Assembly: GCA_013288945.1 (NCBI GenBank)
Contig: JABDAZ010000008.1
Coordinates: forward strand, 1 to 64,000
Direction: 5' to 3'
Source: Bacteroidota bacterium
GTDB lineage: Bacteria; Bacteroidota; Bacteroidia; Chitinophagales; Chitinophagaceae
DNA: 64,000 nt
Position numbers and translations under genes: made by a program. This document shows positions 1-64,000 of the stretch, in pieces (within the stretch, counting starts at the first letter, position 1; each line of letters begins with the position of its first letter). The notes beneath the pieces are model-generated. The model was not told the origin of the DNA, did not search any database, and saw only the letters and a program-made list of their open reading frames with translations.

Positions 1-328
1 TTAAAAAAGAAATTATTTTTTTATTTTTTATAATAACTTCCTGCATAAACAAATTTTTAAGTAAGCGATTGAAGATACATATTATTTAATAGTTACGATT
101 AATCTTATTCATTTTTTTAAACTATTTTTTTTCTGTTTTTTTTATATCGTTTTTTATACTGCTTTACCATTATTTTATTGTATAAGATGGCTGCGAAAAA
201 AAAGGAATCATTAATAAAATACAAGTATAAAAAATAAATAAAATCAAATTTTTTACATGTACCTTAATTGCGTTTTATAGTATTTACATTTATTTTTTTA
301 AACGTTTTCAGGTTAACTATCTGGCACG
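1..328. other. AT-rich gap before the first gene
   Basis: No convincing gene is visible. The stretch is dominated by A and T runs. A 16-codon lysine-rich frame starts at 188, but nothing supports it. The region presumably holds the promoter of the FAD dehydrogenase that starts at 329; I could not place a good TAnnTTTG box. Confidence 0.5.
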
Positions 329-1912
329 ATGCAACAAACACTTCAATTAAAATTACATCCATCATCAATTGATGAAAACGCAATCCGGGCGCAGGTTGCA
401 CAGCTCATTAATAAAAGCGAAGAAGATATAACCGGCTACAATATCATTAAGCGATCAATCGATTCGCGGGGAAAACAAACCTGGATAATAATTACACTTA
501 CTGCATTTATTAATGAACCTTTTGTTGAAAGAACATTAACCCATTTTACTTTTAAAAATGTTGCCAACGCACAAAAAAAAGTTATTATTATTGGTGGCGG
601 GCCTGCAGGTTTATTTGCTGCATTAAAATTAATTGAAGAAGGAATAAAACCAATAATACTTGAACGCGGAAAAGATGTGCGCGCACGAAGGCGTGATTTG
701 GCAACGCTTAATAAAGAAGGAATTATTAATGCTGAAAGCAATTATTGTTTTGGTGAAGGTGGCGCGGGAACTTACAGCGATGGAAAATTATATACGCGAA
801 GTACAAAGCGCGGCGACATCAATCGCATATTAAATTTGTTTGTGCATTTTGGTGCAGAAGAAAATATTTTATTTGATGCGCATCCACACATTGGCACAAA
901 TAAATTACCACAAATAATTACTGCCATGCGCAAACTAATTTGTGATAGTGGTGGTGAATTTTTATTCGAAAAAAAAGTAGTTGATTTTACTATAAAAGAT
1001 GATATAATAAAAGGCGTAAAAACTGCTGATGAAAATATATTTGAAGCCGATGCAATCATTCTTGCAACCGGACATTCAGCTCGTGATATTTTTCATTTGT
1101 TGCACAACAAAAAAATATTAATAGAATCAAAACCATTTGCGCTTGGTGTGCGCATCGAACATCCGCAGCATATTATTGATTCGATACAATATCATATGCT
1201 TTCAAAAAATAGTATTAATGAACGGCCAGATTTTTTGCCGCCTGCATCGTATAGTTTGGTGGATCAAATAAATGGCAAAGGCGTTTTTTCTTTTTGCATG
1301 TGCCCCGGCGGAATTATTGCGCCAGCTTCAACCGATAATAATGAATTGGTGGTTAATGGATGGTCGCCTTCCAAAAGAAATAATCCATTTGCCAATTCAG
1401 GAATTGTAATTAGTGTTGATGAAAAAGATGTTCAATCTTATAATAAATATGGGCCGCTTGCCGGCTTACATTTTCAGCAATTTGTTGAACAAAAATCTTA
1501 CGAATATGGCGGCGGAAAATTTGTTGCGCCTGCGCAAAGAATGGTTGATTTTGTTGATAATAAAAAATCATCATCATTGCCGGTTTGTTCTTATTTACCA
1601 GGATTGAACTCCGTTTCTTTAAAAGAAATTTTACCGCAATTTATTAATGAAGGTCTGCGAAATGCATTCATCGCCTTTGGAAAAAAAATGAAAGGTTATT
1701 ATACAAATGATGCGGTGCTTGTTGCTACGGAATCGCGGACTTCATCGCCCGTGCGCATTCCAAGAAACAATGACAGTTTGCAACATCCGCAAATAAAAAA
1801 TTTATACCCGTGTGGCGAAGGCGCCGGCTACGCGGGTGGAATTGTAAGTGCAGCAATGGATGGAGAGCGCGTGGCGGCGAAGATTGCTGAGCAGTTGACA
1901 GATGACAGATGA
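329..1912 (+). CDS. FAD-dependent dehydrogenase of the COG2509 type
   Basis: This is a 527-residue flavoprotein, probably cytosolic; its substrate is not known for the family. An N-terminal domain of about 80 residues precedes the Rossmann FAD-binding motif GGGPAG at residues 89-94, followed by the family-typical ERG and a glycine-rich FGEGGAGTYSDGKL stretch. A C-terminal GEGAGYAGGI motif closes the FAD site. That order and the length fit COG2509 dehydrogenases. The start ATG at 329 fits the family N-terminus. Its stop codon (1910-1912) lies inside a tandem TGACAGA repeat, so the last residues (LTDDR) are encoded by the repeat and may not be ancestral. Confidence 0.85.
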   Translation: MQQTLQLKLHPSSIDENAIRAQVAQLINKSEEDITGYNIIKRSIDSRGKQTWIIITLTAFINEPFVERTLTHFTFKNVANAQKKVIIIGGGPAGLFAALKLIEEGIKPIILERGKDVRARRRDLATLNKEGIINAESNYCFGEGGAGTYSDGKLYTRSTKRGDINRILNLFVHFGAEENILFDAHPHIGTNKLPQIITAMRKLICDSGGEFLFEKKVVDFTIKDDIIKGVKTADENIFEADAIILATGHSARDIFHLLHNKKILIESKPFALGVRIEHPQHIIDSIQYHMLSKNSINERPDFLPPASYSLVDQINGKGVFSFCMCPGGIIAPASTDNNELVVNGWSPSKRNNPFANSGIVISVDEKDVQSYNKYGPLAGLHFQQFVEQKSYEYGGGKFVAPAQRMVDFVDNKKSSSLPVCSYLPGLNSVSLKEILPQFINEGLRNAFIAFGKKMKGYYTNDAVLVATESRTSSPVRIPRNNDSLQHPQIKNLYPCGEGAGYAGGIVSAAMDGERVAAKIAEQLTDDR

Positions 1913-2022
1913 CAGATGACGGTTTACAGTTTACAATCTGCTGTTGCGAGCTTACAATTCTAGAATTATTAATAAAATAAAAACTTTCTTTTTTCTGTCA
2001 TCCGCCAACTGGCAACCGTCAT
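1896..2022. repeat. Heptamer array, TGACAGA family, two inverted arms
   Basis: The left arm (1896-1937) reads as six 7-base units: TGACAGA three times, then TGACGGT, TTACAGT and TTACAAT. The right arm (1995-2022) carries the complementary words CTGTCAT, CCGCCAA, CTGGCAA and CCGTCAT. The arms could fold into a long imperfect hairpin between the FAD dehydrogenase and the ABC transporter. The array includes the stop codon of the upstream gene. Confidence 0.85.
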
Positions 2023-2060
2023 CTTTAAAGAATTATATTTGAAAAACAAATAACCTTAAC

Positions 2061-2993
2061 ATGAACTTGCTTGAAGTAAAAAACCTGCGCAAATATTTTG
2101 CTACGCAAAAAGCTGTTGATGATATCAGTTTTAATATTGAGAAAGGATCCATCTTCGGATTACTCGGCCCGAATGGCGCTGGCAAAACAACATTAATAAG
2201 AATGATAACCGGAATTTTTTATCCTGATGAAGGACAAATTATTTTGGATAGAAAAACTTTTGATCCCGTTAATGATGTTGGACAAATTGGCTACATGCCC
2301 GAAGAACGTGGCTTGTATAAGAAAATGAAAATTGGTGAACAAGCAGTTTATCTCGCACAGTTGAAAGGATTAAGTAAAGATGTTGCCACGCAAAAAGTAA
2401 AAGAATGGTTTGTAAAATTCGACATGCAAAGTTGGTGGAATAAAAAAATTGAAGACTTAAGTAAAGGCATGAGCCAGAAATTACAATTTGTAATTACAGT
2501 TTTGCACGAACCAAAATTAATAATATTGGATGAACCTTTCAGCGGGCTTGATCCTGTAAATGCCAATTTAATTAAAGATGAAATTTATGGATTGGCGCAA
2601 CGCGGAAGCACAATTATTTTTAGCACGCACAGAATGGAACAAGTGGAAGAAATTTGCGATCATATTGTTCTTGTAAATCTTGGAAAGAAAATTTTAGACG
2701 GAACGGTTCATAATATAAAACAGGAATTTAAAGAAAATAAATTCAGCATTCAATTAACTGAGTTGCCTGCAAACCTTGCCAGCAGTGCGTTTGACGTAGT
2801 TGATCAAAAAGCAAATAAATTGGTTGTAAAAATAAAAGATGGTTTTAAAAGCAATGATGTGTTGCAGCATTTTTTACAACAGCAGGTAAATATTGAAGGC
2901 TTTAATGAAATTCTTCCATCGCTCAATGATATTTTTATTATGGAAGTAGAAGGAACAAGGTCAAGAACACGAGCGTTTCAAACTGTTGCTTAA
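2061..2993 (+). CDS. ABC transporter ATP-binding protein, NatA-like
   Basis: This is the ATPase subunit of an ABC-2 exporter. Walker A is GPNGAGKTT (residues 36-44), the signature is LSKGMSQ (133-139), Walker B LIILDEP lies at 153-159, and the switch histidine is in STHRMEQ. The C-terminal 80 residues form the extension usual for NatA-type ATPases. The permease gene follows within 50 bases, so the two should be one operon and one complex. In Bacteroidota these pairs are often annotated as Na+ exporters, but the substrate cannot be read from the sequence. Confidence 0.9.
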   Translation: MNLLEVKNLRKYFATQKAVDDISFNIEKGSIFGLLGPNGAGKTTLIRMITGIFYPDEGQIILDRKTFDPVNDVGQIGYMPEERGLYKKMKIGEQAVYLAQLKGLSKDVATQKVKEWFVKFDMQSWWNKKIEDLSKGMSQKLQFVITVLHEPKLIILDEPFSGLDPVNANLIKDEIYGLAQRGSTIIFSTHRMEQVEEICDHIVLVNLGKKILDGTVHNIKQEFKENKFSIQLTELPANLASSAFDVVDQKANKLVVKIKDGFKSNDVLQHFLQQQVNIEGFNEILPSLNDIFIMEVEGTRSRTRAFQTVA

Positions 2994-3036
2994 AAAATAT
3001 TTTCTTTTAAAAAAATTTCTACCACAAATTTATTTT

Positions 3037-4365
3037 ATGAACAAAATCGGATTAATAATAAAGCGCGAATATTTAACGCGCGTGCGCAACAAAACATTTG
3101 TACTCACAACCATATTAATGCCGCTTTTAATTGTAGTATTAATAGCAGGCAGCGTTTATCTTTCAGTAAAAGGAAAAGAAGAATTAAAAATTGCAGTGGT
3201 TGATAATAATGGTTTCTTTAAAAACAATTTAAAAAACAGCGGCGATATTGATTTTAATTTTCCTGAAGGTGTTGATACTTCTAATTATTTGGATAAAGGT
3301 TATTCCGCTATTTTATTAATACCAAAATTTGAAGGCACAGAAAAAACGCAATACATTATTCGTTCTAAAAAAAGTATTGGGCTTGGAACGAAAGAATCTA
3401 TTGAAGGAAAAATTAATGATGCGATAGAAGATAATATGCTTCAACAAGCCGGCGTAAGAAGAAATGAGTTGGATTCTATTCATACAAAATCTCAGTTTGC
3501 AGAATTAAAATCATTATTGGAACACGGAAATAAAGCTGAAGAAAGCAACCAGGGATTGGCTTATGGAATTGGTTATGCAAGTGGTATTTTAATTTATATC
3601 ACTATGCTTATTTATGGAATGATGCTGCTGCGCGGCGTGATGGAAGAAAAAACAAACCGTATTGCAGAAGTAATTGTAAGTAGTGTAAAACCATTTGAAT
3701 TAATGATGGGAAAAATAATTGGTATTGGCGCAGTTGGCCTTACTCAATTTTTAATGTGGATAGTATTAATAATAATTTTAACCAGCGCAGCGCAAGCTTT
3801 TATTCCTCATGATATTTTGGAACAAGTGCGCACGATGCAACAAAATAATGGAGCAATGCCCGGCGGCGGAATGATGCAGGCAAGTGAATCAGCACAAAAA
3901 ATTTATAATTTTCAGCACACGATGAACACGGCAAACTGGCCATTAATAATTTGTTGTTTTATATTTTATTTTTTAGGCGGCTATTTATTTTATGCTGCAT
4001 TGTTTGCAGCAGTGGGAAGTGTTGTGGAAGATGTACAAAATTCTCAGAGTTTAAGTTTGCCTGTAACAATGCCGATAATTTTTTCGTTTTTAATAATGAG
4101 TATCGTGGTTTATAGCCCGGATACAAAGCTTGCAGTTTGGGCAAGTATTATTCCATTTAGTTCTCCCATTGTAATGATGGCGCGCATTGCATATGGCGTT
4201 CCGGGAACGGTTCCTTACTGGCAATTAATTGTAAGTATACTTTGTTTGATTGGAGGATTTTTATTTACCACATGGCTCGCAGGAAAAATTTATCGCACTG
4301 GTATATTAATGTATGGCAAAAAAGTTACTTGGAAAGAAATGATAAAGTGGGCGTTTCGTGGATAG
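3037..4365 (+). CDS. ABC-2 permease, NatB-like
   Basis: This is the membrane subunit paired with the ATPase just upstream. A first transmembrane segment follows the basic N-terminus (MNKIGLIIKREYLTRVRNK). A large extracytoplasmic domain comes next, then a C-terminal block of about five hydrophobic segments, the ABC-2 arrangement. The frame is open from a TTG at 2986, overlapping the end of the ATPase gene, but ATG 3037 gives the standard family N-terminus (MNKIxxIIKREY) and is preferred, giving 442 residues. An MPGGGMMQ-rich loop near residue 285 is low complexity. Confidence 0.88.
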   Translation: MNKIGLIIKREYLTRVRNKTFVLTTILMPLLIVVLIAGSVYLSVKGKEELKIAVVDNNGFFKNNLKNSGDIDFNFPEGVDTSNYLDKGYSAILLIPKFEGTEKTQYIIRSKKSIGLGTKESIEGKINDAIEDNMLQQAGVRRNELDSIHTKSQFAELKSLLEHGNKAEESNQGLAYGIGYASGILIYITMLIYGMMLLRGVMEEKTNRIAEVIVSSVKPFELMMGKIIGIGAVGLTQFLMWIVLIIILTSAAQAFIPHDILEQVRTMQQNNGAMPGGGMMQASESAQKIYNFQHTMNTANWPLIICCFIFYFLGGYLFYAALFAAVGSVVEDVQNSQSLSLPVTMPIIFSFLIMSIVVYSPDTKLAVWASIIPFSSPIVMMARIAYGVPGTVPYWQLIVSILCLIGGFLFTTWLAGKIYRTGILMYGKKVTWKEMIKWAFRG

Positions 4366-4371
4366 TTGCGT

Positions 4372-4563
4372 GAGATGCAGGTTTCGTGATGCGTGTTGCG
4401 TGATGCGGGATATGTGTTACGAGATACGTGATAAAAGTTTAGGATTGTAAAATCATGTATTATTAAAATAATGCATTGTAATGAATTTATTAATATCAAA
4501 TAACAAATCACGCATCCCTAAACTCGCATCTCGAATCCCGAAACTTGTATCCGAATCACAGTT
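4372..4563. repeat. Heptamer array, GTGATGC/GAGATAC family, two arms
   Basis: The left arm (4372-4434) is nine consecutive 7-mers, among them GAGATGC, GTGATGC, GTGTTGC, GGGATAT, GTGTTAC and GAGATAC. The right arm (4508-4563) is built of complementary words such as ATCACGC, ATCTCGA and ATCCCGA. It fills the gap between natB and the M28 peptidase. The same word family is used again at 25398-25549. Confidence 0.87.
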
Positions 4564-4593
4564 TCTATAATTTTCATTCCTCAATTTCCAATC

Positions 4594-5943
4594 ATGAAGA
4601 AAATATTTTTATTCTTATTAATAATTTATTCTGTTATTAATAGCAACGCACAAACAATTATTCAGAAAGATCCTGCGATTGAAAAAATGGTGAGTGAAGT
4701 GAATGCTGATAGTCTGAAATCTTATATTGATCATCTCGTAAGTTTTGGTACGCGAAGTACATTAAGCACAACATCTGATAATAAAAAAGGAATTGGCGCT
4801 GCGCGCGATTGGGTTGTTTCGAAATTTGAGGAATTCGCAAAAAACAGCAATGGCCGCATGACGGTTGAATTGGATAAATGGATTTTACCTGCCGATGGAA
4901 AACGTGTTGATGTAAATGCCGACATGGGAAATGCAATGGCGATTCTTCATGGAACAGATACATCTGATAAACGAATTTTTATTATCAGCGGGCACATGGA
5001 TAGCCGCGTTACCAATGTGATGAACAGAACCGATGATGCGCCCGGCGCAAATGATGATGGCAGCGGAACCAGCGCCGTTATTGAATGTGCGCGGATAATG
5101 AGTGCATATCAATTTCCTGCAACAATTATTTTTGTAACTGTTTGCGGCGAAGAACAAGGTTTGTTAGGAAGCGATCATTTAGCGGAACGCGCAAAACAAA
5201 ATAACTGGAATGTGGAAGCGATGCTGAATAATGATATTATGGGAAGCAATAACAGCAACGAAACAAATATTATTGACAATACAAAAATCCGCGTGTTTAG
5301 TGAAGGTTTGCCTGTTGTTGATTTAGAAAAAAAGGCTGCAACAATCCGCCAGTATGGATTGGAGAATGATGGAGCATCGAGACAATTGGCGCGTTATGCA
5401 AAAGAAATTGGTGAACGTTATGTGGCCAATTTAGAAATTGTAATGGTTTACAGAAACGATCGTTTTTTGCGCGGCGGAGATCATAGCCCGTTTGTGCAAC
5501 GTGGGTTTACTGCGGTTCGCTTTACAGAGATGAATGAAAATTATGATCACCAGCACCAAGACTTGCGTACAGAAAAAAATATCAAATACGGCGATCTTCC
5601 GGAGTTTATGGATTTTGAATATTTAAGAAAAAACACAGCGATGAATTTGAGCAATCTCGCCAATCTCGCAAAGTCTCCGTCTGTTCCCCAAGAAGTAAAA
5701 ATTGATGTAAAAAATTTAACCAACTCCACTTTTTTAGTTTGGAAAGAACCAAAAAATGGCAAGCCAAAAGGTTATTATATATTAATGCGCGAAACAACTG
5801 CAGCGCAATGGCAGAAAAAATTTTTTACTGATAAATTGGAAATGCGTTTGCCTTATTCAAAAGATAATTATTTCTTCGCTGTGCAATCTGTTAGCAATAA
5901 TGTCAATGAAAGTTTGCCGGTTGTTCCTTCAATTGGAAGATAG
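4594..5943 (+). CDS. Secreted M28-family zinc metallopeptidase
   Basis: This is probably a periplasmic or secreted aminopeptidase. The signal peptide spans residues 1-19 (cleavage after NAQ). The M28 metal ligands can be followed in order: H134 in GHMDSR, the bridging Asp in GANDDGSG (154-155), the catalytic pair E186/E187 in CGEEQG, D214 in NNDIMG and H297 in GGDHSPF. Residues from about 365 to the end resemble a fibronectin type III-like beta domain (WKEPKNGKPKGYYILMRE). The length of 449 residues fits. It stands alone between heptamer arrays. The natural substrate is unknown. Confidence 0.9.
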   Translation: MKKIFLFLLIIYSVINSNAQTIIQKDPAIEKMVSEVNADSLKSYIDHLVSFGTRSTLSTTSDNKKGIGAARDWVVSKFEEFAKNSNGRMTVELDKWILPADGKRVDVNADMGNAMAILHGTDTSDKRIFIISGHMDSRVTNVMNRTDDAPGANDDGSGTSAVIECARIMSAYQFPATIIFVTVCGEEQGLLGSDHLAERAKQNNWNVEAMLNNDIMGSNNSNETNIIDNTKIRVFSEGLPVVDLEKKAATIRQYGLENDGASRQLARYAKEIGERYVANLEIVMVYRNDRFLRGGDHSPFVQRGFTAVRFTEMNENYDHQHQDLRTEKNIKYGDLPEFMDFEYLRKNTAMNLSNLANLAKSPSVPQEVKIDVKNLTNSTFLVWKEPKNGKPKGYYILMRETTAAQWQKKFFTDKLEMRLPYSKDNYFFAVQSVSNNVNESLPVVPSIGR

Positions 5944-5946
5944 AAA

Positions 5947-6039
5947 ACGATGGCCGAAGATCGTTGGCTGTTCATCGGATCTAACTTTGTTAATATAATT
6001 TTTTCGACTATCAACCATCGATCATCAGTCAACGATTCA
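5947..6039. repeat. Heptamer array around GATCGATGG-type words
   Basis: The right arm (6005-6039) splits into CGACTAT, CAACCAT, CGATCAT, CAGTCAA and CGATTCA. The left arm (5947-5981) has complementary words such as ACGATGG and TCGTTGG. It begins immediately after the M28 stop codon. Confidence 0.7.
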
Positions 6040-6151
6040 TTCTTTTAAAAAAATTTTTGAAAAATTTTTTCACCGACATGCAACATTTTATGAGCGGTTG
6101 TTACTTTATACGAACGCTATCGTATATTTATTAACTTCTAAAAATAATTGT

Positions 6152-7024
6152 ATGCCTTCAACATTTCAATTCAAACATTTGCTGTTTATTATTGTGCCTG
6201 TAACCCTTGCTGCCACAGCATTATCATGGAACGGTACAAAAAAATATTATCAAAATAAAATTCAAAATACAACAGATACCATTCCTTCAAAACATAAAGA
6301 CAAAAGCCATTTTAAAACCAGTATGGATGAAAAAGATTTGGACAAAGCCATAAAGGATTTAGACAAAGCCGAAGAAAAATTGAACGGAAAAATGGAAGAC
6401 ATCAATTGGGAAAAAATTGACGCAGATATCGAAAAGGCTATGAAAAATTTAGATGTTGAAATGCAACACCATGATTTGGATATGGAAAAAATGGATAAGG
6501 ATTTGGAAAAATCTATGAAGGATGTTGATGTTGATAAAATTGAAAAAGAAACAAAAGATGCCGTTAAGCATGCGATGGATAATATTGATTTTAAAAAAAT
6601 AAATGAAGAAGTAAAAAAAGCATTGGACAATGTAAAAGAAGAAATCAACAGCCCGGAATTTAAAAAAAGTATTAATGATGCAAAAAATATTGAAAAAGAT
6701 GTGATAAGAGAATCGCTTGAAAAAGCACGTGAAGAAATAAAAAACAATAAGGTTGATATTAAAGACGAAATGCACAAAGCAAAAGATGAAATAAAAAAAG
6801 AAAAAGAAACGTTGAAGGGTTATCGTGAAATGCTCAACGGCATGGAAAATGAAGGATTAATAAACACAAAAGAAGATTACAATATCGAATATAAAAATGG
6901 CGAATTGTTTATTAATGATAAAAAGCAAACGCAGGAAATAACAGACAAGTATAAAAATTATTTTAAGAAAGGCGATACAAAAATTATTAAAGAAAGTGGG
7001 GAGTTAGAAATCAGCAATGATTAA
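6152..7024 (+). CDS. Single-pass membrane protein with a long charged coiled coil
   Basis: No family was recognised with confidence. One transmembrane segment lies near the N-terminus (about residues 7-25), followed by about 220 residues of acidic and lysine-rich heptad-like helix with a repeated theme (KDLDKA, WEKIDADIEKAM, KMDKDLEKSM, VDKIEKETK). A short conserved-looking tail follows (YNIEYKNGELFINDKKQT). Similar helical repeats occur in C-terminal parts of Bacteroidota M56/BlaR1-like sensors (from memory), but the protease domain is absent here. The open frame begins upstream at a TTG (6098); ATG 6152 is preferred because it sits directly before the membrane segment. Length 290 residues. 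Confidence 0.6.
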   Translation: MPSTFQFKHLLFIIVPVTLAATALSWNGTKKYYQNKIQNTTDTIPSKHKDKSHFKTSMDEKDLDKAIKDLDKAEEKLNGKMEDINWEKIDADIEKAMKNLDVEMQHHDLDMEKMDKDLEKSMKDVDVDKIEKETKDAVKHAMDNIDFKKINEEVKKALDNVKEEINSPEFKKSINDAKNIEKDVIRESLEKAREEIKNNKVDIKDEMHKAKDEIKKEKETLKGYREMLNGMENEGLINTKEDYNIEYKNGELFINDKKQTQEITDKYKNYFKKGDTKIIKESGELEISND

Positions 7025-7045
7025 CTTCTTCTCATGTGTAGTATA

Positions 7046-7077
7046 AAACGGGGCTGTTCTCAGCTCCGTTTCTTTTT
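7046..7077 (+). terminator. Intrinsic terminator
   Basis: The stem AAACGGGGCTG (7046-7056) pairs with CAGCTCCGTTT (7061-7071) across a TTCT loop, with one G-T pair, and is followed by a T-rich tail. It ends the coiled-coil gene, before a convergent gene. Confidence 0.85.
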
Positions 7078-7143
7078 AGTTCAGTTTGTGGTTTTTAATA
7101 GAAAATTTTTTGCTGAAACTGCAAACTATTTTCTTTATAGTTA

Positions 7144-8928
7144 TTAATAAGTCCTCTTTACATTAAAAGAACCATGAAGCGTAAGTTGGGTCCCACTGTT
7201 ATTTAAGGAATCATACACAAGCGATGAAAAAGTTCCCGTAATATATCCTCCAACTGGATTAAAGTTGGTTAAGATTACAGTTGATGTGTTATAATTCCAA
7301 TATCGTGGAATCCAGTCAATTCCCGATGCATTAATATTTGTAAGTAATGTTGTATCTGAAAATCCAAAAGAAATTGAAGGAAACCGATCTGTATTTGATT
7401 GATACGCTGCAATTATAAAAAAAGATTTTTGTACTTGGCTAAAGCCAGCGCTAATTGAATCGGGTGGAAAATCAAACTCATAATTCATATTATTAACGGT
7501 ATATTTTATATACTGATTAGATAATGTACATGAAGTCAATTGCAATGAAGTGATGTTTGTGCTTGTAATATTATTAATAGATAAAGTATCAATTAGGTTT
7601 GTTGATAAATCTGTTGCCGTAATTTGTGCAATTGCGGAAGTAGAATAACAACGGTTAACTGTTATTGAAAAAGTTCCGTTTGTTAGAGTTGCATCCGTAA
7701 AAAAGCCATCTAATAAAATACTTACGGTTCCATTAGTTATAGGTGCTCCCGAGCAATTAACAACAGTTCCAGAAAATATTACAGAAGTAGATTGTGCATC
7801 TGCATTAATTGTTCCTAAATCAATATCAGCACCTGTTGTAGTAAAATTTTTTGTATAAATTAAACCACCGCAACGGTTGTAAACCAACAATTGCAAATTT
7901 TTATCGGCAGGTATAAGCCCGTATACATTGCCGGTTGAATTTGTATATCCATCTCCATATAAAAGCGTACTATCACCAACATTTTTAATTACAACATGAA
8001 TTGCAGGTAGAGGGCTGTTGGTTTTATCTTCTATTAAAGCTTTAAAATTTACAATAGGAAAAGGGTGATCACAATTCCAAAAAGAAAAATGCGAAACTGT
8101 TCCTACGTAATTATTTCCCTGCAAAGCTGCGCTACCCTGTTGACGCCATAATCCTTTAACTTCATCAAAATACCATAAAGGAATTGAGTCTTGCGCAGAA
8201 GGTAACAAATTAGATTGTATGGGGAACGTTAATGAAGCCGTTTTGCCACTTGCAATTTGCAATTTTTGCCCGCTCGCGCCAGTAAGTTCCACTACCATCA
8301 TTCCAAAAGACTGCAAAGCTTTTAATGAACTATCTGTTGCAATGCCGGTTAATTGCCCCGGCATAATGCTTCCAAAATTGTTCATTGAGGGATTAAGAAA
8401 ATAAGCCGACACGGTAACAAGGCCTGTATATACTGCACTTGTGGCTGAGTCAACAATAGAATTTGCTGAAAAATTAATACTTCCTCCGTTGCTAATAGTT
8501 ACGCTACCGCCAGATGAAGCAGTAAATTGTCCGGATTGATTTTTAGTGATTAATGCTATTTGAATATAATTAGATGAACCTGCAACAAGTTGAATGGTTT
8601 TTGAACCATTAAAATAACCAGCAGCACTTGCTTTCACATAAGCTGCATTTTTATCAAATTGTGTATTGGTAAAAATAAATTGCCCATTAATATCTGTTGT
8701 TGTTGAATTAAAAGCGCTGCTCACAACTACATTCGCCAAGGGCTTTTGATTCATATCTACAACACGGCCGCTTATCGAAGCATTTACATAAGCTACCACT
8801 GGCGATTGAGGTTGAGTTGGCGTTGTTGGAGTTTGCTGGTTGGAATTTTTTTTACAACTGAATATAAAAATAAAGCAAATAAAAAATATAATACAAAGCG
8901 GTTGTAGGATTAAAAATCTTAATTTCAT
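7144..8928 (-). CDS. Large lipoprotein with carboxypeptidase-regulatory-like and beta domains
   Basis: A 594-residue surface or periplasmic lipoprotein. The signal peptide ends in a lipobox with the acceptor Cys at residue 25 (FIFSCKK), then a Thr/Pro/Gln linker. Residues 50-125 form a CarboxypepD_reg-like beta-sandwich (SISGRVVDMNQKPLANVVV, DINGQFIF). A central region with WYFDEVKGLWRQQG and HFSFWNCD resembles extracellular domains common in Bacteroidota surface proteins. Another beta-sandwich (SGTVVNCSGAPITNGTVSI) lies further on. No catalytic motif is visible; a binding or structural role is a guess. It is convergent with the coiled-coil gene. Confidence 0.7.
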   Translation of the reverse strand: MKLRFLILQPLCIIFFICFIFIFSCKKNSNQQTPTTPTQPQSPVVAYVNASISGRVVDMNQKPLANVVVSSAFNSTTTDINGQFIFTNTQFDKNAAYVKASAAGYFNGSKTIQLVAGSSNYIQIALITKNQSGQFTASSGGSVTISNGGSINFSANSIVDSATSAVYTGLVTVSAYFLNPSMNNFGSIMPGQLTGIATDSSLKALQSFGMMVVELTGASGQKLQIASGKTASLTFPIQSNLLPSAQDSIPLWYFDEVKGLWRQQGSAALQGNNYVGTVSHFSFWNCDHPFPIVNFKALIEDKTNSPLPAIHVVIKNVGDSTLLYGDGYTNSTGNVYGLIPADKNLQLLVYNRCGGLIYTKNFTTTGADIDLGTINADAQSTSVIFSGTVVNCSGAPITNGTVSILLDGFFTDATLTNGTFSITVNRCYSTSAIAQITATDLSTNLIDTLSINNITSTNITSLQLTSCTLSNQYIKYTVNNMNYEFDFPPDSISAGFSQVQKSFFIIAAYQSNTDRFPSISFGFSDTTLLTNINASGIDWIPRYWNYNTSTVILTNFNPVGGYITGTFSSLVYDSLNNSGTQLTLHGSFNVKRTY

Positions 8929-9025
8929 ATAATAAGTCAGTTTTGAATAATATCAAATATAAAAAATATAACTAATAGTCACACTCCGAATAAATACTTA
9001 GATGTTCAAATTGTGTCAAGAATTA

Positions 9026-10228
9026 TTATTTAATATCTCTCACCGCCACTCCAATTTTCGAATCTGCTGTTCCGTAATACAAAAAATATTTTCCATTGAA
9101 TTGAGCTAAGCCTTCTATAAAACAAACGTGGTTTACTTGTCCGTTTAGTTCATAAGGTTTATCAGGTTTGATAAAATAATTATCTAAACGGTGCAAAATT
9201 TTTGTTGGATCATTTTTATCCAACAACACTTGCGATGCAGCATATGTGCCTTCAGATAGGCTGCTGTCGCCGATTGCAGGAATGTTGCGGCTATTGAACA
9301 TTAATAAAATTCCTTGATTAGTTATCATTGCCGGCGGGCCGGATTCAACCAAATCACTGTCGAATTTTTTTGCCCTTGTTGGAATTACAATTTTTAAATC
9401 CGGCATATTCAACGCTTCGTTTCTTAATGGAACAATTGGTTTTTCATCTTTCATCATTTCTACCGGAAGCCAGTTTATTAAATCATCTGAAGTGGCGCAC
9501 CAGATAAATTGATCGCCCCAATACATCCAATATTTTCCATTAATTTTTGTAGCAATTATTTTTCCATTATTGTATGTTGAAACGACTGAACCAGATTTGG
9601 ACCATTTATTAATATATTTTCCGTTGTATGCTTTTGCAAATACAGAACCTTTTTTTTGCCAGTGTAATAAATCTTTTGAAGTGGCAACAAGCAGCCGCGC
9701 AACTTTGCCATCAAACGCAGTGTACATCATATAATAAACACCGCTGCTATCTTCAACCACGCGCGGATCTTCAATGCCGCCTTGCCATTCGTACTTTTTA
9801 TATTCGTCATTTTCAGGAAATAATACAGGTGCTGCATGCCGCGTAAAGTGAATACCATCGCTGCTTTCAGCCAAACCGATTCTTGATGTGCCGCCGGGCA
9901 AACCAATTTTATCCTGCGCTCTGTAAAGCATAAATATTTTATTATCCTTCACAACAATTGCAGGATTAAAAACATCTTTTTCTTCCCAGAAAACTTTTTT
10001 ATTAATGATTGGATCAATGAAACTATTTGTGCCCGGCGTTAAAATCGGGTTGGCGCTGTCAACTTTTACAAAGCCAAGCAATGCCCAGTTTGTGGATGAA
10101 TCTTTTATTAATGCAGAATCTTTATTTGTGGTTTGCGTTGTATTTTTTTCTGAAATATTATTACTGCAACTGCTGTAAAAAAAAAGTATTAATACAGTTG
10201 AAAGAATAGCAAGTGGATTATTTTTCAT
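9026..10228 (-). CDS. GH130-like beta-propeller lipoprotein (glycoside phosphorylase or hydrolase)
   Basis: The lipoprotein signal peptide has its acceptor Cys at residue 21 (FYSSCSN). The rest fits a five-bladed propeller with GH130 hallmarks: DVFNPAIVVKDNKIFMLYRAQD, SRIGLAESSDGIHFTRH, and GGIEDPRVVEDSSGVYYMMYTAFD, whose acidic residues match catalytic and substrate-binding positions in beta-mannoside phosphorylases. A GH43/GH32-like role is the alternative. The lipoprotein form suggests an outer-membrane or periplasmic location, unlike cytosolic GH130 phosphorylases, so hydrolase activity is possible. No SusCD pair lies next to it. Confidence 0.75.
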   Translation of the reverse strand: MKNNPLAILSTVLILFFYSSCSNNISEKNTTQTTNKDSALIKDSSTNWALLGFVKVDSANPILTPGTNSFIDPIINKKVFWEEKDVFNPAIVVKDNKIFMLYRAQDKIGLPGGTSRIGLAESSDGIHFTRHAAPVLFPENDEYKKYEWQGGIEDPRVVEDSSGVYYMMYTAFDGKVARLLVATSKDLLHWQKKGSVFAKAYNGKYINKWSKSGSVVSTYNNGKIIATKINGKYWMYWGDQFIWCATSDDLINWLPVEMMKDEKPIVPLRNEALNMPDLKIVIPTRAKKFDSDLVESGPPAMITNQGILLMFNSRNIPAIGDSSLSEGTYAASQVLLDKNDPTKILHRLDNYFIKPDKPYELNGQVNHVCFIEGLAQFNGKYFLYYGTADSKIGVAVRDIK

Positions 10229-10498
10229 CGTTAGAAATAATTTAAGGGAAAGATTTTTTATAATTTATTAATGCAGAAAGTTACGCTGATTGTAAGTTTT
10301 GAAGATAATCTTTATTTGGATTTTTTGGATTAATGGATTGTTGGATTATTTTTTGTGAATTTGCGGCGAAGATTTTTAGCGAAGATGCGCAGATTAATAA
10401 AATGAAAATCCTGTAAATTATTAATCTCAAAATCTGAATAAAGAAATGATGTACAAGTGTGCGACGCCAATGAAGTTGAATAGTAATTCTGCTGCTTG
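10229..10498. repeat. Gap containing one REP-like core
   Basis: Between two minus-strand genes there is no open frame. A forward copy of the core GTACAAGTGTGCGACGC lies at 10451-10467, followed by the subfamily flank CAATGAAGTTGAATAG and a CTTGGTAAA end also seen (inverted) near 58800 and 50740. Confidence 0.8.
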
Positions 10499-10508
10499 GT
10501 AAATAAAA

Positions 10509-10540
10509 ATGCTATTAATCTTTTTAAAAATTAATAGCAT
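10509..10540 (-). terminator. Hairpin terminator for the minus-strand gene at 10575-10982
   Basis: ATGCTATTAA (10509-10518) pairs with TTAATAGCAT (10531-10540). Read on the minus strand the stem is followed by TTTTTATTT, the expected U-run. The stem is AT-rich, so efficiency is uncertain. Confidence 0.65.
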
Positions 10541-10574
10541 AAAATATTTTTATTAATTCTGTTTTACAAAACTT

Positions 10575-10982
10575 TTAATCCATGTGCAGCATGTGCAGCA
10601 ACGGATATTCTGAATCATCTTTATCGCCAGATAAATCTTCCTGTGTAAATTCTATATTCACTTTTACCTGCGCTTTTTCTTTAATAATAATATTTGTTTT
10701 TTTTACCTGCTGGTAACCTTTTTTATCAAACTGCAAAGTAACTGCGGTTGATGGAACTTGCCCAAAACTGAAATAACCATCATCGTCTGTAATAGCCTCC
10801 AGCAAAGCGTTTGCGCTTGCTGAAGATGCAGAAACAACAACGCCTGCAACAGGTTTTTTAGTAACGGCATCGGTTACATAACCCTGCAACGGGCCGCTTG
10901 GTTTTCCACTGTTTGCTTTTGCAAAAAAAGCAAGTGGAAAAATTAAAAAAAGAAGGAGTAATTTTTTGTTTGGCATTTTCAT
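10575..10982 (-). CDS. Small secreted CarboxypepD_reg-like domain protein
   Basis: A 135-residue protein with a signal peptide (about residues 1-24, ending FAKANS) and one carboxypeptidase-regulatory-like beta-sandwich (GPLQGYVTDAVTKKPVAGVVVSA, then DDDGYFSFGQVP and a KKGYQQVKK strand). The C-terminal tail is acidic. In Bacteroidota such domains usually sit at the front of TonB-dependent receptors; here the domain is free-standing, so it is probably a small periplasmic protein of unknown role. It starts 20 bases upstream-facing from the nitronate monooxygenase stop, and may be co-transcribed with it. Confidence 0.75.
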   Translation of the reverse strand: MKMPNKKLLLLFLIFPLAFFAKANSGKPSGPLQGYVTDAVTKKPVAGVVVSASSASANALLEAITDDDGYFSFGQVPSTAVTLQFDKKGYQQVKKTNIIIKEKAQVKVNIEFTQEDLSGDKDDSEYPLLHMLHMD

Positions 10983-11001
10983 AAATCAGTTTTTGGCAGT
11001 A

Positions 11002-11883
11002 TTATAATAATGGTTTATTAAGGGCTTCGTTAAATTCGTTCCAAATGTTTTTTACAATTTCTGCGGCTGGTAAAATATCATTTATTAATGCGCTCACCTG
11101 CCCGATTTCCAATTCGCCTTCGTCTAAATTTCCTTCGAACATGCCGCGTTTTGCGCGGCCTCTTCCGAGTAATAATTTTACTTCATCAATTGTTGCGCCG
11201 CGATGTTCGGCTTCAAATATTTCTTTAAAAAAATTATTTCTTAATAAACGTACGGGCGTGAGTTGTTTCATCATCAGCATCGTATCGCCTTCCTGCGATT
11301 GTATAATTCTTTCTTTAAAATTTATATGAGATGATGCTTCTTCACTTGCAACAAACCGGCTTCCTATCTGCACGGCATCGGCGCCCATTATCATTGTGGC
11401 AAGCATTTGTCTTCCTGTAGCAATTCCGCCTGCTGAAATTACAGGAATTTTTACAGATTTACAAACTGAAGGCAGCAAAACCATTGTCGTTGTTTCTTCG
11501 CGCCCGTTGTGGCCGCCGGCTTCAAAGCCTTCCGCTACAACTGCATCGCAGCCTGCATCTTCTGCTTTTTTTGCAAATTTACTGCTGCTGATTACGTGCA
11601 CTACTTTTATTCCTTCTTTTTGTAAAATGCTTGTCCACGTTGAAGGATTGCCGGCAGATGTAAAAACAATTTTTACGCCTTCTTCAATAACAATATTAAT
11701 ATGTGTTTCAATATTGGGAAATAATAAAGGGATATTAACGCCGAAAGGCTTGCTGGTAGCAGCTTTGCAAGCGCGAATATGTTTGCGCAAAACATCAGGA
11801 TACATGCTTCCGCTGCCGATTAACCCCAAACCGCCAGCATTGCTGACTGCACTCGCCAGTCGCCAGCCACTTGCCCAAACCAT
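11002..11883 (-). CDS. Nitronate monooxygenase family FMN enzyme, start codon unclear
   Basis: TIM-barrel flavoenzyme related to 2-nitropropane dioxygenase and FabK. Family motifs are clear: GGLGLIGSGSM, NIPLLFPN, VFTSAGNPSTW, EGFEAGGHNGREETTTM (with the catalytic-site His), ISAGGIATGRQM and GADAVQIGSRF. The first ATG in frame (11883) gives MVWASGWRLAS, but the family N-terminus continues upstream in the same frame: residues NRITNLFGIEIPIIQAG are encoded from 11934 to 11884. No ATG, GTG or TTG occurs in that frame before the stop at 12003. Either a rare start codon is used or the gene lost its start next to a heptamer array. Confidence 0.82.
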   Translation of the reverse strand: MVWASGWRLASAVSNAGGLGLIGSGSMYPDVLRKHIRACKAATSKPFGVNIPLLFPNIETHINIVIEEGVKIVFTSAGNPSTWTSILQKEGIKVVHVISSSKFAKKAEDAGCDAVVAEGFEAGGHNGREETTTMVLLPSVCKSVKIPVISAGGIATGRQMLATMIMGADAVQIGSRFVASEEASSHINFKERIIQSQEGDTMLMMKQLTPVRLLRNNFFKEIFEAEHRGATIDEVKLLLGRGRAKRGMFEGNLDEGELEIGQVSALINDILPAAEIVKNIWNEFNEALNKPLL

Positions 11884-11955
11884 TCCAGCCTGGATGATGG
11901 GAATTTCTATACCAAATAAATTGGTGATGCGGTTGGGAAATGTGGGAATTAGAGA

Positions 11956-12074
11956 GTTATAAATTATGAGTGATGAGTTATGAGTTAATGCAAAAATATT
12001 TCATTTAAATTAGTTTGAGAATAACATGGTAAAGTGTCCCAACATTTATAACCCATAACTTATAACTCATAACT
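11956..12074. repeat. Heptamer array, GTTATGA/ATAACTC family, two arms
   Basis: The left arm (11956-11990) reads GTTATAA, ATTATGA, GTGATGA, GTTATGA, GTTAATG. The right arm (12047-12074) reads TATAACC, CATAACT, TATAACT, CATAACT. It sits between the nucleotidyltransferase and the nitronate monooxygenase and runs up to where the latter's start codon should be. Confidence 0.85.
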
Positions 12075-12078
12075 AATA

Positions 12079-13077
12079 TCAGCTTTCCCCCAAATCAATC
12101 TCTGTATTATCACCAATATTAAGGCTGCGGCTTTCGCCTTTTACTTCTGTGTCGCTGCCGATTAATGAATGTGTGAGCACAATATCATACAGGTTTGCAA
12201 ATGAACCAATAATGGAGTTTTTTACGATGGAATAATTGACAATTGTTTTTTCTCCAATCGCAACGTTTGGGCCGATGATGGAATTTTTTATATCGCATCC
12301 CGGCGCGATGCTTACGGGTTGAATGATGATTGTATTTTCAAATTGATGATCGGGAGAAATATTACTACCAAATTTTTTCAGCAGTTTTGAATTTGAATCC
12401 AGTAAAGTTTCTTTCTTGCCACAATCAAACCAGTTCTGCACTTTAAACGATTGAAACTTTGCGCCATTCTTAATCATGCATTCAATCGCGTCGGTTAAAT
12501 TATATTCGCCGTAACTCGTTAAATGATTTTTTATATTGTTTTCAACACAATTAAAAAGCCCGGACGTTTCGCGGATTAAATAAATGCCAACGAGCGCGAG
12601 GTTTGATTTTGGTATCTGCGGTTTTTCAACAACGCGCGTAATCGTTCCTGATTCATCAATTTCTGCAACGCCAAAATTGCGCGGATCATCAACACGTTTT
12701 ACACCTAAAACAGAACTCGGATTGGCAAGCACTTCTTTAATATCGTATTCGCAAATTGTGTCGCCAAGCACTATAAACAATTCATCGCTGCCCACAATAT
12801 CTTTCGTTAATAAAATGGCGTGGCCAATTCCCTGCCTTTCATTTTGATAAACAAAATGCGCGGTAAGTTGCGGATATTTTTCTTTCACATAATCCTGAAT
12901 TTTTTCGCCGAGATAACCAACAATAAAAATAAATTCATCAATGCCGCCTTCCATTAATTGGTCAACAATTATACTAAGAATGGTTTTACCTGCTAATGGA
13001 ATAAGCGCCTTTGGTTGTGTATATGTATGCGGACGTAACTTAGTGCCTGCGCCGGCAACCGGTATGATTGCTTTCAT
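12079..13077 (-). CDS. Sugar-phosphate nucleotidyltransferase (RmlA/GlmU-like)
   Basis: A cytosolic enzyme that should join a sugar 1-phosphate to a nucleotide (dTDP-, UDP- or GDP-sugar). The N-terminal nucleotide-binding motif is VAGAGTKLRPHT with the catalytic PKALIPLAGK; VLGDTI is the metal-binding region, and GVAEIDESG and EKP follow in family order. The C-terminal third (from about residue 245) has hexapeptide-like repeats (IIGPNVAIG, IVKNSIIGS), suggesting a left-handed beta-helix as in long-form glucose-1-phosphate thymidylyltransferases. The exact sugar is not readable. It is divergent from glyA. Confidence 0.85.
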   Translation of the reverse strand: MKAIIPVAGAGTKLRPHTYTQPKALIPLAGKTILSIIVDQLMEGGIDEFIFIVGYLGEKIQDYVKEKYPQLTAHFVYQNERQGIGHAILLTKDIVGSDELFIVLGDTICEYDIKEVLANPSSVLGVKRVDDPRNFGVAEIDESGTITRVVEKPQIPKSNLALVGIYLIRETSGLFNCVENNIKNHLTSYGEYNLTDAIECMIKNGAKFQSFKVQNWFDCGKKETLLDSNSKLLKKFGSNISPDHQFENTIIIQPVSIAPGCDIKNSIIGPNVAIGEKTIVNYSIVKNSIIGSFANLYDIVLTHSLIGSDTEVKGESRSLNIGDNTEIDLGES

Positions 13078-13092
13078 AATTTGTTTTTAGCA

Positions 13093-13152
13093 AATACGAA
13101 GTACGAAATAAGAATTATAAAATGATTTCGTATTTCTTAATCCGTATTTATT
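13093..13152. repeat. Heptamer array, AATACGA/ATTTCGT family
   Basis: Left arm AATACGA, AGTACGA, AATAAGA (13093-13113). Right arm ATTTCGT, ATTTCTT, AATCCGT, ATTTATT (13125-13152). It sits just upstream of the nucleotidyltransferase start and shares words with the array at 29872-30050. The rest of the gap to 13398 holds only AT-rich sequence. Confidence 0.75.
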
Positions 13153-13398
13153 TCTCGCCTTTAAAAGGTGTGTGAAAATAGGTAATTTTATGGTTTCAAA
13201 CTTCAGTGTTTTTTTTACAAATTGCCGCGTTATATTTTGTTGATTTCGGTTTGCTTTTACTAAAAATTTTTTTTTCTATACATGCTAAGTTTATTAATAA
13301 AATATTTTTTTGATTAATTTTATTAGCCGCGATTTTTATTTTTATTAATAATTGGTTTGAAAAAAATTATTAATAAATATTACACCAATATTTCACAC

Positions 13399-13431
13399 TT
13401 GAGCCATTTAATTATAGTTGCCCTATTTTTG
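13399..13431 (+). promoter_or_regulatory. Bacteroidota-type promoter of glyA, apparently giving a leaderless mRNA
   Basis: The -7 box TATTTTTG (13424-13431) matches TAnnTTTG, and a TTG (13399-13401) sits 22 bases upstream as a -33 element. The glyA ATG is only 4 bases after the box, so transcription would start at or next to the start codon. Confidence 0.65.
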
Positions 13432-13435
13432 CAAA

Positions 13436-14716
13436 ATGGAAAGAGATAATTTAGTTTTTGGCCTTATTAAAAAAGAACTCGAACGCCAGCGCCATGGCAT
13501 CGAATTAATTGCTTCAGAAAATTTTACGTCTTTACAAGTTATTGAAGCAACCGGAAGTGTATTAACGAATAAATATGCTGAAGGTTATCCCGGCAAACGA
13601 TATTATGCAGGTTGCGAAATCGTTGATCAAACAGAGCAGCTTGCCATTGATCGCATCAAACAAATTTTTAACTGTGAATATGCAAATGTGCAGCCACACA
13701 GCGGCGCGCAGGCGAATGGTGCATTAATGCTTTCGATATTGCAACCCGGCGATAAAATACTTGGATTGGATTTGAGCATGGGCGGGCATTTAACGCATGG
13801 ATCGCATGTAAATTTTTCGGGTAAATTATACCAGCCGTTTTTTTATGGCGTTAAAAAAGAAACGGGTTTGGTTGACTATGAAATGATGGAAACTGTTGCC
13901 AAAAAAGAAAAACCAAAATTAATAATCTGCGGCGCTTCTGCCTACAGCCGCGATTGGGATTATGCAAGAATAAGAAAAATTGCAGATGAAGTTGGCGCTT
14001 TTGTAATGTGTGATATGGCGCATCCTGCAGGATTAATCGCAAAAAATTTATTAAGCTCTCCATTTGAACATTGCCATTTTGTAACATCAACAACGCACAA
14101 AACTTTGCGCGGACCGCGTGGTGGAATTATATTAATGAAGAAAGATTTTGATAACCCATTTGGTTTGAAAGATGTGAAAGGAAATATCCGCCCGATGAGT
14201 AATCTGATTGATATGGCGGTTTTTCCCGGAACACAGGGCGGCCCGCTTGAACACGTAATAGCCGCCAAGGCTGTGGCATTCGGCGAAATATTAAGCGATG
14301 AATTTACGGATTACGCAATGCAGGTTATTAAAAATGCGCAGGCAATGGCGAAAGCATTTGTTGATAAAGGTTATCAATTAATAAGCAATGGAACCGACAA
14401 TCATTTAATGCTGATCGATTTGAGAAATAAAAATATCAGCGGTAAAAAAGCAGAGCAGGTTTTAGTACAAGCTGATATTACATTGAATAAAAACATGGTT
14501 CCGTTTGATGATAAAAGTGCATTTGTAACTTCCGGCATTCGCGTTGGAACGCCGGCCGTTACTTCGCGCGGAATGAAAGAGGAACACATGCAGTTTATTG
14601 TAAACGCAGTTGATAATGTATTAATGAATGCCGATGATCAAATGCTGATTGGTGAAGTAAGAAAACAGGTGAATGAATTTATGGGGCAGTTTATTTTGTA
14701 TCCCGAACTTGGGTAG
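13436..14716 (+). CDS. glyA: Serine hydroxymethyltransferase
   Basis: Converts serine and tetrahydrofolate to glycine and 5,10-methylene-THF with PLP in the cytosol. The family landmarks are present: [17 protein letters not shown] near the N-terminus, [14 protein letters not shown], the PLP lysine K222 in [13 protein letters not shown], and the C-terminal [11 protein letters not shown]. Length 426 residues is normal. The frame extends upstream to a TTG at 13418, but ATG 13436 (MERDNLVF) is chosen because the upstream part overlaps the promoter box and the family starts here. A DUF4293 gene follows 62 bases later. Confidence 0.95.
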
Positions 14717-14719
14717 GTA

Positions 14720-14756
14720 AATGGTGAATGTTTTTTTAATCATTCACGATTAACAA
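14720..14756 (+). repeat. Short inverted repeat, GTGAATG words
   Basis: GGTGAATG pairs with CATTCACG across a T-rich loop directly after glyA. It may act as a weak terminator and shares its word with arrays near 33125 and 53883. Confidence 0.5.
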
Positions 14757-14778
14757 AGAGATTTTTAAAAATAAAAAA

Positions 14779-15204
14779 ATGCTACAAAGAATACAAACGA
14801 TATGGTTATTGCTGGCGGCGGCTTGCGGGTTTTCGATGTATAAAGTTTCCATCTTTGAAGCGGCGCTGGCTAATAATGTTATTTATAAATTATCTGCAAC
14901 AGAAAGCCTTTTATTATTTGCAGTATTAATGAGCGTTGCATGCCTTTCATTAATTGCCATTTTTTTATTTAAGAATCGTCCGCTGCAAAGTAAAATTGTT
15001 CTTATTTCAATTTTACTTTCAATCGCTGCAATCGCATTGGAAGTTTGGCAAATAGAAAAATATAAATCATCAGCAACGATAACAAAAGGAACTTACGAAT
15101 TCGGCGGATTGCTTCCAATTGTAATGACCATCTTTTTAATTCTCGCCGCAAGAGGAATCAGGAAAGATGAAAAGTTGGTGAAGAGTTTGGACCGGCTGAG
15201 ATAA
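14779..15204 (+). CDS. DUF4293-type integral membrane protein
   Basis: A 141-residue inner-membrane protein with four hydrophobic segments (about residues 7-23, 44-63, 72-90 and 108-125) and the conserved start MLQRIQTIWLLLA, which is typical of DUF4293 proteins of Bacteroidota. The function is unknown. It follows glyA closely and could be in the same transcript. The C-terminus is basic and cytoplasmic by the positive-inside rule. Confidence 0.8.
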   Translation: MLQRIQTIWLLLAAACGFSMYKVSIFEAALANNVIYKLSATESLLLFAVLMSVACLSLIAIFLFKNRPLQSKIVLISILLSIAAIALEVWQIEKYKSSATITKGTYEFGGLLPIVMTIFLILAARGIRKDEKLVKSLDRLR

Positions 15205-15206
15205 GC

Positions 15207-15283
15207 ATAAAGTATAAAGTATTAGCTATAAAGTATTTTAAATAACTTATAGTTCATACTTCATAACTTATACTTCATACTTA
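15207..15283. repeat. Heptamer array, ATAAAGT/ATACTTC family, two arms
   Basis: Left arm ATAAAGT, ATAAAGT, ATTAGCT, ATAAAGT (15207-15234). Right arm ATAACTT, ATAGTTC, ATACTTC, ATAACTT, ATACTTC, ATACTTA (15242-15283). It lies between two convergent genes and contains the stop codon of uvrA paralogue 1 (minus strand). Confidence 0.87.
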
Positions 15284-18094
15284 AATAAATTTTCCCGTAA
15301 AACTTTCTTTCACTTTTTTTAATCCGGCTGGAACGCCTGCGTACACTAGGTTTCCGCCAGCATCGCCTGCTTCGGGGCCTAGATCAATTATCCAATCTGC
15401 ACTTTTTATAACATCTGTATTGTGTTCAATTACTAAAATAGAATGTCCCTGTTCTATTAATGCGTTGAAAGAGTTGAGTAATTTTTTTATATCGTGAAAA
15501 TGCAAACCAGTTGTTGGCTCATCAAAAATAAAAAGTATGTGACCTTGCGCTTTTCCTTTTCCTAAAAACGATGCAAGCTTTACGCGCTGCGCTTCTCCGC
15601 CGGATAATGTGTCGGATGATTGCCCGAGTTTTACATATCCCAAACCTACATCACTTAATGGTTTTATTTTTTGAATGATATCTTTTTCATCTTTAAAAAA
15701 TTCCAAAGATTCATCCACACTCATTTCTAAAACACCATAAATACTTTTGTTGTTATACGTGACTTCAAGCACTTCATCTTTAAATCTTTTTCCGTTGCAT
15801 ACTTCGCAGGTTAAATGTACATCGGCGAGAAATTGCATTTCAACAACCTGTTCGCCTTCGCCTTTGCATGCATCGCAACGCCCGCCATCCACATTAAAAG
15901 AAAAATGTTTTGGCATAAAGCCGCGTACTTTACTTAGTGGTTGTTTGGAATACAACTCCCTGATTTCATCATACGCTTTAATGTATGTAACGGGATTGCT
16001 TCTTGACGATTTACCAATCGGGTTTTGATCAACCATTTCAACCTGTGAAATATAATCGATGTCGCCTGTTAATGCTTTATGAATGCCAACCTTATCACCA
16101 AACTCACCTTTCAATTTATTTAATGCAGGATATAAAATTTGTTTTACCAAAGTTGTTTTGCCGCTTCCGCTAACGCCACTTACGACACATAAAACATCTA
16201 AAGGAAATTGAACGGTAATATTTTTTAAATTATTCTGCCGGGCGCCTTCTACATTAATAAATCGTTTTGATTTACGGATTGTTTTTGGCGGATCAATTTT
16301 TAATTCTCCTTTTAAATATTTTCCGGTTAAACTTTTTGGATTATTAATAAGCTCATCATAATTGCCAACAGCAACAACTTCGCCACCAAGATGGCTTGCG
16401 AGCGGGCCCATATCAATAATATAATCTGCTTCGCGCATCATCATTTCATCGTGCTCAACAACAACAACGGTGTTTCCTAAATCGCGCAATTCTTTTAATA
16501 CGCGTATTAATCTTTCTGTATCGCGCGAGTGCAAACCAATTGATGGTTCATCTAAAATATATAATGAATTGGTGAGATTGCTTCCGAGAGAACGTGTTAA
16601 TTGTATGCGCTGGCTTTCTCCACCGCTTAATGAATTTGCCAAACGGTTTAAGGTAAGATACACCAAACCAACGTCCATCAAGGTTTGCAGGCGGTTTTTG
16701 ATTTCTATTAATATACGTTTTGCAACCTGTGTATCGTAGTCACTTAGTACTAGTTTGTTGAACCAGTCCTGCAAAATACTGATTGGCATTTCGCACAATT
16801 CGCCAATATTTTTTTCGCCAATTTTTACATACAATGCCTCTTTGCGTAAACGATAACCTTTGCAATCCGGGCAATCTGTTCTTCCGCGATAGCGCGATAA
16901 TAAAACGCGGTATTGCACTTTATATAAATTGCGTTCCACTTCATCAAAAAATCCATTAATGCCATGCACATCGCCGTGGCCTTTCCATAAAGTTTCGTAT
17001 TCTTTTTTCGTCAAATCCATAATTGGTTTATGGATTGGGAAATCAAATTTTTTTGCGCCTTTAATAAACTGTTCTTTCCACCAGATTAATTTTTCGCCTT
17101 TCCAAGGAGCAACGGCGCCTTCATAGACACTTAATTGCTTATCGGGAATTACCAAATCAGAATCTATTCCTAAAACCTGGCTAAAACCTTCACAAGTTGG
17201 GCACGCGCCAAAGGGATTATTAAATGAAAATAAATTGGGAACCGGTTCTTCAAACTGAATTCCGTCTAACTCAAATTTGTTAGAGAAATGAAGTGTTTTA
17301 TCGCCATTTATTTCAATTATCATTTCACCTTCGCCTTCATAAAAAGCAGTGCCGACAGAATCCGCGAGCCTGTGCAAATCATCTTCATCAAATTTTTTCG
17401 CTACCAAACGATCAACAAGAATGTACGATGTAGGATGCGAAATGTCAGATGTAAAATCTTTATCTTCCAACAAATCTTCTATGCGTAAAGTTTCTTTATT
17501 AATATACAATCTTGAAAAACCTTTCTGCAATAAAATATTTAATTCTTCTGCAGGCTTGCGGTTTTTTTGTTGTTTGAATGGAACAAGGATTAATACTTTA
17601 TCGCCTTCTTTTAATTTATTAATAGCATCCACAACATCTTTTACATCATCTTTTTTTACTTCGCGGCCAGAGATAGGAGAAATAGTTTTTCCTGCGCGCG
17701 CAAATAATAAACGCAGGTAATCATAAATCTCCGTCATGCTGCCAACGGTGCTGCGCGGCGTTCTTGTAATTACTTTTTGTTCAATCGCAATGGCCGGGCA
17801 AAGGCCTTTAATAAAATCAACATCAGGTTTGTTCATGCGCGCCATAAACTGACGTGCATAAGCGCTCAGGCTTTCTGCATAGCGGCGCTGGCCCTCTGCA
17901 AATAAAGTATCGATCGTTAATGAAGATTTTCCTGAACCTGAAACGCCGGTTACAACTATTAATTTATTGCGCGGAATTTCAACCGTAACATTTTTAAGGT
18001 TGTGCGTTCTGGCTCCTTTTATATATATAGCGTCTTTGGAATTTACTGTCGCGGTTTTTTTTGCTGCAGCTTTAGCTTTTGTAGATACACCCAT
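15281..18094 (-). CDS. uvrA: Excinuclease ABC subunit A, paralogue 1
   Basis: DNA-damage recognition ATPase of nucleotide excision repair. Both ABC modules are complete: Walker [10 protein letters not shown] (residues 50-58) and GVSGSGKTT (about 645), two LSGGE signatures, and both Walker B regions ([18 protein letters not shown]). Zinc modules CPTCEG, CPDCKG and [10 protein letters not shown] are present. The first about 20 residues are an Ala/Lys-rich extension. Residues about 213-224 ([10 protein letters not shown]) are encoded by a heptamer run and look like an insertion. A second uvrA lies at 50918-53791; this one is the more divergent, so it may be the UvrA2-like form, although the UvrB-contact region seems retained. 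Confidence 0.92.
17423..17457. repeat. Heptamer run inside uvrA paralogue 1
   Basis: Five consecutive 7-mers on the plus strand: GTACGAT, GTAGGAT, GCGAAAT, GTCAGAT, GTAAAAT. They match the intergenic words near 31707 and 55550 and encode residues [10 protein letters not shown] on the minus strand without breaking the frame. Confidence 0.75.
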
Positions 18095-18104
18095 AATTAT
18101 AAAA

Positions 18105-18112
18105 CAAATTTA
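18105..18112 (-). promoter_or_regulatory. Possible -7 box for uvrA paralogue 1
   Basis: CAAATTTA on the plus strand is TAAATTTG (TAnnTTTG) on the minus strand, 10 bases from the uvrA ATG. No convincing -33 TTG is visible, so this is tentative. Confidence 0.4.
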
Positions 18113-18187
18113 TAAGAATTAGGTTGTATTAAATTACATGCCCATCCTGTAATTTTTTTCTTAAAAAGAAATAAAAAATAATTTTTT

Positions 18188-18227
18188 TTTGGAAAATGAT
18201 TTTATTTCAAAAAATTCTCTATCTTTA
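18188..18227 (+). promoter_or_regulatory. Possible promoter of the sigma-factor gene
   Basis: TTTGG at 18188-18192 and TATCTTTA at 18220-18227 resemble the -33 and -7 elements, with the final G replaced by A. It would give a leader of about 140 bases that is unusually rich in C and A compared with the surroundings. Confidence 0.4.
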
Positions 18228-18376
18228 ATTTCTTATTCGCACACTATTAATAAACTAAAACTCATTTCGCCTATCGACCTATCACTTCTACACTAAACAC
18301 CGAAAAACCAAACCATCAATTTTTTTTTAAATCCAGACATATATATCCTATCACCTTCAAAAACCCGTAGAAGTTT

Positions 18377-18958
18377 ATGAAATCACTACGCTTAAACACC
18401 GACCATGAGCTTATTCACCAATTTCGCGACGGCGATTTACATGCTCTTGAAGCATTAATCCTGCGCCATAAGGATAAGCTGTACACTTCCATCCTGTTCC
18501 TGGTTAAGGACAAATACCTTGCCGAGGATATTTTTCAGGACGTTCTCATCAAAGTTATTGACACAATCCGCGGTGGCCGCTACACCGAAGAAGGAAAATT
18601 TCTTCCTTGGGCAATGCGCATTGCACACAATTTGTGTGTAGACCATTTCAGGAAAGTGAAACGTACGCCGGCTATTAAAACCAGCGACGACCGCGACATT
18701 TTTGAAGTAATTAATTTTACTGAAGAAGGTGCGGATACCAAAATGATGAAACGCCAAAGCCACGACCGTGTTCGCCAGATGCTTGATTTGCTTCCTGAAG
18801 ATCAGAAAGAAGTAATCATCCTGCGCCATTATGCGGATTTGAGTTTCAAAGAAATTGCATCCCTTACTAATTGCAGCATTAATACTGCACTTGGCCGCAT
18901 GCGCTACGGTTTGATCAACCTGCGCAAAATGATGACAGAAAAAAAGATTGCCCTCTAA
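18377..18958 (+). CDS. RNA polymerase sigma-70 family (ECF-type) factor
   Basis: A 193-residue sigma factor with region 2 (DGDLHALEALILRHKDKLYTSILFLVKDKYLAEDIFQDVLIKV, about residues 19-62, then FLPWAMRIAHNLCVDHFRK) and region 4 (LPEDQKEVIILRHYADLSFKEIASLTNCSINTALGRMRYGLINLRK, about 136-181), joined by a short linker. Regions 1 and 3 are absent, as in the ECF group. There is no neighbouring anti-sigma gene, so regulation must be in trans or transcriptional. Its codons are richer in C and G at third positions than those of the neighbours, which may reflect high expression. Confidence 0.9.
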   Translation: MKSLRLNTDHELIHQFRDGDLHALEALILRHKDKLYTSILFLVKDKYLAEDIFQDVLIKVIDTIRGGRYTEEGKFLPWAMRIAHNLCVDHFRKVKRTPAIKTSDDRDIFEVINFTEEGADTKMMKRQSHDRVRQMLDLLPEDQKEVIILRHYADLSFKEIASLTNCSINTALGRMRYGLINLRKMMTEKKIAL

Positions 18959-19057
18959 AGATTTTTACTTTAGAAAACTTTTTAACTGCCACATAACAAA
19001 AGGGAAAAGAAACAACCGCTAATTTTAATGAGCAAAAAGACTGGCTAAAGATATTTT

Positions 19058-19092
19058 AAGTTCCTGCCCAGATCAGCAGGAACTTTTTTTTA
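19058..19092 (+). terminator. Strong intrinsic terminator of the sigma-factor gene
   Basis: AAGTTCCTGC (19058-19067) pairs perfectly with GCAGGAACTT (19076-19085) and is followed by a run of T. Confidence 0.92.
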
Positions 19093-19099
19093 TAATCTT

Positions 19100-19216
19100 G
19101 TCATTCTGTTTTTCCATTCGGAACTTTCGTACGATTTGCTTGCTGCCGGAAGGTTTGAACAGAATGACACCTAATTATAAAATCCATCACGTATATTAAT
19201 GTGGTGGATTTTTTTT
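19100..19216. repeat. GTCATTCTGTT inverted repeat plus a second hairpin
   Basis: GTCATTCTGTT (19100-19110) has its inverse AACAGAATGAC at 19158-19168. Next to it, AATCCATCAC (19181-19190) pairs with GTGGTGGATT (19201-19210) and is followed by a T-run, forming a second terminator-like hairpin. The GTCATTC/GAATGAC ends resemble widespread bacterial intergenic repeats. Confidence 0.75.
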
Positions 19217-19265
19217 GTACAAAACATTTGTTAGTGAAGTTGGCGAACTATATTCAACTTCATTG

Positions 19266-19550
19266 GCGTCGCACTCTTGTACATTAGTTTTTTGTTCAGA
19301 ATTTATTAATGCATTGTAATTTTTAAATTTTATTTATCTGCGAATGTACAATCGTCATTTCCGCGAAAGCGGGAATTCCATTGGAGAACGAGATTAATAT
19401 CAGCTACATTTTTATTAATGAGATTTGCGCGAAGGCGGGAATGACGAATAATAAAAAGAATGAAAGACAAAATAAATAGCTGAGTAAAAATTAAATGTAC
19501 AAGTGTGCGACGCAACTTATGATCATTAATGAATCAATAGATCGGACAAT
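19266..19550. repeat. Inverted pair of REP-like cores enclosing a CGCGAAAGCGGG palindrome
   Basis: A reverse core (19266-19282, variant GCGTCGCACTCTTGTAC) and a forward core (19497-19513) face away from each other. The forward unit extends to ATCGGACAA near 19548. Between them lies an element with CGTCATT (19352) and AATGACG (19440) ends and internal GCGAAAGCGGGAATTCC, a type of repeat found in many bacteria. No gene is present from 18959 to 19682. Confidence 0.82.
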
Positions 19551-19630
19551 AGAAATTAATAATGAAGAATGAGTGATTAATAATTCTTCATTAGTTTATT
19601 AATAAAAAGTATTGGTGATATATTAATAAA

Positions 19631-19658
19631 AAAAGCAGCCTCTCACGAAGCTGCTTTT
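19631..19658 (-). terminator. Intrinsic terminator of the amidohydrolase pair
   Basis: AAAAGCAGC and GCTGCTTTT flank a loop of about 10 bases. Read on the minus strand the stem is followed by TTTTTTT. It lies 25 bases after the stop of the gene at 19683-20993. Confidence 0.85.
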
Positions 19659-19682
19659 GGGTATAAAATTTCACATGGCAAA

Positions 19683-20993
19683 TTATTTCATCAAGCCATA
19701 TTTCTTCATGTATCGTTCATACAATTGTGTTTGTTTATTTTCTAAACTCACTTGCCTGCCTTGAATAAACGCAGCGCTGATAATGCTGGTACGCATATCT
19801 AAAATATCACCATCGCTGATTACAATGTTTGCATCTTTACCAACTTCAAGAGAACCTGTACGATCATCGATACCTAAAATTTTTGCGCTGTTTAATGTAA
19901 TTGATTGAAGTGCTTGTTCCTTCGTTAATCCATACGCAGCGGCAGTTCCGGCATTAAACATCAAGTTGCGGTAACGTGTTTCATCGTGTTGATCATTCAA
20001 TGCAAATAATACTCCGGCCTTTTGTAATTGATACGGCGTTTTATATGGTTGATCAACATCGTCATCTTCTGTTGCGGGCAATGCATGTTCTTCCTGCAAA
20101 ATCACGGCGATATTATTTTGCTTTAATAAATCTGCAATTTGAAAACTTTCACTTGCACCAACCATCACCACATCAAAACCAAATTCTTTTACAAAATCTA
20201 TAGCAATCAGCATTTGTTTTACCTGGTCGCCATGAACAAATAATTTTTGTTTTTTATCAAATAAACCTTTTACGGCTTCAAATTTTAAATTGGTTTCTTT
20301 ATGTGTTGGTTCCTGCAAATATGCTTTTGCCTGGCGGAAAAAAGATTTTATTTCAGCTATTTTTTCCAATGCTTGTTTTGTTGGATCTACATGATCCTGC
20401 GGCAAGCCAAGAAAAAATGCAAAGCGGTTTGGCCGTGCAATAAACGTTGGCAAATTAACATGAATAGCACCATCCAGTTTATATGCAGCATCTTCGTAAT
20501 TCCATGCATCGAGTTGCACAACGCTTGAAGAACCACTGATAGTGCCGCCTTGCGGCGTAACGCTTGCTAATAAAATTCCACTCGCTCTTAATGTCCCGAT
20601 GATTTTTGAATCGGTATTATATGCAACAATTGATCTGATACTTGGATTTAAATCACCAATTTCTTCATAATCATTTGAACCACGAACACCGTTTGCAATT
20701 TCCTTCAAACCCAAATCAGTTACAGGAAGTATTAATCCGGGGTAAATTTGTTTGCCTTTTGAATCAACAACTTTTGCATCTTGCGTTGCAGAAATATTTT
20801 GCCCGACTGCAACAATTTTTCCATTCTCAATTTTGATAGTCCCGTTTTCAATTACCTGGCCGTTGCCAACATGGATGGTTCCATTAATAATAAATAAAAC
20901 GCCTTTGTAATCCTTCGCGGGGTATACATCGTCCTGCGCATTTGCTGTTATTAAAAACAACAAGCTTGTTATTAAAAAAAATAATTTTTTCAT
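19683..20993 (-). CDS. Secreted amidohydrolase-like protein lacking the HxH motif
   Basis: A 436-residue exported protein (signal peptide about 1-19, ending ANAQ) of the amidohydrolase superfamily, imidazolonepropionase-like. The N-terminal beta domain (INGTIHVGNGQVIENGTIKIENGKIVAVGQ) and the C-terminal GSLEVGKDANIVISDGDILD are typical. The strand-1 motif is YPGLILPVTDLGLKE, where active members have PGLIDxHxH, so the two metal ligands are missing. This argues against catalysis. It lies 12 bases after the larger amidohydrolase gene in the same direction, so the two products probably work together. Confidence 0.85.
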   Translation of the reverse strand: MKKLFFLITSLLFLITANAQDDVYPAKDYKGVLFIINGTIHVGNGQVIENGTIKIENGKIVAVGQNISATQDAKVVDSKGKQIYPGLILPVTDLGLKEIANGVRGSNDYEEIGDLNPSIRSIVAYNTDSKIIGTLRASGILLASVTPQGGTISGSSSVVQLDAWNYEDAAYKLDGAIHVNLPTFIARPNRFAFFLGLPQDHVDPTKQALEKIAEIKSFFRQAKAYLQEPTHKETNLKFEAVKGLFDKKQKLFVHGDQVKQMLIAIDFVKEFGFDVVMVGASESFQIADLLKQNNIAVILQEEHALPATEDDDVDQPYKTPYQLQKAGVLFALNDQHDETRYRNLMFNAGTAAAYGLTKEQALQSITLNSAKILGIDDRTGSLEVGKDANIVISDGDILDMRTSIISAAFIQGRQVSLENKQTQLYERYMKKYGLMK

Positions 20994-21005
20994 TTTCAGT
21001 TGAGT

Positions 21006-24000
21006 TTACTTGTTTGTGTTAACGTCTTCATCGCTTGCATCAATTGTTATTAATCCATCATGGTGTTCATGATCGCCGCAACTTAGTATTACCTGAAAGC
21101 TTGGCTGCGCGGGCATTGTAGCGCCACCTGATTTTTTTTCGCCCATCATTTTTTGCACTAAGCGGTTTCTTTCATGCACAATATATTTTCGTGCAGCTTC
21201 ATCTTTTTGTATGTCATAATAAATTGTTCCATCAACAATTGTTGTTAATGATTTTGCATAAATGCTCAATGGATGATCGCTCCACAAAACAAGATCTGCA
21301 TCTTTACCAACTTTGATACTTCCAACCTTATCGTCCACATGCAAAGCTTTTGCAGGATTAAGCGTTACCATTTTCAATGCATCTTCTTCTGCCATGCCGC
21401 CGTATTTTACGCTCTTCGCAGCTTCCTGATTTAACCTGCGTGCCTGCTCTGCATCATCAGAATTTATACAAACATTCAAACCAACTTTTTGCATAATCGT
21501 TGCGTTATATGCAATGGCATCCTGCACTTCCATTTTATATGCCCACCAATCAGAGAATGTAGATGCACTTGATCCATGTGCTTTCATTTTATCTGCTACT
21601 TTATAACCTTCGAGAATATGCGTGAAAGTATTTACACGAAAATTAAATTTGTCAGCCACGCGTATTAATGAAGTGATTTCACTTTGCACATAAGAGTGGC
21701 AAGTGATGAAACGTTTTTTATTTAAAATTTCTACCAATGCATCCAATTCCAAATCTCTTCTTACAACTGTTTGTGTTGCGCCTTTCTTTTTATTATTTGC
21801 ATCTGCATTCTTCATTGCATTTTCATAATCAACAGCGCGTGTAAAAGCATCTGTTAATACTTCTTCAACGCCCATACGTGTATCAGGAAAACGATTGTTG
21901 TTTGATGAAGTTGTGCGCTTCACATTTTCTCCCAATGCAAATTTTATAAACCCATCTGCGCCTTTAAATTTCAAACCATCATCATCAACGCCCCAGCGCA
22001 ATTTTATTAATTGCGTTTGCCCGCCAATGGTATTTGCAGAACCATGAAGAATGTGTGATGAAGTAACGCCACCACTGAGCTGGCGATAAATATTTATATC
22101 ATCAGGATTTAAATTGTCACCAATACGAACTTCTGACGTAACAGATTGCGCGCCTTCATTAATAGAAGCAGCAGCAATGTGTGAATGCTCATCAATAATT
22201 CCTGCAGTTAAATGTTTGCCTGTTCCATCAATCACTTTTGCAGATGCATCAACAATATTTTTTCCGATCTGAACAATTTTTCCATTCTTCACCAATACAT
22301 CTGTGTTGTCTAATTTTCCTTCTTTTTCATTTGTCCAAACAGTTGCATTTTTTATTAAAATGTTTTCTGGCTTTGGTAATTCTTCCCAACCATAACCATC
22401 AAACGGATATAAAACTTTACCAACTTTTGGTGTCATTTTTTTCTTCGTACTATCAGCAATTATTGGTGTTGCTTTTGCGAAAGTTGCAGTCCATGTTAAA
22501 ATATTTCCTGCAGTATCATCGCCGTTTCCATTCCAAACATTTCCATTGCTAACGCCGCTTAATCGATAAGATGCAGCAGCGCCACGCATGCCGCCACCAA
22601 ATTTTCCACTTTTATTTTGCGCTGAAGAATCAGTACCAGCGGGCTTTTTAGCAATTGCAGATGAAAAACTTAATTTAATAATTTTACCATCATAATTAAA
22701 TTTTGTTGTTAATGTATCCTTTCCAATCACACTTGCACTGTTATCACTTTTTACATCAAGCGTATAATTTGATGATCCATTTGCAGAACTGATTACTAAA
22801 TTATATGTGCCTTTAATATCGTTCCATCCTTCTTCTTTCACATCATATTTTTCACCTTGTATCCAGTTTTGAAGTATGACTGTTTTCTCTTTAAAAATCG
22901 GGCCTTTGGTTATTAAGAAATTTGCGATTTTTCCTGCATCAATGCTTCCAACTTTATCATACACATTTATTAATGTTGCGGGAGTTTTCGTTAATGCATC
23001 AAATGCTTTTTCTTCACTTAATCCATTATCAAATGCTTTGCGAAGATTTGCCATAAATTGTTTTAAATCTTTCAAATCCGCGCTGGTTAAGCAAAACGGA
23101 ATGTTTGCTTTTTCAAATGCAGCAGGATTTGTTGGCGCGAGTTCCCAATGTTTCATATCAGCGAGGGAAACAAAACGTGCATCGTTAGGATCTTCTACAT
23201 CCTGTGCCTGAGGAAAATTTAATGATAAAATATAGGTTGCTTTTGTTGCAGCAATTTCATTAATGCGCTGGTATTCATTTCCACCACCTTTAATAATATA
23301 TTGCACACCAAATTCATCGCCAATTCTATCAGCGCGTATATCATTCCATTTATCATTTGCATCAAATATTTGCGGCAAATTTTGATTATCAATCCACGCC
23401 TGCAAACTTATATTCGTGCCTTCTTTCGCAGGTTTGCTTTTATACCATTGTGCATCTAAATAAGTTTGCCGCAACAATGCAATCACACCCATTAATGAGC
23501 TTGGATAACTTTGCGATGAAACTCCTTTGCTTAATGAATAATGTGCAGATGCTTTCTCTTTTACGATCACTAAATTTTCTTTTTCATTTGCTAATGTAAC
23601 AACCACGCCAGTTCCGCGCGCAATGCCATCTTTCTCATGTGTAAGCACAGTGCCAAAACCATTGTCGCGCAAAGGTTTTGCTTTGGCATCATCCGTTGCA
23701 AATAATTTCGATCCATCAACTTCAGGTTTAATGGCCTGGTTCCAATTAAATGCACCTTTTGTATTGGAATTGAATTGCGCAGGCGCGCGAAAATCAAAAC
23801 CATTGCGCTGCCTTTCAGGAATCGCAATTCCGTAGTCACTATAAATATCTATGAAAGACGGATAAATATATTTTCCGCTGCAATCCACTACCACAGCGTC
23901 TTTCGGCACTTGTGCATTTGTGCCAACAGAAATTATTTTTCCTTCGCGGATTATTAATGTAGCATTTTGCAAAGTGGTTTGTCCGTCTTTTACAATCGTT

Positions 24001-24149
24001 GCATTTGTAAATGCAAACGTTGCTGTTCGCGGATCTGCAACACCATTAACAGGAAATGTAGTTTGTGATTTTGTATAAAATGAAATTGATAATAAAACCA
24101 TCACCAGGAAAAATAATTTTCCGGGCGGGTGCATTCGAAGAATTCCCAT
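21006..24149 (-). CDS. Secreted double amidohydrolase, one degenerate and one intact domain
   Basis: A 1,047-residue exported protein with a signal peptide near residues 10-29. Two amidohydrolase units are fused. Unit 1 (about 30-430) has YPSFIDIYSDYG in place of PxxIDxHxH. A beta-rich linker (about 435-560, SSNYTLDVKSDN, a glycine patch GGGMRGAAASY) follows. Unit 2 (about 590-1000) has TAGIIDEHSHIAAAS with the metal pair H655/H657, a later TCHSY, TFTHILEGY and the closing INSDDAEQARRLNQEAAK and GSIKVGKDADLVLWSDHPLS. Only unit 2 looks catalytic. The C-terminus is His/Asp-rich. The substrate, perhaps a cyclic amide or dipeptide, is unknown. Confidence 0.87.
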   Translation of the reverse strand: MGILRMHPPGKLFFLVMVLLSISFYTKSQTTFPVNGVADPRTATFAFTNATIVKDGQTTLQNATLIIREGKIISVGTNAQVPKDAVVVDCSGKYIYPSFIDIYSDYGIAIPERQRNGFDFRAPAQFNSNTKGAFNWNQAIKPEVDGSKLFATDDAKAKPLRDNGFGTVLTHEKDGIARGTGVVVTLANEKENLVIVKEKASAHYSLSKGVSSQSYPSSLMGVIALLRQTYLDAQWYKSKPAKEGTNISLQAWIDNQNLPQIFDANDKWNDIRADRIGDEFGVQYIIKGGGNEYQRINEIAATKATYILSLNFPQAQDVEDPNDARFVSLADMKHWELAPTNPAAFEKANIPFCLTSADLKDLKQFMANLRKAFDNGLSEEKAFDALTKTPATLINVYDKVGSIDAGKIANFLITKGPIFKEKTVILQNWIQGEKYDVKEEGWNDIKGTYNLVISSANGSSNYTLDVKSDNSASVIGKDTLTTKFNYDGKIIKLSFSSAIAKKPAGTDSSAQNKSGKFGGGMRGAAASYRLSGVSNGNVWNGNGDDTAGNILTWTATFAKATPIIADSTKKKMTPKVGKVLYPFDGYGWEELPKPENILIKNATVWTNEKEGKLDNTDVLVKNGKIVQIGKNIVDASAKVIDGTGKHLTAGIIDEHSHIAAASINEGAQSVTSEVRIGDNLNPDDINIYRQLSGGVTSSHILHGSANTIGGQTQLIKLRWGVDDDGLKFKGADGFIKFALGENVKRTTSSNNNRFPDTRMGVEEVLTDAFTRAVDYENAMKNADANNKKKGATQTVVRRDLELDALVEILNKKRFITCHSYVQSEITSLIRVADKFNFRVNTFTHILEGYKVADKMKAHGSSASTFSDWWAYKMEVQDAIAYNATIMQKVGLNVCINSDDAEQARRLNQEAAKSVKYGGMAEEDALKMVTLNPAKALHVDDKVGSIKVGKDADLVLWSDHPLSIYAKSLTTIVDGTIYYDIQKDEAARKYIVHERNRLVQKMMGEKKSGGATMPAQPSFQVILSCGDHEHHDGLITIDASDEDVNTNK

Positions 24150-24204
24150 GTGCAGTAGTTTTAATTGGTTAAAATGAATGATTACCGAATTTACTGAAAT
24201 GAAG

Positions 24205-24212
24205 TAGTTTTG
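24205..24212 (+). promoter_or_regulatory. Possible -7 box of deoC
   Basis: TAGTTTTG matches TAnnTTTG and lies 33 bases before the deoC start. No clear -33 TTG is seen. Confidence 0.45.
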
Positions 24213-24245
24213 GCACTATAATTTTATTAACGGCAAATCATTCGG

Positions 24246-24920
24246 ATGAATATCTGTTCATATATTGATCACACTTTTCTGAAGCCAACTGCCATGCATG
24301 CTGATATTATTAAAGTATGTGAAGAAGCTTTGCAGTACAGCTTTGCAGCGGTTTGCATTCCGCCGCCATTTGTGCGCGAAGCAAAAAGATTAACTGCAAA
24401 CAGTAATGTAAAAGTTGCAACTGTTATAGGTTTTCCATTTGGATATGCTGCGATTGAAGCAAAGCTTGCAGAAATATTATTGGCTATAGCAGATGGCGCA
24501 GATGAATTAGATATGGTTATTAATATCACTGCTTTAAAAAATAACGACTGGCAATATTTAGCGAATGAAATAAATACAGTGTTGCCCTTTATTCATAATA
24601 AGAAAAAGGTTGTAAAAATTATTATTGAAAGTGGAATATTAACGGATGAAGAAATTATAAAATGCTGTACTTTATACGGCGCGGCTGGCGTTGATTTTTT
24701 AAAAACATCAACAGGTTATGCAGAAAAAAATGCAACAGTGGAAGCGGTGTTATTAATGAGAAAAAATTTATCGCCTTCTATAAAAATAAAAGCATCTGGT
24801 GGAATAAAAACGTATGATTTTGCCAAACAACTAATTGATGCAGGCGCAGAACGAATCGGCTGTAGCGCAAGCTTGGCAATAGTTTCAGGCCAACCGGTTA
24901 ATGAAAAACAGGTTTATTAA
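24246..24920 (+). CDS. deoC: Deoxyribose-phosphate aldolase
   Basis: Cleaves 2-deoxyribose 5-phosphate to glyceraldehyde 3-phosphate and acetaldehyde, in deoxynucleoside breakdown. Landmarks: YIDHTFLKPTA at the N-terminus, ADELDMVINI, the Schiff-base lysine K153 in DFLKTSTGY and the second active-site lysine K182 in IKASGGIK. Length 224 residues matches bacterial DeoC. It is divergent from the amidohydrolase pair and followed after 60 bases by a SPOR-domain gene. Confidence 0.95.
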   Translation: MNICSYIDHTFLKPTAMHADIIKVCEEALQYSFAAVCIPPPFVREAKRLTANSNVKVATVIGFPFGYAAIEAKLAEILLAIADGADELDMVINITALKNNDWQYLANEINTVLPFIHNKKKVVKIIIESGILTDEEIIKCCTLYGAAGVDFLKTSTGYAEKNATVEAVLLMRKNLSPSIKIKASGGIKTYDFAKQLIDAGAERIGCSASLAIVSGQPVNEKQVY

Positions 24921-24980
24921 AACTGTTTTATTTTTATTAATAAATATTGAAAGCAATTTTATCTAACAAATAAAAAGGAA

Positions 24981-25391
24981 ATGAAAAAGATATTTGGTTT
25001 GTTGTGTCTGTTGTTTGCTGCAAAATTATTTGCGCAAACAGATTCAAATGCGGTTGTTGTAAATAAAGATGCTCGTGTGGATTTATTAATAAAAAAACAA
25101 ATCCAGATTAATGAAGCAACAACGCGTGACAGCCGCAGAAGTGCCGCTGGTTACCGCATACAAGTTATTAATAGCAGCAACCGCGATAAAGTGTTTGCAG
25201 CAAAAACAAAAATATACCAGCAATACCCTGAGTTGAAAGTGTATCTTTTATACCAGCCACCAAATTACAGATTGAAAGTTGGCAATTTTAAAACCAGTGA
25301 AGAAGCAGATGTGTATGTAAAAAAAATGGCTTCGTTATTTCCAACGGGAATGTATGTAGTGCATGATACGATTGAAGTAAAACCAGAATAA
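24981..25391 (+). CDS. Secreted SPOR-domain protein
   Basis: A 136-residue protein with a signal peptide (about 1-18, ending LFAQ) and a C-terminal SPOR-like domain of about 75 residues (AAGYRIQVINSSNRDKVFAAKTKIYQQYPELKVYLLYQPPNYRLKVGNFKTSEEADVYVKKMASLFPTGMYVV, broken here only as an identifier of the region, residues 55-125). SPOR domains bind denuded peptidoglycan glycans, so a periplasmic cell-wall role is likely. There is no transmembrane anchor or lipobox. Confidence 0.82.
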   Translation: MKKIFGLLCLLFAAKLFAQTDSNAVVVNKDARVDLLIKKQIQINEATTRDSRRSAAGYRIQVINSSNRDKVFAAKTKIYQQYPELKVYLLYQPPNYRLKVGNFKTSEEADVYVKKMASLFPTGMYVVHDTIEVKPE

Positions 25392-25397
25392 GGAGCG

Positions 25398-25549
25398 GGA
25401 TACGAGATGCGAGGTGCGTGATGCGAGATATGTGATACGTGATGCTGGATAAATCTTGATGCTCATTAATGAATCGATAATTTGTAATCTTATAAAATAA
25501 AATCCCGAATCCAATATCGCGTATCTCGAAACCCGTAACCCGCATCTAA
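25398..25549. repeat. Heptamer array, GTGATGC/GAGATAC family, two arms
   Basis: The left arm (25398-25453) is eight perfect 7-mers: GGGATAC, GAGATGC, GAGGTGC, GTGATGC, GAGATAT, GTGATAC, GTGATGC, TGGATAA. The right arm (25501-25549) is seven: AATCCCG, AATCCAA, TATCGCG, TATCTCG, AAACCCG, TAACCCG, CATCTAA. It is the same family as at 4372-4563 and ends 10 bases before the M20 gene start. Confidence 0.9.
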
Positions 25550-25558
25550 CATAAAATC

Positions 25559-26740
25559 ATGATTAAAGAAAAAATAAAAACCCTTGCAAAAAAATATGCT
25601 GATGAATTTATAGAAGTCCGTCATCATTTGCATGCGCACCCGGAATTGAGTTATAAAGAATTTGAAACTTCAAAATTTGTTCAGCAAAAATTAACGGAGT
25701 TTGGAATTCCATTTGAAATAAAAGCAACGACCGGAGTTATCGGAATAATAAAAGGGAAAAACCCAACAAAGAGAATAATTGCATTGCGCGCAGATATGGA
25801 TGCACTGCCTATTACAGAAGAAAATGATGTTGATTATAAATCAAAAAATATTGGTTTGATGCATGCATGCGGGCATGACGTGCATACATCTGTTTTGCTT
25901 GGTGCATCAAAAGTTTTGAATGAATTAAAAGATGAATGGGAAGGCACCATCAAATTAATTTTTCAACCAGGCGAAGAAAAAAATCCGGGCGGCGCAAGTT
26001 TATTAATAAAAGAAAACGTACTTGAAAATCCAAAACCAGCGGCAATTCTCGGGCTTCATGTTCATCCTGGAATGGAAGTTGGCAAACTTAGTTTTCGTGG
26101 CGGCATGGTGATGGCAAGTGCAGATGAAATTTATATTACCATTAAAGGAAAAGGCGGCCACGCAGCAGCGCCGCACACAACTGTTGATACGATATTAATC
26201 GCATCGCATTTGATTGTTGCATTGCAACAAATTATCAGCAGAAACAGAAATCCTTTTTCTCCATCTGTATTATCAATCACATCTTTTCAAGGCGGTTACA
26301 CAACAAACGTTATTCCCAGCGAAGTGAAGCTGATGGGCACTTTCCGCGCAATGGATGAAGCGTGGCGTTTTAAAGCGCATGAATTAATCCGCAAAGAAGC
26401 AATTGGTTTGGTAGAAAGTATGGGCGCGCAAATTGATTTGCATATTGATGTTGGTTACCCGGTTGTTCATAATAATGAAGCGTTGAATAAAATTGCGCGA
26501 AAAGAAGCCGAAGAATATATTGGAAAAGAAAATGTTTCAGAAACAGAAATGCGCATGGGCGCTGAAGATTTTGGTTATTATACGCAATTAATCCCCGGAT
26601 GTTTTTATCGTTTGGGTGTAATGAATGAAGAAAAAAAAATTACTTCCGGTGTGCACACACCAACTTTTAATATTGATGAAAGTGCCATTGAAATTGGAAT
26701 GGGAATGATGGCGTGGCTGGGAGTTTCTGTGAGTTTGTAA
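25559..26740 (+). CDS. M20-family amidohydrolase (N-acyl-amino-acid deacylase type)
   Basis: A cytosolic zinc or manganese enzyme of the M20D group (hippurate hydrolase/IAA-amino acid hydrolase-like). Metal-binding motifs: RADMDALPI, HACGHDVHTS, QPGEEKNPGGA, LGLHVHPG and, near the C-terminus, MRMGAEDFGYY. The central dimerisation domain contains KGKGGHAAAPHTTVD. Length 393 residues fits. The natural substrate is likely an N-acylated amino acid. The C-terminal GVSVSL and stop abut a small membrane-protein gene 3 bases downstream. Confidence 0.92.
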   Translation: MIKEKIKTLAKKYADEFIEVRHHLHAHPELSYKEFETSKFVQQKLTEFGIPFEIKATTGVIGIIKGKNPTKRIIALRADMDALPITEENDVDYKSKNIGLMHACGHDVHTSVLLGASKVLNELKDEWEGTIKLIFQPGEEKNPGGASLLIKENVLENPKPAAILGLHVHPGMEVGKLSFRGGMVMASADEIYITIKGKGGHAAAPHTTVDTILIASHLIVALQQIISRNRNPFSPSVLSITSFQGGYTTNVIPSEVKLMGTFRAMDEAWRFKAHELIRKEAIGLVESMGAQIDLHIDVGYPVVHNNEALNKIARKEAEEYIGKENVSETEMRMGAEDFGYYTQLIPGCFYRLGVMNEEKKITSGVHTPTFNIDESAIEIGMGMMAWLGVSVSL

Positions 26741-26743
26741 GTT

Positions 26744-27337
26744 GTGAAGTTTCTTATTTGCAGTTTATCTATATTGTTACTATATCTAATTTTTATTCTT
26801 ATGCTTTTATATATATTTTATTGCTTGGAATCTTTTGCGTTAAAAGATTTTATTTCAATTTTAATTTCTATTACTGCGGTAGCTATTTCAATAACTATTT
26901 TCTATTCAAATAGAAAATTAAATATAAAACAAAACATTCTGAAGACTGCATTAGATAAAGCAAAAGATTGCAATGAAATTTGGAAAAATGAAGGAAAAGA
27001 AAAAGATAATCCTCATTATGATTTAATTTCTGAATTATTAATATCAAAAGAGCTTATCGAAATTTCATATGATCTATATAATGCGAGTCATAAAGACAAA
27101 CAAAAATATTCTACTGCATTTTGGAAGCAATTAAGGACAGGTTTAAGAGGCTTTTATATTTCGGAAAGTTTTATTAGAGCAAAAAAATTTAATGAAGATG
27201 CTATACCAAAACATAAAACAACTTACTGCAAACAAGTATTAAAAATCTACGAATTTATTTCAATAGGAAATTTAGAAAAACGGCAAGATGATAATGTTAT
27301 TGATGAGCTAAATAGTTATCCAGAATTGCCTGCTTAA
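26744..27337 (+). CDS. Hypothetical protein with two N-terminal membrane segments
   Basis: I do not recognise a family. The GTG start at 26744 gives 197 residues: a hydrophobic N-terminus (about 1-30), a second membrane segment (about 37-53, ISILISITAVAISITIFY), then a soluble, Lys-rich helical region to the end. Codon use is more AT-rich than in its neighbours and it has few of the Ala/Gly-rich codons seen around it, which may point to acquisition. It starts 3 bases after the M20 gene, suggesting translational coupling, but the start is uncertain. Confidence 0.6.
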   Translation: MKFLICSLSILLLYLIFILMLLYIFYCLESFALKDFISILISITAVAISITIFYSNRKLNIKQNILKTALDKAKDCNEIWKNEGKEKDNPHYDLISELLISKELIEISYDLYNASHKDKQKYSTAFWKQLRTGLRGFYISESFIRAKKFNEDAIPKHKTTYCKQVLKIYEFISIGNLEKRQDDNVIDELNSYPELPA

Positions 27338-27456
27338 ATTTTCCACTTTCCTCAATTCCTTCCAGTGGTAATAGTTTTGTATTTTGCAGCCTGTTTTGCT
27401 TTGTGGCAAAATGTTGTGCGGGGTTTTTTATTTAATCGCTGAATAAAGAATTATCT

Positions 27457-27500
27457 GTACAAGAGTGCGACGCAACTGATGACGATTAATGTTGCGTATG
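27457..27500 (+). repeat. REP-like core upstream of the malic enzyme
   Basis: Forward core variant GTACAAGAGTGCGACGC at 27457-27473, followed by AACTGATGACGATTAATG. It ends about 25 bases before the malic enzyme ATG. Confidence 0.8.
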
Positions 27501-27521
27501 CCGGTTAACAAAAAAATATTT

Positions 27522-29867
27522 ATGGCAAAAAAAGAACTTCGAAGGGAACAGGCGCTCGAATATCATTCCAAGGGAAGGCCCGGAAAAATTGAAGTAGTGC
27601 CCACCAAAGAAGCAAAAACACAACGCGATTTATCGCTTGCTTATTCGCCGGGCGTGGCTGAACCTTGCAAAGAAATTTTTAAAAACACTGAAGACGTTTA
27701 TAAATACACCGCCAAAGGAAACTTGGTGGGCGTTATCAGCAATGGCACGGCTGTATTGGGTTTGGGCGATATTGGCCCGGAAGCTAGCAAGCCGGTGATG
27801 GAAGGAAAAGGTGTGCTCTTTAAAATTTTTGCAGACATAGATGTGTTCGATATTGAGATTAATGAAAAAGATCCGGAAAAATTTGTACAGATTGTAAAAG
27901 CGCTCGAACCAACTTTTGGCGGCATTAATTTAGAAGATATAAAAGCGCCGGAATGTTTTTATATAGAAACAAAATTGCGCGAAGCGCTGAAGATTCCGGT
28001 GATGCATGATGACCAGCACGGCACTGCAATTATCAGCAGCGCGGCAATGATTAATGCGCTTGAACTGCAGAAGAAAAAAATTGATAAAGTACGTTTTGTT
28101 ATTAATGGCGCAGGCGCTGCTGCAATGGCTTGCGCAAAATTATATGTGGCACTCGGCGCGAAGTATGAAAATTTTATTTTGTTTGATAAAGATGGTGTGC
28201 TGCATGAAGCGCGCACAGATTTAGGCGAAGACAAAAAACCATTTGCAATTAAAAAAAGTGACCTCACTTTAGCGCAGGCGATGAAAGATGCAGACGTGTT
28301 TGTTGGATTAAGTGTTGGCAATGTTGTTACTCCTGAAATGGTGAAGAGCATGGCGAAAAGGCCAATCGTTTTTGCAATGGCAAATCCTGATCCGGAGATT
28401 ACTTATGAAGCAGCGATTGGTGTTCGCGATGATATTATTATGGCAACCGGGAGAAGCGATTATCCGAACCAGGTTAATAATGTGTTAGGCTTTCCATTTA
28501 TATTTCGTGGTGCGTTGGATGTGCGTGCAACGCAGATTAATGAAGCGATGAAACTCGCTGCCGTAAAGGCTTTGGCAGATTTGGCAAAATCTGCTGTTCC
28601 TGATATTGTGAACATGGCTTATAATGAAAAGACGATTGCATTTGGCCCAACTTATATCATTCCAAAGCCGCTTGATCCAAGATTATTATCAACCGTTGCG
28701 CCAGCAGTTGCACGCGCTGCGATTGAAAGTGGCGTTGCACAAATTGCGATTGCAAATTGGGATGCGTATGCGATTGAATTAAATAAACGGCTTGGTTTGG
28801 ATAATCAGTTAATACGTGCTGTTGGAAGCAAAGCACGACGTGATCCAAGGAGAGTTGTTTTTGCGGAAGCTGATAACCAGAAAATTTTAAAAGTTGCGCA
28901 GATTGTATATGATGAAGGAATCGCTTACCCGATTTTATTAGGCAATGAAAAAAAGATAAAGAGTATTGCTGCTATTAATAATATTGACATCGAAGATTTT
29001 CCGATTATAGATACGAACAGTGAAGAGCAGGATGAAAAGCGGAAATTTTTTGCAGAACTTTTTTTTAAGAAAAGACAGCGGCGTGGTATTAATAAACATG
29101 AATCGCATAAATTAATGCACGACAGAAATCATTTTGGTTGCATGATGGTTGAAACCGGCGAAGCCGATGCAATGATTTCGGGGTTGACAAAAAATTATCC
29201 GGACACGATTCGCCCAGCAATACAAATTATCGGCACAGAAGAAGGCGTGAAAAAAATTGCAGGCATGTATTTGTTGCTTACAAAACGCGGCCCATTATTT
29301 CTTGCAGATACAACGGTAAATTTTAATCCGACAGCAGAAGAACTCGCAGACATTACATTAATGGTTGCAAAAGAAGTGCGCAATTTTAATCTCGTTCCAA
29401 AAATTGCAATGCTCAGTTATTCAAATTTCGGTACAAGCGATTCGCCCGAAGCAAGGTTGGTTGCGGAAGCACGGAAAATTGTAAAACAAAAAAACCCTTC
29501 ATTAATAGTTGATGGTGAAATGCAGGCCAGCCTTGCGTTTAGCAATGAAATTATAAGAGAAAATTATCCGTTTAGTGAATTGCTTGATCAACAAGTGAAC
29601 ACATTAATATTTCCCAATTTAGCCGCGGGAAATATTGCTTATAATTTATTAAAAGAAGTTGGCGGCGCAGATGCCATTGGCCCGATATTGTTGGGATTAA
29701 AAAAACCAGTACACGTTTTACAACTCGGAAGTTCTGTGCGCAGTATTTATAATATGGCATTGGTTGCAGTAATTGATGCACAAATAAAATGCAAGAACTC
29801 AAGCGATGATGCAGTTAAAAAATCATCGTGGTGGAAACGATTGAAAAAGCCACCGAAAGGCGTTTAA
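27522..29867 (+). CDS. maeB: NADP-dependent malic enzyme with phosphotransacetylase-like domain
   Basis: Oxidative decarboxylation of malate to pyruvate, supplying NADPH. The N-terminal malic-enzyme part (about residues 1-430) shows [25 protein letters not shown], the metal-binding DDQHGTAI and a Rossmann [14 protein letters not shown]. The C-terminal part (about 435-781) is phosphotransacetylase-like ([42 protein letters not shown]), which in MaeB proteins usually acts as a regulatory acetyl-CoA-binding domain. The frame is open from a TTG at 27489; ATG 27522 ([15 protein letters not shown]) is the family start, giving 781 residues. Confidence 0.95.
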
Positions 29868-29871
29868 TAAT

Positions 29872-30050
29872 AAATACGAAATAATAAGTTAGAAATACGA
29901 ACTCTTTATTAATAATTATGTTGAAGTAAATTTTCAAATCCATATTTCGTACTTCTAACTTCTTATTTCTAATTTATTAATAATCGTTGATGAAGATTTT
30001 AGGTTCGTATTTCGTACTTTGTATTTCGTATTTGCAGTATACTTCTAACT
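29872..30050. repeat. Heptamer array, AAATACG/ATTTCGT family, three blocks
   Basis: First block AAATACG, AAATAAT, AAGTTAG, AAATACG (29872-29899). Second, inverted block CATATTT, CGTACTT, CTAACTT, CTTATTT (29941-29968). Third, inverted block GGTTCGT, ATTTCGT, ACTTTGT, ATTTCGT, ATTTGCA (30002-30036). It starts at the maeB stop and reaches to about 25 bases before mlaE. Confidence 0.87.
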
Positions 30051-30075
30051 TATTAATGATTTTGATTTTTACTGA

Positions 30076-30819
30076 ATGAAAATATTTACAGAATTCGGCC
30101 GCTATTTATTAATGTTGAAAGGCATGTTTTCCAAACCGGAAAACATGAAAATGTACTGGAAAGAATTTATGCACCAATGTTCTGAAATTGGCATTGGTTC
30201 GCTCGGCATTGTAGTTATTATTTCTGTTTTTATGGGCGCTGTTTCTGCATTGCAAACGGCTTATCAATTGGTAAGCCCGTTCATTCCAAAATCAACCATT
30301 GCACAAATTGTGCGCGATACCGTTATCCTGGAGTTCGCGCCCACACTGGTTTGTATCGTGCTTGCCGGTGTTGTGGGAAGTAAAATTGCAAGTGAGTTGG
30401 GCAACATGCGCGTGAGCGAACAAATTGATGCGCTGGAAATAATGGGCATTAATACAAAAACGTATTTAATACTTCCAAAAATTGCTGCATCAATGTTAAC
30501 CATTCCGATGCTTGTTATTATCGCCGGCGTTTTAGGAATGTGGGGCGGAAGGTTTGCAGGCGTTATGTCTGGCATACTTTCCAAGCAAACATTTGATAAA
30601 GGCTTGTTGCAATTTTTTAAACCATACAATGTATTTTTTGCCTTGGTAAAAGCCTACACTTTTGCATTTATTATCAGCAGCATTCCGGCTTATTATGGAT
30701 ATTATGTAAAAGGCGGCGCGTTGGAAATCGGCAGATCAAGTACAAAATCCGTGGTAGTAAGTTGCGTGGCCATTTTATTTGCAGATTATATACTGGCACA
30801 ATTATTATTAGCATCATAA
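30076..30819 (+). CDS. MlaE-family ABC permease
   Basis: The inner-membrane permease of an Mla-type phospholipid transporter (maintenance of outer-membrane lipid asymmetry). It has 247 residues with five to six hydrophobic segments and the family motifs SLGIVVIISVFMGAV, EFAPTLVCIVLAGVVGSKIASELGNMRVSEQIDALEIMG and LPKIAA. The ATPase follows 71 bases downstream. The MCE-domain partner (MlaD) is not in the window next to them, although Bacteroidota often place it further downstream. Confidence 0.9.
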   Translation: MKIFTEFGRYLLMLKGMFSKPENMKMYWKEFMHQCSEIGIGSLGIVVIISVFMGAVSALQTAYQLVSPFIPKSTIAQIVRDTVILEFAPTLVCIVLAGVVGSKIASELGNMRVSEQIDALEIMGINTKTYLILPKIAASMLTIPMLVIIAGVLGMWGGRFAGVMSGILSKQTFDKGLLQFFKPYNVFFALVKAYTFAFIISSIPAYYGYYVKGGALEIGRSSTKSVVVSCVAILFADYILAQLLLAS

Positions 30820-30823
30820 GAAA

Positions 30824-30879
30824 GCTATTGGCTTTTAGCTAATGGCTAATAGCTAACGGCTAACGGCCAACAGCCAATC
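30824..30879 (+). repeat. Heptamer array of eight GCTAAYG units, inside an operon
   Basis: Eight uninterrupted 7-mers: GCTATTG, GCTTTTA, GCTAATG, GCTAATA, GCTAACG, GCTAACG, GCCAACA, GCCAATC. It fills the gap between mlaE and mlaF almost exactly and ends 11 bases before the mlaF ATG. No second inverted arm is visible, although the GGCTNNNNGCC-like units can pair locally. Confidence 0.9.
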
Positions 30880-30890
30880 AATAAAAATCA

Positions 30891-31700
30891 ATGATCGAAT
30901 TTAAAGACATACACAAAAGTTTTGGCGATAAAAAAGTGCTTAATGGCGTGAGCGCTGTTTTTCAAGCCGGGCAATGCAATTTAATTATTGGCACCAGCGG
31001 CAGCGGCAAAACGGTATTAATGAAATGCCTTGTTGGTTTGTTTGAACCCGACAGTGGAGAAATTTCTTACAGTGGTGTAAATTTTAGTGAAATGACACAG
31101 GAACACCGCAAAGAATTGCGCCAGCAAATTGGTATGCTTTTCCAGGGTTCTGCATTGTTTGATAGCATGACGGTTGAACAAAATATTATGTTCCCGCTAA
31201 ACATGTTTACAAAAGATTCGTACGAGCAAAAATTAAAACGCGTGAATGAAGTGTTGGATCGCGTGAACATGAAAGACGTTAATAAAAAATTTCCTGCGGA
31301 GTTAAGTGGTGGAATGAAAAAACGTGTTGGCATTGCGCGCGCCATTGTATTGAATCCAAAATATTTATTTTGTGATGAACCAAACTCCGGCCTTGATCCG
31401 CAAACATCCATGCTGATTGATAAACTGATACAGGAAATCACCAAAGAATTTAATATCACCACAATCGTAAACACGCATGATATGAACAGCGTGATGGAAA
31501 CCGGTGATCATATTATTTACATGTACCAGGGCGTGAAAGAATGGGAAGGCAGCAACAAAGAAATTATATTTAGTAAAAACGATCGCCTTAATAAATTCAT
31601 TTTCGCTTCCGAATTTTTGCAAGATGCAAAAGACATGCGCATGCTGGAAATGAAAGGCAAAATAGATAACCATCGCAATATGGATGAGTTGTTGAAATAA
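30891..31700 (+). CDS. MlaF-family ABC transporter ATPase
   Basis: ATPase of the Mla-type lipid transporter. Walker A GTSGSGKT (residues 34-41), a Q-loop LFQGSALFDSMT, the signature LSGGMKKR, Walker B YLFCDEP and the H-switch NTHDMNSV are present. LFQGSALFDSMTVxxN is characteristic of MlaF. Length 269 residues is normal. It belongs with the mlaE gene just upstream; the two are separated only by a heptamer array, so they are probably co-transcribed. Confidence 0.92.
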   Translation: MIEFKDIHKSFGDKKVLNGVSAVFQAGQCNLIIGTSGSGKTVLMKCLVGLFEPDSGEISYSGVNFSEMTQEHRKELRQQIGMLFQGSALFDSMTVEQNIMFPLNMFTKDSYEQKLKRVNEVLDRVNMKDVNKKFPAELSGGMKKRVGIARAIVLNPKYLFCDEPNSGLDPQTSMLIDKLIQEITKEFNITTIVNTHDMNSVMETGDHIIYMYQGVKEWEGSNKEIIFSKNDRLNKFIFASEFLQDAKDMRMLEMKGKIDNHRNMDELLK

Positions 31701-31702
31701 CT

Positions 31703-32190
31703 TTATGTATGATGCCGATGTATGATGTCTGATTTTATTAAAACCTGATTTTTTAATTTTTACTTTTTGTTTTTTACTTCATCAGCATTTTCACATTTAC
31801 CACATTCATCACATTTTCACATTAATATTATTGTCCGAACATTCGGTTCATTAATGAACATTTGTGGCGTCGCACACTTGTACAATCGCGGCTATAATGA
31901 TCTTTTTTTCGCCACAGAGGTGCGCTGAGGAATAGAGTTTCTCAGAGGTTCTTTGCTTTTTCTTTATGATTTTTTGGCGATAAAAAGATCATTATTAATA
32001 CAACTGCACAAGTGTGCGACGTCACTGAAGCTTAATTATTAATCAACTGTCAGGTACAAAAAAAGTTGACTGATGACAAATGACTGTTGACAGATATATA
32101 TTTATAAAACCAACTTGGTTTTTTTTATTTTTTAATTTTTGTTTTTTACTTAATGGATCATTTTCACATTGCGCATTTTCTCATTTTCAC
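31703..32190. repeat. Composite intergenic element, copy 1
   Basis: Starting just after mlaF, this stretch matches the reverse complement of 55030-55530 along almost its whole length. In order: heptamer words (GATGTAT type), poly-T words, CATTTTCACATT words, TTGTCCGA end, reverse REP core (31867-31883), a nested palindrome (AATGATCTTTTT at 31894, inverse AAAAAGATCATT at 31983), forward core variant (32006-32022), heptamers GTTGACT, GATGACA, AATGACT, GTTGACA (32065-32092), and more CATTTTCACATT words. No open gene is present. Confidence 0.87.
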
Positions 32191-32208
32191 ATTCACCGCA
32201 TTTTCCCC

Positions 32209-32216
32209 TATTTTTG
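32209..32216 (+). promoter_or_regulatory. -7 box of sucD
   Basis: TATTTTTG matches TAnnTTTG, 30 bases before the sucD ATG and directly after the composite element. Confidence 0.55.
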
Positions 32217-32246
32217 TTTCCCAATTGAACGAATACAAATATTAAT

Positions 32247-33119
32247 ATGTCAATCTTAGTTAATAAAAATTCCAAAATACTTGTGCAGGGTTTTACCGGC
32301 ACTGAAGGAACTTTTCACGCAACGCAAATGATAGAATACGGAAGCAACGTGGTTGGCGGCGTAACGCCCAACAAAGGTGGAACTACGCATCTCGATAAAC
32401 CGGTGTTCAACACCGTTTCGGATGCAGTGAAAACTACCGGTGCAAATGTGTCAATCATTTTTGTGCCACCGGCTTTTGCAGCAGATGCAATAATGGAAGC
32501 TGCGGAAGCTGGAATTGCTTTGGTGGTTTGTATTACAGAAGGCATTCCTGTACAAGACATGGTGAAAGTGAAAAATTATTTACTGGGAAAAAATACAAGG
32601 TTAATCGGGCCAAATTGCCCTGGTGTTATCACTGCAGAAGAATGTAAAGTTGGTATTATGCCAGGCTTTGTTTTTAAAAAAGGAAAAATTGGTATCGTGT
32701 CAAAATCAGGAACATTAACATATGAAGCGTCTGACCAGGTTGCGAAAGCCGGCCTCGGCGTTTCAACAGCAGTGGGCATTGGCGGCGATCCGATAATTGG
32801 AACAACTACAAAAGAAGCCGTTGAATTATTAATGAACGATCCCGAAACGGAAGGCATTGTAATGATTGGTGAAATTGGCGGAAGCATGGAAGCTGATGCA
32901 GCAAAATGGATTAAAGAAAATGGAACAAAACCAGTTGTTGGTTTCATCGCCGGCCAAACTGCGCCTCCGGGACGAAGAATGGGGCATGCTGGTGCAATCA
33001 TTGGCGGTGCTGATGATACTGCTGCTGCAAAAATGAAAATCATGGCTGAGTGCGGAATACATGTAGTACAAAGCCCTGCTGATATCGGCGCAACGATGGC
33101 GAAAGTTTTGAAGAAATGA
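32247..33119 (+). CDS. sucD: Succinate-CoA ligase, alpha subunit
   Basis: TCA-cycle enzyme making succinate and ATP (or GTP) from succinyl-CoA. CoA-binding [19 protein letters not shown] and the phosphohistidine H247 in RRMGHAGAI are present, along with GPNCPGVI and KSGTLTYEA. Length 290 residues is standard. The beta subunit gene sucC is not adjacent, which is common in this phylum (from memory). It has its own promoter box and a terminator downstream. Confidence 0.96.
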
Positions 33120-33124
33120 TTTTG

Positions 33125-33166
33125 GTGAATGGTGAGTGGTGAAAAATATTGACCATTCACGATTAA
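33125..33166. repeat. Short heptamer array, GTGAATG family
   Basis: GTGAATG, GTGAGTG, GTGAAAA (33125-33145), then the inverse CATTCACG (33154-33161), immediately after sucD. It shares words with 14720 and 53883. Confidence 0.7.
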
Positions 33167-33195
33167 TAAAAAGATATTGTTACGCAAACACAAGA

Positions 33196-33222
33196 AAGCC
33201 CGGAAAATTTCCGGGCTTCTTT
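33196..33222. terminator. Terminator between convergent sucD and a small secreted-protein gene
   Basis: AAGCCCGGAAA and TTTCCGGGCTT form an almost uninterrupted 11-pair stem with T-rich sequence after it on the plus strand. Confidence 0.85.
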
Positions 33223-33250
33223 ATTCTGAAAAACAACCGACAACTAATAT

Positions 33251-33592
33251 TTAGAAACAACCTCTGTCATATCTGTGGTCATGACGAAATTCTCTGTGAT
33301 CAAAATACAACTCATGACGATCATAAAATCTTTCACGGCGATCTCTGTTTAATTCATAACGATCAATGTGCGCATCTCTGTAATTTCCGTGCGCTTCATC
33401 GCGGTACATTTCATGTTTTTCCTGGTTAATGCGTGCATCATCTCTGTACATTGCATTGCGATCCTGGTGGATGTCGCGGCGATCATTTCTTTCATTGTTA
33501 TATGCGTAATTATGATCGTTGTAATTCTGCGCTTGCGTTGCTGTTGTAAAAACTAAAGCTGCTGCAATAAGTAAAGTAAATTTCGTTTTCAT
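33251..33592 (-). CDS. Small secreted Arg/Asp/His/Tyr-rich protein
   Basis: No family recognised. The 113-residue protein has a signal peptide (about 1-22, ending TQAQ). The mature part is low complexity, built of Arg, Asp, Asn, His, Tyr and Glu with a loose repeat (DRNAMYRD, EKHEMYRD, DRYELNRD, DRHELYFD) of about 12-15 residues. It contains no hydrophobic core, so it is likely disordered, or folds on binding metal or polyanions. It is divergent from the macroglobulin gene. Confidence 0.7.
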   Translation of the reverse strand: MKTKFTLLIAAALVFTTATQAQNYNDHNYAYNNERNDRRDIHQDRNAMYRDDARINQEKHEMYRDEAHGNYRDAHIDRYELNRDRRERFYDRHELYFDHREFRHDHRYDRGCF

Positions 33593-33630
33593 ACATTTTA
33601 TTTTAATTGTTTTTTAAAAAAGAACTCATA

Positions 33631-33737
33631 TATAAGATGTACAAACGTTGTGTTTGTTTAAGATGGAACAGTTATAACCTTGTTAAAGGAATAACATGAA
33701 ATGCGATATGCTATTTTTATAAATTGTGCATCTTATA
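33631..33737. other. TATAAGATG inverted repeat in a divergent promoter region
   Basis: TATAAGATG (33631-33639) and its inverse CATCTTATA (33729-33737) bracket about 90 bases between the small secreted-protein gene and the macroglobulin gene. It could be an operator, but nothing else supports this. Confidence 0.35.
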
Positions 33738-33804
33738 AAATACAATTACAATCATCTTCATTATAAGATTATAATAAACAAGTAACTTTAAAAAAGCTTT
33801 TTCA

Positions 33805-36800
33805 ATGATTAGAAATATCTGCGCCATTATATTAATATCCTTATCAGGCACAACATTATTTGCACAAAATGCAAATAACGGTTATGAAAAAAACTGGAAA
33901 AAAGTTGATTCGCTTATTAATAAAAAAGGATTAACACAATCTGCATGGAATGAAGTAAACAACATTTACATTCTTGCAAAAAAAGAAAAAAATGATGCCC
34001 AGGTTATTAAAGCATTAATGTATAAAATGAATTTGCAGCAAGACAACCAGGATGATGCTGTAAAAAAAAATATTAATGAATTAGAAGAAGAAATAAAATC
34101 TGCTCAGGAACCCGCAAAGTCAATACTCACAAGCATTTTGGCAGAAATGTACTGGAATTATTTTCAGCAAAACCGTTACAGGTTTTATAGCCGCACAAAC
34201 ACAACTGATTTTAAAAAAACAGATATTGCCACATGGACGATTGATGATTTTCATAAAAAAATAAGTGAATTATATCTTGCCTCATTGCTTAATGAAAAGC
34301 TATTACAACAAACAAAGCTTGAGCCTTTTGATGCGATTATTATAAAAGGAAATGTTCGTTACCTGCGGCCAACATTGTATGATTTATTAACGCATCGCGC
34401 ATTGGAATATTTTAAAAATGATGAACGCGATATTAATAAACCCGCTTATGCTTTTGAATTAGATAATGATGAAGCATTTGCAGCTGCAAATGTTTTTTCA
34501 AAATATCATTTTACAACAAAAGATTCTTCATCGCTGCATTTTAAAGCGCTTCAATTATTTCAGCAACTTTTATTATTTCACATTAATGATGCAAAACCTG
34601 AAGCATTAATAGATGCAGATATTGAAAGAATAGAATTTGTAAATCAATACAGCATTTCAGAAAATAAAAATGAATTATATAACAAAGCCTTGAAAAATAT
34701 TACAGATAAATATTCAACTCAGCAAGCTGCGCAAGCGTGGTATTTTATTGCGTTGCAATATTTTGAAAAAGCAAAAAAGTATGATGCATTAAAAGATACA
34801 AACAATCGTTATGCATATGTTGAAGCAAAAACGATTTGCAAAAAAATAATTTTATTAAATGATAGCTCCGAAGGAAAATCAAATTGCATAAATCTTTTAA
34901 AACAAATTGTTGCACCTGAATTAAGCATGCAAACAGAAAAGGTAAACGTTCCTGATCAACCTTTTCGTTCATTAATAAATTATAAAAATTTTTCGCAGTT
35001 ATATTTTCGGATTATTAAAATAGATCAAAGAATAAAAGATAATCTTTCCAACAATCAATGGCAGGATGATTATTGGGAAAAATTATTAAAATTTCCTTCG
35101 CTCAAAAATTTCTCACAACAATTTCCACAAACAAACGATTATCAAAAACATGCTGCAGAAATAAAAATTGATGCATTGCCAGTTGGTGAGTTTGCATTGT
35201 TGGCAAGCGTCGACAGCAATTTTAAGCTTACAAAAAACCCTTTAGCCGTTCAATATTTTTATGTTTCCAACATTGCTTACATTAATAATGGTTTTGATTA
35301 TTTTGTTTTGAACCGCGAAAGCGGGCAGCCGTTAAATGCAGCGTCAGTGCAGGTTTTGGAACGAAGCTACAATAATAGAACCGGTAAAACTGATATGAGT
35401 AAATCAACTAATTATCAAACAGATAACCACGGCTATTTTTTATTGCAGGAAAAATATAATAATAATAGAAACAATGACAAATTATTAGAAATTACCACGT
35501 CAACAGATCATCTTTTCTTAGACGATCAAATAAATACTTATAGGAATTATAATGATGCAAATGATAATGAAAGCACAGATAAATCAAAATATGAAAAAAA
35601 CAATTTAAAAACTTTTTTATTTACTGACCGCTCAATTTATCGGCCGGGACAAACAATTTATTTTAAAGGAATTGTTGTTACAAAAGATTCTGAAACAAGG
35701 CAATCAAAAATAATTCCATCTTTTAAAACAAAAATATTTTTATACAATGCCAATGATGAAAAAGTAGATTCACTGCAACTCACAACAAATGATTTTGGAT
35801 CATACAATGGAAAATTTATTCTTCCTGAAAATTTATTAAATGGTGAATTTAAAATAACAGATGATTCAAGTGGAAACGAACAATCATTTTCTGTTGAAGA
35901 ATATAAGCGCCCAAAATTTTATGTAGAATATGAAAAAGTAAAAGGTTCTTACCGCATTAATGATTCTATAAAAATTACCGGCTCTGCAAAAGCATATGCA
36001 GGAAATAATATTGATGGAGCTTCTGTAAAATATCGTGTTGTCCGCGAGGCGCGCTATCCTTATCCGTGGCTGTATTGGCGCTCAGGAATTCCGCGCAGCA
36101 GTTCGCAGGAAATTGCGCATGGAGAAATAAAAACCAATGCAGATGGAAAATTTAATATTTCGTTTGCAGCAATGCCTGATAAATCTATTAATAAAATATT
36201 GCAGCCAGTTTTTGAATATAAAATAAGCGCAGACATTACTGACATTAATGGAGAAACAAGAAGCGCTGAAACCATTGTGCCTGTTGGTTATAAAGCATTG
36301 AATCTTTCTATTGCTCTACCTTACGGCGATAATATTGCTGCTGATAGTTTGAAAAATATTTTTATTCAGACAAAAAATTTATCTGGTGAATTTGAACCAG
36401 CAAACGTGAATGTTGCCATTTATAAATTAAAATCTCCCGACAGATTAATACGCGAACGTTACTGGGAACATCCAGATCAATTTGTAATGAGCAAAGAAGA
36501 GTTTATTAAAAATTTTCCTTTCGATGAATATAGCGATGAAACAAAAAAAGAGAACTGGGAAAAGATTAATAAGGTTTTTGAAAAATCGGATAGTACGAAA
36601 GAAGACTCAAGGTTTAAGATACAAGGCACAAGTTTTCAGGCAGGTTGGTATGTAATTGAAGCGACTGCAAAAGATAAATATAATGAAGATGTAAAGAATA
36701 TAAAATACATTCAATTGTATGATGCAAAAAACGGTAATCCTGCGAACCCGCAATACAACTGGGTTTTCGATAATTATAAAGTTACTGAACCAGAAAAAAA

Positions 36801-39800
36801 GATAACTATTAATGTTGGTTCATCAGCAAAGGATTTATTCGTGATCCAAAAAATTGATCATGGCATTAATAAAAAAGAAAATGATTCAAGTTATTCTTTC
36901 TTCAATATTAATAATGAAAAAAAATCTGTTGACTTTAATATTACCGAAAATGATCGCGGAGGTTTTGGCGTGTTTCATTCTTTTGTAAAAAACAATCGTT
37001 TTTATACAAATACAAATACTGTTTTTGTTTCCTGGACAAATAAAGAATTAAATATCAGCTATGAAACATTTCGCGATAAAACTTTGCCAGGCAGTGAAGA
37101 AAAATGGACAGTAAAAATTTCAGGATATAAAAAAGATAAAGTTGCGGCAGAAGTTTTGGCAAGTATGTACGATGCTTCGCTTGATCAATTTAAAAAACAA
37201 CAATGGAGTAAGCCGGATATTTTTTCCAATTATTCATTTCAGGAAAATTGGAATGGAGGAAATAATTTTTCATTAATACAGTCACAAGAAAAATATTTGG
37301 ATAATTACTATCTAACTTCCTTTTATAAAAAAGAATATGATCTATTAGGAAATATTACTGTAGTAAGAAATCTGAATGGCTCAGTAAGAATGGCATTACG
37401 ACCAAATACTTTAGAAGCAATGGCTGGTAAACCAAGAATGATTCAAATTCCAGATTTTAAAAATGACCCAGACGGCTCAAAAGGATTAATGATAGATGAT
37501 AATATTGTTTATAATATGAAAACAGGAAGCAATGTTGCTTACAAAAAAGATATTGCGGGCTACGGGTCTAGAATTGTTGTTCAAGATGTACAATTAAAAA
37601 ATGTAAAATCAGAACAAGCAGAAAATAAAAAAAATGAGCCTGATAATTCATCAATCCAAATCCGAAAAAACTTTAACGAAACAGCATTCTTTTTTCCTGA
37701 TTTAAAAACAGATGCTGAAGGTAATGTTTCATTTTCATTCACGATGCCGGAAGCATTAACGCAATGGAAATGGATGACGCTTGCGCACACCAAAGATTTA
37801 TCATTTGGCTATGAAGAAAAAACAACCATCACACAAAAAGAATTAATGGTGCAACCAAATGCACCACGCTTTTTGCGCGAAGGTGATCATATTGATCTTT
37901 CAACAAAAATTGTAAACTTAACGGATTCTGAAATGACAGGACAGGCAGAATTGCAATTGTTTGATGCAACAACAAACGAACCTGTTGACGGATGGTTTCA
38001 GAATATGCAGGCCAATCAATATTTTACAGTTGGTGCAAAACAAAGTGGCGTTGTTATTTTTCCTATTCAAATTCCTTATCAGTTTAATAAACCATTGACT
38101 TATAAAATAATTGCACACGCGCCTCTGAAAACTGTGGCTGGCAATAGTTTCAGCGATGGTGAAGAAACCACATTACCTGTTTTAAGCAACAGGATGCTGG
38201 TAACAGAAAGCCTTCCGTTAAATATGCGCGGCAACGGAACAAAGAATTTTAAGTTTGAAAAATTATTACAAAGCAACAACAGCGAAACATTAAACCATCA
38301 TTCTTTTACTGTTGAATTTACCAGTAATCCTGCTTGGTATGCGGTGCAGGCTTTGCCATACTTGATAGAATATCCTTACGAATGTGCGGAGCAAACTTTC
38401 AATCGTTTTTATGCAAATGCGCTGGCTTCAAAAATTATTAATAGTTCGCCGCGCATTAAAGCAATATTTGAAAAGTGGAAAACAAGTGATACAAGCGCGC
38501 TGCTTTCCAACCTTCAAAAAAACCAGGAATTAAAATCAATATTGTTGCAGGAAACGCCTTGGGTTTTAGAAGCAAAAAACGAAGCGCAACAGAAAAAAAA
38601 TCTTGCATTATTATTTGATATGTCTGAAATGAGCCACCAGCTTGAGTCTACAATAACAAAATTACAAGCTATGCAAAATGATGATGGCGGTTTTGTTTGG
38701 TTTAAAGGTGGACCGGATGATCGTTACATCACACAATATATTTTAACAGGCATCGGCCATTTAAAAAAATTACACGCATTGCCACCATCATTAACAGAAA
38801 AATTAAATGACATTGTAAAAAATGCACTTCCATATTTGGATAAAAAAATAAAAGAAGATTATGATTATCTCGTAAAACATAAATTGAATATTAATAATAA
38901 TAATCTTGATTATACCCAGATTCAATATTTGTACATGCGCAGTTTTTTTAATGAATATGCATTGCCTGGTGAAGCTTTTGCGGCAATGAATTATTATCGC
39001 AAACAATCACAACAGGTTTGGTTGCAACAAAATAAATTTATGCAAGGCATGATTGCATTATCATTATTTAGAACAGGCGATGTGCAAAAAGCAAAAGACA
39101 TTCTTGCATCATTAAAACAAAATGCAATTATTAATGAAGAACAAGGAATGTATTGGAAAGATATTAACGCTGGTTATTACTGGCAACAAGCTCCGGTTGA
39201 AACACAATCGTTATTAATAGAAGCATTCAGTGAAATTAATAAAGACACAAAAACTGTGAATGATTTAAAAACCTGGTTATTAAAACAAAAGCAAACACAA
39301 AACTGGAAAACCACCAAAGCCACGGCTGACGCATGTTACGCATTGTTGTTGCAAGGAATTGATTGGTTGGAAAACACTCCTACAGTAAAAATTATTGCAG
39401 GTGATAAAATAGTTATTAATAGCAATGATGCCAATGCTGAAGCCGGAACGGGTTATCTTAAAAAAACAATTGACGGGCCTTTTGTAAATGCAACTATGGG
39501 AAATATTTCTGTGTCAGTAAATTCATCTTCGGCTGCAAACGCGCAGCCAGCCTGGGGTTCAGCATACTGGCAATACTTTGAAAACTTGGATAAGATTACA
39601 CCAGCATCAACGCCGTTGCAACTCAATAAAAAATTATTTGTTGAAAAAAATACAGATCGCGGATTAATACTGGAACCTGTTTTAGAAAATGGTTCATTAA
39701 AAGTAGGCGATAAAATAAAAGTGCGCATCGAATTAAAAGTTGATCGTGACATGGAATATGTGCATATGAAAGATATGCGCGCATCATGCATGGAACCCGT

Positions 39801-40035
39801 TAATGTACTGAGCGAATATAAATGGCAGGATGGTTTAGGCTATTATGAAACCACGAAAGATGCAAGCACTAATTTCTTTTTTAGCTGGCTTCCGAAAGGC
39901 ACTTATGTTTTTGAATATGCATTGTTCGTTACCAACACAGGAAATTTTAGCAATGGCATTACAAACATTGAATGCATGTACGCACCGGAATTTTCAAGTC
40001 ACAGCGAAGGGATAAGAGTTAATGTTGAAGACTAG
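33805..40035 (+). CDS. Alpha-2-macroglobulin family protein with thioester motif
   Basis: A 2,076-residue exported protein, the largest in the window. The signal peptide (about 1-20, ending LFAQ) has no lipobox, unlike many bacterial macroglobulins. A long N-terminal helical part (to about 400) precedes the macroglobulin beta domains; FLFTDRSIYRPGQTIYFKG starts near residue 604, the A2M core FFFPDLKTDAEGNVSFSF near 1295, and the thioester CAEQ is at 1527-1530. An alpha-toroid follows (MQNDDGGFVWFKGG). It should trap attacking proteases in the periplasm or at the surface. Residues 934-943 are encoded by a heptamer run. No PBP1C gene lies next to it. Confidence 0.9.
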   Translation: MIRNICAIILISLSGTTLFAQNANNGYEKNWKKVDSLINKKGLTQSAWNEVNNIYILAKKEKNDAQVIKALMYKMNLQQDNQDDAVKKNINELEEEIKSAQEPAKSILTSILAEMYWNYFQQNRYRFYSRTNTTDFKKTDIATWTIDDFHKKISELYLASLLNEKLLQQTKLEPFDAIIIKGNVRYLRPTLYDLLTHRALEYFKNDERDINKPAYAFELDNDEAFAAANVFSKYHFTTKDSSSLHFKALQLFQQLLLFHINDAKPEALIDADIERIEFVNQYSISENKNELYNKALKNITDKYSTQQAAQAWYFIALQYFEKAKKYDALKDTNNRYAYVEAKTICKKIILLNDSSEGKSNCINLLKQIVAPELSMQTEKVNVPDQPFRSLINYKNFSQLYFRIIKIDQRIKDNLSNNQWQDDYWEKLLKFPSLKNFSQQFPQTNDYQKHAAEIKIDALPVGEFALLASVDSNFKLTKNPLAVQYFYVSNIAYINNGFDYFVLNRESGQPLNAASVQVLERSYNNRTGKTDMSKSTNYQTDNHGYFLLQEKYNNNRNNDKLLEITTSTDHLFLDDQINTYRNYNDANDNESTDKSKYEKNNLKTFLFTDRSIYRPGQTIYFKGIVVTKDSETRQSKIIPSFKTKIFLYNANDEKVDSLQLTTNDFGSYNGKFILPENLLNGEFKITDDSSGNEQSFSVEEYKRPKFYVEYEKVKGSYRINDSIKITGSAKAYAGNNIDGASVKYRVVREARYPYPWLYWRSGIPRSSSQEIAHGEIKTNADGKFNISFAAMPDKSINKILQPVFEYKISADITDINGETRSAETIVPVGYKALNLSIALPYGDNIAADSLKNIFIQTKNLSGEFEPANVNVAIYKLKSPDRLIRERYWEHPDQFVMSKEEFIKNFPFDEYSDETKKENWEKINKVFEKSDSTKEDSRFKIQGTSFQAGWYVIEATAKDKYNEDVKNIKYIQLYDAKNGNPANPQYNWVFDNYKVTEPEKKITINVGSSAKDLFVIQKIDHGINKKENDSSYSFFNINNEKKSVDFNITENDRGGFGVFHSFVKNNRFYTNTNTVFVSWTNKELNISYETFRDKTLPGSEEKWTVKISGYKKDKVAAEVLASMYDASLDQFKKQQWSKPDIFSNYSFQENWNGGNNFSLIQSQEKYLDNYYLTSFYKKEYDLLGNITVVRNLNGSVRMALRPNTLEAMAGKPRMIQIPDFKNDPDGSKGLMIDDNIVYNMKTGSNVAYKKDIAGYGSRIVVQDVQLKNVKSEQAENKKNEPDNSSIQIRKNFNETAFFFPDLKTDAEGNVSFSFTMPEALTQWKWMTLAHTKDLSFGYEEKTTITQKELMVQPNAPRFLREGDHIDLSTKIVNLTDSEMTGQAELQLFDATTNEPVDGWFQNMQANQYFTVGAKQSGVVIFPIQIPYQFNKPLTYKIIAHAPLKTVAGNSFSDGEETTLPVLSNRMLVTESLPLNMRGNGTKNFKFEKLLQSNNSETLNHHSFTVEFTSNPAWYAVQALPYLIEYPYECAEQTFNRFYANALASKIINSSPRIKAIFEKWKTSDTSALLSNLQKNQELKSILLQETPWVLEAKNEAQQKKNLALLFDMSEMSHQLESTITKLQAMQNDDGGFVWFKGGPDDRYITQYILTGIGHLKKLHALPPSLTEKLNDIVKNALPYLDKKIKEDYDYLVKHKLNINNNNLDYTQIQYLYMRSFFNEYALPGEAFAAMNYYRKQSQQVWLQQNKFMQGMIALSLFRTGDVQKAKDILASLKQNAIINEEQGMYWKDINAGYYWQQAPVETQSLLIEAFSEINKDTKTVNDLKTWLLKQKQTQNWKTTKATADACYALLLQGIDWLENTPTVKIIAGDKIVINSNDANAEAGTGYLKKTIDGPFVNATMGNISVSVNSSSAANAQPAWGSAYWQYFENLDKITPASTPLQLNKKLFVEKNTDRGLILEPVLENGSLKVGDKIKVRIELKVDRDMEYVHMKDMRASCMEPVNVLSEYKWQDGLGYYETTKDASTNFFFSWLPKGTYVFEYALFVTNTGNFSNGITNIECMYAPEFSSHSEGIRVNVED
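36604..36631. repeat. Heptamer run inside the macroglobulin gene
   Basis: Four consecutive 7-mers: GACTCAA, GGTTTAA, GATACAA, GGCACAA. They encode DSRFKIQGTS in frame, in a loop-like region before AGWYVIEATAKDKY. Confidence 0.55.
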
Positions 40036-40392
40036 CCCTGAGCCTGGCGAAGGGCGGTAAATTAAATGAATAACTGAAGAAATGTATGCAGTTTATATAT
40101 TACAATGCGCTGATAAAAGTTATTATACAGGCTTAACAAACGATCTTGAAAAAAGAATTTGGCAACATGAAACTGGATTTTTTCCAACGTGTTATACTTT
40201 TAAAAGAAGGCCTTTAAAACTCATTTGGTACACTTTTGTCGAAACTGCTGTAAAAGCAAATGAATTGAAAAACAAATAAAAGGTTGGTCAAGAAAAAAGA
40301 AAGAAGCGTTAATGAATGATGATATTAATGAACTGAAAAGGCTTTCGAATGAAAAAAAGCCGATTGCGCAAGACCCTTCGCCAAGCTCAGGG
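40036..40392. repeat. Inverted copies of a CCCTTCGCCAGGCTCAGGG-type palindrome bracketing a GIY-YIG gene
   Basis: CCCTGAGCCTGGCGAAGGG at 40036-40054 and its near-inverse CCCTTCGCCAAGCTCAGGG at 40374-40392 lie on either side of the GIY-YIG gene. Each is itself an imperfect palindrome. The left copy starts just after the macroglobulin stop; the right copy is inside an open frame. Confidence 0.8.
40082..40374 (+). pseudogene. GIY-YIG endonuclease gene, frameshifted
   Basis: The first 65 codons (40082-40279) encode a GIY-YIG domain of the UPF0213/YhbQ type: YAVYILQCADKSYYTGLTNDLEKRIWQHETG and KRRPLKLIWYT. The frame ends in TAA after ELKNK. In another frame the family C-terminus continues without a gap: QIKGWSRKKKEALMNDDINELKRLS. 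One missing base in the A-run near 40268 explains the break. The resumed frame joins, through the right-hand palindrome, to the FAD oxidoreductase. A sequencing error or programmed slippage could also explain it. Confidence 0.78.
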
Positions 40393-41454
40393 TTTGTACA
40401 AACTGAAACATTAATAATCGGCCAGGGAATAAGCGGAACTTTTCTCTCTTACTATTTACAAAAATCCGGCGTATCATTTATTATTATTGATGAATCAAAA
40501 CCAAACACTGCATCAAAAGCTGCGGCCGGCATTATTAATCCTGTTACGGGAAGAAGAATTGTAAAGACTTGGATGATTGACGAGTTGCTGCCTTTCGCGC
40601 TGAATGCATATGAAGAAATCGGCAATCACTTAAATATTAATTGCATCACTCAAAAAAATATAGTTGATTTTTTTGCAACGCCACAAATGCGCAATGCATT
40701 TATTAATCGGTATAAAGAAGACAAACAATATTTAAATAACCCATCTGATGAAAATAATTGGCTCAACAATTTTCACTACGATTTTGGATATGGAGAAATA
40801 GAACCTTGTTATTTAGTTGATGTTTTTTTATTAATAAATGCTTTCAGAAAAAAAATGCTTGCTGAAAATTTATTAATAGATGAACGGTTTGATATAAATG
40901 AACTGGCTATTAATGAAAATAAAATCACGTATAAAAATATTAGTGCAAACAAAATAATTTTTTGCGATGGTATTGAAAGTTATAACAATCCTTATTTTAA
41001 AAACCTTCCATTTGCGCCGAATAAAGGCGAAGCATTAATCATTGAAATTGAAAATTTTACTGCAAAAAATATTTTTAAAAAAGGTATTAATCTTGTTCCG
41101 TTAAAAGATAATTTGTTTTGGGTTGGTTCTTCTTATGAATGGAATTTTGAAAATGATCAGCCGACAGAATCGTTTAGGAAAATGACGGAAATGATTTTAA
41201 AAGAATGGATAAAATCCGACTTTAAAATTCATGATCATATTGCATCTGTTCGCCCGGCAACGCTGGAACGCAGGCCATTTGTAGGTTTTCATCCATTGCA
41301 AAAAAACGTTGGCATTTTTAACGGAATGGGAACAAAAGGCTGTTCGCTTGCGCCTTATTTTGCAAATCAGTTTGCGCAAAATATTATTAATAACTCATTA
41401 ATAATTCCTGAAGTTGATATAAACCGTTTTGCAAAAGCATTAAGCAAAAACTGA
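40312..41454 (+). CDS. FAD-dependent oxidoreductase (DAO family) with a foreign N-terminus
   Basis: A D-amino-acid-oxidase-fold flavoprotein: the FAD motif ETLIIGQGISGTFLSYYLQKSG, then TASKAAAGIINPVTGRRIVKTW, and the C-terminal RPATLERRPFVGFHPLQKNVGIFNGMGTKGCSLAPY. Related proteins would be expected to start just before ETLIIG. Here no usable start codon exists there; the only ATG in frame is 40312, and the first about 31 residues are the tail of the GIY-YIG gene (NDDINELKRLSNEKK) plus a repeat-encoded stretch (QDPSPSSGF). The gene seems to depend on a start borrowed from its broken neighbour. Confidence 0.83.
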   Translation: MNDDINELKRLSNEKKPIAQDPSPSSGFVQTETLIIGQGISGTFLSYYLQKSGVSFIIIDESKPNTASKAAAGIINPVTGRRIVKTWMIDELLPFALNAYEEIGNHLNINCITQKNIVDFFATPQMRNAFINRYKEDKQYLNNPSDENNWLNNFHYDFGYGEIEPCYLVDVFLLINAFRKKMLAENLLIDERFDINELAINENKITYKNISANKIIFCDGIESYNNPYFKNLPFAPNKGEALIIEIENFTAKNIFKKGINLVPLKDNLFWVGSSYEWNFENDQPTESFRKMTEMILKEWIKSDFKIHDHIASVRPATLERRPFVGFHPLQKNVGIFNGMGTKGCSLAPYFANQFAQNIINNSLIIPEVDINRFAKALSKN

Positions 41455-41506
41455 TTATTATTTAATTTATTTTGTACAATCTTTTGTTCATTAATGATCA
41501 TCAGTT

Positions 41507-41616
41507 GCGTCGCACACTTGTACATTTATTTTATCAATCAACTTCTCCAATTCCGTCATTCCCAACTTCGCGAGAATGACAAAAAAAATGCTGAACTTAA
41601 TCAGCATCTTTTTTTA
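41507..41616. repeat. REP-like core, GTCATTC palindrome and terminator
   Basis: Reverse core at 41507-41523, preceded by TTTTGTTCATTAATGATCATC. Then GTCATTC/GAATGAC ends around 41557-41580, and a terminator ATGCTGA / TCAGCAT (41588-41607) with a T-run, serving the oxidoreductase gene before a convergent gene. Confidence 0.82.
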
Positions 41617-41638
41617 TTAATGAAATGGTGTGTATGAT

Positions 41639-42499
41639 CTAAGCTATCTTTTTTCTTTTTATTTCTCCAGCCATTTGTGATGATGAACGCAACATGATTG
41701 TTGTTTTTCCATTTACAAAATTTAATGGATCCTGATTCAGCACCCTGCACATTGCTTCATAAAGTTCCGGCAATTCGTGTTTAAAAAATACCGGGTTTTC
41801 AAAAAATAATTCTACAGATACTGCCCAAAATTCATGATAATTTGTTCCAGCATAATCGCCCAGAATATTTTTTTCTCCCTGCTGCATCGCTGTAAAAATC
41901 GGGCGCGCAACTTTTGAAAAATTTAAAAATTCTTTCTTAAAATATTTGTCTTCTTCTGTTTGCGTAATAAAATTTACATAAGCCAACGCATGCCCCATTT
42001 CATGCAAACCAACATTGCAATTGGGCGTTTGCCCGTTAATGCCTTTCATAAAATTATCCCACGAAAGATAAATGCCGCTTTGATCTACATGGCCCATAAA
42101 AGGGCGCGAATACATGCCATAATGATAATCATCGCGCAGCACAAAAATGTCGTTAAAATAATTGAACATAAATTTATCAAGCCCGAATGTAAGCTCCACT
42201 GCCACTGCACTTATAAGGATTGGCATCGTTTCACTTTCTTCTACTTCTATGTAATGAAAATGTTTTGATTTTTTAAAAAGATGCGTTCGGAATAAAAATT
42301 TCCGCTGCTCTTCCAAACCCAAGCGGTTATAATATTTTATATGCCGCGAAACGATGGAATGATAAAATGTTTCTTTCGAAATAAAACTTTTGTATTGTTG
42401 TTTCAGGTACAATTGATGAAACAAAAATGCAACAGGGCGGTGAAGAATTAAAATGCCCAATACTACGGATGTAATGATTACAATTTCCATAAGGTTCAT
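41639..42499 (-). CDS. MtfA-like zinc metallopeptidase (M90)
   Basis: A 286-residue protein with an N-terminal membrane segment (about residues 5-20) and a zinc-binding HEMGH at 166-170, followed by AGTNYHEFWAVSVELFFENPV, the downstream motif of the MtfA/DUF980 family with an additional metal ligand. E. coli MtfA is linked to control of the glucose phosphotransferase regulator Mlc; that link is unlikely to carry over here because the membrane anchor and host differ. It stands alone. Confidence 0.85.
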   Translation of the reverse strand: MNLMEIVIITSVVLGILILHRPVAFLFHQLYLKQQYKSFISKETFYHSIVSRHIKYYNRLGLEEQRKFLFRTHLFKKSKHFHYIEVEESETMPILISAVAVELTFGLDKFMFNYFNDIFVLRDDYHYGMYSRPFMGHVDQSGIYLSWDNFMKGINGQTPNCNVGLHEMGHALAYVNFITQTEEDKYFKKEFLNFSKVARPIFTAMQQGEKNILGDYAGTNYHEFWAVSVELFFENPVFFKHELPELYEAMCRVLNQDPLNFVNGKTTIMLRSSSQMAGEIKRKKIA

Positions 42500-42902
42500 T
42501 TTTCTTTTTGTGATTAGAGTATGAAAAACAATGGCCTTAGAAGAATACAGGATGATAAAGAGAGATAAGGTAAGTTGTGCGAATCAGAATTTATGAGTTG
42601 GATTAATCACAAGGAGAATGGAGTGAAACGGATTAGTAAACAAGATAAAAATTATTTTTAAAAGTTAAAAGCGTTTGGCTGAGTTTTTTTAAAGTTTTTG
42701 TAACCGGTTGAAGGCTAATGAATTTAAAAATCTATTCGAGAACATTTTTTATTAATAACACATATATTAATCAGTTTTTATTTTATTAACCCGGCATTTG
42801 AATAATTAATCGATTTCAGTGGCGTCGCACACTTGTACATTAATTCATTATTCAGCATTTTTTTAAACGCTAAATGAGCGTGTGCGCAATCTTCTTTTAA
42901 AT
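42500..42902. other. Gap with one REP-like core
   Basis: Between the divergent mtfA-like gene and aspS there is no supported reading frame. A reverse REP-like core lies at 42822-42838. The rest is unremarkable. Confidence 0.7.
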
Positions 42903-42910
42903 TACCTTTG
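42903..42910 (+). promoter_or_regulatory. -7 box of aspS
   Basis: TACCTTTG matches TAnnTTTG and lies 33 bases before the ATG of aspS. Confidence 0.6.
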
Positions 42911-42943
42911 CAGCCTTATAAATTCAAACGAAAAATTTTATTA

Positions 42944-44776
42944 ATGTACAGGACGCATACTTGTGGCGAATTAAGAAAAAGCGATATCGGCAAAGAAGTT
43001 ACACTTGCAGGCTGGTTGCAAACCATCCGCAAATTTGGAAGTATAAATTTTGTTGATTTAAGAGATCGCTACGGCATCACACAATTATTATTGGGCGAAG
43101 AATTAAATAAACAACTGGACGAAAATCCGCTTGGAAGAGAATTTGTTTTGCAGGTAAAAGGAATTGTAACAGAACGCAGCAATAAAAATGCAAACTTGCC
43201 AACCGGCGATATAGAAATAAAAGTTACTTCATTTTCTATTTTAAATAAATCTGCAACACCGCCATTTACAATTCAAGATGATACGGACGGTGGCGATGAT
43301 GTGCGCATGAAATACCGCTATCTCGATTTGCGCCGCAATGCAGTAAAGAAAAATTTAGAATTGCGTTACACTGTTAATCGCGCTGCAAGAAATTATTTGC
43401 ATGAAAATAATTTTATGGATTTAGAAACGCCTTTCTTAATAAAATCAACACCAGAAGGCGCGCGCGATTTTGTAGTTCCATCGCGAATGAATGCGGGACA
43501 ATTTTATGCATTGCCGCAAAGCCCGCAAACATTTAAGCAGTTATTAATGGTGAGTGGTTATGATCGTTATTTTCAAATTGTAAAATGTTTTCGCGATGAA
43601 GATTTGCGTGCCGATCGCCAACCAGAATTTACACAGATTGATTGTGAAATGAGTTTTGTGGAGCAGGAAGATATTTTAAATATGTTTGAAGGAATGATCA
43701 AATATATTTTTAAACAAGTAAAAGGAATTGACTACACAGAAAAGGTGGAACGCATGAGTTGGGAAGATGCGATGTGGCATTATGGAAATGATAAACCCGA
43801 CATCCGTTTCGGAATGAAAATTTGTAATTTAAAATTTCCATCACACACATTTCCACATCAACAAAATATTTCTTCGCTTATTAATGATGTAAATTTTAAA
43901 GTGTTTGATGATGCTGAAACCGTTGTTGCCATTGCAGTTCCTGCAAGCAGTGAAATGACGCGCAAAGAAATTGATGCATTAACAGAATGGGTAAAGCGCC
44001 CGCAAATCGGCATGAAAGGTTTGGTATATATAAAATACAATATTGACGGCACATTAAAAAGCAGCGTTGATAAATTTTATCATGAAGACAAACTGAAAAA
44101 AATTGCAGAAGCAACAAATGCAAATCCCGGCGATTTAATATTAATACTTGCCGGCGCGGAAGAACGCACGCGCAAAGCCATCAGTGAGCTGCGTTTGGAA
44201 ACCGGAAAAAATAAAGGCTTTAGAAAAGATGATGAATTTAAATTATTATGGGTTTTAGATTTTCCATTGTTTGAATATGCAGAAGATGAAAACCGCTGGG
44301 TTGCGCGCCACCACCCGTTTACAGCGCCAAAGCCAGATCATATTGAAGTGATGATTAATAACGATCCAACTATTGCAGATGCTGCTGAATATTTAAAACA
44401 TCCATACGCAGGCATCAAAGCAAATGCTTATGATATGGTTTTAAACGGCAATGAAATCGGCGGTGGATCAATACGTATTTTTCAAAGAGGTTTGCAGGAA
44501 AAAATGTTTGATGCTTTGGGAATGACGAAAGAAGAAGCCTTGCATAAGTTTGGTTTTTTATTAGGCGCATTTGAATATGGCGCACCGCCGCATGGTGGCA
44601 TTGCATTTGGTTTCGACAGGTTGTGCTCCATTCTTGGTGGCAGCGAAAGCATTCGTGATTTTATAGCGTTTCCAAAAAACAATTCAGGAAGAGATGTGAT
44701 GCTTGATGCGCCGGGAACTATTGATGAAAAGCAGTTGAATGAATTATCTATTAAACTGGATGTTCAAAAAAATTAG
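42944..44776 (+). CDS. aspS: Aspartate-tRNA ligase
   Basis: Class IIb synthetase charging tRNA-Asp. The N-terminal OB fold ([30 protein letters not shown]), motif 2 region ([23 protein letters not shown], which also contains the aspartate-binding site) and motif 3 (GIAFGFDRL) are clear, with the bacterial insertion (GAD) domain between. Length 610 residues is standard. The frame opens at 42908, but ATG 42944 ([11 protein letters not shown]) is the family start and follows the promoter box. Confidence 0.96.
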
Positions 44777-44780
44777 TTTG

Positions 44781-45284
44781 ATGAAAAAATTATTAACGTT
44801 AACTGCCATACTTTCCTGGATAAATATTTTAGTTGGTGCGTTGCTTGTTTTGTGCGGGTTAATCGGCCTTGCCGCATCACCGGAAATATTTGTTGCATTA
44901 ATATTAATTGTTTTGGCAGGCGGTATTATACTGCACAGTTATGCAGCTTTGCAATTGAGAAGAAGCATTATTTATCCATCCATTTCATTAAGCAGGCAAA
45001 CGCCTTCAGGCATTCGCATAATGGGTTTTATGGCTTTATTTTTTGCAGTAATGAGTTTCGGAAATGCTATTGTTATTTTACAACAAGCGCCGGAATTAGC
45101 CAAGCAAATAAAACTTCCGCCGCAGGCAAAAAATTTAAATGTTGTTCCCATTCTCCGCGGCTCAGCAATATTTACATTGCTTGTAAGCATAAGCATATTG
45201 GCGAATGTGGTGTTGAATTTCCGGTTGATGAAATGGTATATAATTTCTATTAGTAATAAAGAAAATGATCAGGTTAATAACTGA
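44781..45284 (+). CDS. Hypothetical four-helix membrane protein
   Basis: No family recognised. From ATG 44781 the product is 167 residues with four hydrophobic segments (about 4-30, 35-58, 80-100, 125-150). It starts 4 bases after the aspS stop and is probably in the same transcript. The open frame extends upstream inside aspS, but that part is not hydrophobic and is rejected. Confidence 0.65.
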   Translation: MKKLLTLTAILSWINILVGALLVLCGLIGLAASPEIFVALILIVLAGGIILHSYAALQLRRSIIYPSISLSRQTPSGIRIMGFMALFFAVMSFGNAIVILQQAPELAKQIKLPPQAKNLNVVPILRGSAIFTLLVSISILANVVLNFRLMKWYIISISNKENDQVNN

Positions 45285-45292
45285 AAATTTTT

Positions 45293-46699
45293 TTATTCAT
45301 TAATCTTCTTTCTCTTTTTTCTAAACAATAAAATGTATGGAATAATAATAATGAAGATTAATAAAATGCCGAGCGCTGTATAAAATATAACCCGCAAACT
45401 TTTATCCTCGCCATTATTAATAGCAGTTTTACAATTGGAAATATAAGTTTCTATTGTTGGATAATGTATGTTCAAACTTTTTACGGTAAGAAATTTTTTG
45501 AGTGCATTGCTGTAATATTTTTTTTCAAACAGTTGCACGCCTTCTGCAAATATTGCAGACACTTTGCTGGTTGATGGTTCAATATCAACCGAATCTAAAA
45601 ACTCTTTTAAAATTTGCACAGGTATCGCGAAATTGAGGCCTGCAGCCAATCCGCCGGTGCTTTCAATACTTCCAAAAGTTGTTAATCCAATCACTTCGCC
45701 ATTATTATTACATACCGGGCCACCACTACTTCCATGATTAATATTTGCATCCATCTGCACTACAGGCCATCCATTAACTGAATTTTTTATAGCGCTTACA
45801 ATACCTGTTGTAAGCGTTGGTTCAATGCCAGATTCTGCAGCAACAAAATCATTATTGGTAACTGGCGCAGGGTATCCATAAACATATAATTGTTCGCCAA
45901 CCATTGGCAAATTACCTGTTGCAATTTTTAATGTCGGCAAATTTGTATCTGCTTCAATTTTTAAAACGGCAACATCTTTTCCCGGCATTGGCAAACCTTT
46001 TATTATTATTGATGCCGCTTTTGTTTCACTGACAGATGGCTTGCCTTCGATGTCTTTTCTATAAACAACATACACTGTTTTTTTAAGATCATTCAATACC
46101 ATTGAAAACAATCTTGAGTAAACAGATGAATACGTGGTGTATAATGAACTGCGTTGCTGCTCGGTAAATTTTGTTGCCCACGAATTTTCCAGTGCAGAAA
46201 TATTTGCATCTGTAATTTGCTGAAATGCGGAAAGAATAAAATGCCTTCTTATAAAAGCATTGTCACGATCTATTAAATGAGAATTTGTGGCAACATAGCC
46301 ATCACCCGTAATAAAAAAACCCGTTCCTGTTGCAGTAATTTCTTCTGTTTGTTTTATATAATCATACGTAGTTTTAAAAAAACGCGATGGGTTATTGTTC
46401 ATTTCGCGGAGCACAATATCCAGTTTTTGTTCTGGCGTAAAAACGATTCCGTTATTATCAATTTCCTGGATAGAATCTACAAGATGGTTAAAACGGCGTG
46501 TATCAATTTTCATATTGCGCACATCAACCGTTGCGGAAAAAACAGTTTTTATCATTACCACGCCGGGCCTGTTAATAGCATAATTCTCAACAGCAGAGCA
46601 GCTTTGCGCCGATGCACTGTTAATAATAATTATTAATGATAAAAATATCCGGCTTAAATATTTTATACTTATTAATGCGTTTGCACGCTTTAGGAACAT
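45293..46699 (-). CDS. Membrane-anchored trypsin-like serine protease
   Basis: A 468-residue exported protease. The N-terminal signal segment ends near residue 31 (SASAQ). The catalytic triad of the S1C/HtrA-like fold is visible: H141 (ATNSHLI), D242 (KDVAVLKI) and S325 (NHGSSGGP). A PDZ domain is not evident; instead there is a short helical region and a C-terminal membrane segment (about 440-460) followed by a basic RKKRKK tail, so the protease domain faces the periplasm. A roughly 75-residue insertion lies between His and Asp. It is convergent with the aspS operon. Confidence 0.85.
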   Translation of the reverse strand: MFLKRANALISIKYLSRIFLSLIIIINSASAQSCSAVENYAINRPGVVMIKTVFSATVDVRNMKIDTRRFNHLVDSIQEIDNNGIVFTPEQKLDIVLREMNNNPSRFFKTTYDYIKQTEEITATGTGFFITGDGYVATNSHLIDRDNAFIRRHFILSAFQQITDANISALENSWATKFTEQQRSSLYTTYSSVYSRLFSMVLNDLKKTVYVVYRKDIEGKPSVSETKAASIIIKGLPMPGKDVAVLKIEADTNLPTLKIATGNLPMVGEQLYVYGYPAPVTNNDFVAAESGIEPTLTTGIVSAIKNSVNGWPVVQMDANINHGSSGGPVCNNNGEVIGLTTFGSIESTGGLAAGLNFAIPVQILKEFLDSVDIEPSTSKVSAIFAEGVQLFEKKYYSNALKKFLTVKSLNIHYPTIETYISNCKTAINNGEDKSLRVIFYTALGILLIFIIIIPYILLFRKKRKKINE

Positions 46700-46765
46700 A
46701 CGATCATCTTTGAATTAAAACTCTAAAAAAGCTAACTTGTTGTACTAATTAATTTTAATTTTTTT

Positions 46766-48031
46766 ATGGATATTTCACAAGCTCCGCTCGCGGAGCGCCT
46801 TCGGCCTCAATCATTAAGCCAGCTTGCCGGCCAGCAGCACCTTACTGGTAAAGGTAGTATTTTGCGCACAGCGATTGAGCATGGCAAAGTACCTTCTATG
46901 ATTTTGTGGGGGCCGCCGGGCACGGGCAAAACAACGATTGCAAATATTATTGCACATACATTACAGGTTCCGTTTTATACATTAAGCGCCATTTCTTCCG
47001 GCGTTAAAGAAGTGCGTGAAGTTATTAATGAAGCAAAAGATAAACAGCACGCCATTTTATTTATAGATGAAATACACCGTTTTAATAAAGGCCAGCAAGA
47101 TGCATTGCTTGGCGCTGTTGAAAAAGGGATTGTTACATTAATAGGTGCAACTACAGAGAACCCGTCTTTCGAAGTAAACAGCGCGTTGCTTAGCCGTTGC
47201 CAGGTATATGTTTTAAAACCTTTGGATGAAAAAGAGTTGATTCAGTTATTAAAATTTGCAATTGCAAATGATATTGAATTGAAAAAAAAGAAAATTGAAT
47301 TGAAAGATACCGAAGCGCTTATTAATATAAGTGGCGGCGACGCGCGCAAACTTTTAAACCTTTTAGAACTTGTATGTAACGCTGCTGAAAATAATATTAT
47401 CATCAGTGATAAACTGGTGATGGATGTTGCACAACAACGCATTGCTTTGTATGATAAAAAAGGCGAACAACATTATGATATCATTTCTGCTTTTATAAAA
47501 TCTATGCGCGGAAGTGATCCAAATGCGGCTGTTTATTATTTGGCAAGAATGATTGAAGGTGGCGAAGATGTAAAATTTATTGCAAGAAGAATGTTGATAC
47601 TGGCAAGTGAAGATATCGGCAATGCCAATCCCAATGCATTATTATTGGCGAATGCAACTTTTGAAGCTGTTAATAAAATCGGTTATCCTGAGTCTTCATT
47701 AATCTTATCGCAGTGCGCACTTTATCTTGCATCTTCAGCAAAAAGTAATGCAGCAACAATTGCCATTGGCGCAGCGCAACAAGCTGTTCGCAACCACGGC
47801 GATTTGGCTGTGCCATTGCATATAAGAAATGCGCCAACAAAATTGATGAAGAATTTAGATTATGGAAAAGATTATCAATACAGCCATAACTATGACAATA
47901 ACTTTTCGCCGCAGGAATATTTGCCAAAAGAAATCAGCGGAACAAAATTTTATGATCCGCAAAAAAATGCACGCGAAGAAGAGATGAGAAAACATTTAAA
48001 AAATTTATGGAAAGAGAAATATGGATATTGA
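46766..48031 (+). CDS. rarA: Replication-associated recombination protein A
   Basis: AAA+ ATPase of the RarA/MgsA/WRNIP1 family that acts at stalled forks with SSB. Motifs: APLAERLRPQSLSQLAGQQHL, Walker A GPPGTGKTT (residues 49-57), Walker B LFIDEIHRF, sensor 1 ATTENPSF, and the C-terminal tetramerisation region (SMRGSDPNAAVYYLARM, EDIGNANPNAL). Length 421 residues is typical. A heptamer array follows. Confidence 0.95.
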   Translation: MDISQAPLAERLRPQSLSQLAGQQHLTGKGSILRTAIEHGKVPSMILWGPPGTGKTTIANIIAHTLQVPFYTLSAISSGVKEVREVINEAKDKQHAILFIDEIHRFNKGQQDALLGAVEKGIVTLIGATTENPSFEVNSALLSRCQVYVLKPLDEKELIQLLKFAIANDIELKKKKIELKDTEALINISGGDARKLLNLLELVCNAAENNIIISDKLVMDVAQQRIALYDKKGEQHYDIISAFIKSMRGSDPNAAVYYLARMIEGGEDVKFIARRMLILASEDIGNANPNALLLANATFEAVNKIGYPESSLILSQCALYLASSAKSNAATIAIGAAQQAVRNHGDLAVPLHIRNAPTKLMKNLDYGKDYQYSHNYDNNFSPQEYLPKEISGTKFYDPQKNAREEEMRKHLKNLWKEKYGY

Positions 48032-48032
48032 G

Positions 48033-48195
48033 GAGTTATGAATTATGAGTTATGAATTTTTGTCGATGGTTTATGAGTCATTATTAATTGCAAAAATTAT
48101 TATTAATGATTAATAATAATCAACATTCAATATTCAATAATCAATTTTCAAGTATTAATAAAAACGAACTGTCAACTGTCAACTGCCAACTACTA
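48033..48195. repeat. Three heptamer blocks: GAGTTAT, ATATTCA and ACTGTCA families
   Basis: Block 1 (48033-48060): GAGTTAT, GAATTAT, GAGTTAT, GAATTTT, starting at the rarA stop. Block 2 (48123-48157): ACATTCA, ATATTCA, ATAATCA, ATTTTCA, AGTATTA. Block 3 (48168-48195): ACTGTCA, ACTGTCA, ACTGCCA, ACTACTA; its last base is the A of the GNAT start codon. Confidence 0.87.
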
Positions 48196-48638
48196 TGAAT
48201 TGGATATTAAAAAAATTTGAAGAGCTTACTCCGTTTGAATTGTATGCCATACTTCAATTGCGCAATGCAATTTTTGTTGTTGAACAAAATTGTGTTTATC
48301 AAGATCTCGATAATAAAGATTTGAAGAGTTATCATTTGATGGGTTATGAAAAAAATTTACTTGTTGCATATACACGCATATTGCCCGCGGGAATTTCCTA
48401 TGTAGAATCTTCTATTGGGCGTGTAGTAGTTTTACAGGCAGCAAGAAAAAATGGAACGGGAAAAAAATTAATGCAAAAAAGTATTGAAAATTTATTTTCA
48501 TTATTTGGAAAAATGCCAATAAAAATCGGCGCACAATTATACCTGCAAAAATTTTACGAATCACTTGGCTTTCAACAAACCAGCAATGTTTATTTAGAAG
48601 ATGGCATCGAACATATTGAAATGTTGCTTACTCCATAA
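48195..48638 (+). CDS. GNAT-family acetyltransferase, ElaA-like
   Basis: A 147-residue cytosolic N-acetyltransferase of the ElaA type: FEELTPFELYAILQLRNAIFVVEQNCVYQDLD and the acetyl-CoA-binding SIGRVVVLQAARKNGTGKKLMQ, then QLYLQKFYESLGFQ. The acceptor is unknown. No Shine-Dalgarno is present; the start codon touches a heptamer array. Confidence 0.87.
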   Translation: MNWILKKFEELTPFELYAILQLRNAIFVVEQNCVYQDLDNKDLKSYHLMGYEKNLLVAYTRILPAGISYVESSIGRVVVLQAARKNGTGKKLMQKSIENLFSLFGKMPIKIGAQLYLQKFYESLGFQQTSNVYLEDGIEHIEMLLTP

Positions 48639-48780
48639 CGCCACAAAAAAAATCTTTTATAGAAATTATTTTTAATTCTGCACACATAAAAAACTATTTC
48701 CTTCGTTTCTTGTAAGATACCAGCAATTTTTATATTTTGTTGCTGAATCCAATCCATCGGAAAACTAAAATCTAATATTC

Positions 48781-49758
48781 ATGAAACAGTGTTTACACTC
48801 CTTATTGCGGAAGTGTGTATTTATTGCAACGCTATTATTTGCATTAAACATTCCGTCTTTCAGTCAACTTTCTTCAGGCACTTATTTTGACGCAGGCATT
48901 ACAGTTGGCCCAATGGGTTTCCTTGGTGATCTTGGCGGCAATTACGGAAAAGGAACTGGCTTTGTTAAAGATTACAATTTAAAAACTACCAAACTTTCTT
49001 ACGGTATTTATGCAACTGCATATCCTGCAGAATGGCTGGGCATCAGGCTGGCATTGAATTTTGGCGGACTGAACGGAAGCGATGCAAATACAAATGTAAA
49101 AGGTGGTGAAGAAGAATCACGCAAAAACAGGAACCTCGATTTCCGATCAAACATACAGGAAGCTTTTATTGGTGGTGAATTATATCCAACTGTTTTTCTT
49201 GAAAATGATCCAACAGATATACAAGGAAGATTAAGGCCTTATGGTATTATTGGTATCGGTGTTTTTCATTTCAACCCACAAGGAAGTTATACTGATCCAA
49301 ACACGCACACAACAAGCTGGGTAAACCTGCGCGATTTGCATACAGAAGGCGAAGGTTTTCCTGAATACCCAGATAGAAAAGAATATGCATTAACGCAATT
49401 AAATATTCCGATGGGCATTGGTGTTAAATATTATTTCAGCAACAGTGTAAATATTTCTTTCGAAATCATTCACCGCAAAACATTTACTGATTATATAGAT
49501 GACGTGAGTACAAACTTTGTAGACCCGAGTTTATTTTATAAATATCTTCCGGCAGCCACTGCAAAAATTGCAGATGAGATGTCGAATAAAAGCCCGTTGC
49601 GCGGCCAGCCAGGCGCTTATAATGTAGGCGATAAAAGAGGCAATCCAAATCAAAACGATGCATACTTTACAGCAGGGTTTAAGTTAGGAATCCGTTTAGG
49701 TGCAGGCAGCGAACGCCAATGGAGAAACTCAACACGTTGCCCTGTTTTACGTTTCTAA
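48781..49758 (+). CDS. Outer-membrane beta-barrel protein (DUF6089/PorG-like)
   Basis: A 325-residue exported protein with a signal peptide (about 1-28, ending SFSQ) followed by alternating amphipathic strands (YFDAGITVGPMGFLGDLGG, LSYGIYATAYPAEWLGIRLALNFGG, RLRPYGIIGIGVFHF, NIPMGIGVKYYFS) and a terminal strand near GFKLGIRLGAG. The pattern is that of an eight-strand-type barrel common in Bacteroidota, some of which assist type IX secretion. A loop of charged residues (GGEEESRKNRN) lies near residue 110. The specific role is inferred only. Confidence 0.75.
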   Translation: MKQCLHSLLRKCVFIATLLFALNIPSFSQLSSGTYFDAGITVGPMGFLGDLGGNYGKGTGFVKDYNLKTTKLSYGIYATAYPAEWLGIRLALNFGGLNGSDANTNVKGGEEESRKNRNLDFRSNIQEAFIGGELYPTVFLENDPTDIQGRLRPYGIIGIGVFHFNPQGSYTDPNTHTTSWVNLRDLHTEGEGFPEYPDRKEYALTQLNIPMGIGVKYYFSNSVNISFEIIHRKTFTDYIDDVSTNFVDPSLFYKYLPAATAKIADEMSNKSPLRGQPGAYNVGDKRGNPNQNDAYFTAGFKLGIRLGAGSERQWRNSTRCPVLRF

Positions 49759-49802
49759 AAAAATTATCATACCCAAATTATTTTATACATCATTGTATAC
49801 AT

Positions 49803-50009
49803 ATGCATAAAACTGTACACGGAAAAAATTTATTGGTCAACTTCTTTTTAATAGCAGCAGCCATTTTATTAATACTGTTTGCTTCTTTCACAGCAACAAA
49901 AATTTCCGGTTCAGTTGTTAAGCTTTCAATGCATACAACATCTTATAAAATTAATACAGCAAAAAATATTTTAAACGCACAACCAATAAGCAGGCAGGGA
50001 AATTGGTAG
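49803..50009 (+). CDS. Small single-pass membrane peptide
   Basis: A 68-residue frame from ATG 49803 with one strong hydrophobic segment (about residues 10-30, LLVNFFLIAAAILLILFA), a polar tail and the end ISRQGNW. No family is recognised. It lies 44 bases after the barrel gene and before a terminator, so it is probably the last cistron of that transcript. An upstream in-frame extension into the barrel gene is rejected. Confidence 0.5.
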   Translation: MHKTVHGKNLLVNFFLIAAAILLILFASFTATKISGSVVKLSMHTTSYKINTAKNILNAQPISRQGNW

Positions 50010-50140
50010 AATCTGATATCCGAAAACAATGGTTAACAGTAACCTGATCCGTTCCCTATTTTAGTACCCTACAAAAGATTTTATTAACAGACCTGCTGCG
50101 CTTATTGGTACTTTATTGTTCTTACCCCTAAAACCCAACA

Positions 50141-50172
50141 GCCGGTAACTTTTGTTACCGGCCTTTTTTTTA
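50141..50172 (+). terminator. Strong intrinsic terminator
   Basis: GCCGGTAAC (50141-50149), loop TTTT, GTTACCGGC (50154-50162), then a T-run. It ends the barrel transcript before a convergent gene. Confidence 0.93.
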
Positions 50173-50194
50173 TTAATAAACTTAAAAAAGAGAG

Positions 50195-50725
50195 TTACTT
50201 CAAAAACACGTCTGCAGCATGTTTCCAGCTTTCCAGGCGATCATAATTTTTTTCATCCAAATTATGCGGCGCATTAAAAAGATAAGGCTTGCCTTTAAAA
50301 TGTTGCAAGTGCCTTGCATGATCATCAATCATATAATCGCCGTACATTAATCTCTTATCTCCGCAAAAAACCATTTGCTGCCAGGTAAAAAATGGAAAAT
50401 GTTCCATCAGCCAATGATATTTTTCTATTAATGAATTTGGAAATTCAACAGCAGCAGACACAATGAAAATTTCATATTTTTTATTCATCTCTTCCAGCAC
50501 TTCTTTGCTGTTTTCAATCACTGGCAGGTTGCGAAAAAATCCAGGTTCAAATAATTGTTGCCGCACAATTGTTTGATGTTCGTCAGGAAAACCTTTAACC
50601 AAAGAATGCCCTGCAAGCATTTTTTCATAGTCAATATCGCCGCCAAATTTTTCTTTATACCAATTAATCATTGCCAATGTAGTATCAGCAATCACTTCAT
50701 CCATATCAACTAAAATTCTTTCCAT
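50195..50725 (-). CDS. 5'(3')-deoxyribonucleotidase, HAD family (NT5C type)
   Basis: A 176-residue cytosolic phosphatase that should dephosphorylate pyrimidine deoxynucleotides. HAD motif 1 is VDMDEV (nucleophile D7, general acid D9), motif 2 lies in FIVSAAVEF, the lysine in FCGDKRLM and motif 3 in YMIDDHARH. The size matches bacterial 5'(3')-deoxyribonucleotidases. A REP-like core lies just upstream of its start. Confidence 0.88.
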   Translation of the reverse strand: MERILVDMDEVIADTTLAMINWYKEKFGGDIDYEKMLAGHSLVKGFPDEHQTIVRQQLFEPGFFRNLPVIENSKEVLEEMNKKYEIFIVSAAVEFPNSLIEKYHWLMEHFPFFTWQQMVFCGDKRLMYGDYMIDDHARHLQHFKGKPYLFNAPHNLDEKNYDRLESWKHAADVFLK

Positions 50726-50739
50726 ATCTAAAAAATATT

Positions 50740-50794
50740 TTTTTACTAAGCGATAGAATTATTATTAAACATTTGTTGCGTCGCACTCTTGTAC
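50740..50794 (-). repeat. REP-like unit upstream of the nucleotidase
   Basis: Reverse core variant GCGTCGCACTCTTGTAC at 50778-50794, with the subfamily flank ACTAAGCGATAGAATTATTA before it, as also seen near 58800. Confidence 0.8.
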
Positions 50795-50891
50795 ATTTTA
50801 ATCTTTACTCAACAATTTTGTGAATGGTCAATAGTTATTTTGCTTCTCCGGCATGAATGCCGGAGCTAGTCAGACAATTTTCTTATTAATA

Positions 50892-50933
50892 ATACTTCAT
50901 TCAAAATTTTACATTCATCATTTATTATTCAAT
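50892..50933. repeat. Heptamer array overlapping the uvrA paralogue 2 stop codon
   Basis: Six 7-mers: ATACTTC, ATTCAAA, ATTTTAC, ATTCATC, ATTTATT, ATTCAAT. The gene's stop (50918-50920 on the minus strand) and its last residues (LNNK) fall inside. Confidence 0.7.
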
Positions 50934-53791
50934 TCTTCTTTCAAAAATTTTGCGGTAAAGCTTTCTTTGTTTTTTACCAAATCTTCCGGCACGCCTTCAA
51001 ACAAAATTCTTCCGCCGCCATCACCACCTTCCGGCCCAATATCAATAATGTGATCTGCAACTTTTATAACATCCAAATTATGTTCGATTATTAATACTGT
51101 ATTTCCCCTGTCAACCAATTTATTTAATACATCAAGCAAGTGTTGTATGTCTTCAAAATGCAAACCAGTTGTTGGCTCATCTAAAATATAAAATGTTTTT
51201 CCGGTATCTCGTTTTGATAATTCTGTTCCGAGCTTCACGCGCTGCGCTTCGCCACCACTCAGCGTTACAGCCGATTGCCCTAACGTGATATAACCCAAAC
51301 CAACTTCCTGCAGCACTTTTATTTTGCGATATAAATAATGCACGTTCTGAAAAAATTCAACCGCTTCATCAACCGTCATATCCAACACATCGCTTATCGA
51401 TTTTCCTTTGTAACGTATTTCTAAAGTTTCACGGTTATATCTTTTGCCGTTGCATTTTTCACAATGCACATACACGTCTGGCAAAAAATTCATTTCAATT
51501 ACACGCATGCCGCCGCCTTCGCAAACTTCGCATCTTCCACTTTTTACATTAAAAGAAAATCGCCCCGCATTATACCCTCGGATTTTTGCTTCGGGAATTG
51601 AAGCAAACAAAGTTCTTATATCAGTAAAAAATCCACAGTATGTTGCAGGATTACTTCTTGGCGTTCTTCCAATCGGCGACTGATCTATTTCAATTACTTT
51701 ATCAATATTTTCCAAACCCTTGATGCTCTTATATTCCAGCGGATTTGTTTTTGAATCGAATGCATGCTTGCTTAATATCGGGTACAATGTTTCATTAATC
51801 AATGTCGATTTTCCACTGCCGCTAACTCCGGTAACAACAATAAATTTTCCCAGCGGAAATTTTGCATCTACATTTTTTAAATTGTTTCCCTTCGCTCCTT
51901 TCAATTCTAAAAATTTTCCATTTCCTTTTCTTCTTTCTTTTGGTATCTCAATTTTTTTATGAAGGTTTAAATAAGAAGAAGTAAGTGTATCCAATTTTAA
52001 TAATGCTTTCGGAACTCCCTGCGCAACAATTCTTCCGCCATGTGCGCCGGCTTTCGGGCCAATGTCAATCAAATAATCTGCAGCAAGCATAATGTCTTTA
52101 TCATGTTCAACAACTAAAACGCTGTTGCCAATATCACGCAGGTTTTTTAATGCATCAATCAGTCGTTGGTTATCTCTTTGATGCAAACCAATACTTGGTT
52201 CATCTAAAATATACGTGATGCCTTGAAGTTGCGATCCAATTTGTGTTGCTAAACGTATACGCTGAGACTCGCCACCACTCAGCGTTCTGGAAGATCGGTT
52301 TAATGTTAGATAGGTTAATCCAACATCTAATAAAAATTGTAAGCGTTCGCGGATTTCTTTCAATACATCTTTTGCAATCGTTGATTGTTTGGCGCTTAAC
52401 CGTTTTTCAATTCCATTGAACCAAACAATCAATTTATCCAAATTCATATTGCTTAGTTCGGAAATATTTTTTTCATCAACTTTAAACCAAAGGCTTTCTT
52501 TTTTTAAACGTGCGCCATTACACGTTTCGCAGGTTTTTAATTCCATAAATTTTTCAACCCAATCTCTTAATGCATCTGTTGTGCCACCTGCAAACCAACG
52601 CTTCAATTGATTTATTAATCCTTCATATTCTTCTGCATAAACATTGCCGGTTGTTGCAGTTGCTTCATAATCTATTTCATTATCGGTTGATCCATTTTCA
52701 TTTCCATATAAAACCAAATTCAATGCTTTTGCAGGCATTTCATTAACTGGTTTATCCAAACTGAATTTATTTTTTTTCGCTAACTGTTGCACTTGTTTAA
52801 ACACATACGCTTCACGTTCGCCACCCAAAGGCACAAGCGCACCTTCATTAATACTTTTTGTTTTATCTGGAATAACAGCATCCATGCTTATCTGGTAAAC
52901 AAATCCCAAACCTTTACAAGTTGGGCATGCACCGTAAGGTGAGTTGAAAGAAAAATTATTTGGATTTGGTTCTTCATAACTAATGCCTGTGTCTTCGCAC
53001 ATTAATTGCTTGCTATACTGAACCAATTTATTATCATCATTAACAAGTAAGAACATTAAGTCTTTACCAATCTGCAAAGATTTTTGTACGCTCTGGCTCA
53101 GCCTCACTTTCATATCATCAGTCACTGCAAGCCGATCAATTACCACTTCTATATCATGAATTTTATACCGATCAACCTGCATCTTCGCAACCAAATCTTT
53201 TACTTCGCCATCCACACGAACTTTTACATAACCTTTCTTTCTTGTTTCTTCAAACAGTTCGCGGTAATGTCCTTTTCTTCCGCGCACAAGTGGCGCGAGA
53301 ACAGAGATTTTTTTATTTTTAAATTTTTTAAAAACATTATCCACAATTTCTTCTTCACTAAACTTCACCATTTTTTTTCCGGTGTTGTATGAATAAGCGT
53401 CGCCAATTCTTGCATACAACAAACGCAAAAAATCATACACTTCAGTTACAGTTCCAACTGTACTCCGCGGGTTTTTATTGGTTGTTTTTTGTTCGATAGA
53501 AATCACCGGGCTTAATCCTGTAATCTTATCAACATCCGGCCTTTCCATATCACCAATAAATTGCCTTGCATATGCGCCAAAACTTTCCATATACCGGCGC
53601 TGGCCTTCTGCATAAATTGTATCAAATGCAAGCGACGATTTTCCGCTGCCACTAATTCCCGTAATAACAACCAGTTTATTTTTCGGAATTTTTATATCAA
53701 TATTTTTCAGGTTGTGCACGCGCGCGCCAAACACTTCAATTGATTCTTCTTCAATAATATTTTTTGTTGCTTCCTTCTCTGAAATCAGCAT
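50918..53791 (-). CDS. uvrA: Excinuclease ABC subunit A, paralogue 2 (canonical type)
   Basis: A 957-residue UvrA. Walker [10 protein letters not shown] (residues 45-53) and GVSGSGKST (second module), signatures LSGGES and LSGGEA, and Walker [10 protein letters not shown] and LDEPTTGLH are intact. The zinc modules are CPTCKG, CETCNG, CEVCEG and CEKCNG. The N-terminus is only 20 residues before the first ABC strand, close to the bacterial standard, so I take this as the main repair enzyme. The last residues are encoded by a heptamer array. A second uvrA lies at 15281-18094. Confidence 0.95.
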
Positions 53792-53867
53792 AATCGTAAC
53801 TCCTTATTAAATCGTGGTAAATGAAAACTAAGATAAGAACAAAAGCATTGCTCTTTGGTTTGAATTG

Positions 53868-53875
53868 CAAAGATA
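53868..53875 (-). promoter_or_regulatory. -7 box of uvrA paralogue 2
   Basis: CAAAGATA on the plus strand is TATCTTTG on the minus strand, about 75 bases before the uvrA ATG. The -33 region falls inside the heptamer array at 53883. Confidence 0.5.
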
Positions 53876-53882
53876 ATAAAAC

Positions 53883-53943
53883 GTGAATGGCCAATGGTGA
53901 ATGGCCAAATTTAAATTGACCATCCACCATTGACCATTCACCA
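53883..53943. repeat. Heptamer array, GTGAATG/TTGACCA family, two arms
   Basis: Left arm GTGAATG, GCCAATG, GTGAATG, GCCAAAT (53883-53910). Right arm TTGACCA, TCCACCA, TTGACCA, TTCACCA (53916-53943). The two arms form an imperfect palindrome of about 28 bases per side with a 5-base loop. Confidence 0.9.
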
Positions 53944-53959
53944 AACTAATTTATCAAAT

Positions 53960-54847
53960 CTATTGATGCAACGTAATCGTTGGCACTTGCGTAACCTTGG
54001 AAGAATCGGCTACAATATTATTAATAGTTGTATCCTGGTATCCGTTTCGTCCTTTAAAATTAATCGAGTACGTTCCAGCAGGCACGGCGCTTAATAAATA
54101 ATTTCCATTACGTCCCGGAATTGCATACAAAGTATCTGAAGCATTATAAACAGTTATTAATGCAGTTGATTGCGGTGGCAAAACCTGGCCATCAATTTTT
54201 GCAGTAACTACTTTATTAAATGCAACGATATAAGGTTTTAAATAAAATGTTCCGCTCCAGAAATAAACAGATCTTGCGATGTTGAAATCGAGCCACAACT
54301 CAAATTGATTATTGGTAACCGAAGCAACATTCTGGCGGCTCACATTAATATCAAAAAATGGAAACGGCCCGAATATTTCTAACGGATAACTTGTAGTGCT
54401 ATCTGTATAAACGCTGTTATCGGAACCGAGTGTAATCCTCACTTTCAAAATTTTTCCCGAAACATAAACGCCCGAACCAAGCAAAGTATCTACGCCATTT
54501 CTCAGTTGTAAAAGATCATACAAACCCGGCGTTATAGAAAGCGTATCCCAAACCAACGATTTGTTACTTTGATTTCTTCCCCAACCGCAATAATTCGCGT
54601 CCCATTGGTTATTATTATCCTGCGAAGTTTGTGCAGTTGCCGTATCTACTTCAATGGCAATTTGCCTGATGTCGATTAATACTTTGTCAAATGGCATCGG
54701 CCCATCCATCAAATGAACGGACACTTTTGATTCTCCGTTTGGAACAGTTGACGATGAGTTTACAGAATTGTTTTTGCTGCAGGAAGTTGCAAAAATAATA
54801 ACGACAATTGCGCCACATAAAGCGATGTACTTTGATTTTGTTTTCAT
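53960..54847 (-). CDS. DUF4382-type lipoprotein
   Basis: A 295-residue lipoprotein with the acceptor Cys at residue 23 (FATSCSK). The DUF4382 domain runs from KVSVHLMDGPMPFDKVLIDIRQIAIEV through LYDLLQLRNGVDTLLGSG and ILKVRITLGSDN. A C-terminal beta-sandwich (AKIDGQVLPPQSTALITVYN, GNYLLSAVPAGTYSINFKG) resembles carboxypeptidase-regulatory domains. The role is unknown; a surface or periplasmic binding function is plausible. Confidence 0.83.
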   Translation of the reverse strand: MKTKSKYIALCGAIVVIIFATSCSKNNSVNSSSTVPNGESKVSVHLMDGPMPFDKVLIDIRQIAIEVDTATAQTSQDNNNQWDANYCGWGRNQSNKSLVWDTLSITPGLYDLLQLRNGVDTLLGSGVYVSGKILKVRITLGSDNSVYTDSTTSYPLEIFGPFPFFDINVSRQNVASVTNNQFELWLDFNIARSVYFWSGTFYLKPYIVAFNKVVTAKIDGQVLPPQSTALITVYNASDTLYAIPGRNGNYLLSAVPAGTYSINFKGRNGYQDTTINNIVADSSKVTQVPTITLHQ

Positions 54848-55029
54848 GGCTGTAAAAATTTTAGGTATAGATCACTGCATCGTTAACGGTTTCCAAAAAT
54901 TATTCCAGATTGATTTAATTGTAGGTTAATTAAGATTATTAACAAATAACTTTCTTATAAAAAAGATTACGTGAAAGCGTTTGTACAAGTTGCCAAACGA
55001 TGTAGAAAAAAATAAACAAAATTGTTAAT

Positions 55030-55530
55030 AGCAATGTGCAAATTTGAAAATGCTCAATGTGAAAATGATCCATTAAGTAAAAAACAAAAAGTAAAAAATA
55101 AAAAAACCGAGTTGGTTTTATAAATATATATCTGTCAACAGTCATCTGTCATCAGTCAACTTTTTTTGTACCAGGCAGTTGATTAATAATTAAACTTCAG
55201 TGGCGTCGCACACTTGTGCAGTTGATTAATAATGATCTTTTTATACCACAAAGAATCATAAAGAAAAAGCAGAGAATTTCTGAGAAACGCTGTTCCTCAG
55301 CGAACCTCTGTGGCCAAAAAAAGATCAATATAGCTGCGACTGTACAAGTGTGCGACGCCACAAATGATCATTAATAAACTAAATGTTCGGACAAAAATAT
55401 TAATGTGTAAATATGATGAATGTGGTAAATGTGAAAATGCTGATGAAGCAAAAAGTAAAAACCAAAAAGTAAAAATTAAAAAAATCAGATATTATAAATC
55501 CGAAATCATACATCAAAACATCATAAATCC
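55030..55530. repeat. Composite intergenic element, copy 2 (inverted)
   Basis: Reverse complement of the element at 31703-32190. It contains heptamers TGTCAAC, AGTCATC, TGTCATC, AGTCAAC (55133-55160), a reverse core with GTGC end (55203-55219), the nested palindrome with CTCAGCG and CCTCTGTGG words, a forward core (55342-55358), ATGTTCGGACAA, and CATTTTCACATT-complement words. A further heptamer stretch (CATCGTAAATCGTACAT type) continues to about 55572. No gene is present. Confidence 0.87.
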
Positions 55531-55600
55531 ATGGTACCTCCGACATCGTAAATCGTACATGACCAAAGTCTACTAATTTTGTAGATTTTGTGTAAAAAAT

Positions 55601-55632
55601 TTGGAATTATAAAAAACACGTTGTTATCTTTG
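55601..55632 (+). promoter_or_regulatory. Promoter of the methionine cluster
   Basis: TTG at 55601-55603 and TATCTTTG at 55625-55632, spaced by 21 bases, match the Bacteroidota -33/-7 consensus. The SAM riboswitch begins about 16 bases later. Confidence 0.8.
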
Positions 55633-55647
55633 CAACAGTTCTTTACA

Positions 55648-55762
55648 TCTCTTATCAAGAAAGGCAGAGGGAAATGGCCCGATGACGCCTTGACAACCTG
55701 TTTCGCAATTAGCGGGATAAGGTGCCAACTCCAGCACGCGGAAATGCGTGACAGATAAGTCA
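55648..55762 (+). ncRNA. SAM-I (S-box) riboswitch
   Basis: The conserved S-box core is readable: CTTATCAAGA, GGCAGAGGGA, TGGCCCGATGA, GCCTTGACAACC, GATAAGGTGCCAACTCC and closing ACAGATAAG. Helix P1 pairs CTTATC (55651-55656) with GATAAG (55754-55759). SAM binding would stabilise P1. AGTCAGA (55758-55764), which overlaps the 3' strand of P1, can instead pair with TCTGACT (55806-55812), which overlaps the terminator stem; this is the expected antiterminator. The riboswitch controls the methionine genes downstream. Confidence 0.95.
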
Positions 55763-55796
55763 GATTAACAGCTTCAACAATTTCCTCAAGATATTT

Positions 55797-55831
55797 AAAA
55801 GCTCTTCTGACTAATCGGAAGAGCTTTTTTT
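55797..55831 (+). terminator. SAM-riboswitch expression-platform terminator
   Basis: GCTCTTC (55801-55807) pairs with GAAGAGC (55818-55824), strengthened by flanking A and T runs, and is followed by TTTTTTT. It forms when SAM is bound and the AGTCAGA antiterminator strand is held in P1. Confidence 0.92.
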
Positions 55832-55947
55832 ATGCCCGTCCCTGCGGGTTAATAAAAATATTTTCCGATCATTTTCTTTCATGATAAGTAGCATTTATTA
55901 ATAACATTTTTTACCACTCTTTCAGGGAAGAGGCAAACATTTTAATC

Positions 55948-57129
55948 ATGCAGGAAACAACAAAACTCATTCACAGCATTCCGGTAGATCCTTTAACAGG
56001 CGCGATTTCTGTGCCTATTTATCAAACCTCAACCTTTGTGCAGGCAGCGCCCGGCATTAATAAAGGTTTTGATTATGCAAGAAGCAATAACCCAACGCGC
56101 GCTGCATTGGAAACAATTGTTGCGCAATTGGAAAATGGAAAAGTTGGCGTTGCATTTGGCAGCGGGCTTGCAGCAATTGATGCCGTTGTAAAACTGTTGC
56201 AATCGGGCGATGAAATAATTGCTGTTGATGATATTTATGGCGGCGCATTTCGTTTGTTTGAACAAGTGTATAAAAAATTTGGTATCACAGTTCAGTATGT
56301 TGATACAACAAATGTTGAAAATGTTTTTAATGCAGTTACGCCAAAAACAAAATTGATTTGGATTGAAACACCAACCAATCCAACACTAAAAATTTCTGAC
56401 ATAGAAGCTATCGCAAAAATTGCAAAAGCAAACCGCTGTTTACTTTGCGTGGATAATACTTTTGCTTCACCGGCCTTACAAAAACCTCTTTCGTTGGGAG
56501 CTGATATTGTAGTACACAGCGCAACAAAATATCTCGGCGGCCACAGCGATTTGATTGCGGGATTGGTCATCACAAAAACACAAGAGCTTGGAGAAAAAAT
56601 ACGGTTTTATCAAAACGCAACAGGCGCTATTTTATCTCCATTCGATAGTTGGCTATTAATACGTGGGATTGAAACTTTGCCATTGCGCATTAAACAACAT
56701 TGCGCGAGTGCACAACTGATTGCAGAATTTTTGGAAACACATCCGCTCGTTAATAAAGTTTATTATCCTGGATTAAAAACGCATCCCAATCATCACATTG
56801 CAAAAAGGCAAGCCAAAGGCTTTGGCGGCATTGTTTCTTTTAATTTAAAAGAAGATACAGAAGCTGCGGCCGCGGAATTTATTAATAACGCAAAATTATT
56901 TTTGCTGGCAGAAAGCCTTGGCGGAATAAAAAGTTTGGTAAGCCACCCTGCAACGATGACGCATAAAACAATTCCGGCTGAAACCCGCATTGCTGCTGGT
57001 GTTTCAAACAGTTTGATAAGGCTTTCTGTTGGACTGGAAGATGCAGAAGATTTGCTGGAAGACATTAACCAGGCTTTTGAAAAATTGCTTATTAATGCAA
57101 ACAAAAATAAAACCGCGGTTTTCAATTAA
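55948..57129 (+). CDS. Cystathionine synthase/lyase family PLP enzyme
   Basis: A 393-residue member of the Cys/Met-metabolism PLP family (cystathionine gamma-synthase, beta-lyase or gamma-lyase). Family motifs: SVPIYQTSTF, YARSNNPTR, DNTFASPALQKPLSLGADIVVHSATK with the PLP lysine K194, and YLGGHSD. The C-terminal SLGGIKSLVSHPATMTH is typical. It is the first gene after the SAM riboswitch, so a biosynthetic role (O-acetylhomoserine plus cysteine to cystathionine, or cystathionine cleavage) is favoured over catabolism. Family alone does not separate these activities. Confidence 0.9.
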   Translation: MQETTKLIHSIPVDPLTGAISVPIYQTSTFVQAAPGINKGFDYARSNNPTRAALETIVAQLENGKVGVAFGSGLAAIDAVVKLLQSGDEIIAVDDIYGGAFRLFEQVYKKFGITVQYVDTTNVENVFNAVTPKTKLIWIETPTNPTLKISDIEAIAKIAKANRCLLCVDNTFASPALQKPLSLGADIVVHSATKYLGGHSDLIAGLVITKTQELGEKIRFYQNATGAILSPFDSWLLIRGIETLPLRIKQHCASAQLIAEFLETHPLVNKVYYPGLKTHPNHHIAKRQAKGFGGIVSFNLKEDTEAAAAEFINNAKLFLLAESLGGIKSLVSHPATMTHKTIPAETRIAAGVSNSLIRLSVGLEDAEDLLEDINQAFEKLLINANKNKTAVFN

Positions 57130-57160
57130 CAAACCTTTTTAAAATAAACTCAAATGATAA

Positions 57161-57192
57161 TTGGAGAATTCAGCAAAACCCTACTAAATTTG
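57161..57192 (+). promoter_or_regulatory. Internal promoter before the Cys-rich leader and metY
   Basis: TTG (57161-57163), a 21-base spacer and TAAATTTG (57185-57192) match the Bacteroidota promoter. A transcript would begin at the hairpin GCAGTA/TACTGC (57194-57210) that abuts the leader ATG. Confidence 0.65.
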
Positions 57193-57210
57193 TGCAGTAT
57201 TAATTACTGC

Positions 57211-57291
57211 ATGTTTACAGCACAACAAAATATTACTTTTTCTGCCCAACAAAATAGTTGTTGTAGCTGTTGTATGCCGCAGGCATACTAA
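57211..57291 (+). CDS. Cys-rich 26-residue leader peptide upstream of metY
   Basis: An ATG-initiated frame of 26 codons ending NSCCSCCMPQAY, with four Cys codons in five positions (57259-57273) and a doubled AQQN motif before. It starts right after a perfect 6-pair hairpin. Its 3' end overlaps a perfect hairpin GTATGCC-GCA-GGCATAC (57272-57288). A further AT-rich hairpin ATTGAAA/TTTCAAT (57329-57345) with a T-rich tail precedes metY. The layout suggests attenuation by cysteine supply, as known for Cys-codon leaders in mycobacteria. No database comparison was possible. Confidence 0.6.
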   Translation: MFTAQQNITFSAQQNSCCSCCMPQAY

Positions 57292-57372
57292 TCATTTATT
57301 ACCCATCTATTCTGGCGTTGACCGTTCCATTGAAACTTTTTCAATAGCAATTTTTATTCTTTTATATTTTAA

Positions 57373-58707
<1,335 letters not shown>

Positions 58708-58825
58708 TTTTAAGTAAAAAGTAAAAAAATAATCTGCGAATTTGCAGCTGCATATTTTGCCACAGATTTATGGATTAATAAAATAATTTTTTACCAGGCG
58801 ATAGAATATCTATTCAACTTCATTG

Positions 58826-58920
58826 GCGTCGCACTCTTGTACTTTTAGTTCATTATTGAACTTAGGTACAAGTGTGCGACGCAACTGAAGTTGATTAATG
58901 AACAAAAAGATCGGACAACA
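58826..58920. repeat. Tight inverted pair of REP-like units between metY and metX
   Basis: Reverse core variant (58826-58842) and forward core (58866-58882) separated by 23 bases, with subfamily flanks ACCAGGCGATAGAATATCTATTC on the left and AACTGAAGTTGATTAATGAAC to ATCGGACAAC on the right. The pair could fold as a cruciform or RNA hairpin. It ends 14 bases before the metX start. Confidence 0.87.
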
Positions 58921-58933
58921 AATAAAATAATTA

Positions 58934-59989
58934 TTGCAAAAAAAATTTACATACAATCAATCCTTCACATTAGAATCAGGAATTGTTTTGCCGCAATATC
59001 ATTTGGCATATACAACGCACGGAAAATTAAATGACGAAAAAGATAATGCAGTTTGGATTTTTCATGCATTAACAGCCAACAGCGATCCTGCAGAATGGTG
59101 GCCAGGCCTGATTGGCGAAGGAAAATTATTTGACCCTGAAAAATATTTTATTGTTTGCGTTAATATGCCCGGCAGTTGTTATGGAAGCATTTGCCCGCTT
59201 GATATTAATCCAACAACAAACGAAATTTATTATCACGATTTTCCATTCTTTACTACGCGCGATATGGTTCGCGCATACAAACCTTTAAAAGAATTTTTAG
59301 GCATTAATAAAATTCATATCGGCATTGGTGGATCAATGGGCGGGCAACAGTTATTGGAATGGTCGATTGAAGAACCGAATTTGTTTGAATACATTTTTCC
59401 GATTGCAACAAATGCGCGGCATTCTCCGTGGGGAATTGCATTTAACACTTCGCAACGTATGGCGATTGAAGCCGATGCAACTTGGAAAGAAAAAAATATT
59501 AATGCCGGATTACAAGGCATGAAAGCTGCGCGGGCAATGGCTTTGCTGTCGTACAGGCATTATGAAACTTATTTATCTTCGCAGCCGCATACAAATCATT
59601 TTCCTTTTAGCGCAGGTTGGAATGGCGCAGATTCTTATCAACGTTACCAGGGCGAAAAATTGGCGAAGCGGTTTAATGCGTTCAGTTATTATACATTAAG
59701 CAAAAGTATGGATGCGCATAATGTTGGGCGTTCTAGAAAATCTGTTGTTGATGCATTGCAACTTATTAATGCAAAAACATTAGCGATTGGAATTGAAACT
59801 GATATTTTATTTCCCGTTAGTGAGCAACAATTTATTGCCGCAAATATTTTGAATGCAGAATATAAAACGATTCATTCTGCATATGGACACGATGGATTTT
59901 TATTAGAATTTGATACGATAGGAAATTTGATTATAGCGTTTATTAATAAAGAAAAAAAAGCAAATCATAAATTTGCAATTATAAATTAA
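58934..59989 (+). CDS. metX: Homoserine O-acetyltransferase
   Basis: Alpha/beta-hydrolase that acetylates homoserine with acetyl-CoA, the committed methionine step. The nucleophile is S134 in GIGGSMGGQQ; the acid is in IGIETDILFP and the histidine in AYGHDGFLLEFD. The family core ALTANSDPAEWWPGLIG and VNMPGSCYGSICPLD is intact. The only start that keeps the family N-terminus (QKKFTYNQSFTLESG) is TTG 58934; no ATG or GTG precedes the first conserved strand. Length 351 residues is normal. hom follows after 4 bases. Confidence 0.93.
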   Translation: MQKKFTYNQSFTLESGIVLPQYHLAYTTHGKLNDEKDNAVWIFHALTANSDPAEWWPGLIGEGKLFDPEKYFIVCVNMPGSCYGSICPLDINPTTNEIYYHDFPFFTTRDMVRAYKPLKEFLGINKIHIGIGGSMGGQQLLEWSIEEPNLFEYIFPIATNARHSPWGIAFNTSQRMAIEADATWKEKNINAGLQGMKAARAMALLSYRHYETYLSSQPHTNHFPFSAGWNGADSYQRYQGEKLAKRFNAFSYYTLSKSMDAHNVGRSRKSVVDALQLINAKTLAIGIETDILFPVSEQQFIAANILNAEYKTIHSAYGHDGFLLEFDTIGNLIIAFINKEKKANHKFAIIN

Positions 59990-59993
59990 AAAC

Positions 59994-61250
59994 ATGGAAA
60001 CACATAAGCAATTAACGATAGGATTATTTGGCTTCGGAGTTGTTGGCGAAGGCTTATATAAAATTTTACAGCAAACACCTTCATTAAGGGCATCGATAAA
60101 AAAAGTTTGTATAAAAAATGCAGATAAAAAAAGAGATGCGCCCGCAGATTTATTTACAACAGATAAAAATGTTTTATTAAACGATCCGGAAATAAATGTA
60201 ATTGTAGAAGTTATTAATGAAACAGAACCTGCATTTGATATTGTTTCTACTGCATTAAAAAATGGAAAAGATGTAGTGAGCGCAAGTAAAAAAATGCTTG
60301 CCACGTATTTACCAGAAATACTTGCATTGCAAAAAAGATACAACACATCTGCATTATATGAAGCCGCAGCATGCGCGTCCATTCCGGTTATCCGCAACCT
60401 GGAAGAATATTATGACAATGATTTGTTGCATTCTATTAAAGCAATTGTAAATGGTTCAACCAATTTTATTCTTACAAAAATGTTTGAAGAAAAACTGGAT
60501 TTTCACAATGCATTATTGCTTGCGCAGCAATTGGGTTTTGCAGAAAGCGATCCTGTTTTAGATATTGAAGGTTATGATGCCGTTAATAAATGGACCTTGT
60601 TATTATTGCATGCTTATGGAATTGTTGAGCATCCTGATAATATTGTTTTTAATGGTATTCAAAATATTCAATTAAGCGATGCTGTTGTTGCCAAAGAAAA
60701 AAGTTATGATATAAAATTAGTTGCGCAGGCAAAAAAATTATTGAATGGAAAAGTTGCTGCGTTTGTTTTGCCGCAATTTGTAAAACAAGACGATCATTTG
60801 GTGTTTGTAAAAAATGAATATAATGGCGTTGTGATAGAAAGTAATTTTGCCGACAAACAATTTTTTTATGGAAAAGGCGCAGGCAGCTTTCCTACTGCAT
60901 CGGCGGTGCTTAGCGATTTGTCTGCATTGCGTTATCAATATAAATACGAATATAAAAAATTATACCACCACAAGCCGCTTGAAATTACCAACGATTTTTT
61001 TGTAAAAGCATATATTAGTTTTGATGACTGGAAATATATTCCGCGTGAAAAATTTGAATGGATTGAAGAATGGCATGCAGAATCTCAACGAAAATATTTA
61101 GTTGGTGTACTGCCATTTATTGAGTTGAAAGAAAATAAATGGTGGAAAGAAAATAATACATCATTAATACTTTCACCAGAACCAATTATTGAAGATGTTG
61201 AAATAAGAAAATTAAAAAAGAAAAGTTTAGAGCTTGCAGGAATTGTATAA
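59994..61250 (+). CDS. hom: Homoserine dehydrogenase
   Basis: Reduces aspartate semialdehyde to homoserine. The NAD(P)-binding motif GFGVVGEG is at residues 13-20. The catalytic core is recognisable (DVVSASKKMLATYLPEI, ALYEAAACASIPVIRNLEEYYDNDLLHSIKAIVNGSTNFILTKM, FAESDPVLDIEGYDAVNK, YGKGAGSFPTASAVLSDL). Length 418 residues; the C-terminal part lacks an obvious ACT-domain signature, so feedback control by threonine may be absent. It is coupled to metX with a 4-base gap and ends at a strong terminator. Confidence 0.93.
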   Translation: METHKQLTIGLFGFGVVGEGLYKILQQTPSLRASIKKVCIKNADKKRDAPADLFTTDKNVLLNDPEINVIVEVINETEPAFDIVSTALKNGKDVVSASKKMLATYLPEILALQKRYNTSALYEAAACASIPVIRNLEEYYDNDLLHSIKAIVNGSTNFILTKMFEEKLDFHNALLLAQQLGFAESDPVLDIEGYDAVNKWTLLLLHAYGIVEHPDNIVFNGIQNIQLSDAVVAKEKSYDIKLVAQAKKLLNGKVAAFVLPQFVKQDDHLVFVKNEYNGVVIESNFADKQFFYGKGAGSFPTASAVLSDLSALRYQYKYEYKKLYHHKPLEITNDFFVKAYISFDDWKYIPREKFEWIEEWHAESQRKYLVGVLPFIELKENKWWKENNTSLILSPEPIIEDVEIRKLKKKSLELAGIV

Positions 61251-61270
61251 ATTCTTTCTTGCAACAAAAA

Positions 61271-61306
61271 AAATCCGTTCATCTTTATTAATGAACGGAT
61301 TTTTTA
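61271..61306. terminator. Bidirectional terminator at the end of the methionine cluster
   Basis: AATCCGTTCAT (61272-61282) pairs with ATGAACGGATT (61291-61301), with A-run before and T-run after, so it can stop transcription from both convergent sides. Confidence 0.92.
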
Positions 61307-61318
61307 TTTTGACTAATT

Positions 61319-62674
61319 TTATTGATTTTTTTCTATTAATTTTTCGTCAATCAAATAAGCTGAAACGCTTTCGAGCAAAGGCTTTGCTTTGGCGTCATTA
61401 ATAACAATTACGAAGCTGTCAGCTTCTGTAGCATCAAAAGTTAAGATGCGTTTTCTGCCGATTGTGGTGCCTTCAATTTGCTTTACAATATCGTTTCCTT
61501 TGTTAAATTGAATACTGAATTTTTTTACGCGTTGCCCGTATTCAACAGGTTCATTAACAATTATACAATTGATTTTTTTTGTTGAACCAATATTAACCAC
61601 ATAATTATTTTCATAACTCAATGGAAATTTTTTATTAATAATTGCATTGGAAAAATTATCATCGCGCAACTTTTTAAAACCAATTAGCGCAACAGAATCA
61701 TGTTCATTAATAACACCAATTCTATCTGCCGGAACATTTAATAATAATGATGCGCCACGGCCAACAGATTTCAAATACAATTGAAATAATGTTTGCGGAT
61801 TTTTCACCAATGAATCTTCCTGTTTATGATAAAACCATCCTGGCCTTATGCTTACATCGCATTCTTCCGGTATCCAGTTTTTTCCATTTTCATTTCCTGC
61901 ATTCAACGTATCTGTTGGCGGCGAACCCGCGCCACGCGTGAATCCTGCAGTATCTAACAAATTCCAGTTTGTTTTTCCTGCGGTGCCATTTTCATTGCCA
62001 ACCCATCTTATATCTGGGCCAATATCACTAAACACAACTGTATTTGGCGCAATTGTTCTTAACGTTTTTTCAAACCTTGCAAAATCATACATTTGTTTTT
62101 TTCCATTTGGCCCTTCACCATTTGCACCATCCCACCAAAACTCAAAAAACGGCCCATAGTTTTGTACAATTTCTTTCATCATGTTTATGTACACATCATT
62201 GTATGCAGCAGTTCCATATGCAGGATGGTTTCTGTCCCACGGCGATAAATACACGCCCATTTGCAAACCAAATTCATCGCATGCATTCCTTAATTCGCGC
62301 AGCACATCGCCTTTTCCATTTTTCCATTTGCTTTGTGCAACAGTGTGTGTTGAAAATTTGCTTGGCCACAAACAAAATCCATCATGATGTTTTGCAGTAA
62401 TAATAATTCCTTTAGCACCAGCCGCTTTTGCAACGCGGCACCATTGCCTGCAATCTAAATTTGTTGGATTAAAAACTTCTTCATGTTCTGTTCCTTTTCC
62501 CCATTCCAAATCAGTAAATGTGTTTGGGCCGAAATGAACAAACATATAAAATTCCATGTTGCTCCATTGCAATTGGCGCGCAGAAGGCAATGGCCCGAAT
62601 GGCTGAACTGTTTGTGCATTTATTAATGAAAGAATAAAGAGATAAAATGCAAATAATAAAAATGATTTTTTCAT
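61319..62674 (-). CDS. Secreted alpha-L-fucosidase, GH29
   Basis: Retaining fucosidase, exported (signal peptide about 1-20, ending INAQ). The GH29 catalytic domain shows FVHFGPNTFTDLEWG, the substrate-binding KHHDGFCLW (residues 95-103) and the nucleophile D182 in FEFWWDGANG. About 110 C-terminal residues form a beta domain (FSIQFNKGNDIVKQIEG, FVIVINDAK). Length 451 residues fits. It suggests use of fucosylated glycans, together with the GH130-like protein at 9-10 kb. It lies in line with the phosphoesterase upstream. Confidence 0.93.
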   Translation of the reverse strand: MKKSFLLFAFYLFILSLINAQTVQPFGPLPSARQLQWSNMEFYMFVHFGPNTFTDLEWGKGTEHEEVFNPTNLDCRQWCRVAKAAGAKGIIITAKHHDGFCLWPSKFSTHTVAQSKWKNGKGDVLRELRNACDEFGLQMGVYLSPWDRNHPAYGTAAYNDVYINMMKEIVQNYGPFFEFWWDGANGEGPNGKKQMYDFARFEKTLRTIAPNTVVFSDIGPDIRWVGNENGTAGKTNWNLLDTAGFTRGAGSPPTDTLNAGNENGKNWIPEECDVSIRPGWFYHKQEDSLVKNPQTLFQLYLKSVGRGASLLLNVPADRIGVINEHDSVALIGFKKLRDDNFSNAIINKKFPLSYENNYVVNIGSTKKINCIIVNEPVEYGQRVKKFSIQFNKGNDIVKQIEGTTIGRKRILTFDATEADSFVIVINDAKAKPLLESVSAYLIDEKLIEKNQ

Positions 62675-62716
62675 TGAAAGAAATCTTACTTAAAATTTTA
62701 TTAATAAAAATTGAAG

Positions 62717-64000
62717 TTAGATTTCTCCGCCCATTAATGGATCTGTTATGGAAAAATTTCCTGTTTCAACGTGGCCGGCAAATCTTTTTTCAAACAAATC
62801 GTTTCCTTTTACTTTCACGCTAAAGTCGTACCAGCCGTGGCTTTTGCCTAAATCAATAATAATTTTTGATTCGCCGTTTTTTGCGTTAATAATTTTTTTG
62901 ATTGATGGGTTTTTATACGCGTTGTCTTTTATTTCCACCATTAATGGCTGCGAATTATTTTGGTTAGAAATTTTTAATTCAATATTCCCGGTTAGTTTTT
63001 TTGACTCGATTAATGCCTTTTCATACCCACAAAAAATATCAGCAATTGGATCATTTACATCACCAATAAATTCTCTGTAAAAACCATTCGGGCCATACAA
63101 ACGCAAATGATAATTGTTGTTTTCAAAATCATTAATAACCCATGAATTATTTAAAGCGTCGCCTGCAGAAACCGCAAACGCCCACAGCTTTCCATTTTCA
63201 TTTGCATGCATTCCCGGCGCAAAAATATTGAATGGCGAACCTGCAGATTTTTCTTTAAAAATATTTTTTGCAGATTTCATTTCAATAATAAAATTCTTTT
63301 TATCGGCGCTCAATTTTCCATCAGCATATAATTCATAAGGCAACGCGCACAATGAACGCGTGCCTTTTTCCTGCTGCGGCATAAATGGCGATGCAAGTGC
63401 ATTTGTATTAATAACAGCAATTTCTTCCGGTGTTAATTTTTTATAATTGCTTGGTACATTTTTAAATTTTGCTTTGTGTACACTTTCTATAAAAATATCT
63501 TTTGCAAGAAATGGAAGTTCATTAATTTTTTCTCCGTTATCCGTTCTGAAAACAGAAGTCAAATCACCGCAAACAGTTCTGCGCCATTCACTGATTTTAT
63601 CGTGGTTAATTTTTTTTCCTGTCTTCTTCGTTAAAAAATCTTCTAAAAATTGCAAGGTAGAAGTGTGATCAAAAACCTGCGAATTAACCCAGCCACCGCG
63701 GCTCCACGGAGATGCAATAACTAACGGAACACGAAAACCAAGCCCGATTGAACCAGGTGAATCCTGCGCCAAACGAACATGCTCAACACTTGTATCGATA
63801 CCTGCGGAAACCTCGCCAGTTGCGGGATTGCGCGGATCGGGCGCAACGAACGGCGGCACGTGATCAAAATATCCATCGTTCTCATCATACGCCAAAATGA
63901 AAATTGTTTTCTTCCACACTTCAGGATTTTGCGTGAGAATATCCATCGCTTCCGACAAATACCATGAACCAAACCATGGTGCACTTGGATGATCAGAAAA
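62717..64000 (-). CDS. Phospholipase C / phosphoesterase family protein, partial
   Basis: C-terminal 427 residues of a bacterial phospholipase C-like enzyme (non-haemolytic PLC/AcpA superfamily); the gene continues beyond the window end, since the frame stays open to 64000 (SDHPSAPWFGSWYLSEAMD). Core motifs: TIFILAYDENDGYFDHVPPF, FRVPLVIASPWSRGGWV, FDHTSTLQFLEDFL. Two beta domains follow (about 210-300 and 310-410), as in the DUF756 C-terminal repeats of these enzymes. It is probably secreted and acts on phospholipids or other phosphodiesters; the signal sequence is outside the window. Confidence 0.88.
   Translation of the reverse strand, partial: FSDHPSAPWFGSWYLSEAMDILTQNPEVWKKTIFILAYDENDGYFDHVPPFVAPDPRNPATGEVSAGIDTSVEHVRLAQDSPGSIGLGFRVPLVIASPWSRGGWVNSQVFDHTSTLQFLEDFLTKKTGKKINHDKISEWRRTVCGDLTSVFRTDNGEKINELPFLAKDIFIESVHKAKFKNVPSNYKKLTPEEIAVINTNALASPFMPQQEKGTRSLCALPYELYADGKLSADKKNFIIEMKSAKNIFKEKSAGSPFNIFAPGMHANENGKLWAFAVSAGDALNNSWVINDFENNNYHLRLYGPNGFYREFIGDVNDPIADIFCGYEKALIESKKLTGNIELKISNQNNSQPLMVEIKDNAYKNPSIKKIINAKNGESKIIIDLGKSHGWYDFSVKVKGNDLFEKRFAGHVETGNFSITDPLMGGEI

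Follow-up and report, generated by a model that had tools for sequence, protein, structure and literature searches.

Repeat arrays in the window

The analysed DNA (hereafter the window) is a 64-kb stretch of a Chitinophagaceae-like metagenome-assembled genome. Its genes, called by our own ORF rule and not from annotation, include a malic-enzyme gene recognised by Pfam (27489-29867), and a SAM riboswitch is the sole match in the window at the Rfam gathering cut-offs. Several gaps between genes contain tandem 7-base words (Table 1). A sequence-only reading had reported such words, and they are present on direct reading. The array thresholds are our own, with a segment score of 9 to 12 that varied between analyses.

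Table 1. Repeat arrays and their arms in the window
Position	Feature	Context
1892-1935	Heptamer array CAGTTGA/CAGATGA	Overlaps end of ORF 329-1912; weak second arm 1985-2024
4373-4435	5' arm GTGATGC/GAGATAC	Downstream of ABC-2 transporter gene 2986-4365
4486-4545	3' arm, words complementary to the GTGATGC/GAGATAC arm	
11957-11987	Arm GTTATGA/GTGATGA	
12048-12078	Arm complementary to GTTATGA/GTGATGA	Ends exactly at stop of - strand gene 12079-13077
13092-13149	AATACGA array and short complementary arm	Lag-7 run alone p = 0.113
15203-15282	Two complementary arms AAGTATA / TACTTCA	Fill convergent gap 15205-15280
25396-25450	5' arm GATACGA/GATGCGA	Begins 4 nt past stop codon
25501-25547	3' arm partnering GATACGA/GATGCGA	Ends 11 nt ahead of next start codon
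29861-30033	AATACGA / TTCGTAT arms	Gap after malic-enzyme gene
30824-30877	GCTAATG/GCTAACG array	Within 71-nt gap
31701-32246	T-rich period-7 runs and period-8 CATTTTCA words around dispersed GCGTCGCAC element	Gap
33123-33142	TGGTGAA array	3 nt past stop codon
48033-48191	Three arrays, words GAGTTAT, TCAATAT, AACTGTC	Fill gap; ungapped hairpin weak (11.4), gapped 17.5
53883-53943	GTGAATG/GGCCAAT arm and complementary TTGACCA arm	
55134-55158	GTCAACA/GTCATCT array	Divergent gap
55446-55515	AAGTAAA/AAATCAT array	Same divergent gap as array 55134-55158

Strength and extent of the period

The 36 gaps of the window (8,541 bp) were compared with 60 dinucleotide shuffles. Autocorrelation was raised at lags 7 (z = 9.2), 14 (z = 8.4) and 21 (z = 5.4), and lags 5, 6, 8 and 9 gave z values from -1.7 to 1.4. 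Lags 3 (z = 8.7), 4 (5.0) and 15 (3.6), absent from the sequence-only reading, were also raised. With 300 shuffles per gap, the best lag-7 segment reached p < 0.01 in 13 of the 36 gaps and p < 0.02 in 15, so the earlier figure of at least 14 gaps is about right. A few of the significant gaps are A- or T-rich runs (8929, 31701). Twenty stretches (400 kb) of the window's own genome held 44 lag-7 segments against 1.6 in shuffled DNA; the corresponding values were 38 and 1.0 at lag 14, 15 and 2.2 at lag 8, and 7 and 0.6 at lag 13. Coding DNA of this genome contained 12 segments in 347 kb. All five well-sampled positive genomes showed the excess at lags 7 and 14. Tandem 7-nt units occur in this intergenic DNA above chance, as in repeats of the LSSR/STRR kind, STRR being the cyanobacterial name for heptamer repeats. 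The window and the 400 kb both support a genuine step of 7 across the genome, retained as the words vary.

The period was thought to be 7 in every array, which goes too far. Across five genomes the primary period was 7 in 155 arrays, 8 in 38, 9 in 5 and 4-6 in 2, and a control with one shuffle per gap gave 2, 2, 5 and 6, respectively. Period-8 words are also present in the window gaps 10229-10574 and 31701-32246. We discarded a 3+4 sub-repeat within the heptamer, which was weak, seen in three of five genomes and opposite in the genome G018.

Placement and polarity

Arrays border genes and favour stops over starts, and many adjoin start codons. By summed counts they occurred in 87 of 453 co-directional, 25 of 121 convergent and 10 of 150 divergent gaps. 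Compared with the co-directional fraction, the divergent one indicates that promoters are avoided, and the convergent one shows no terminator-like excess. Among seven positive genomes, 91 of 768 genes have a stop-proximal array, and the starts of such arrays cluster at -1 to +1 of the stop. Extra stop trinucleotides at +7, +14 and +21 were found in 22-24% of the genes with such an array, compared with 8-10% of the genes without one in the same genomes.

In 135 of 168 skewed arrays, and in 36 of 45 single-array gaps, the G-rich words are those closest to the 5' boundary, whether that boundary is a stop or a start. G skew after stops is +0.35 with arrays, against -0.03 in array-free gaps. Nearness to ORF ends, rarity in divergent gaps and a G-rich strand nearest its 5' ORF are found together. 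The commonest word of G018 is not G-rich on the inward strand, and common words such as GAGTTAT, AAGTATG and AATTGAT have no G-runs; judged from these, the words are not G-tracts able to form G-quadruplexes.

Shared words and inverted arms

Of 840 pairs of loci on different stretches, 57 had 12-mers in common, compared with 6.1 under column permutation, and word sharing exceeded column permutation in all five genomes. The earlier description of a different heptamer at each locus is thus too strong; the words are a genome dialect shared between loci. Each genome has several word families. Words are also common across the two genera, but less often than within a genome.

A second arm had been ascribed to most arrays, more than we find: a long inverted arm was present in 63 of 140 array gaps in five genomes. 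Among the 16 window gaps with a lag-7/8 segment score of at least 10, eight had, by our reading, an array-based ungapped inverted repeat with a score of at least 13. In another three of these gaps, the strong palindrome is part of a different element. In the window's own genome, the hairpin score was at least 15 in 23 of 53 array gaps (2 of 53 when the best of five shuffles is taken) and in 17 of 193 gaps without arrays (7 for shuffles). Arms matched each other at 0.83 in the best register and at 0.64-0.71 when slid by 7, 14 or 21. The in-register excess was modest (20.3 vs 17.7 after unit shuffling). Pairing through shared words with a modest in-register excess is as inverted copying predicts.

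Hairpin loops reach 429 nt, and single arrays without a partner arm exist. G-U pairs (41) were no commoner than A-C mismatches (47) in 38 co-directional hairpins, and the 12 nt past the 3' arm of 44 hairpins contained no U-run (T fraction 0.335). Since both signatures are missing there, we rejected intrinsic termination as the main reading. The same two results and the single arrays speak against hairpin geometry, one of the causes suggested earlier; copying of a short step, another of them, is the best reading.

Orthologous places and relatives

The gap behind the malic-enzyme gene is 208 nt in the window and is array-free in G043 (66 nt) and G047 (94 nt), with proteins 89% identical. Of 31 secA loci, 12 carry an array at the 3' end, and the words differ. 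The arrays do not align as conserved terminators; such an alignment would have spoken against the sequence-only reading. By our reading, a hairpin and T-run terminator stands behind the array in 8 of the 12 secA array loci. In the secA loci L204 and L212 the unit AATTGAT consists of the last codon, the stop and a T. Their array lengths, 70 and 35 nt, are the one clean case of a difference in whole 7-nt units between relatives. Some pairs with 13-18% divergence still have arrays of related word at a similar place, which shows that turnover is not rapid. The array appeared as a recombination patch in L204/L212 only and not in six of seven other pairs, in an ungapped comparison where L185/L196 fell out of register and is uninformative.

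In one genus the array state changes seven times on a 27-genome tree, and six changes are forced by supported branches. This tree omits 6 of 33 genomes, including the array-bearing G018 and G005, and labels G011 positive and G045 negative with one array each. For many genomes of the genus the samples contained little gap DNA (0.1-9 kb in the negatives), which makes single negatives weak, and the sample G001 counts the overlap of two loci twice. Arrays in one member and none in the other, in the DNA sampled, were seen in the sister or near-sister pairs G043/G047, G006/G008, G016/G003 and G002/G007. One locus of Cnuella takakiae also carries arrays.

We inspected six DNA-metabolism and mobile-element families (reverse transcriptase, RAYT, SbcD, Ku, Y-family polymerase and MutS) as candidate switches, and none follows the array state. 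The array-bearing G015 has no reverse transcriptase (PF00078) match and the array-bearing G043 no Ku, both genomes being 99% complete. Y-family polymerase is present in 32 of 33 genomes. Strong MutS matches (E about 1e-80) are present in the array-bearing G000, G043, G006, G005, G002 and G015. For MutS the negative is not a clean one: only G016 and G018 of the 33 genomes are without a strong match, and both bear arrays, but they are 77% and 74% complete. SbcD was above the cut-off only in G046 and G007 of the 33, with array-free samples, and in the array-bearing G065 of a set of 12, and is at most permissive. RAYT (Y1_Tnp) had no match in the array-rich G006 and G018 (86% and 74% complete), two in G000 and five in G043. 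In G+C content, positives and negatives overlap.

Interpretation

We propose that a DNA-level process copies steps of 7-9 bases at gene junctions, that strand switching inverts them and that a heritable determinant switches the process. The probability of this reading is about 0.5. Acting on intergenic DNA, the process would add tandem copies of steps that are mostly 7 and more rarely 8 or 9 bases long. Its seeds would often be local; the repeated unit of some arrays includes the stop codon of the adjoining gene. Arrays would grow and shrink by whole units, words may spread or become homogenised between loci of one genome, and a strand switch inside an array would produce the inverted second arm. 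Selection, through frameshifts in genes and promoters in divergent gaps, would confine arrays to junctions, rather than any RNA function. The heritable determinant would turn the process on or off between sister species.

Some observations sit poorly with the copying model. Independent local slippage alone leaves the sharing of words between unrelated loci unexplained, and a G-rich 5' polarity is not expected from plain slippage. None of the tested families follows the array state, and selection for a binding protein is another possible source of the shared words. The preference for 7 over 5 or 6 is left unexplained. A quite improbable extension is a switchable, dedicated DNA-writing activity, gained and lost between Chitinophagaceae sister species, that would extend DNA ends or gene junctions with 7-9-nt dialect words into fused-telomere-like W(n)...rcW(m) arrays.

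RNA hairpins under selection at mRNA 3' ends, as terminators or 3'-end stabilisers of the kind proposed for REPs, would account for the 3'-end placement, the depletion in divergent gaps, the frequent long inverted repeats and their hairpin scores. The pairing data, the lack of a U-run, the separate terminators behind secA arrays, the long loops, the absence of a convergent-gap excess and the orthologous places with other words or no array make them unlikely. The dialect words may instead be sites for a genome-specific nucleoid, transcription or translation factor, kept near gene ends by selection. Such sites would explain why unrelated loci share words within a genome, and less often across the two genera; they are distinctly unlikely given that each genome has several word families, that the words differ at orthologous places and that there are sister species array-free in the DNA sampled.

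Very improbable is a telomerase-like process, templated or self-templated, that would extend the 3' ends of broken DNA; the two ends, once joined, would give W(n)...rcW(m) with the G-rich strand inward from both edges. The 5' polarity at stops and starts, the same words in both arms and the sharing between loci agree with it. It is opposed by the several words per genome, the commonest word of G018, the units that copy a local stop codon, and array-bearing genomes without reverse transcriptase or Ku. Since 7 = 1 mod 3, three stop-bearing units would stop all frames, and arrays could be favoured behind genes as stop-codon cassettes. Stop-proximal arrays do contain 351 stops against 299 ± 17 after column permutation (five genomes pooled), and arrays recur at secA ends. 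However, no single genome is clear (P 0.05-0.30), stop-distant arrays also show a sense excess (237 vs 207 ± 16), all three frames are stopped in 49 of 94 arrays (40 ± 4 expected), and many arrays adjoin start codons. The effect is small and copying of the real stop explains at least part of it, so we give this explanation the least weight.

Relation to known repeats

The consulted parts of Rehm et al. 2015 (PMC4692102) describe GGGAATC and GGGGA(C/T)T heptamer repeats in Xanthomonas and Nostoc that are intergenic, depleted between divergent ORFs, overlapping with stop codons, and G-rich on the sense strand <50 bp from the stop or on the antisense strand upstream of ORFs. They count 70 inverted pairs in Xcc and 75 in Xac, with length and sequence varying between relatives. 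The Bacteroidota arrays share this layout, the inverted pairs and the variation. The same pages report one G-quadruplex-forming word type with four units preferred, whereas our genomes each have many words, most of them lacking G-runs, also show periods 8 and 9, and differ between sisters in whether arrays are present. Three Calothrix heptanucleotides are also mentioned there. By description, our arrays resemble cyanobacterial STRR in having several seven-base tandem words per genome.

A Bacteroidota version is already described, contrary to the sequence-only reading. According to excerpts of MacGregor 2015 (PMC4679880), TAACTGA direct repeats occur in Beggiatoaceae, Cyanobacteria and five Bacteroidetes. 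Some of the gaps concerned also hold repeats of other heptamers, and indels between two closely related Cyanothece strains mostly come in steps of 7 nt. Our arrays are likewise intergenic heptamers in Bacteroidetes. The excerpts portray the TAACTGA system as one fixed word, mostly just upstream of BOGUAY starts, with 1 of 170 sets inverted; TAACTGA was not among the 14 commonest array words listed for each of five genomes. Mrazek et al. 2007, as described in passages of PMC4679880 and PMC4692102, found long simple sequence repeats in many genomes, heptanucleotides being most abundant, and the unit-length-7 excess was proposed to come from slippage tied to a 7-nt polymerase contact. Those descriptions do not include inverted arms and dialects, both of which our arrays have. 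Like REPs, in the portion of PMC3733652 used, our arrays include palindromes dispersed downstream of coding regions, for the most part in co-directional and convergent gaps. REPs are given there as GTAG/CGTC-tagged, 20-40 bp sequence families; our arrays have no fixed sequence, and reading them revealed no constant palindrome with a GTAG or CGTC tag, words and lengths differing between arrays.

As far as these portions go, the layout is known from Xanthomonas and Nostoc and heptamers as such from Beggiatoaceae and Bacteroidetes, and the present arrays are a richer version. In the cited literature, as partly consulted, the cause of the over-representation of 7-base units among bacterial repeats is only hypothesised. 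The same layout with words lacking G-runs does not seem to need G-quadruplexes, which suggests that quadruplex formation does not place such repeats at gene ends. As sister species with and without arrays in the sampled DNA exist, the determinant can be sought by gene-content comparison.

Heptamer arrays and their placement

The sequence-only reading had placed runs of imperfect 7-base words (arrays) in gaps between genes of the window, and reading the sequence there confirmed them. It had also proposed a lag-7 autocorrelation check, and the 36 window gaps exceed dinucleotide shuffles at lag 7 (z 9.2) and at lags 14 and 21 (z 8.4 and 5.4); lags 3, 4, and 15 are raised too (z 8.7, 5.0, and 3.6). 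The genome of the window (G000; 3,031,694 bases, 116 contigs, 73% complete) has Flavihumibacter and Sediminibacterium (Chitinophagaceae) among its closest named relatives, as judged from one protein. In 400 kb from nine of its other contigs, 44 lag-7 segments with a score of 12 or more were found, compared with 1.6 expected; the counts were 38 vs. 1.0 at lag 14 and 15 vs. 2.2 at lag 8. Its coding DNA contained 12 lag-7 segments in 347 kb.

Array anatomy was pooled from five well-sampled genomes. Three belong to one genus (G000, 464 kb; G043, 360 kb; G018, 140 kb) and two to another (G097 and G051, with 200 kb sampled from each; the G051 record is named Sediminibacterium). The primary period is 7 in 155 arrays, 8 in 38, 9 in 5, 4–6 in 2, and 3 in 6; periods of 10–24 account for fewer arrays, largely at 14 and 21, which are multiples of 7. 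Arrays occupy 87/453 co-directional, 25/121 convergent, and 10/150 divergent gaps. Behind stop codons the lag-7 match is raised at 0–30 nt and once more beyond about 60 nt; upstream of starts it is almost flat. Stop-proximal arrays begin preferentially between −1 and +1 relative to the stop. An ungapped inverted repeat (score 13 or more) is present in 63 of the 140 array gaps of up to 700 nt.

The window also contains a dispersed intergenic element with the core GCGTCGCAC(A/T)CTTGT, in 13 copies (one with a mismatch) vs. 0 expected. There are 35 copies in 464 kb of the genome, all 35 outside called ORFs. Several copies form inverted pairs, and the element is also found in G043 stretches. Period-7/8 arrays are present in 13 of 25 gaps with the element vs. 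4.2 ± 1.8 in the length-matched comparison, four of these 13 gaps being in one stretch (L013).

Positions of the dispersed element and a riboswitch in the window
Feature	Position	Detail
GCGTCGCAC element	10453	
GCGTCGCAC element	19266	
GCGTCGCAC element	19499	
GCGTCGCAC element	27459	
GCGTCGCAC element	31867	
GCGTCGCAC element	32008	
GCGTCGCAC element	41507	
GCGTCGCAC element	42822	
GCGTCGCAC element	50778	
GCGTCGCAC element	55203	
GCGTCGCAC element	55344	
GCGTCGCAC element	58826	
GCGTCGCAC element	58868	
SAM riboswitch	55649-55761	RF00162 (76.5 bits); upstream of a gene for a PLP enzyme of Cys/Met metabolism

Inverted arms, strand polarity, and RNA signatures

In 54 hairpins with two periodic arms, the arm-to-arm match is 0.83 in the best register, a value inflated because the register is chosen. 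The match is 0.64–0.71 after sliding by 7, 14, or 21, and 0.22–0.28 at other offsets. The arm pairing score is 20.3 vs. 17.7 when the units of one arm are shuffled (51 hairpins), with 25% of hairpins reaching p≤0.05 singly. The high match at the 7, 14, and 21 slides and the small in-register excess indicate that both arms are chiefly built of the same words and that exact inverted copying leaves a modest trace.

G-C pairs of 38 co-directional hairpins carry G on the 5' arm in 294 cases and C in 86. We collected 240 arrays of periods 7 and 8 and dropped 72 for low G/C skew; 135 of the 168 used lie closer to the gap edge that is 5' to their G-rich strand (stop, 84/99; start, 51/69). Array gaps have a G/C skew of +0.35 over the first 15 nt behind stops, vs. 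−0.03 for gaps without arrays in the same set of genomes, and before starts a background skew is also seen in array-free gaps. This C-rich skew upstream of start codons, absent after stops, occurs in array-free gaps of positive and negative genomes; the antisense G/C skew over the 15 nt closest to the start is about 0.2. The commonest word of G018 is an exception to the polarity rule. A convergent 68-nt gap of G018 (L171) has perfect period-8 inverted arrays, (GAGTGTGA)3 ... (TCTCACAC)3, at both gap edges, and period-8 words similar to AATGTGAA are found again in G000 and G043.

Selection on RNA would favor G-U pairs. In co-directional hairpins read in transcript sense, G-U mismatches (41) were not enriched over A-C mismatches (47), and this comparison therefore gives no RNA signature. 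No U-run was found in the 12 nt past the 3' arm of 44 hairpins (T fraction 0.335).

Local seeding, turnover, and common words

A search for secA covered 81 genomes of the second genus, selected from a larger group, and gave a match in 79 of them. Thirty loci were retrieved, which with one Cnuella locus gave 31 secA 3' ends. The gene identity is indicated by Pfam SecA domains in L053. Twelve of the 31 ends carry an array that begins between −7 and +4 relative to the stop. The words differ, and in eight of these 12 a hairpin and T-run read by eye lie behind the array (L182, L183, L184, L188, L191, L193, L194, and L195). Pairs with 82–88% identity over the last 1.2 kb of secA were compared. A related word is present in both members of L182/L183, L193/L195, and L204/L212, the words are quite different in L185/L196, and only one member has an array in L184/L190 and L187/L188. 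The L204/L212 unit consists of the last codon, the stop, and T, and the arrays (70 and 35 nt) are inside a patch that is identical over 30 nt upstream of the stop and about 127 nt downstream, with flanks about 18–21% diverged. The patch resembles a short tract of recombination located at the array.

Stop-proximal arrays follow 91 of 768 genes in seven positive genomes. Extra stops at +7, +14, and +21 occur in 22–24% of these genes vs. 8–10% of those lacking such arrays, and at +6, +13, and +20 they likewise occur in 16–18%. These +7/+14/+21 stops and the stop-containing L204/L212 unit show that some arrays are seeded from local sequence. Downstream of the malic-enzyme gene, the window has a 208-nt gap with arrays; the gaps of G043 (66 nt) and G047 (94 nt), whose malic-enzyme proteins are 89% identical to that of the window, have none.

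Loci on different stretches have 12-mers in common above column permutation in 5/5 genomes (57/840 locus pairs vs. 6.1, 34/589 vs. 3.9, 18/94 vs. 0.7, 21/106 vs. 1.5, and 17/123 vs. 2.5). Common 16-mers are clearly above unit-shuffled arrays in G043 (16 vs. 5.5) and G097 (11 vs. 4.9), with a smaller excess in G000 (19 vs. 11.8) and no clear excess in G018 (6 vs. 7.1) or G051 (7 vs. 5.1).

Presence and absence among species

Samples of 4.5 to 464 kb from 33 genomes of the window's genus contained at least two lag-7 arrays in eight genomes, one in two, and none in 23. In the better-sampled pairs, G043 has 35 arrays in 43.0 kb of gaps vs. 0 in 9.1 kb in G047, G006 has 7 in 3.2 kb vs. 0 in 4.9 kb in G008, G002 has 5 in 3.8 kb vs. 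0 in 4.6 kb in G007, and G016 has 2 in 2.0 kb vs. 0 in 4.0 kb in G003. A malic-enzyme tree was used for 27 of the 33 genomes. Array presence or absence requires 7 changes on it, and well-supported branches force 6 of these. Shuffled labels require a mean of 6.4, so the array state is not clustered on this tree. Six gene families were each tested as an on/off switch without success. SbcD (TIGR00619) is above cut-off in two of the 33 genomes (G007 and G046), and its scarcity may let the genus tolerate palindromes.

Among 80 named loci fetched, 39 were listed for arrays, and nine of these have at least one lag-7 array. Strain-titled records of Cnuella takakiae, Pollutibacter soli, and Sphingobacterium puteale carry arrays, which makes a MAG assembly artefact an unlikely source. 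In pooled named loci, the lag-7 excess is clear in Chitinophagaceae-like loci (z 6.3), weak in Cytophagales (z 2.3), and absent in Pedobacter/Sphingobacterium (z −0.3) and Flavobacteriales (z 0.6).

Relation to known repeats and possible origin

PMC4692102 describes G-quadruplex heptamer words in Xanthomonas and Nostoc, with the same gene-edge placement and inverted pairs as in the present arrays. MacGregor 2015 (PMC4679880) reports a single word from Beggiatoaceae, Cyanobacteria, and five Bacteroidetes, and further heptamers are noted there. PMC6749651 mentions satellites derived from heptamers, for example (GATAGRA)n in Chloroflexus, and Mrazek 2007, as quoted by other papers, tied an excess of sevens to polymerase slippage. 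For genome dialects (array words common to several loci of one genome) and presence or absence between sister species, our searches of openly licensed papers turned up no description.

We favor, at a probability of roughly one half, a copying process that would act at the DNA level to produce the arrays and would be accompanied by inverted copying, with selection restricting the arrays to gene junctions, where any function is putative. G-rich-strand polarity and the common words are the two facts that DNA-level copying accounts for least well. The arrays themselves are real, and they are intergenic heptamer repeats, a known kind, in a richer form.
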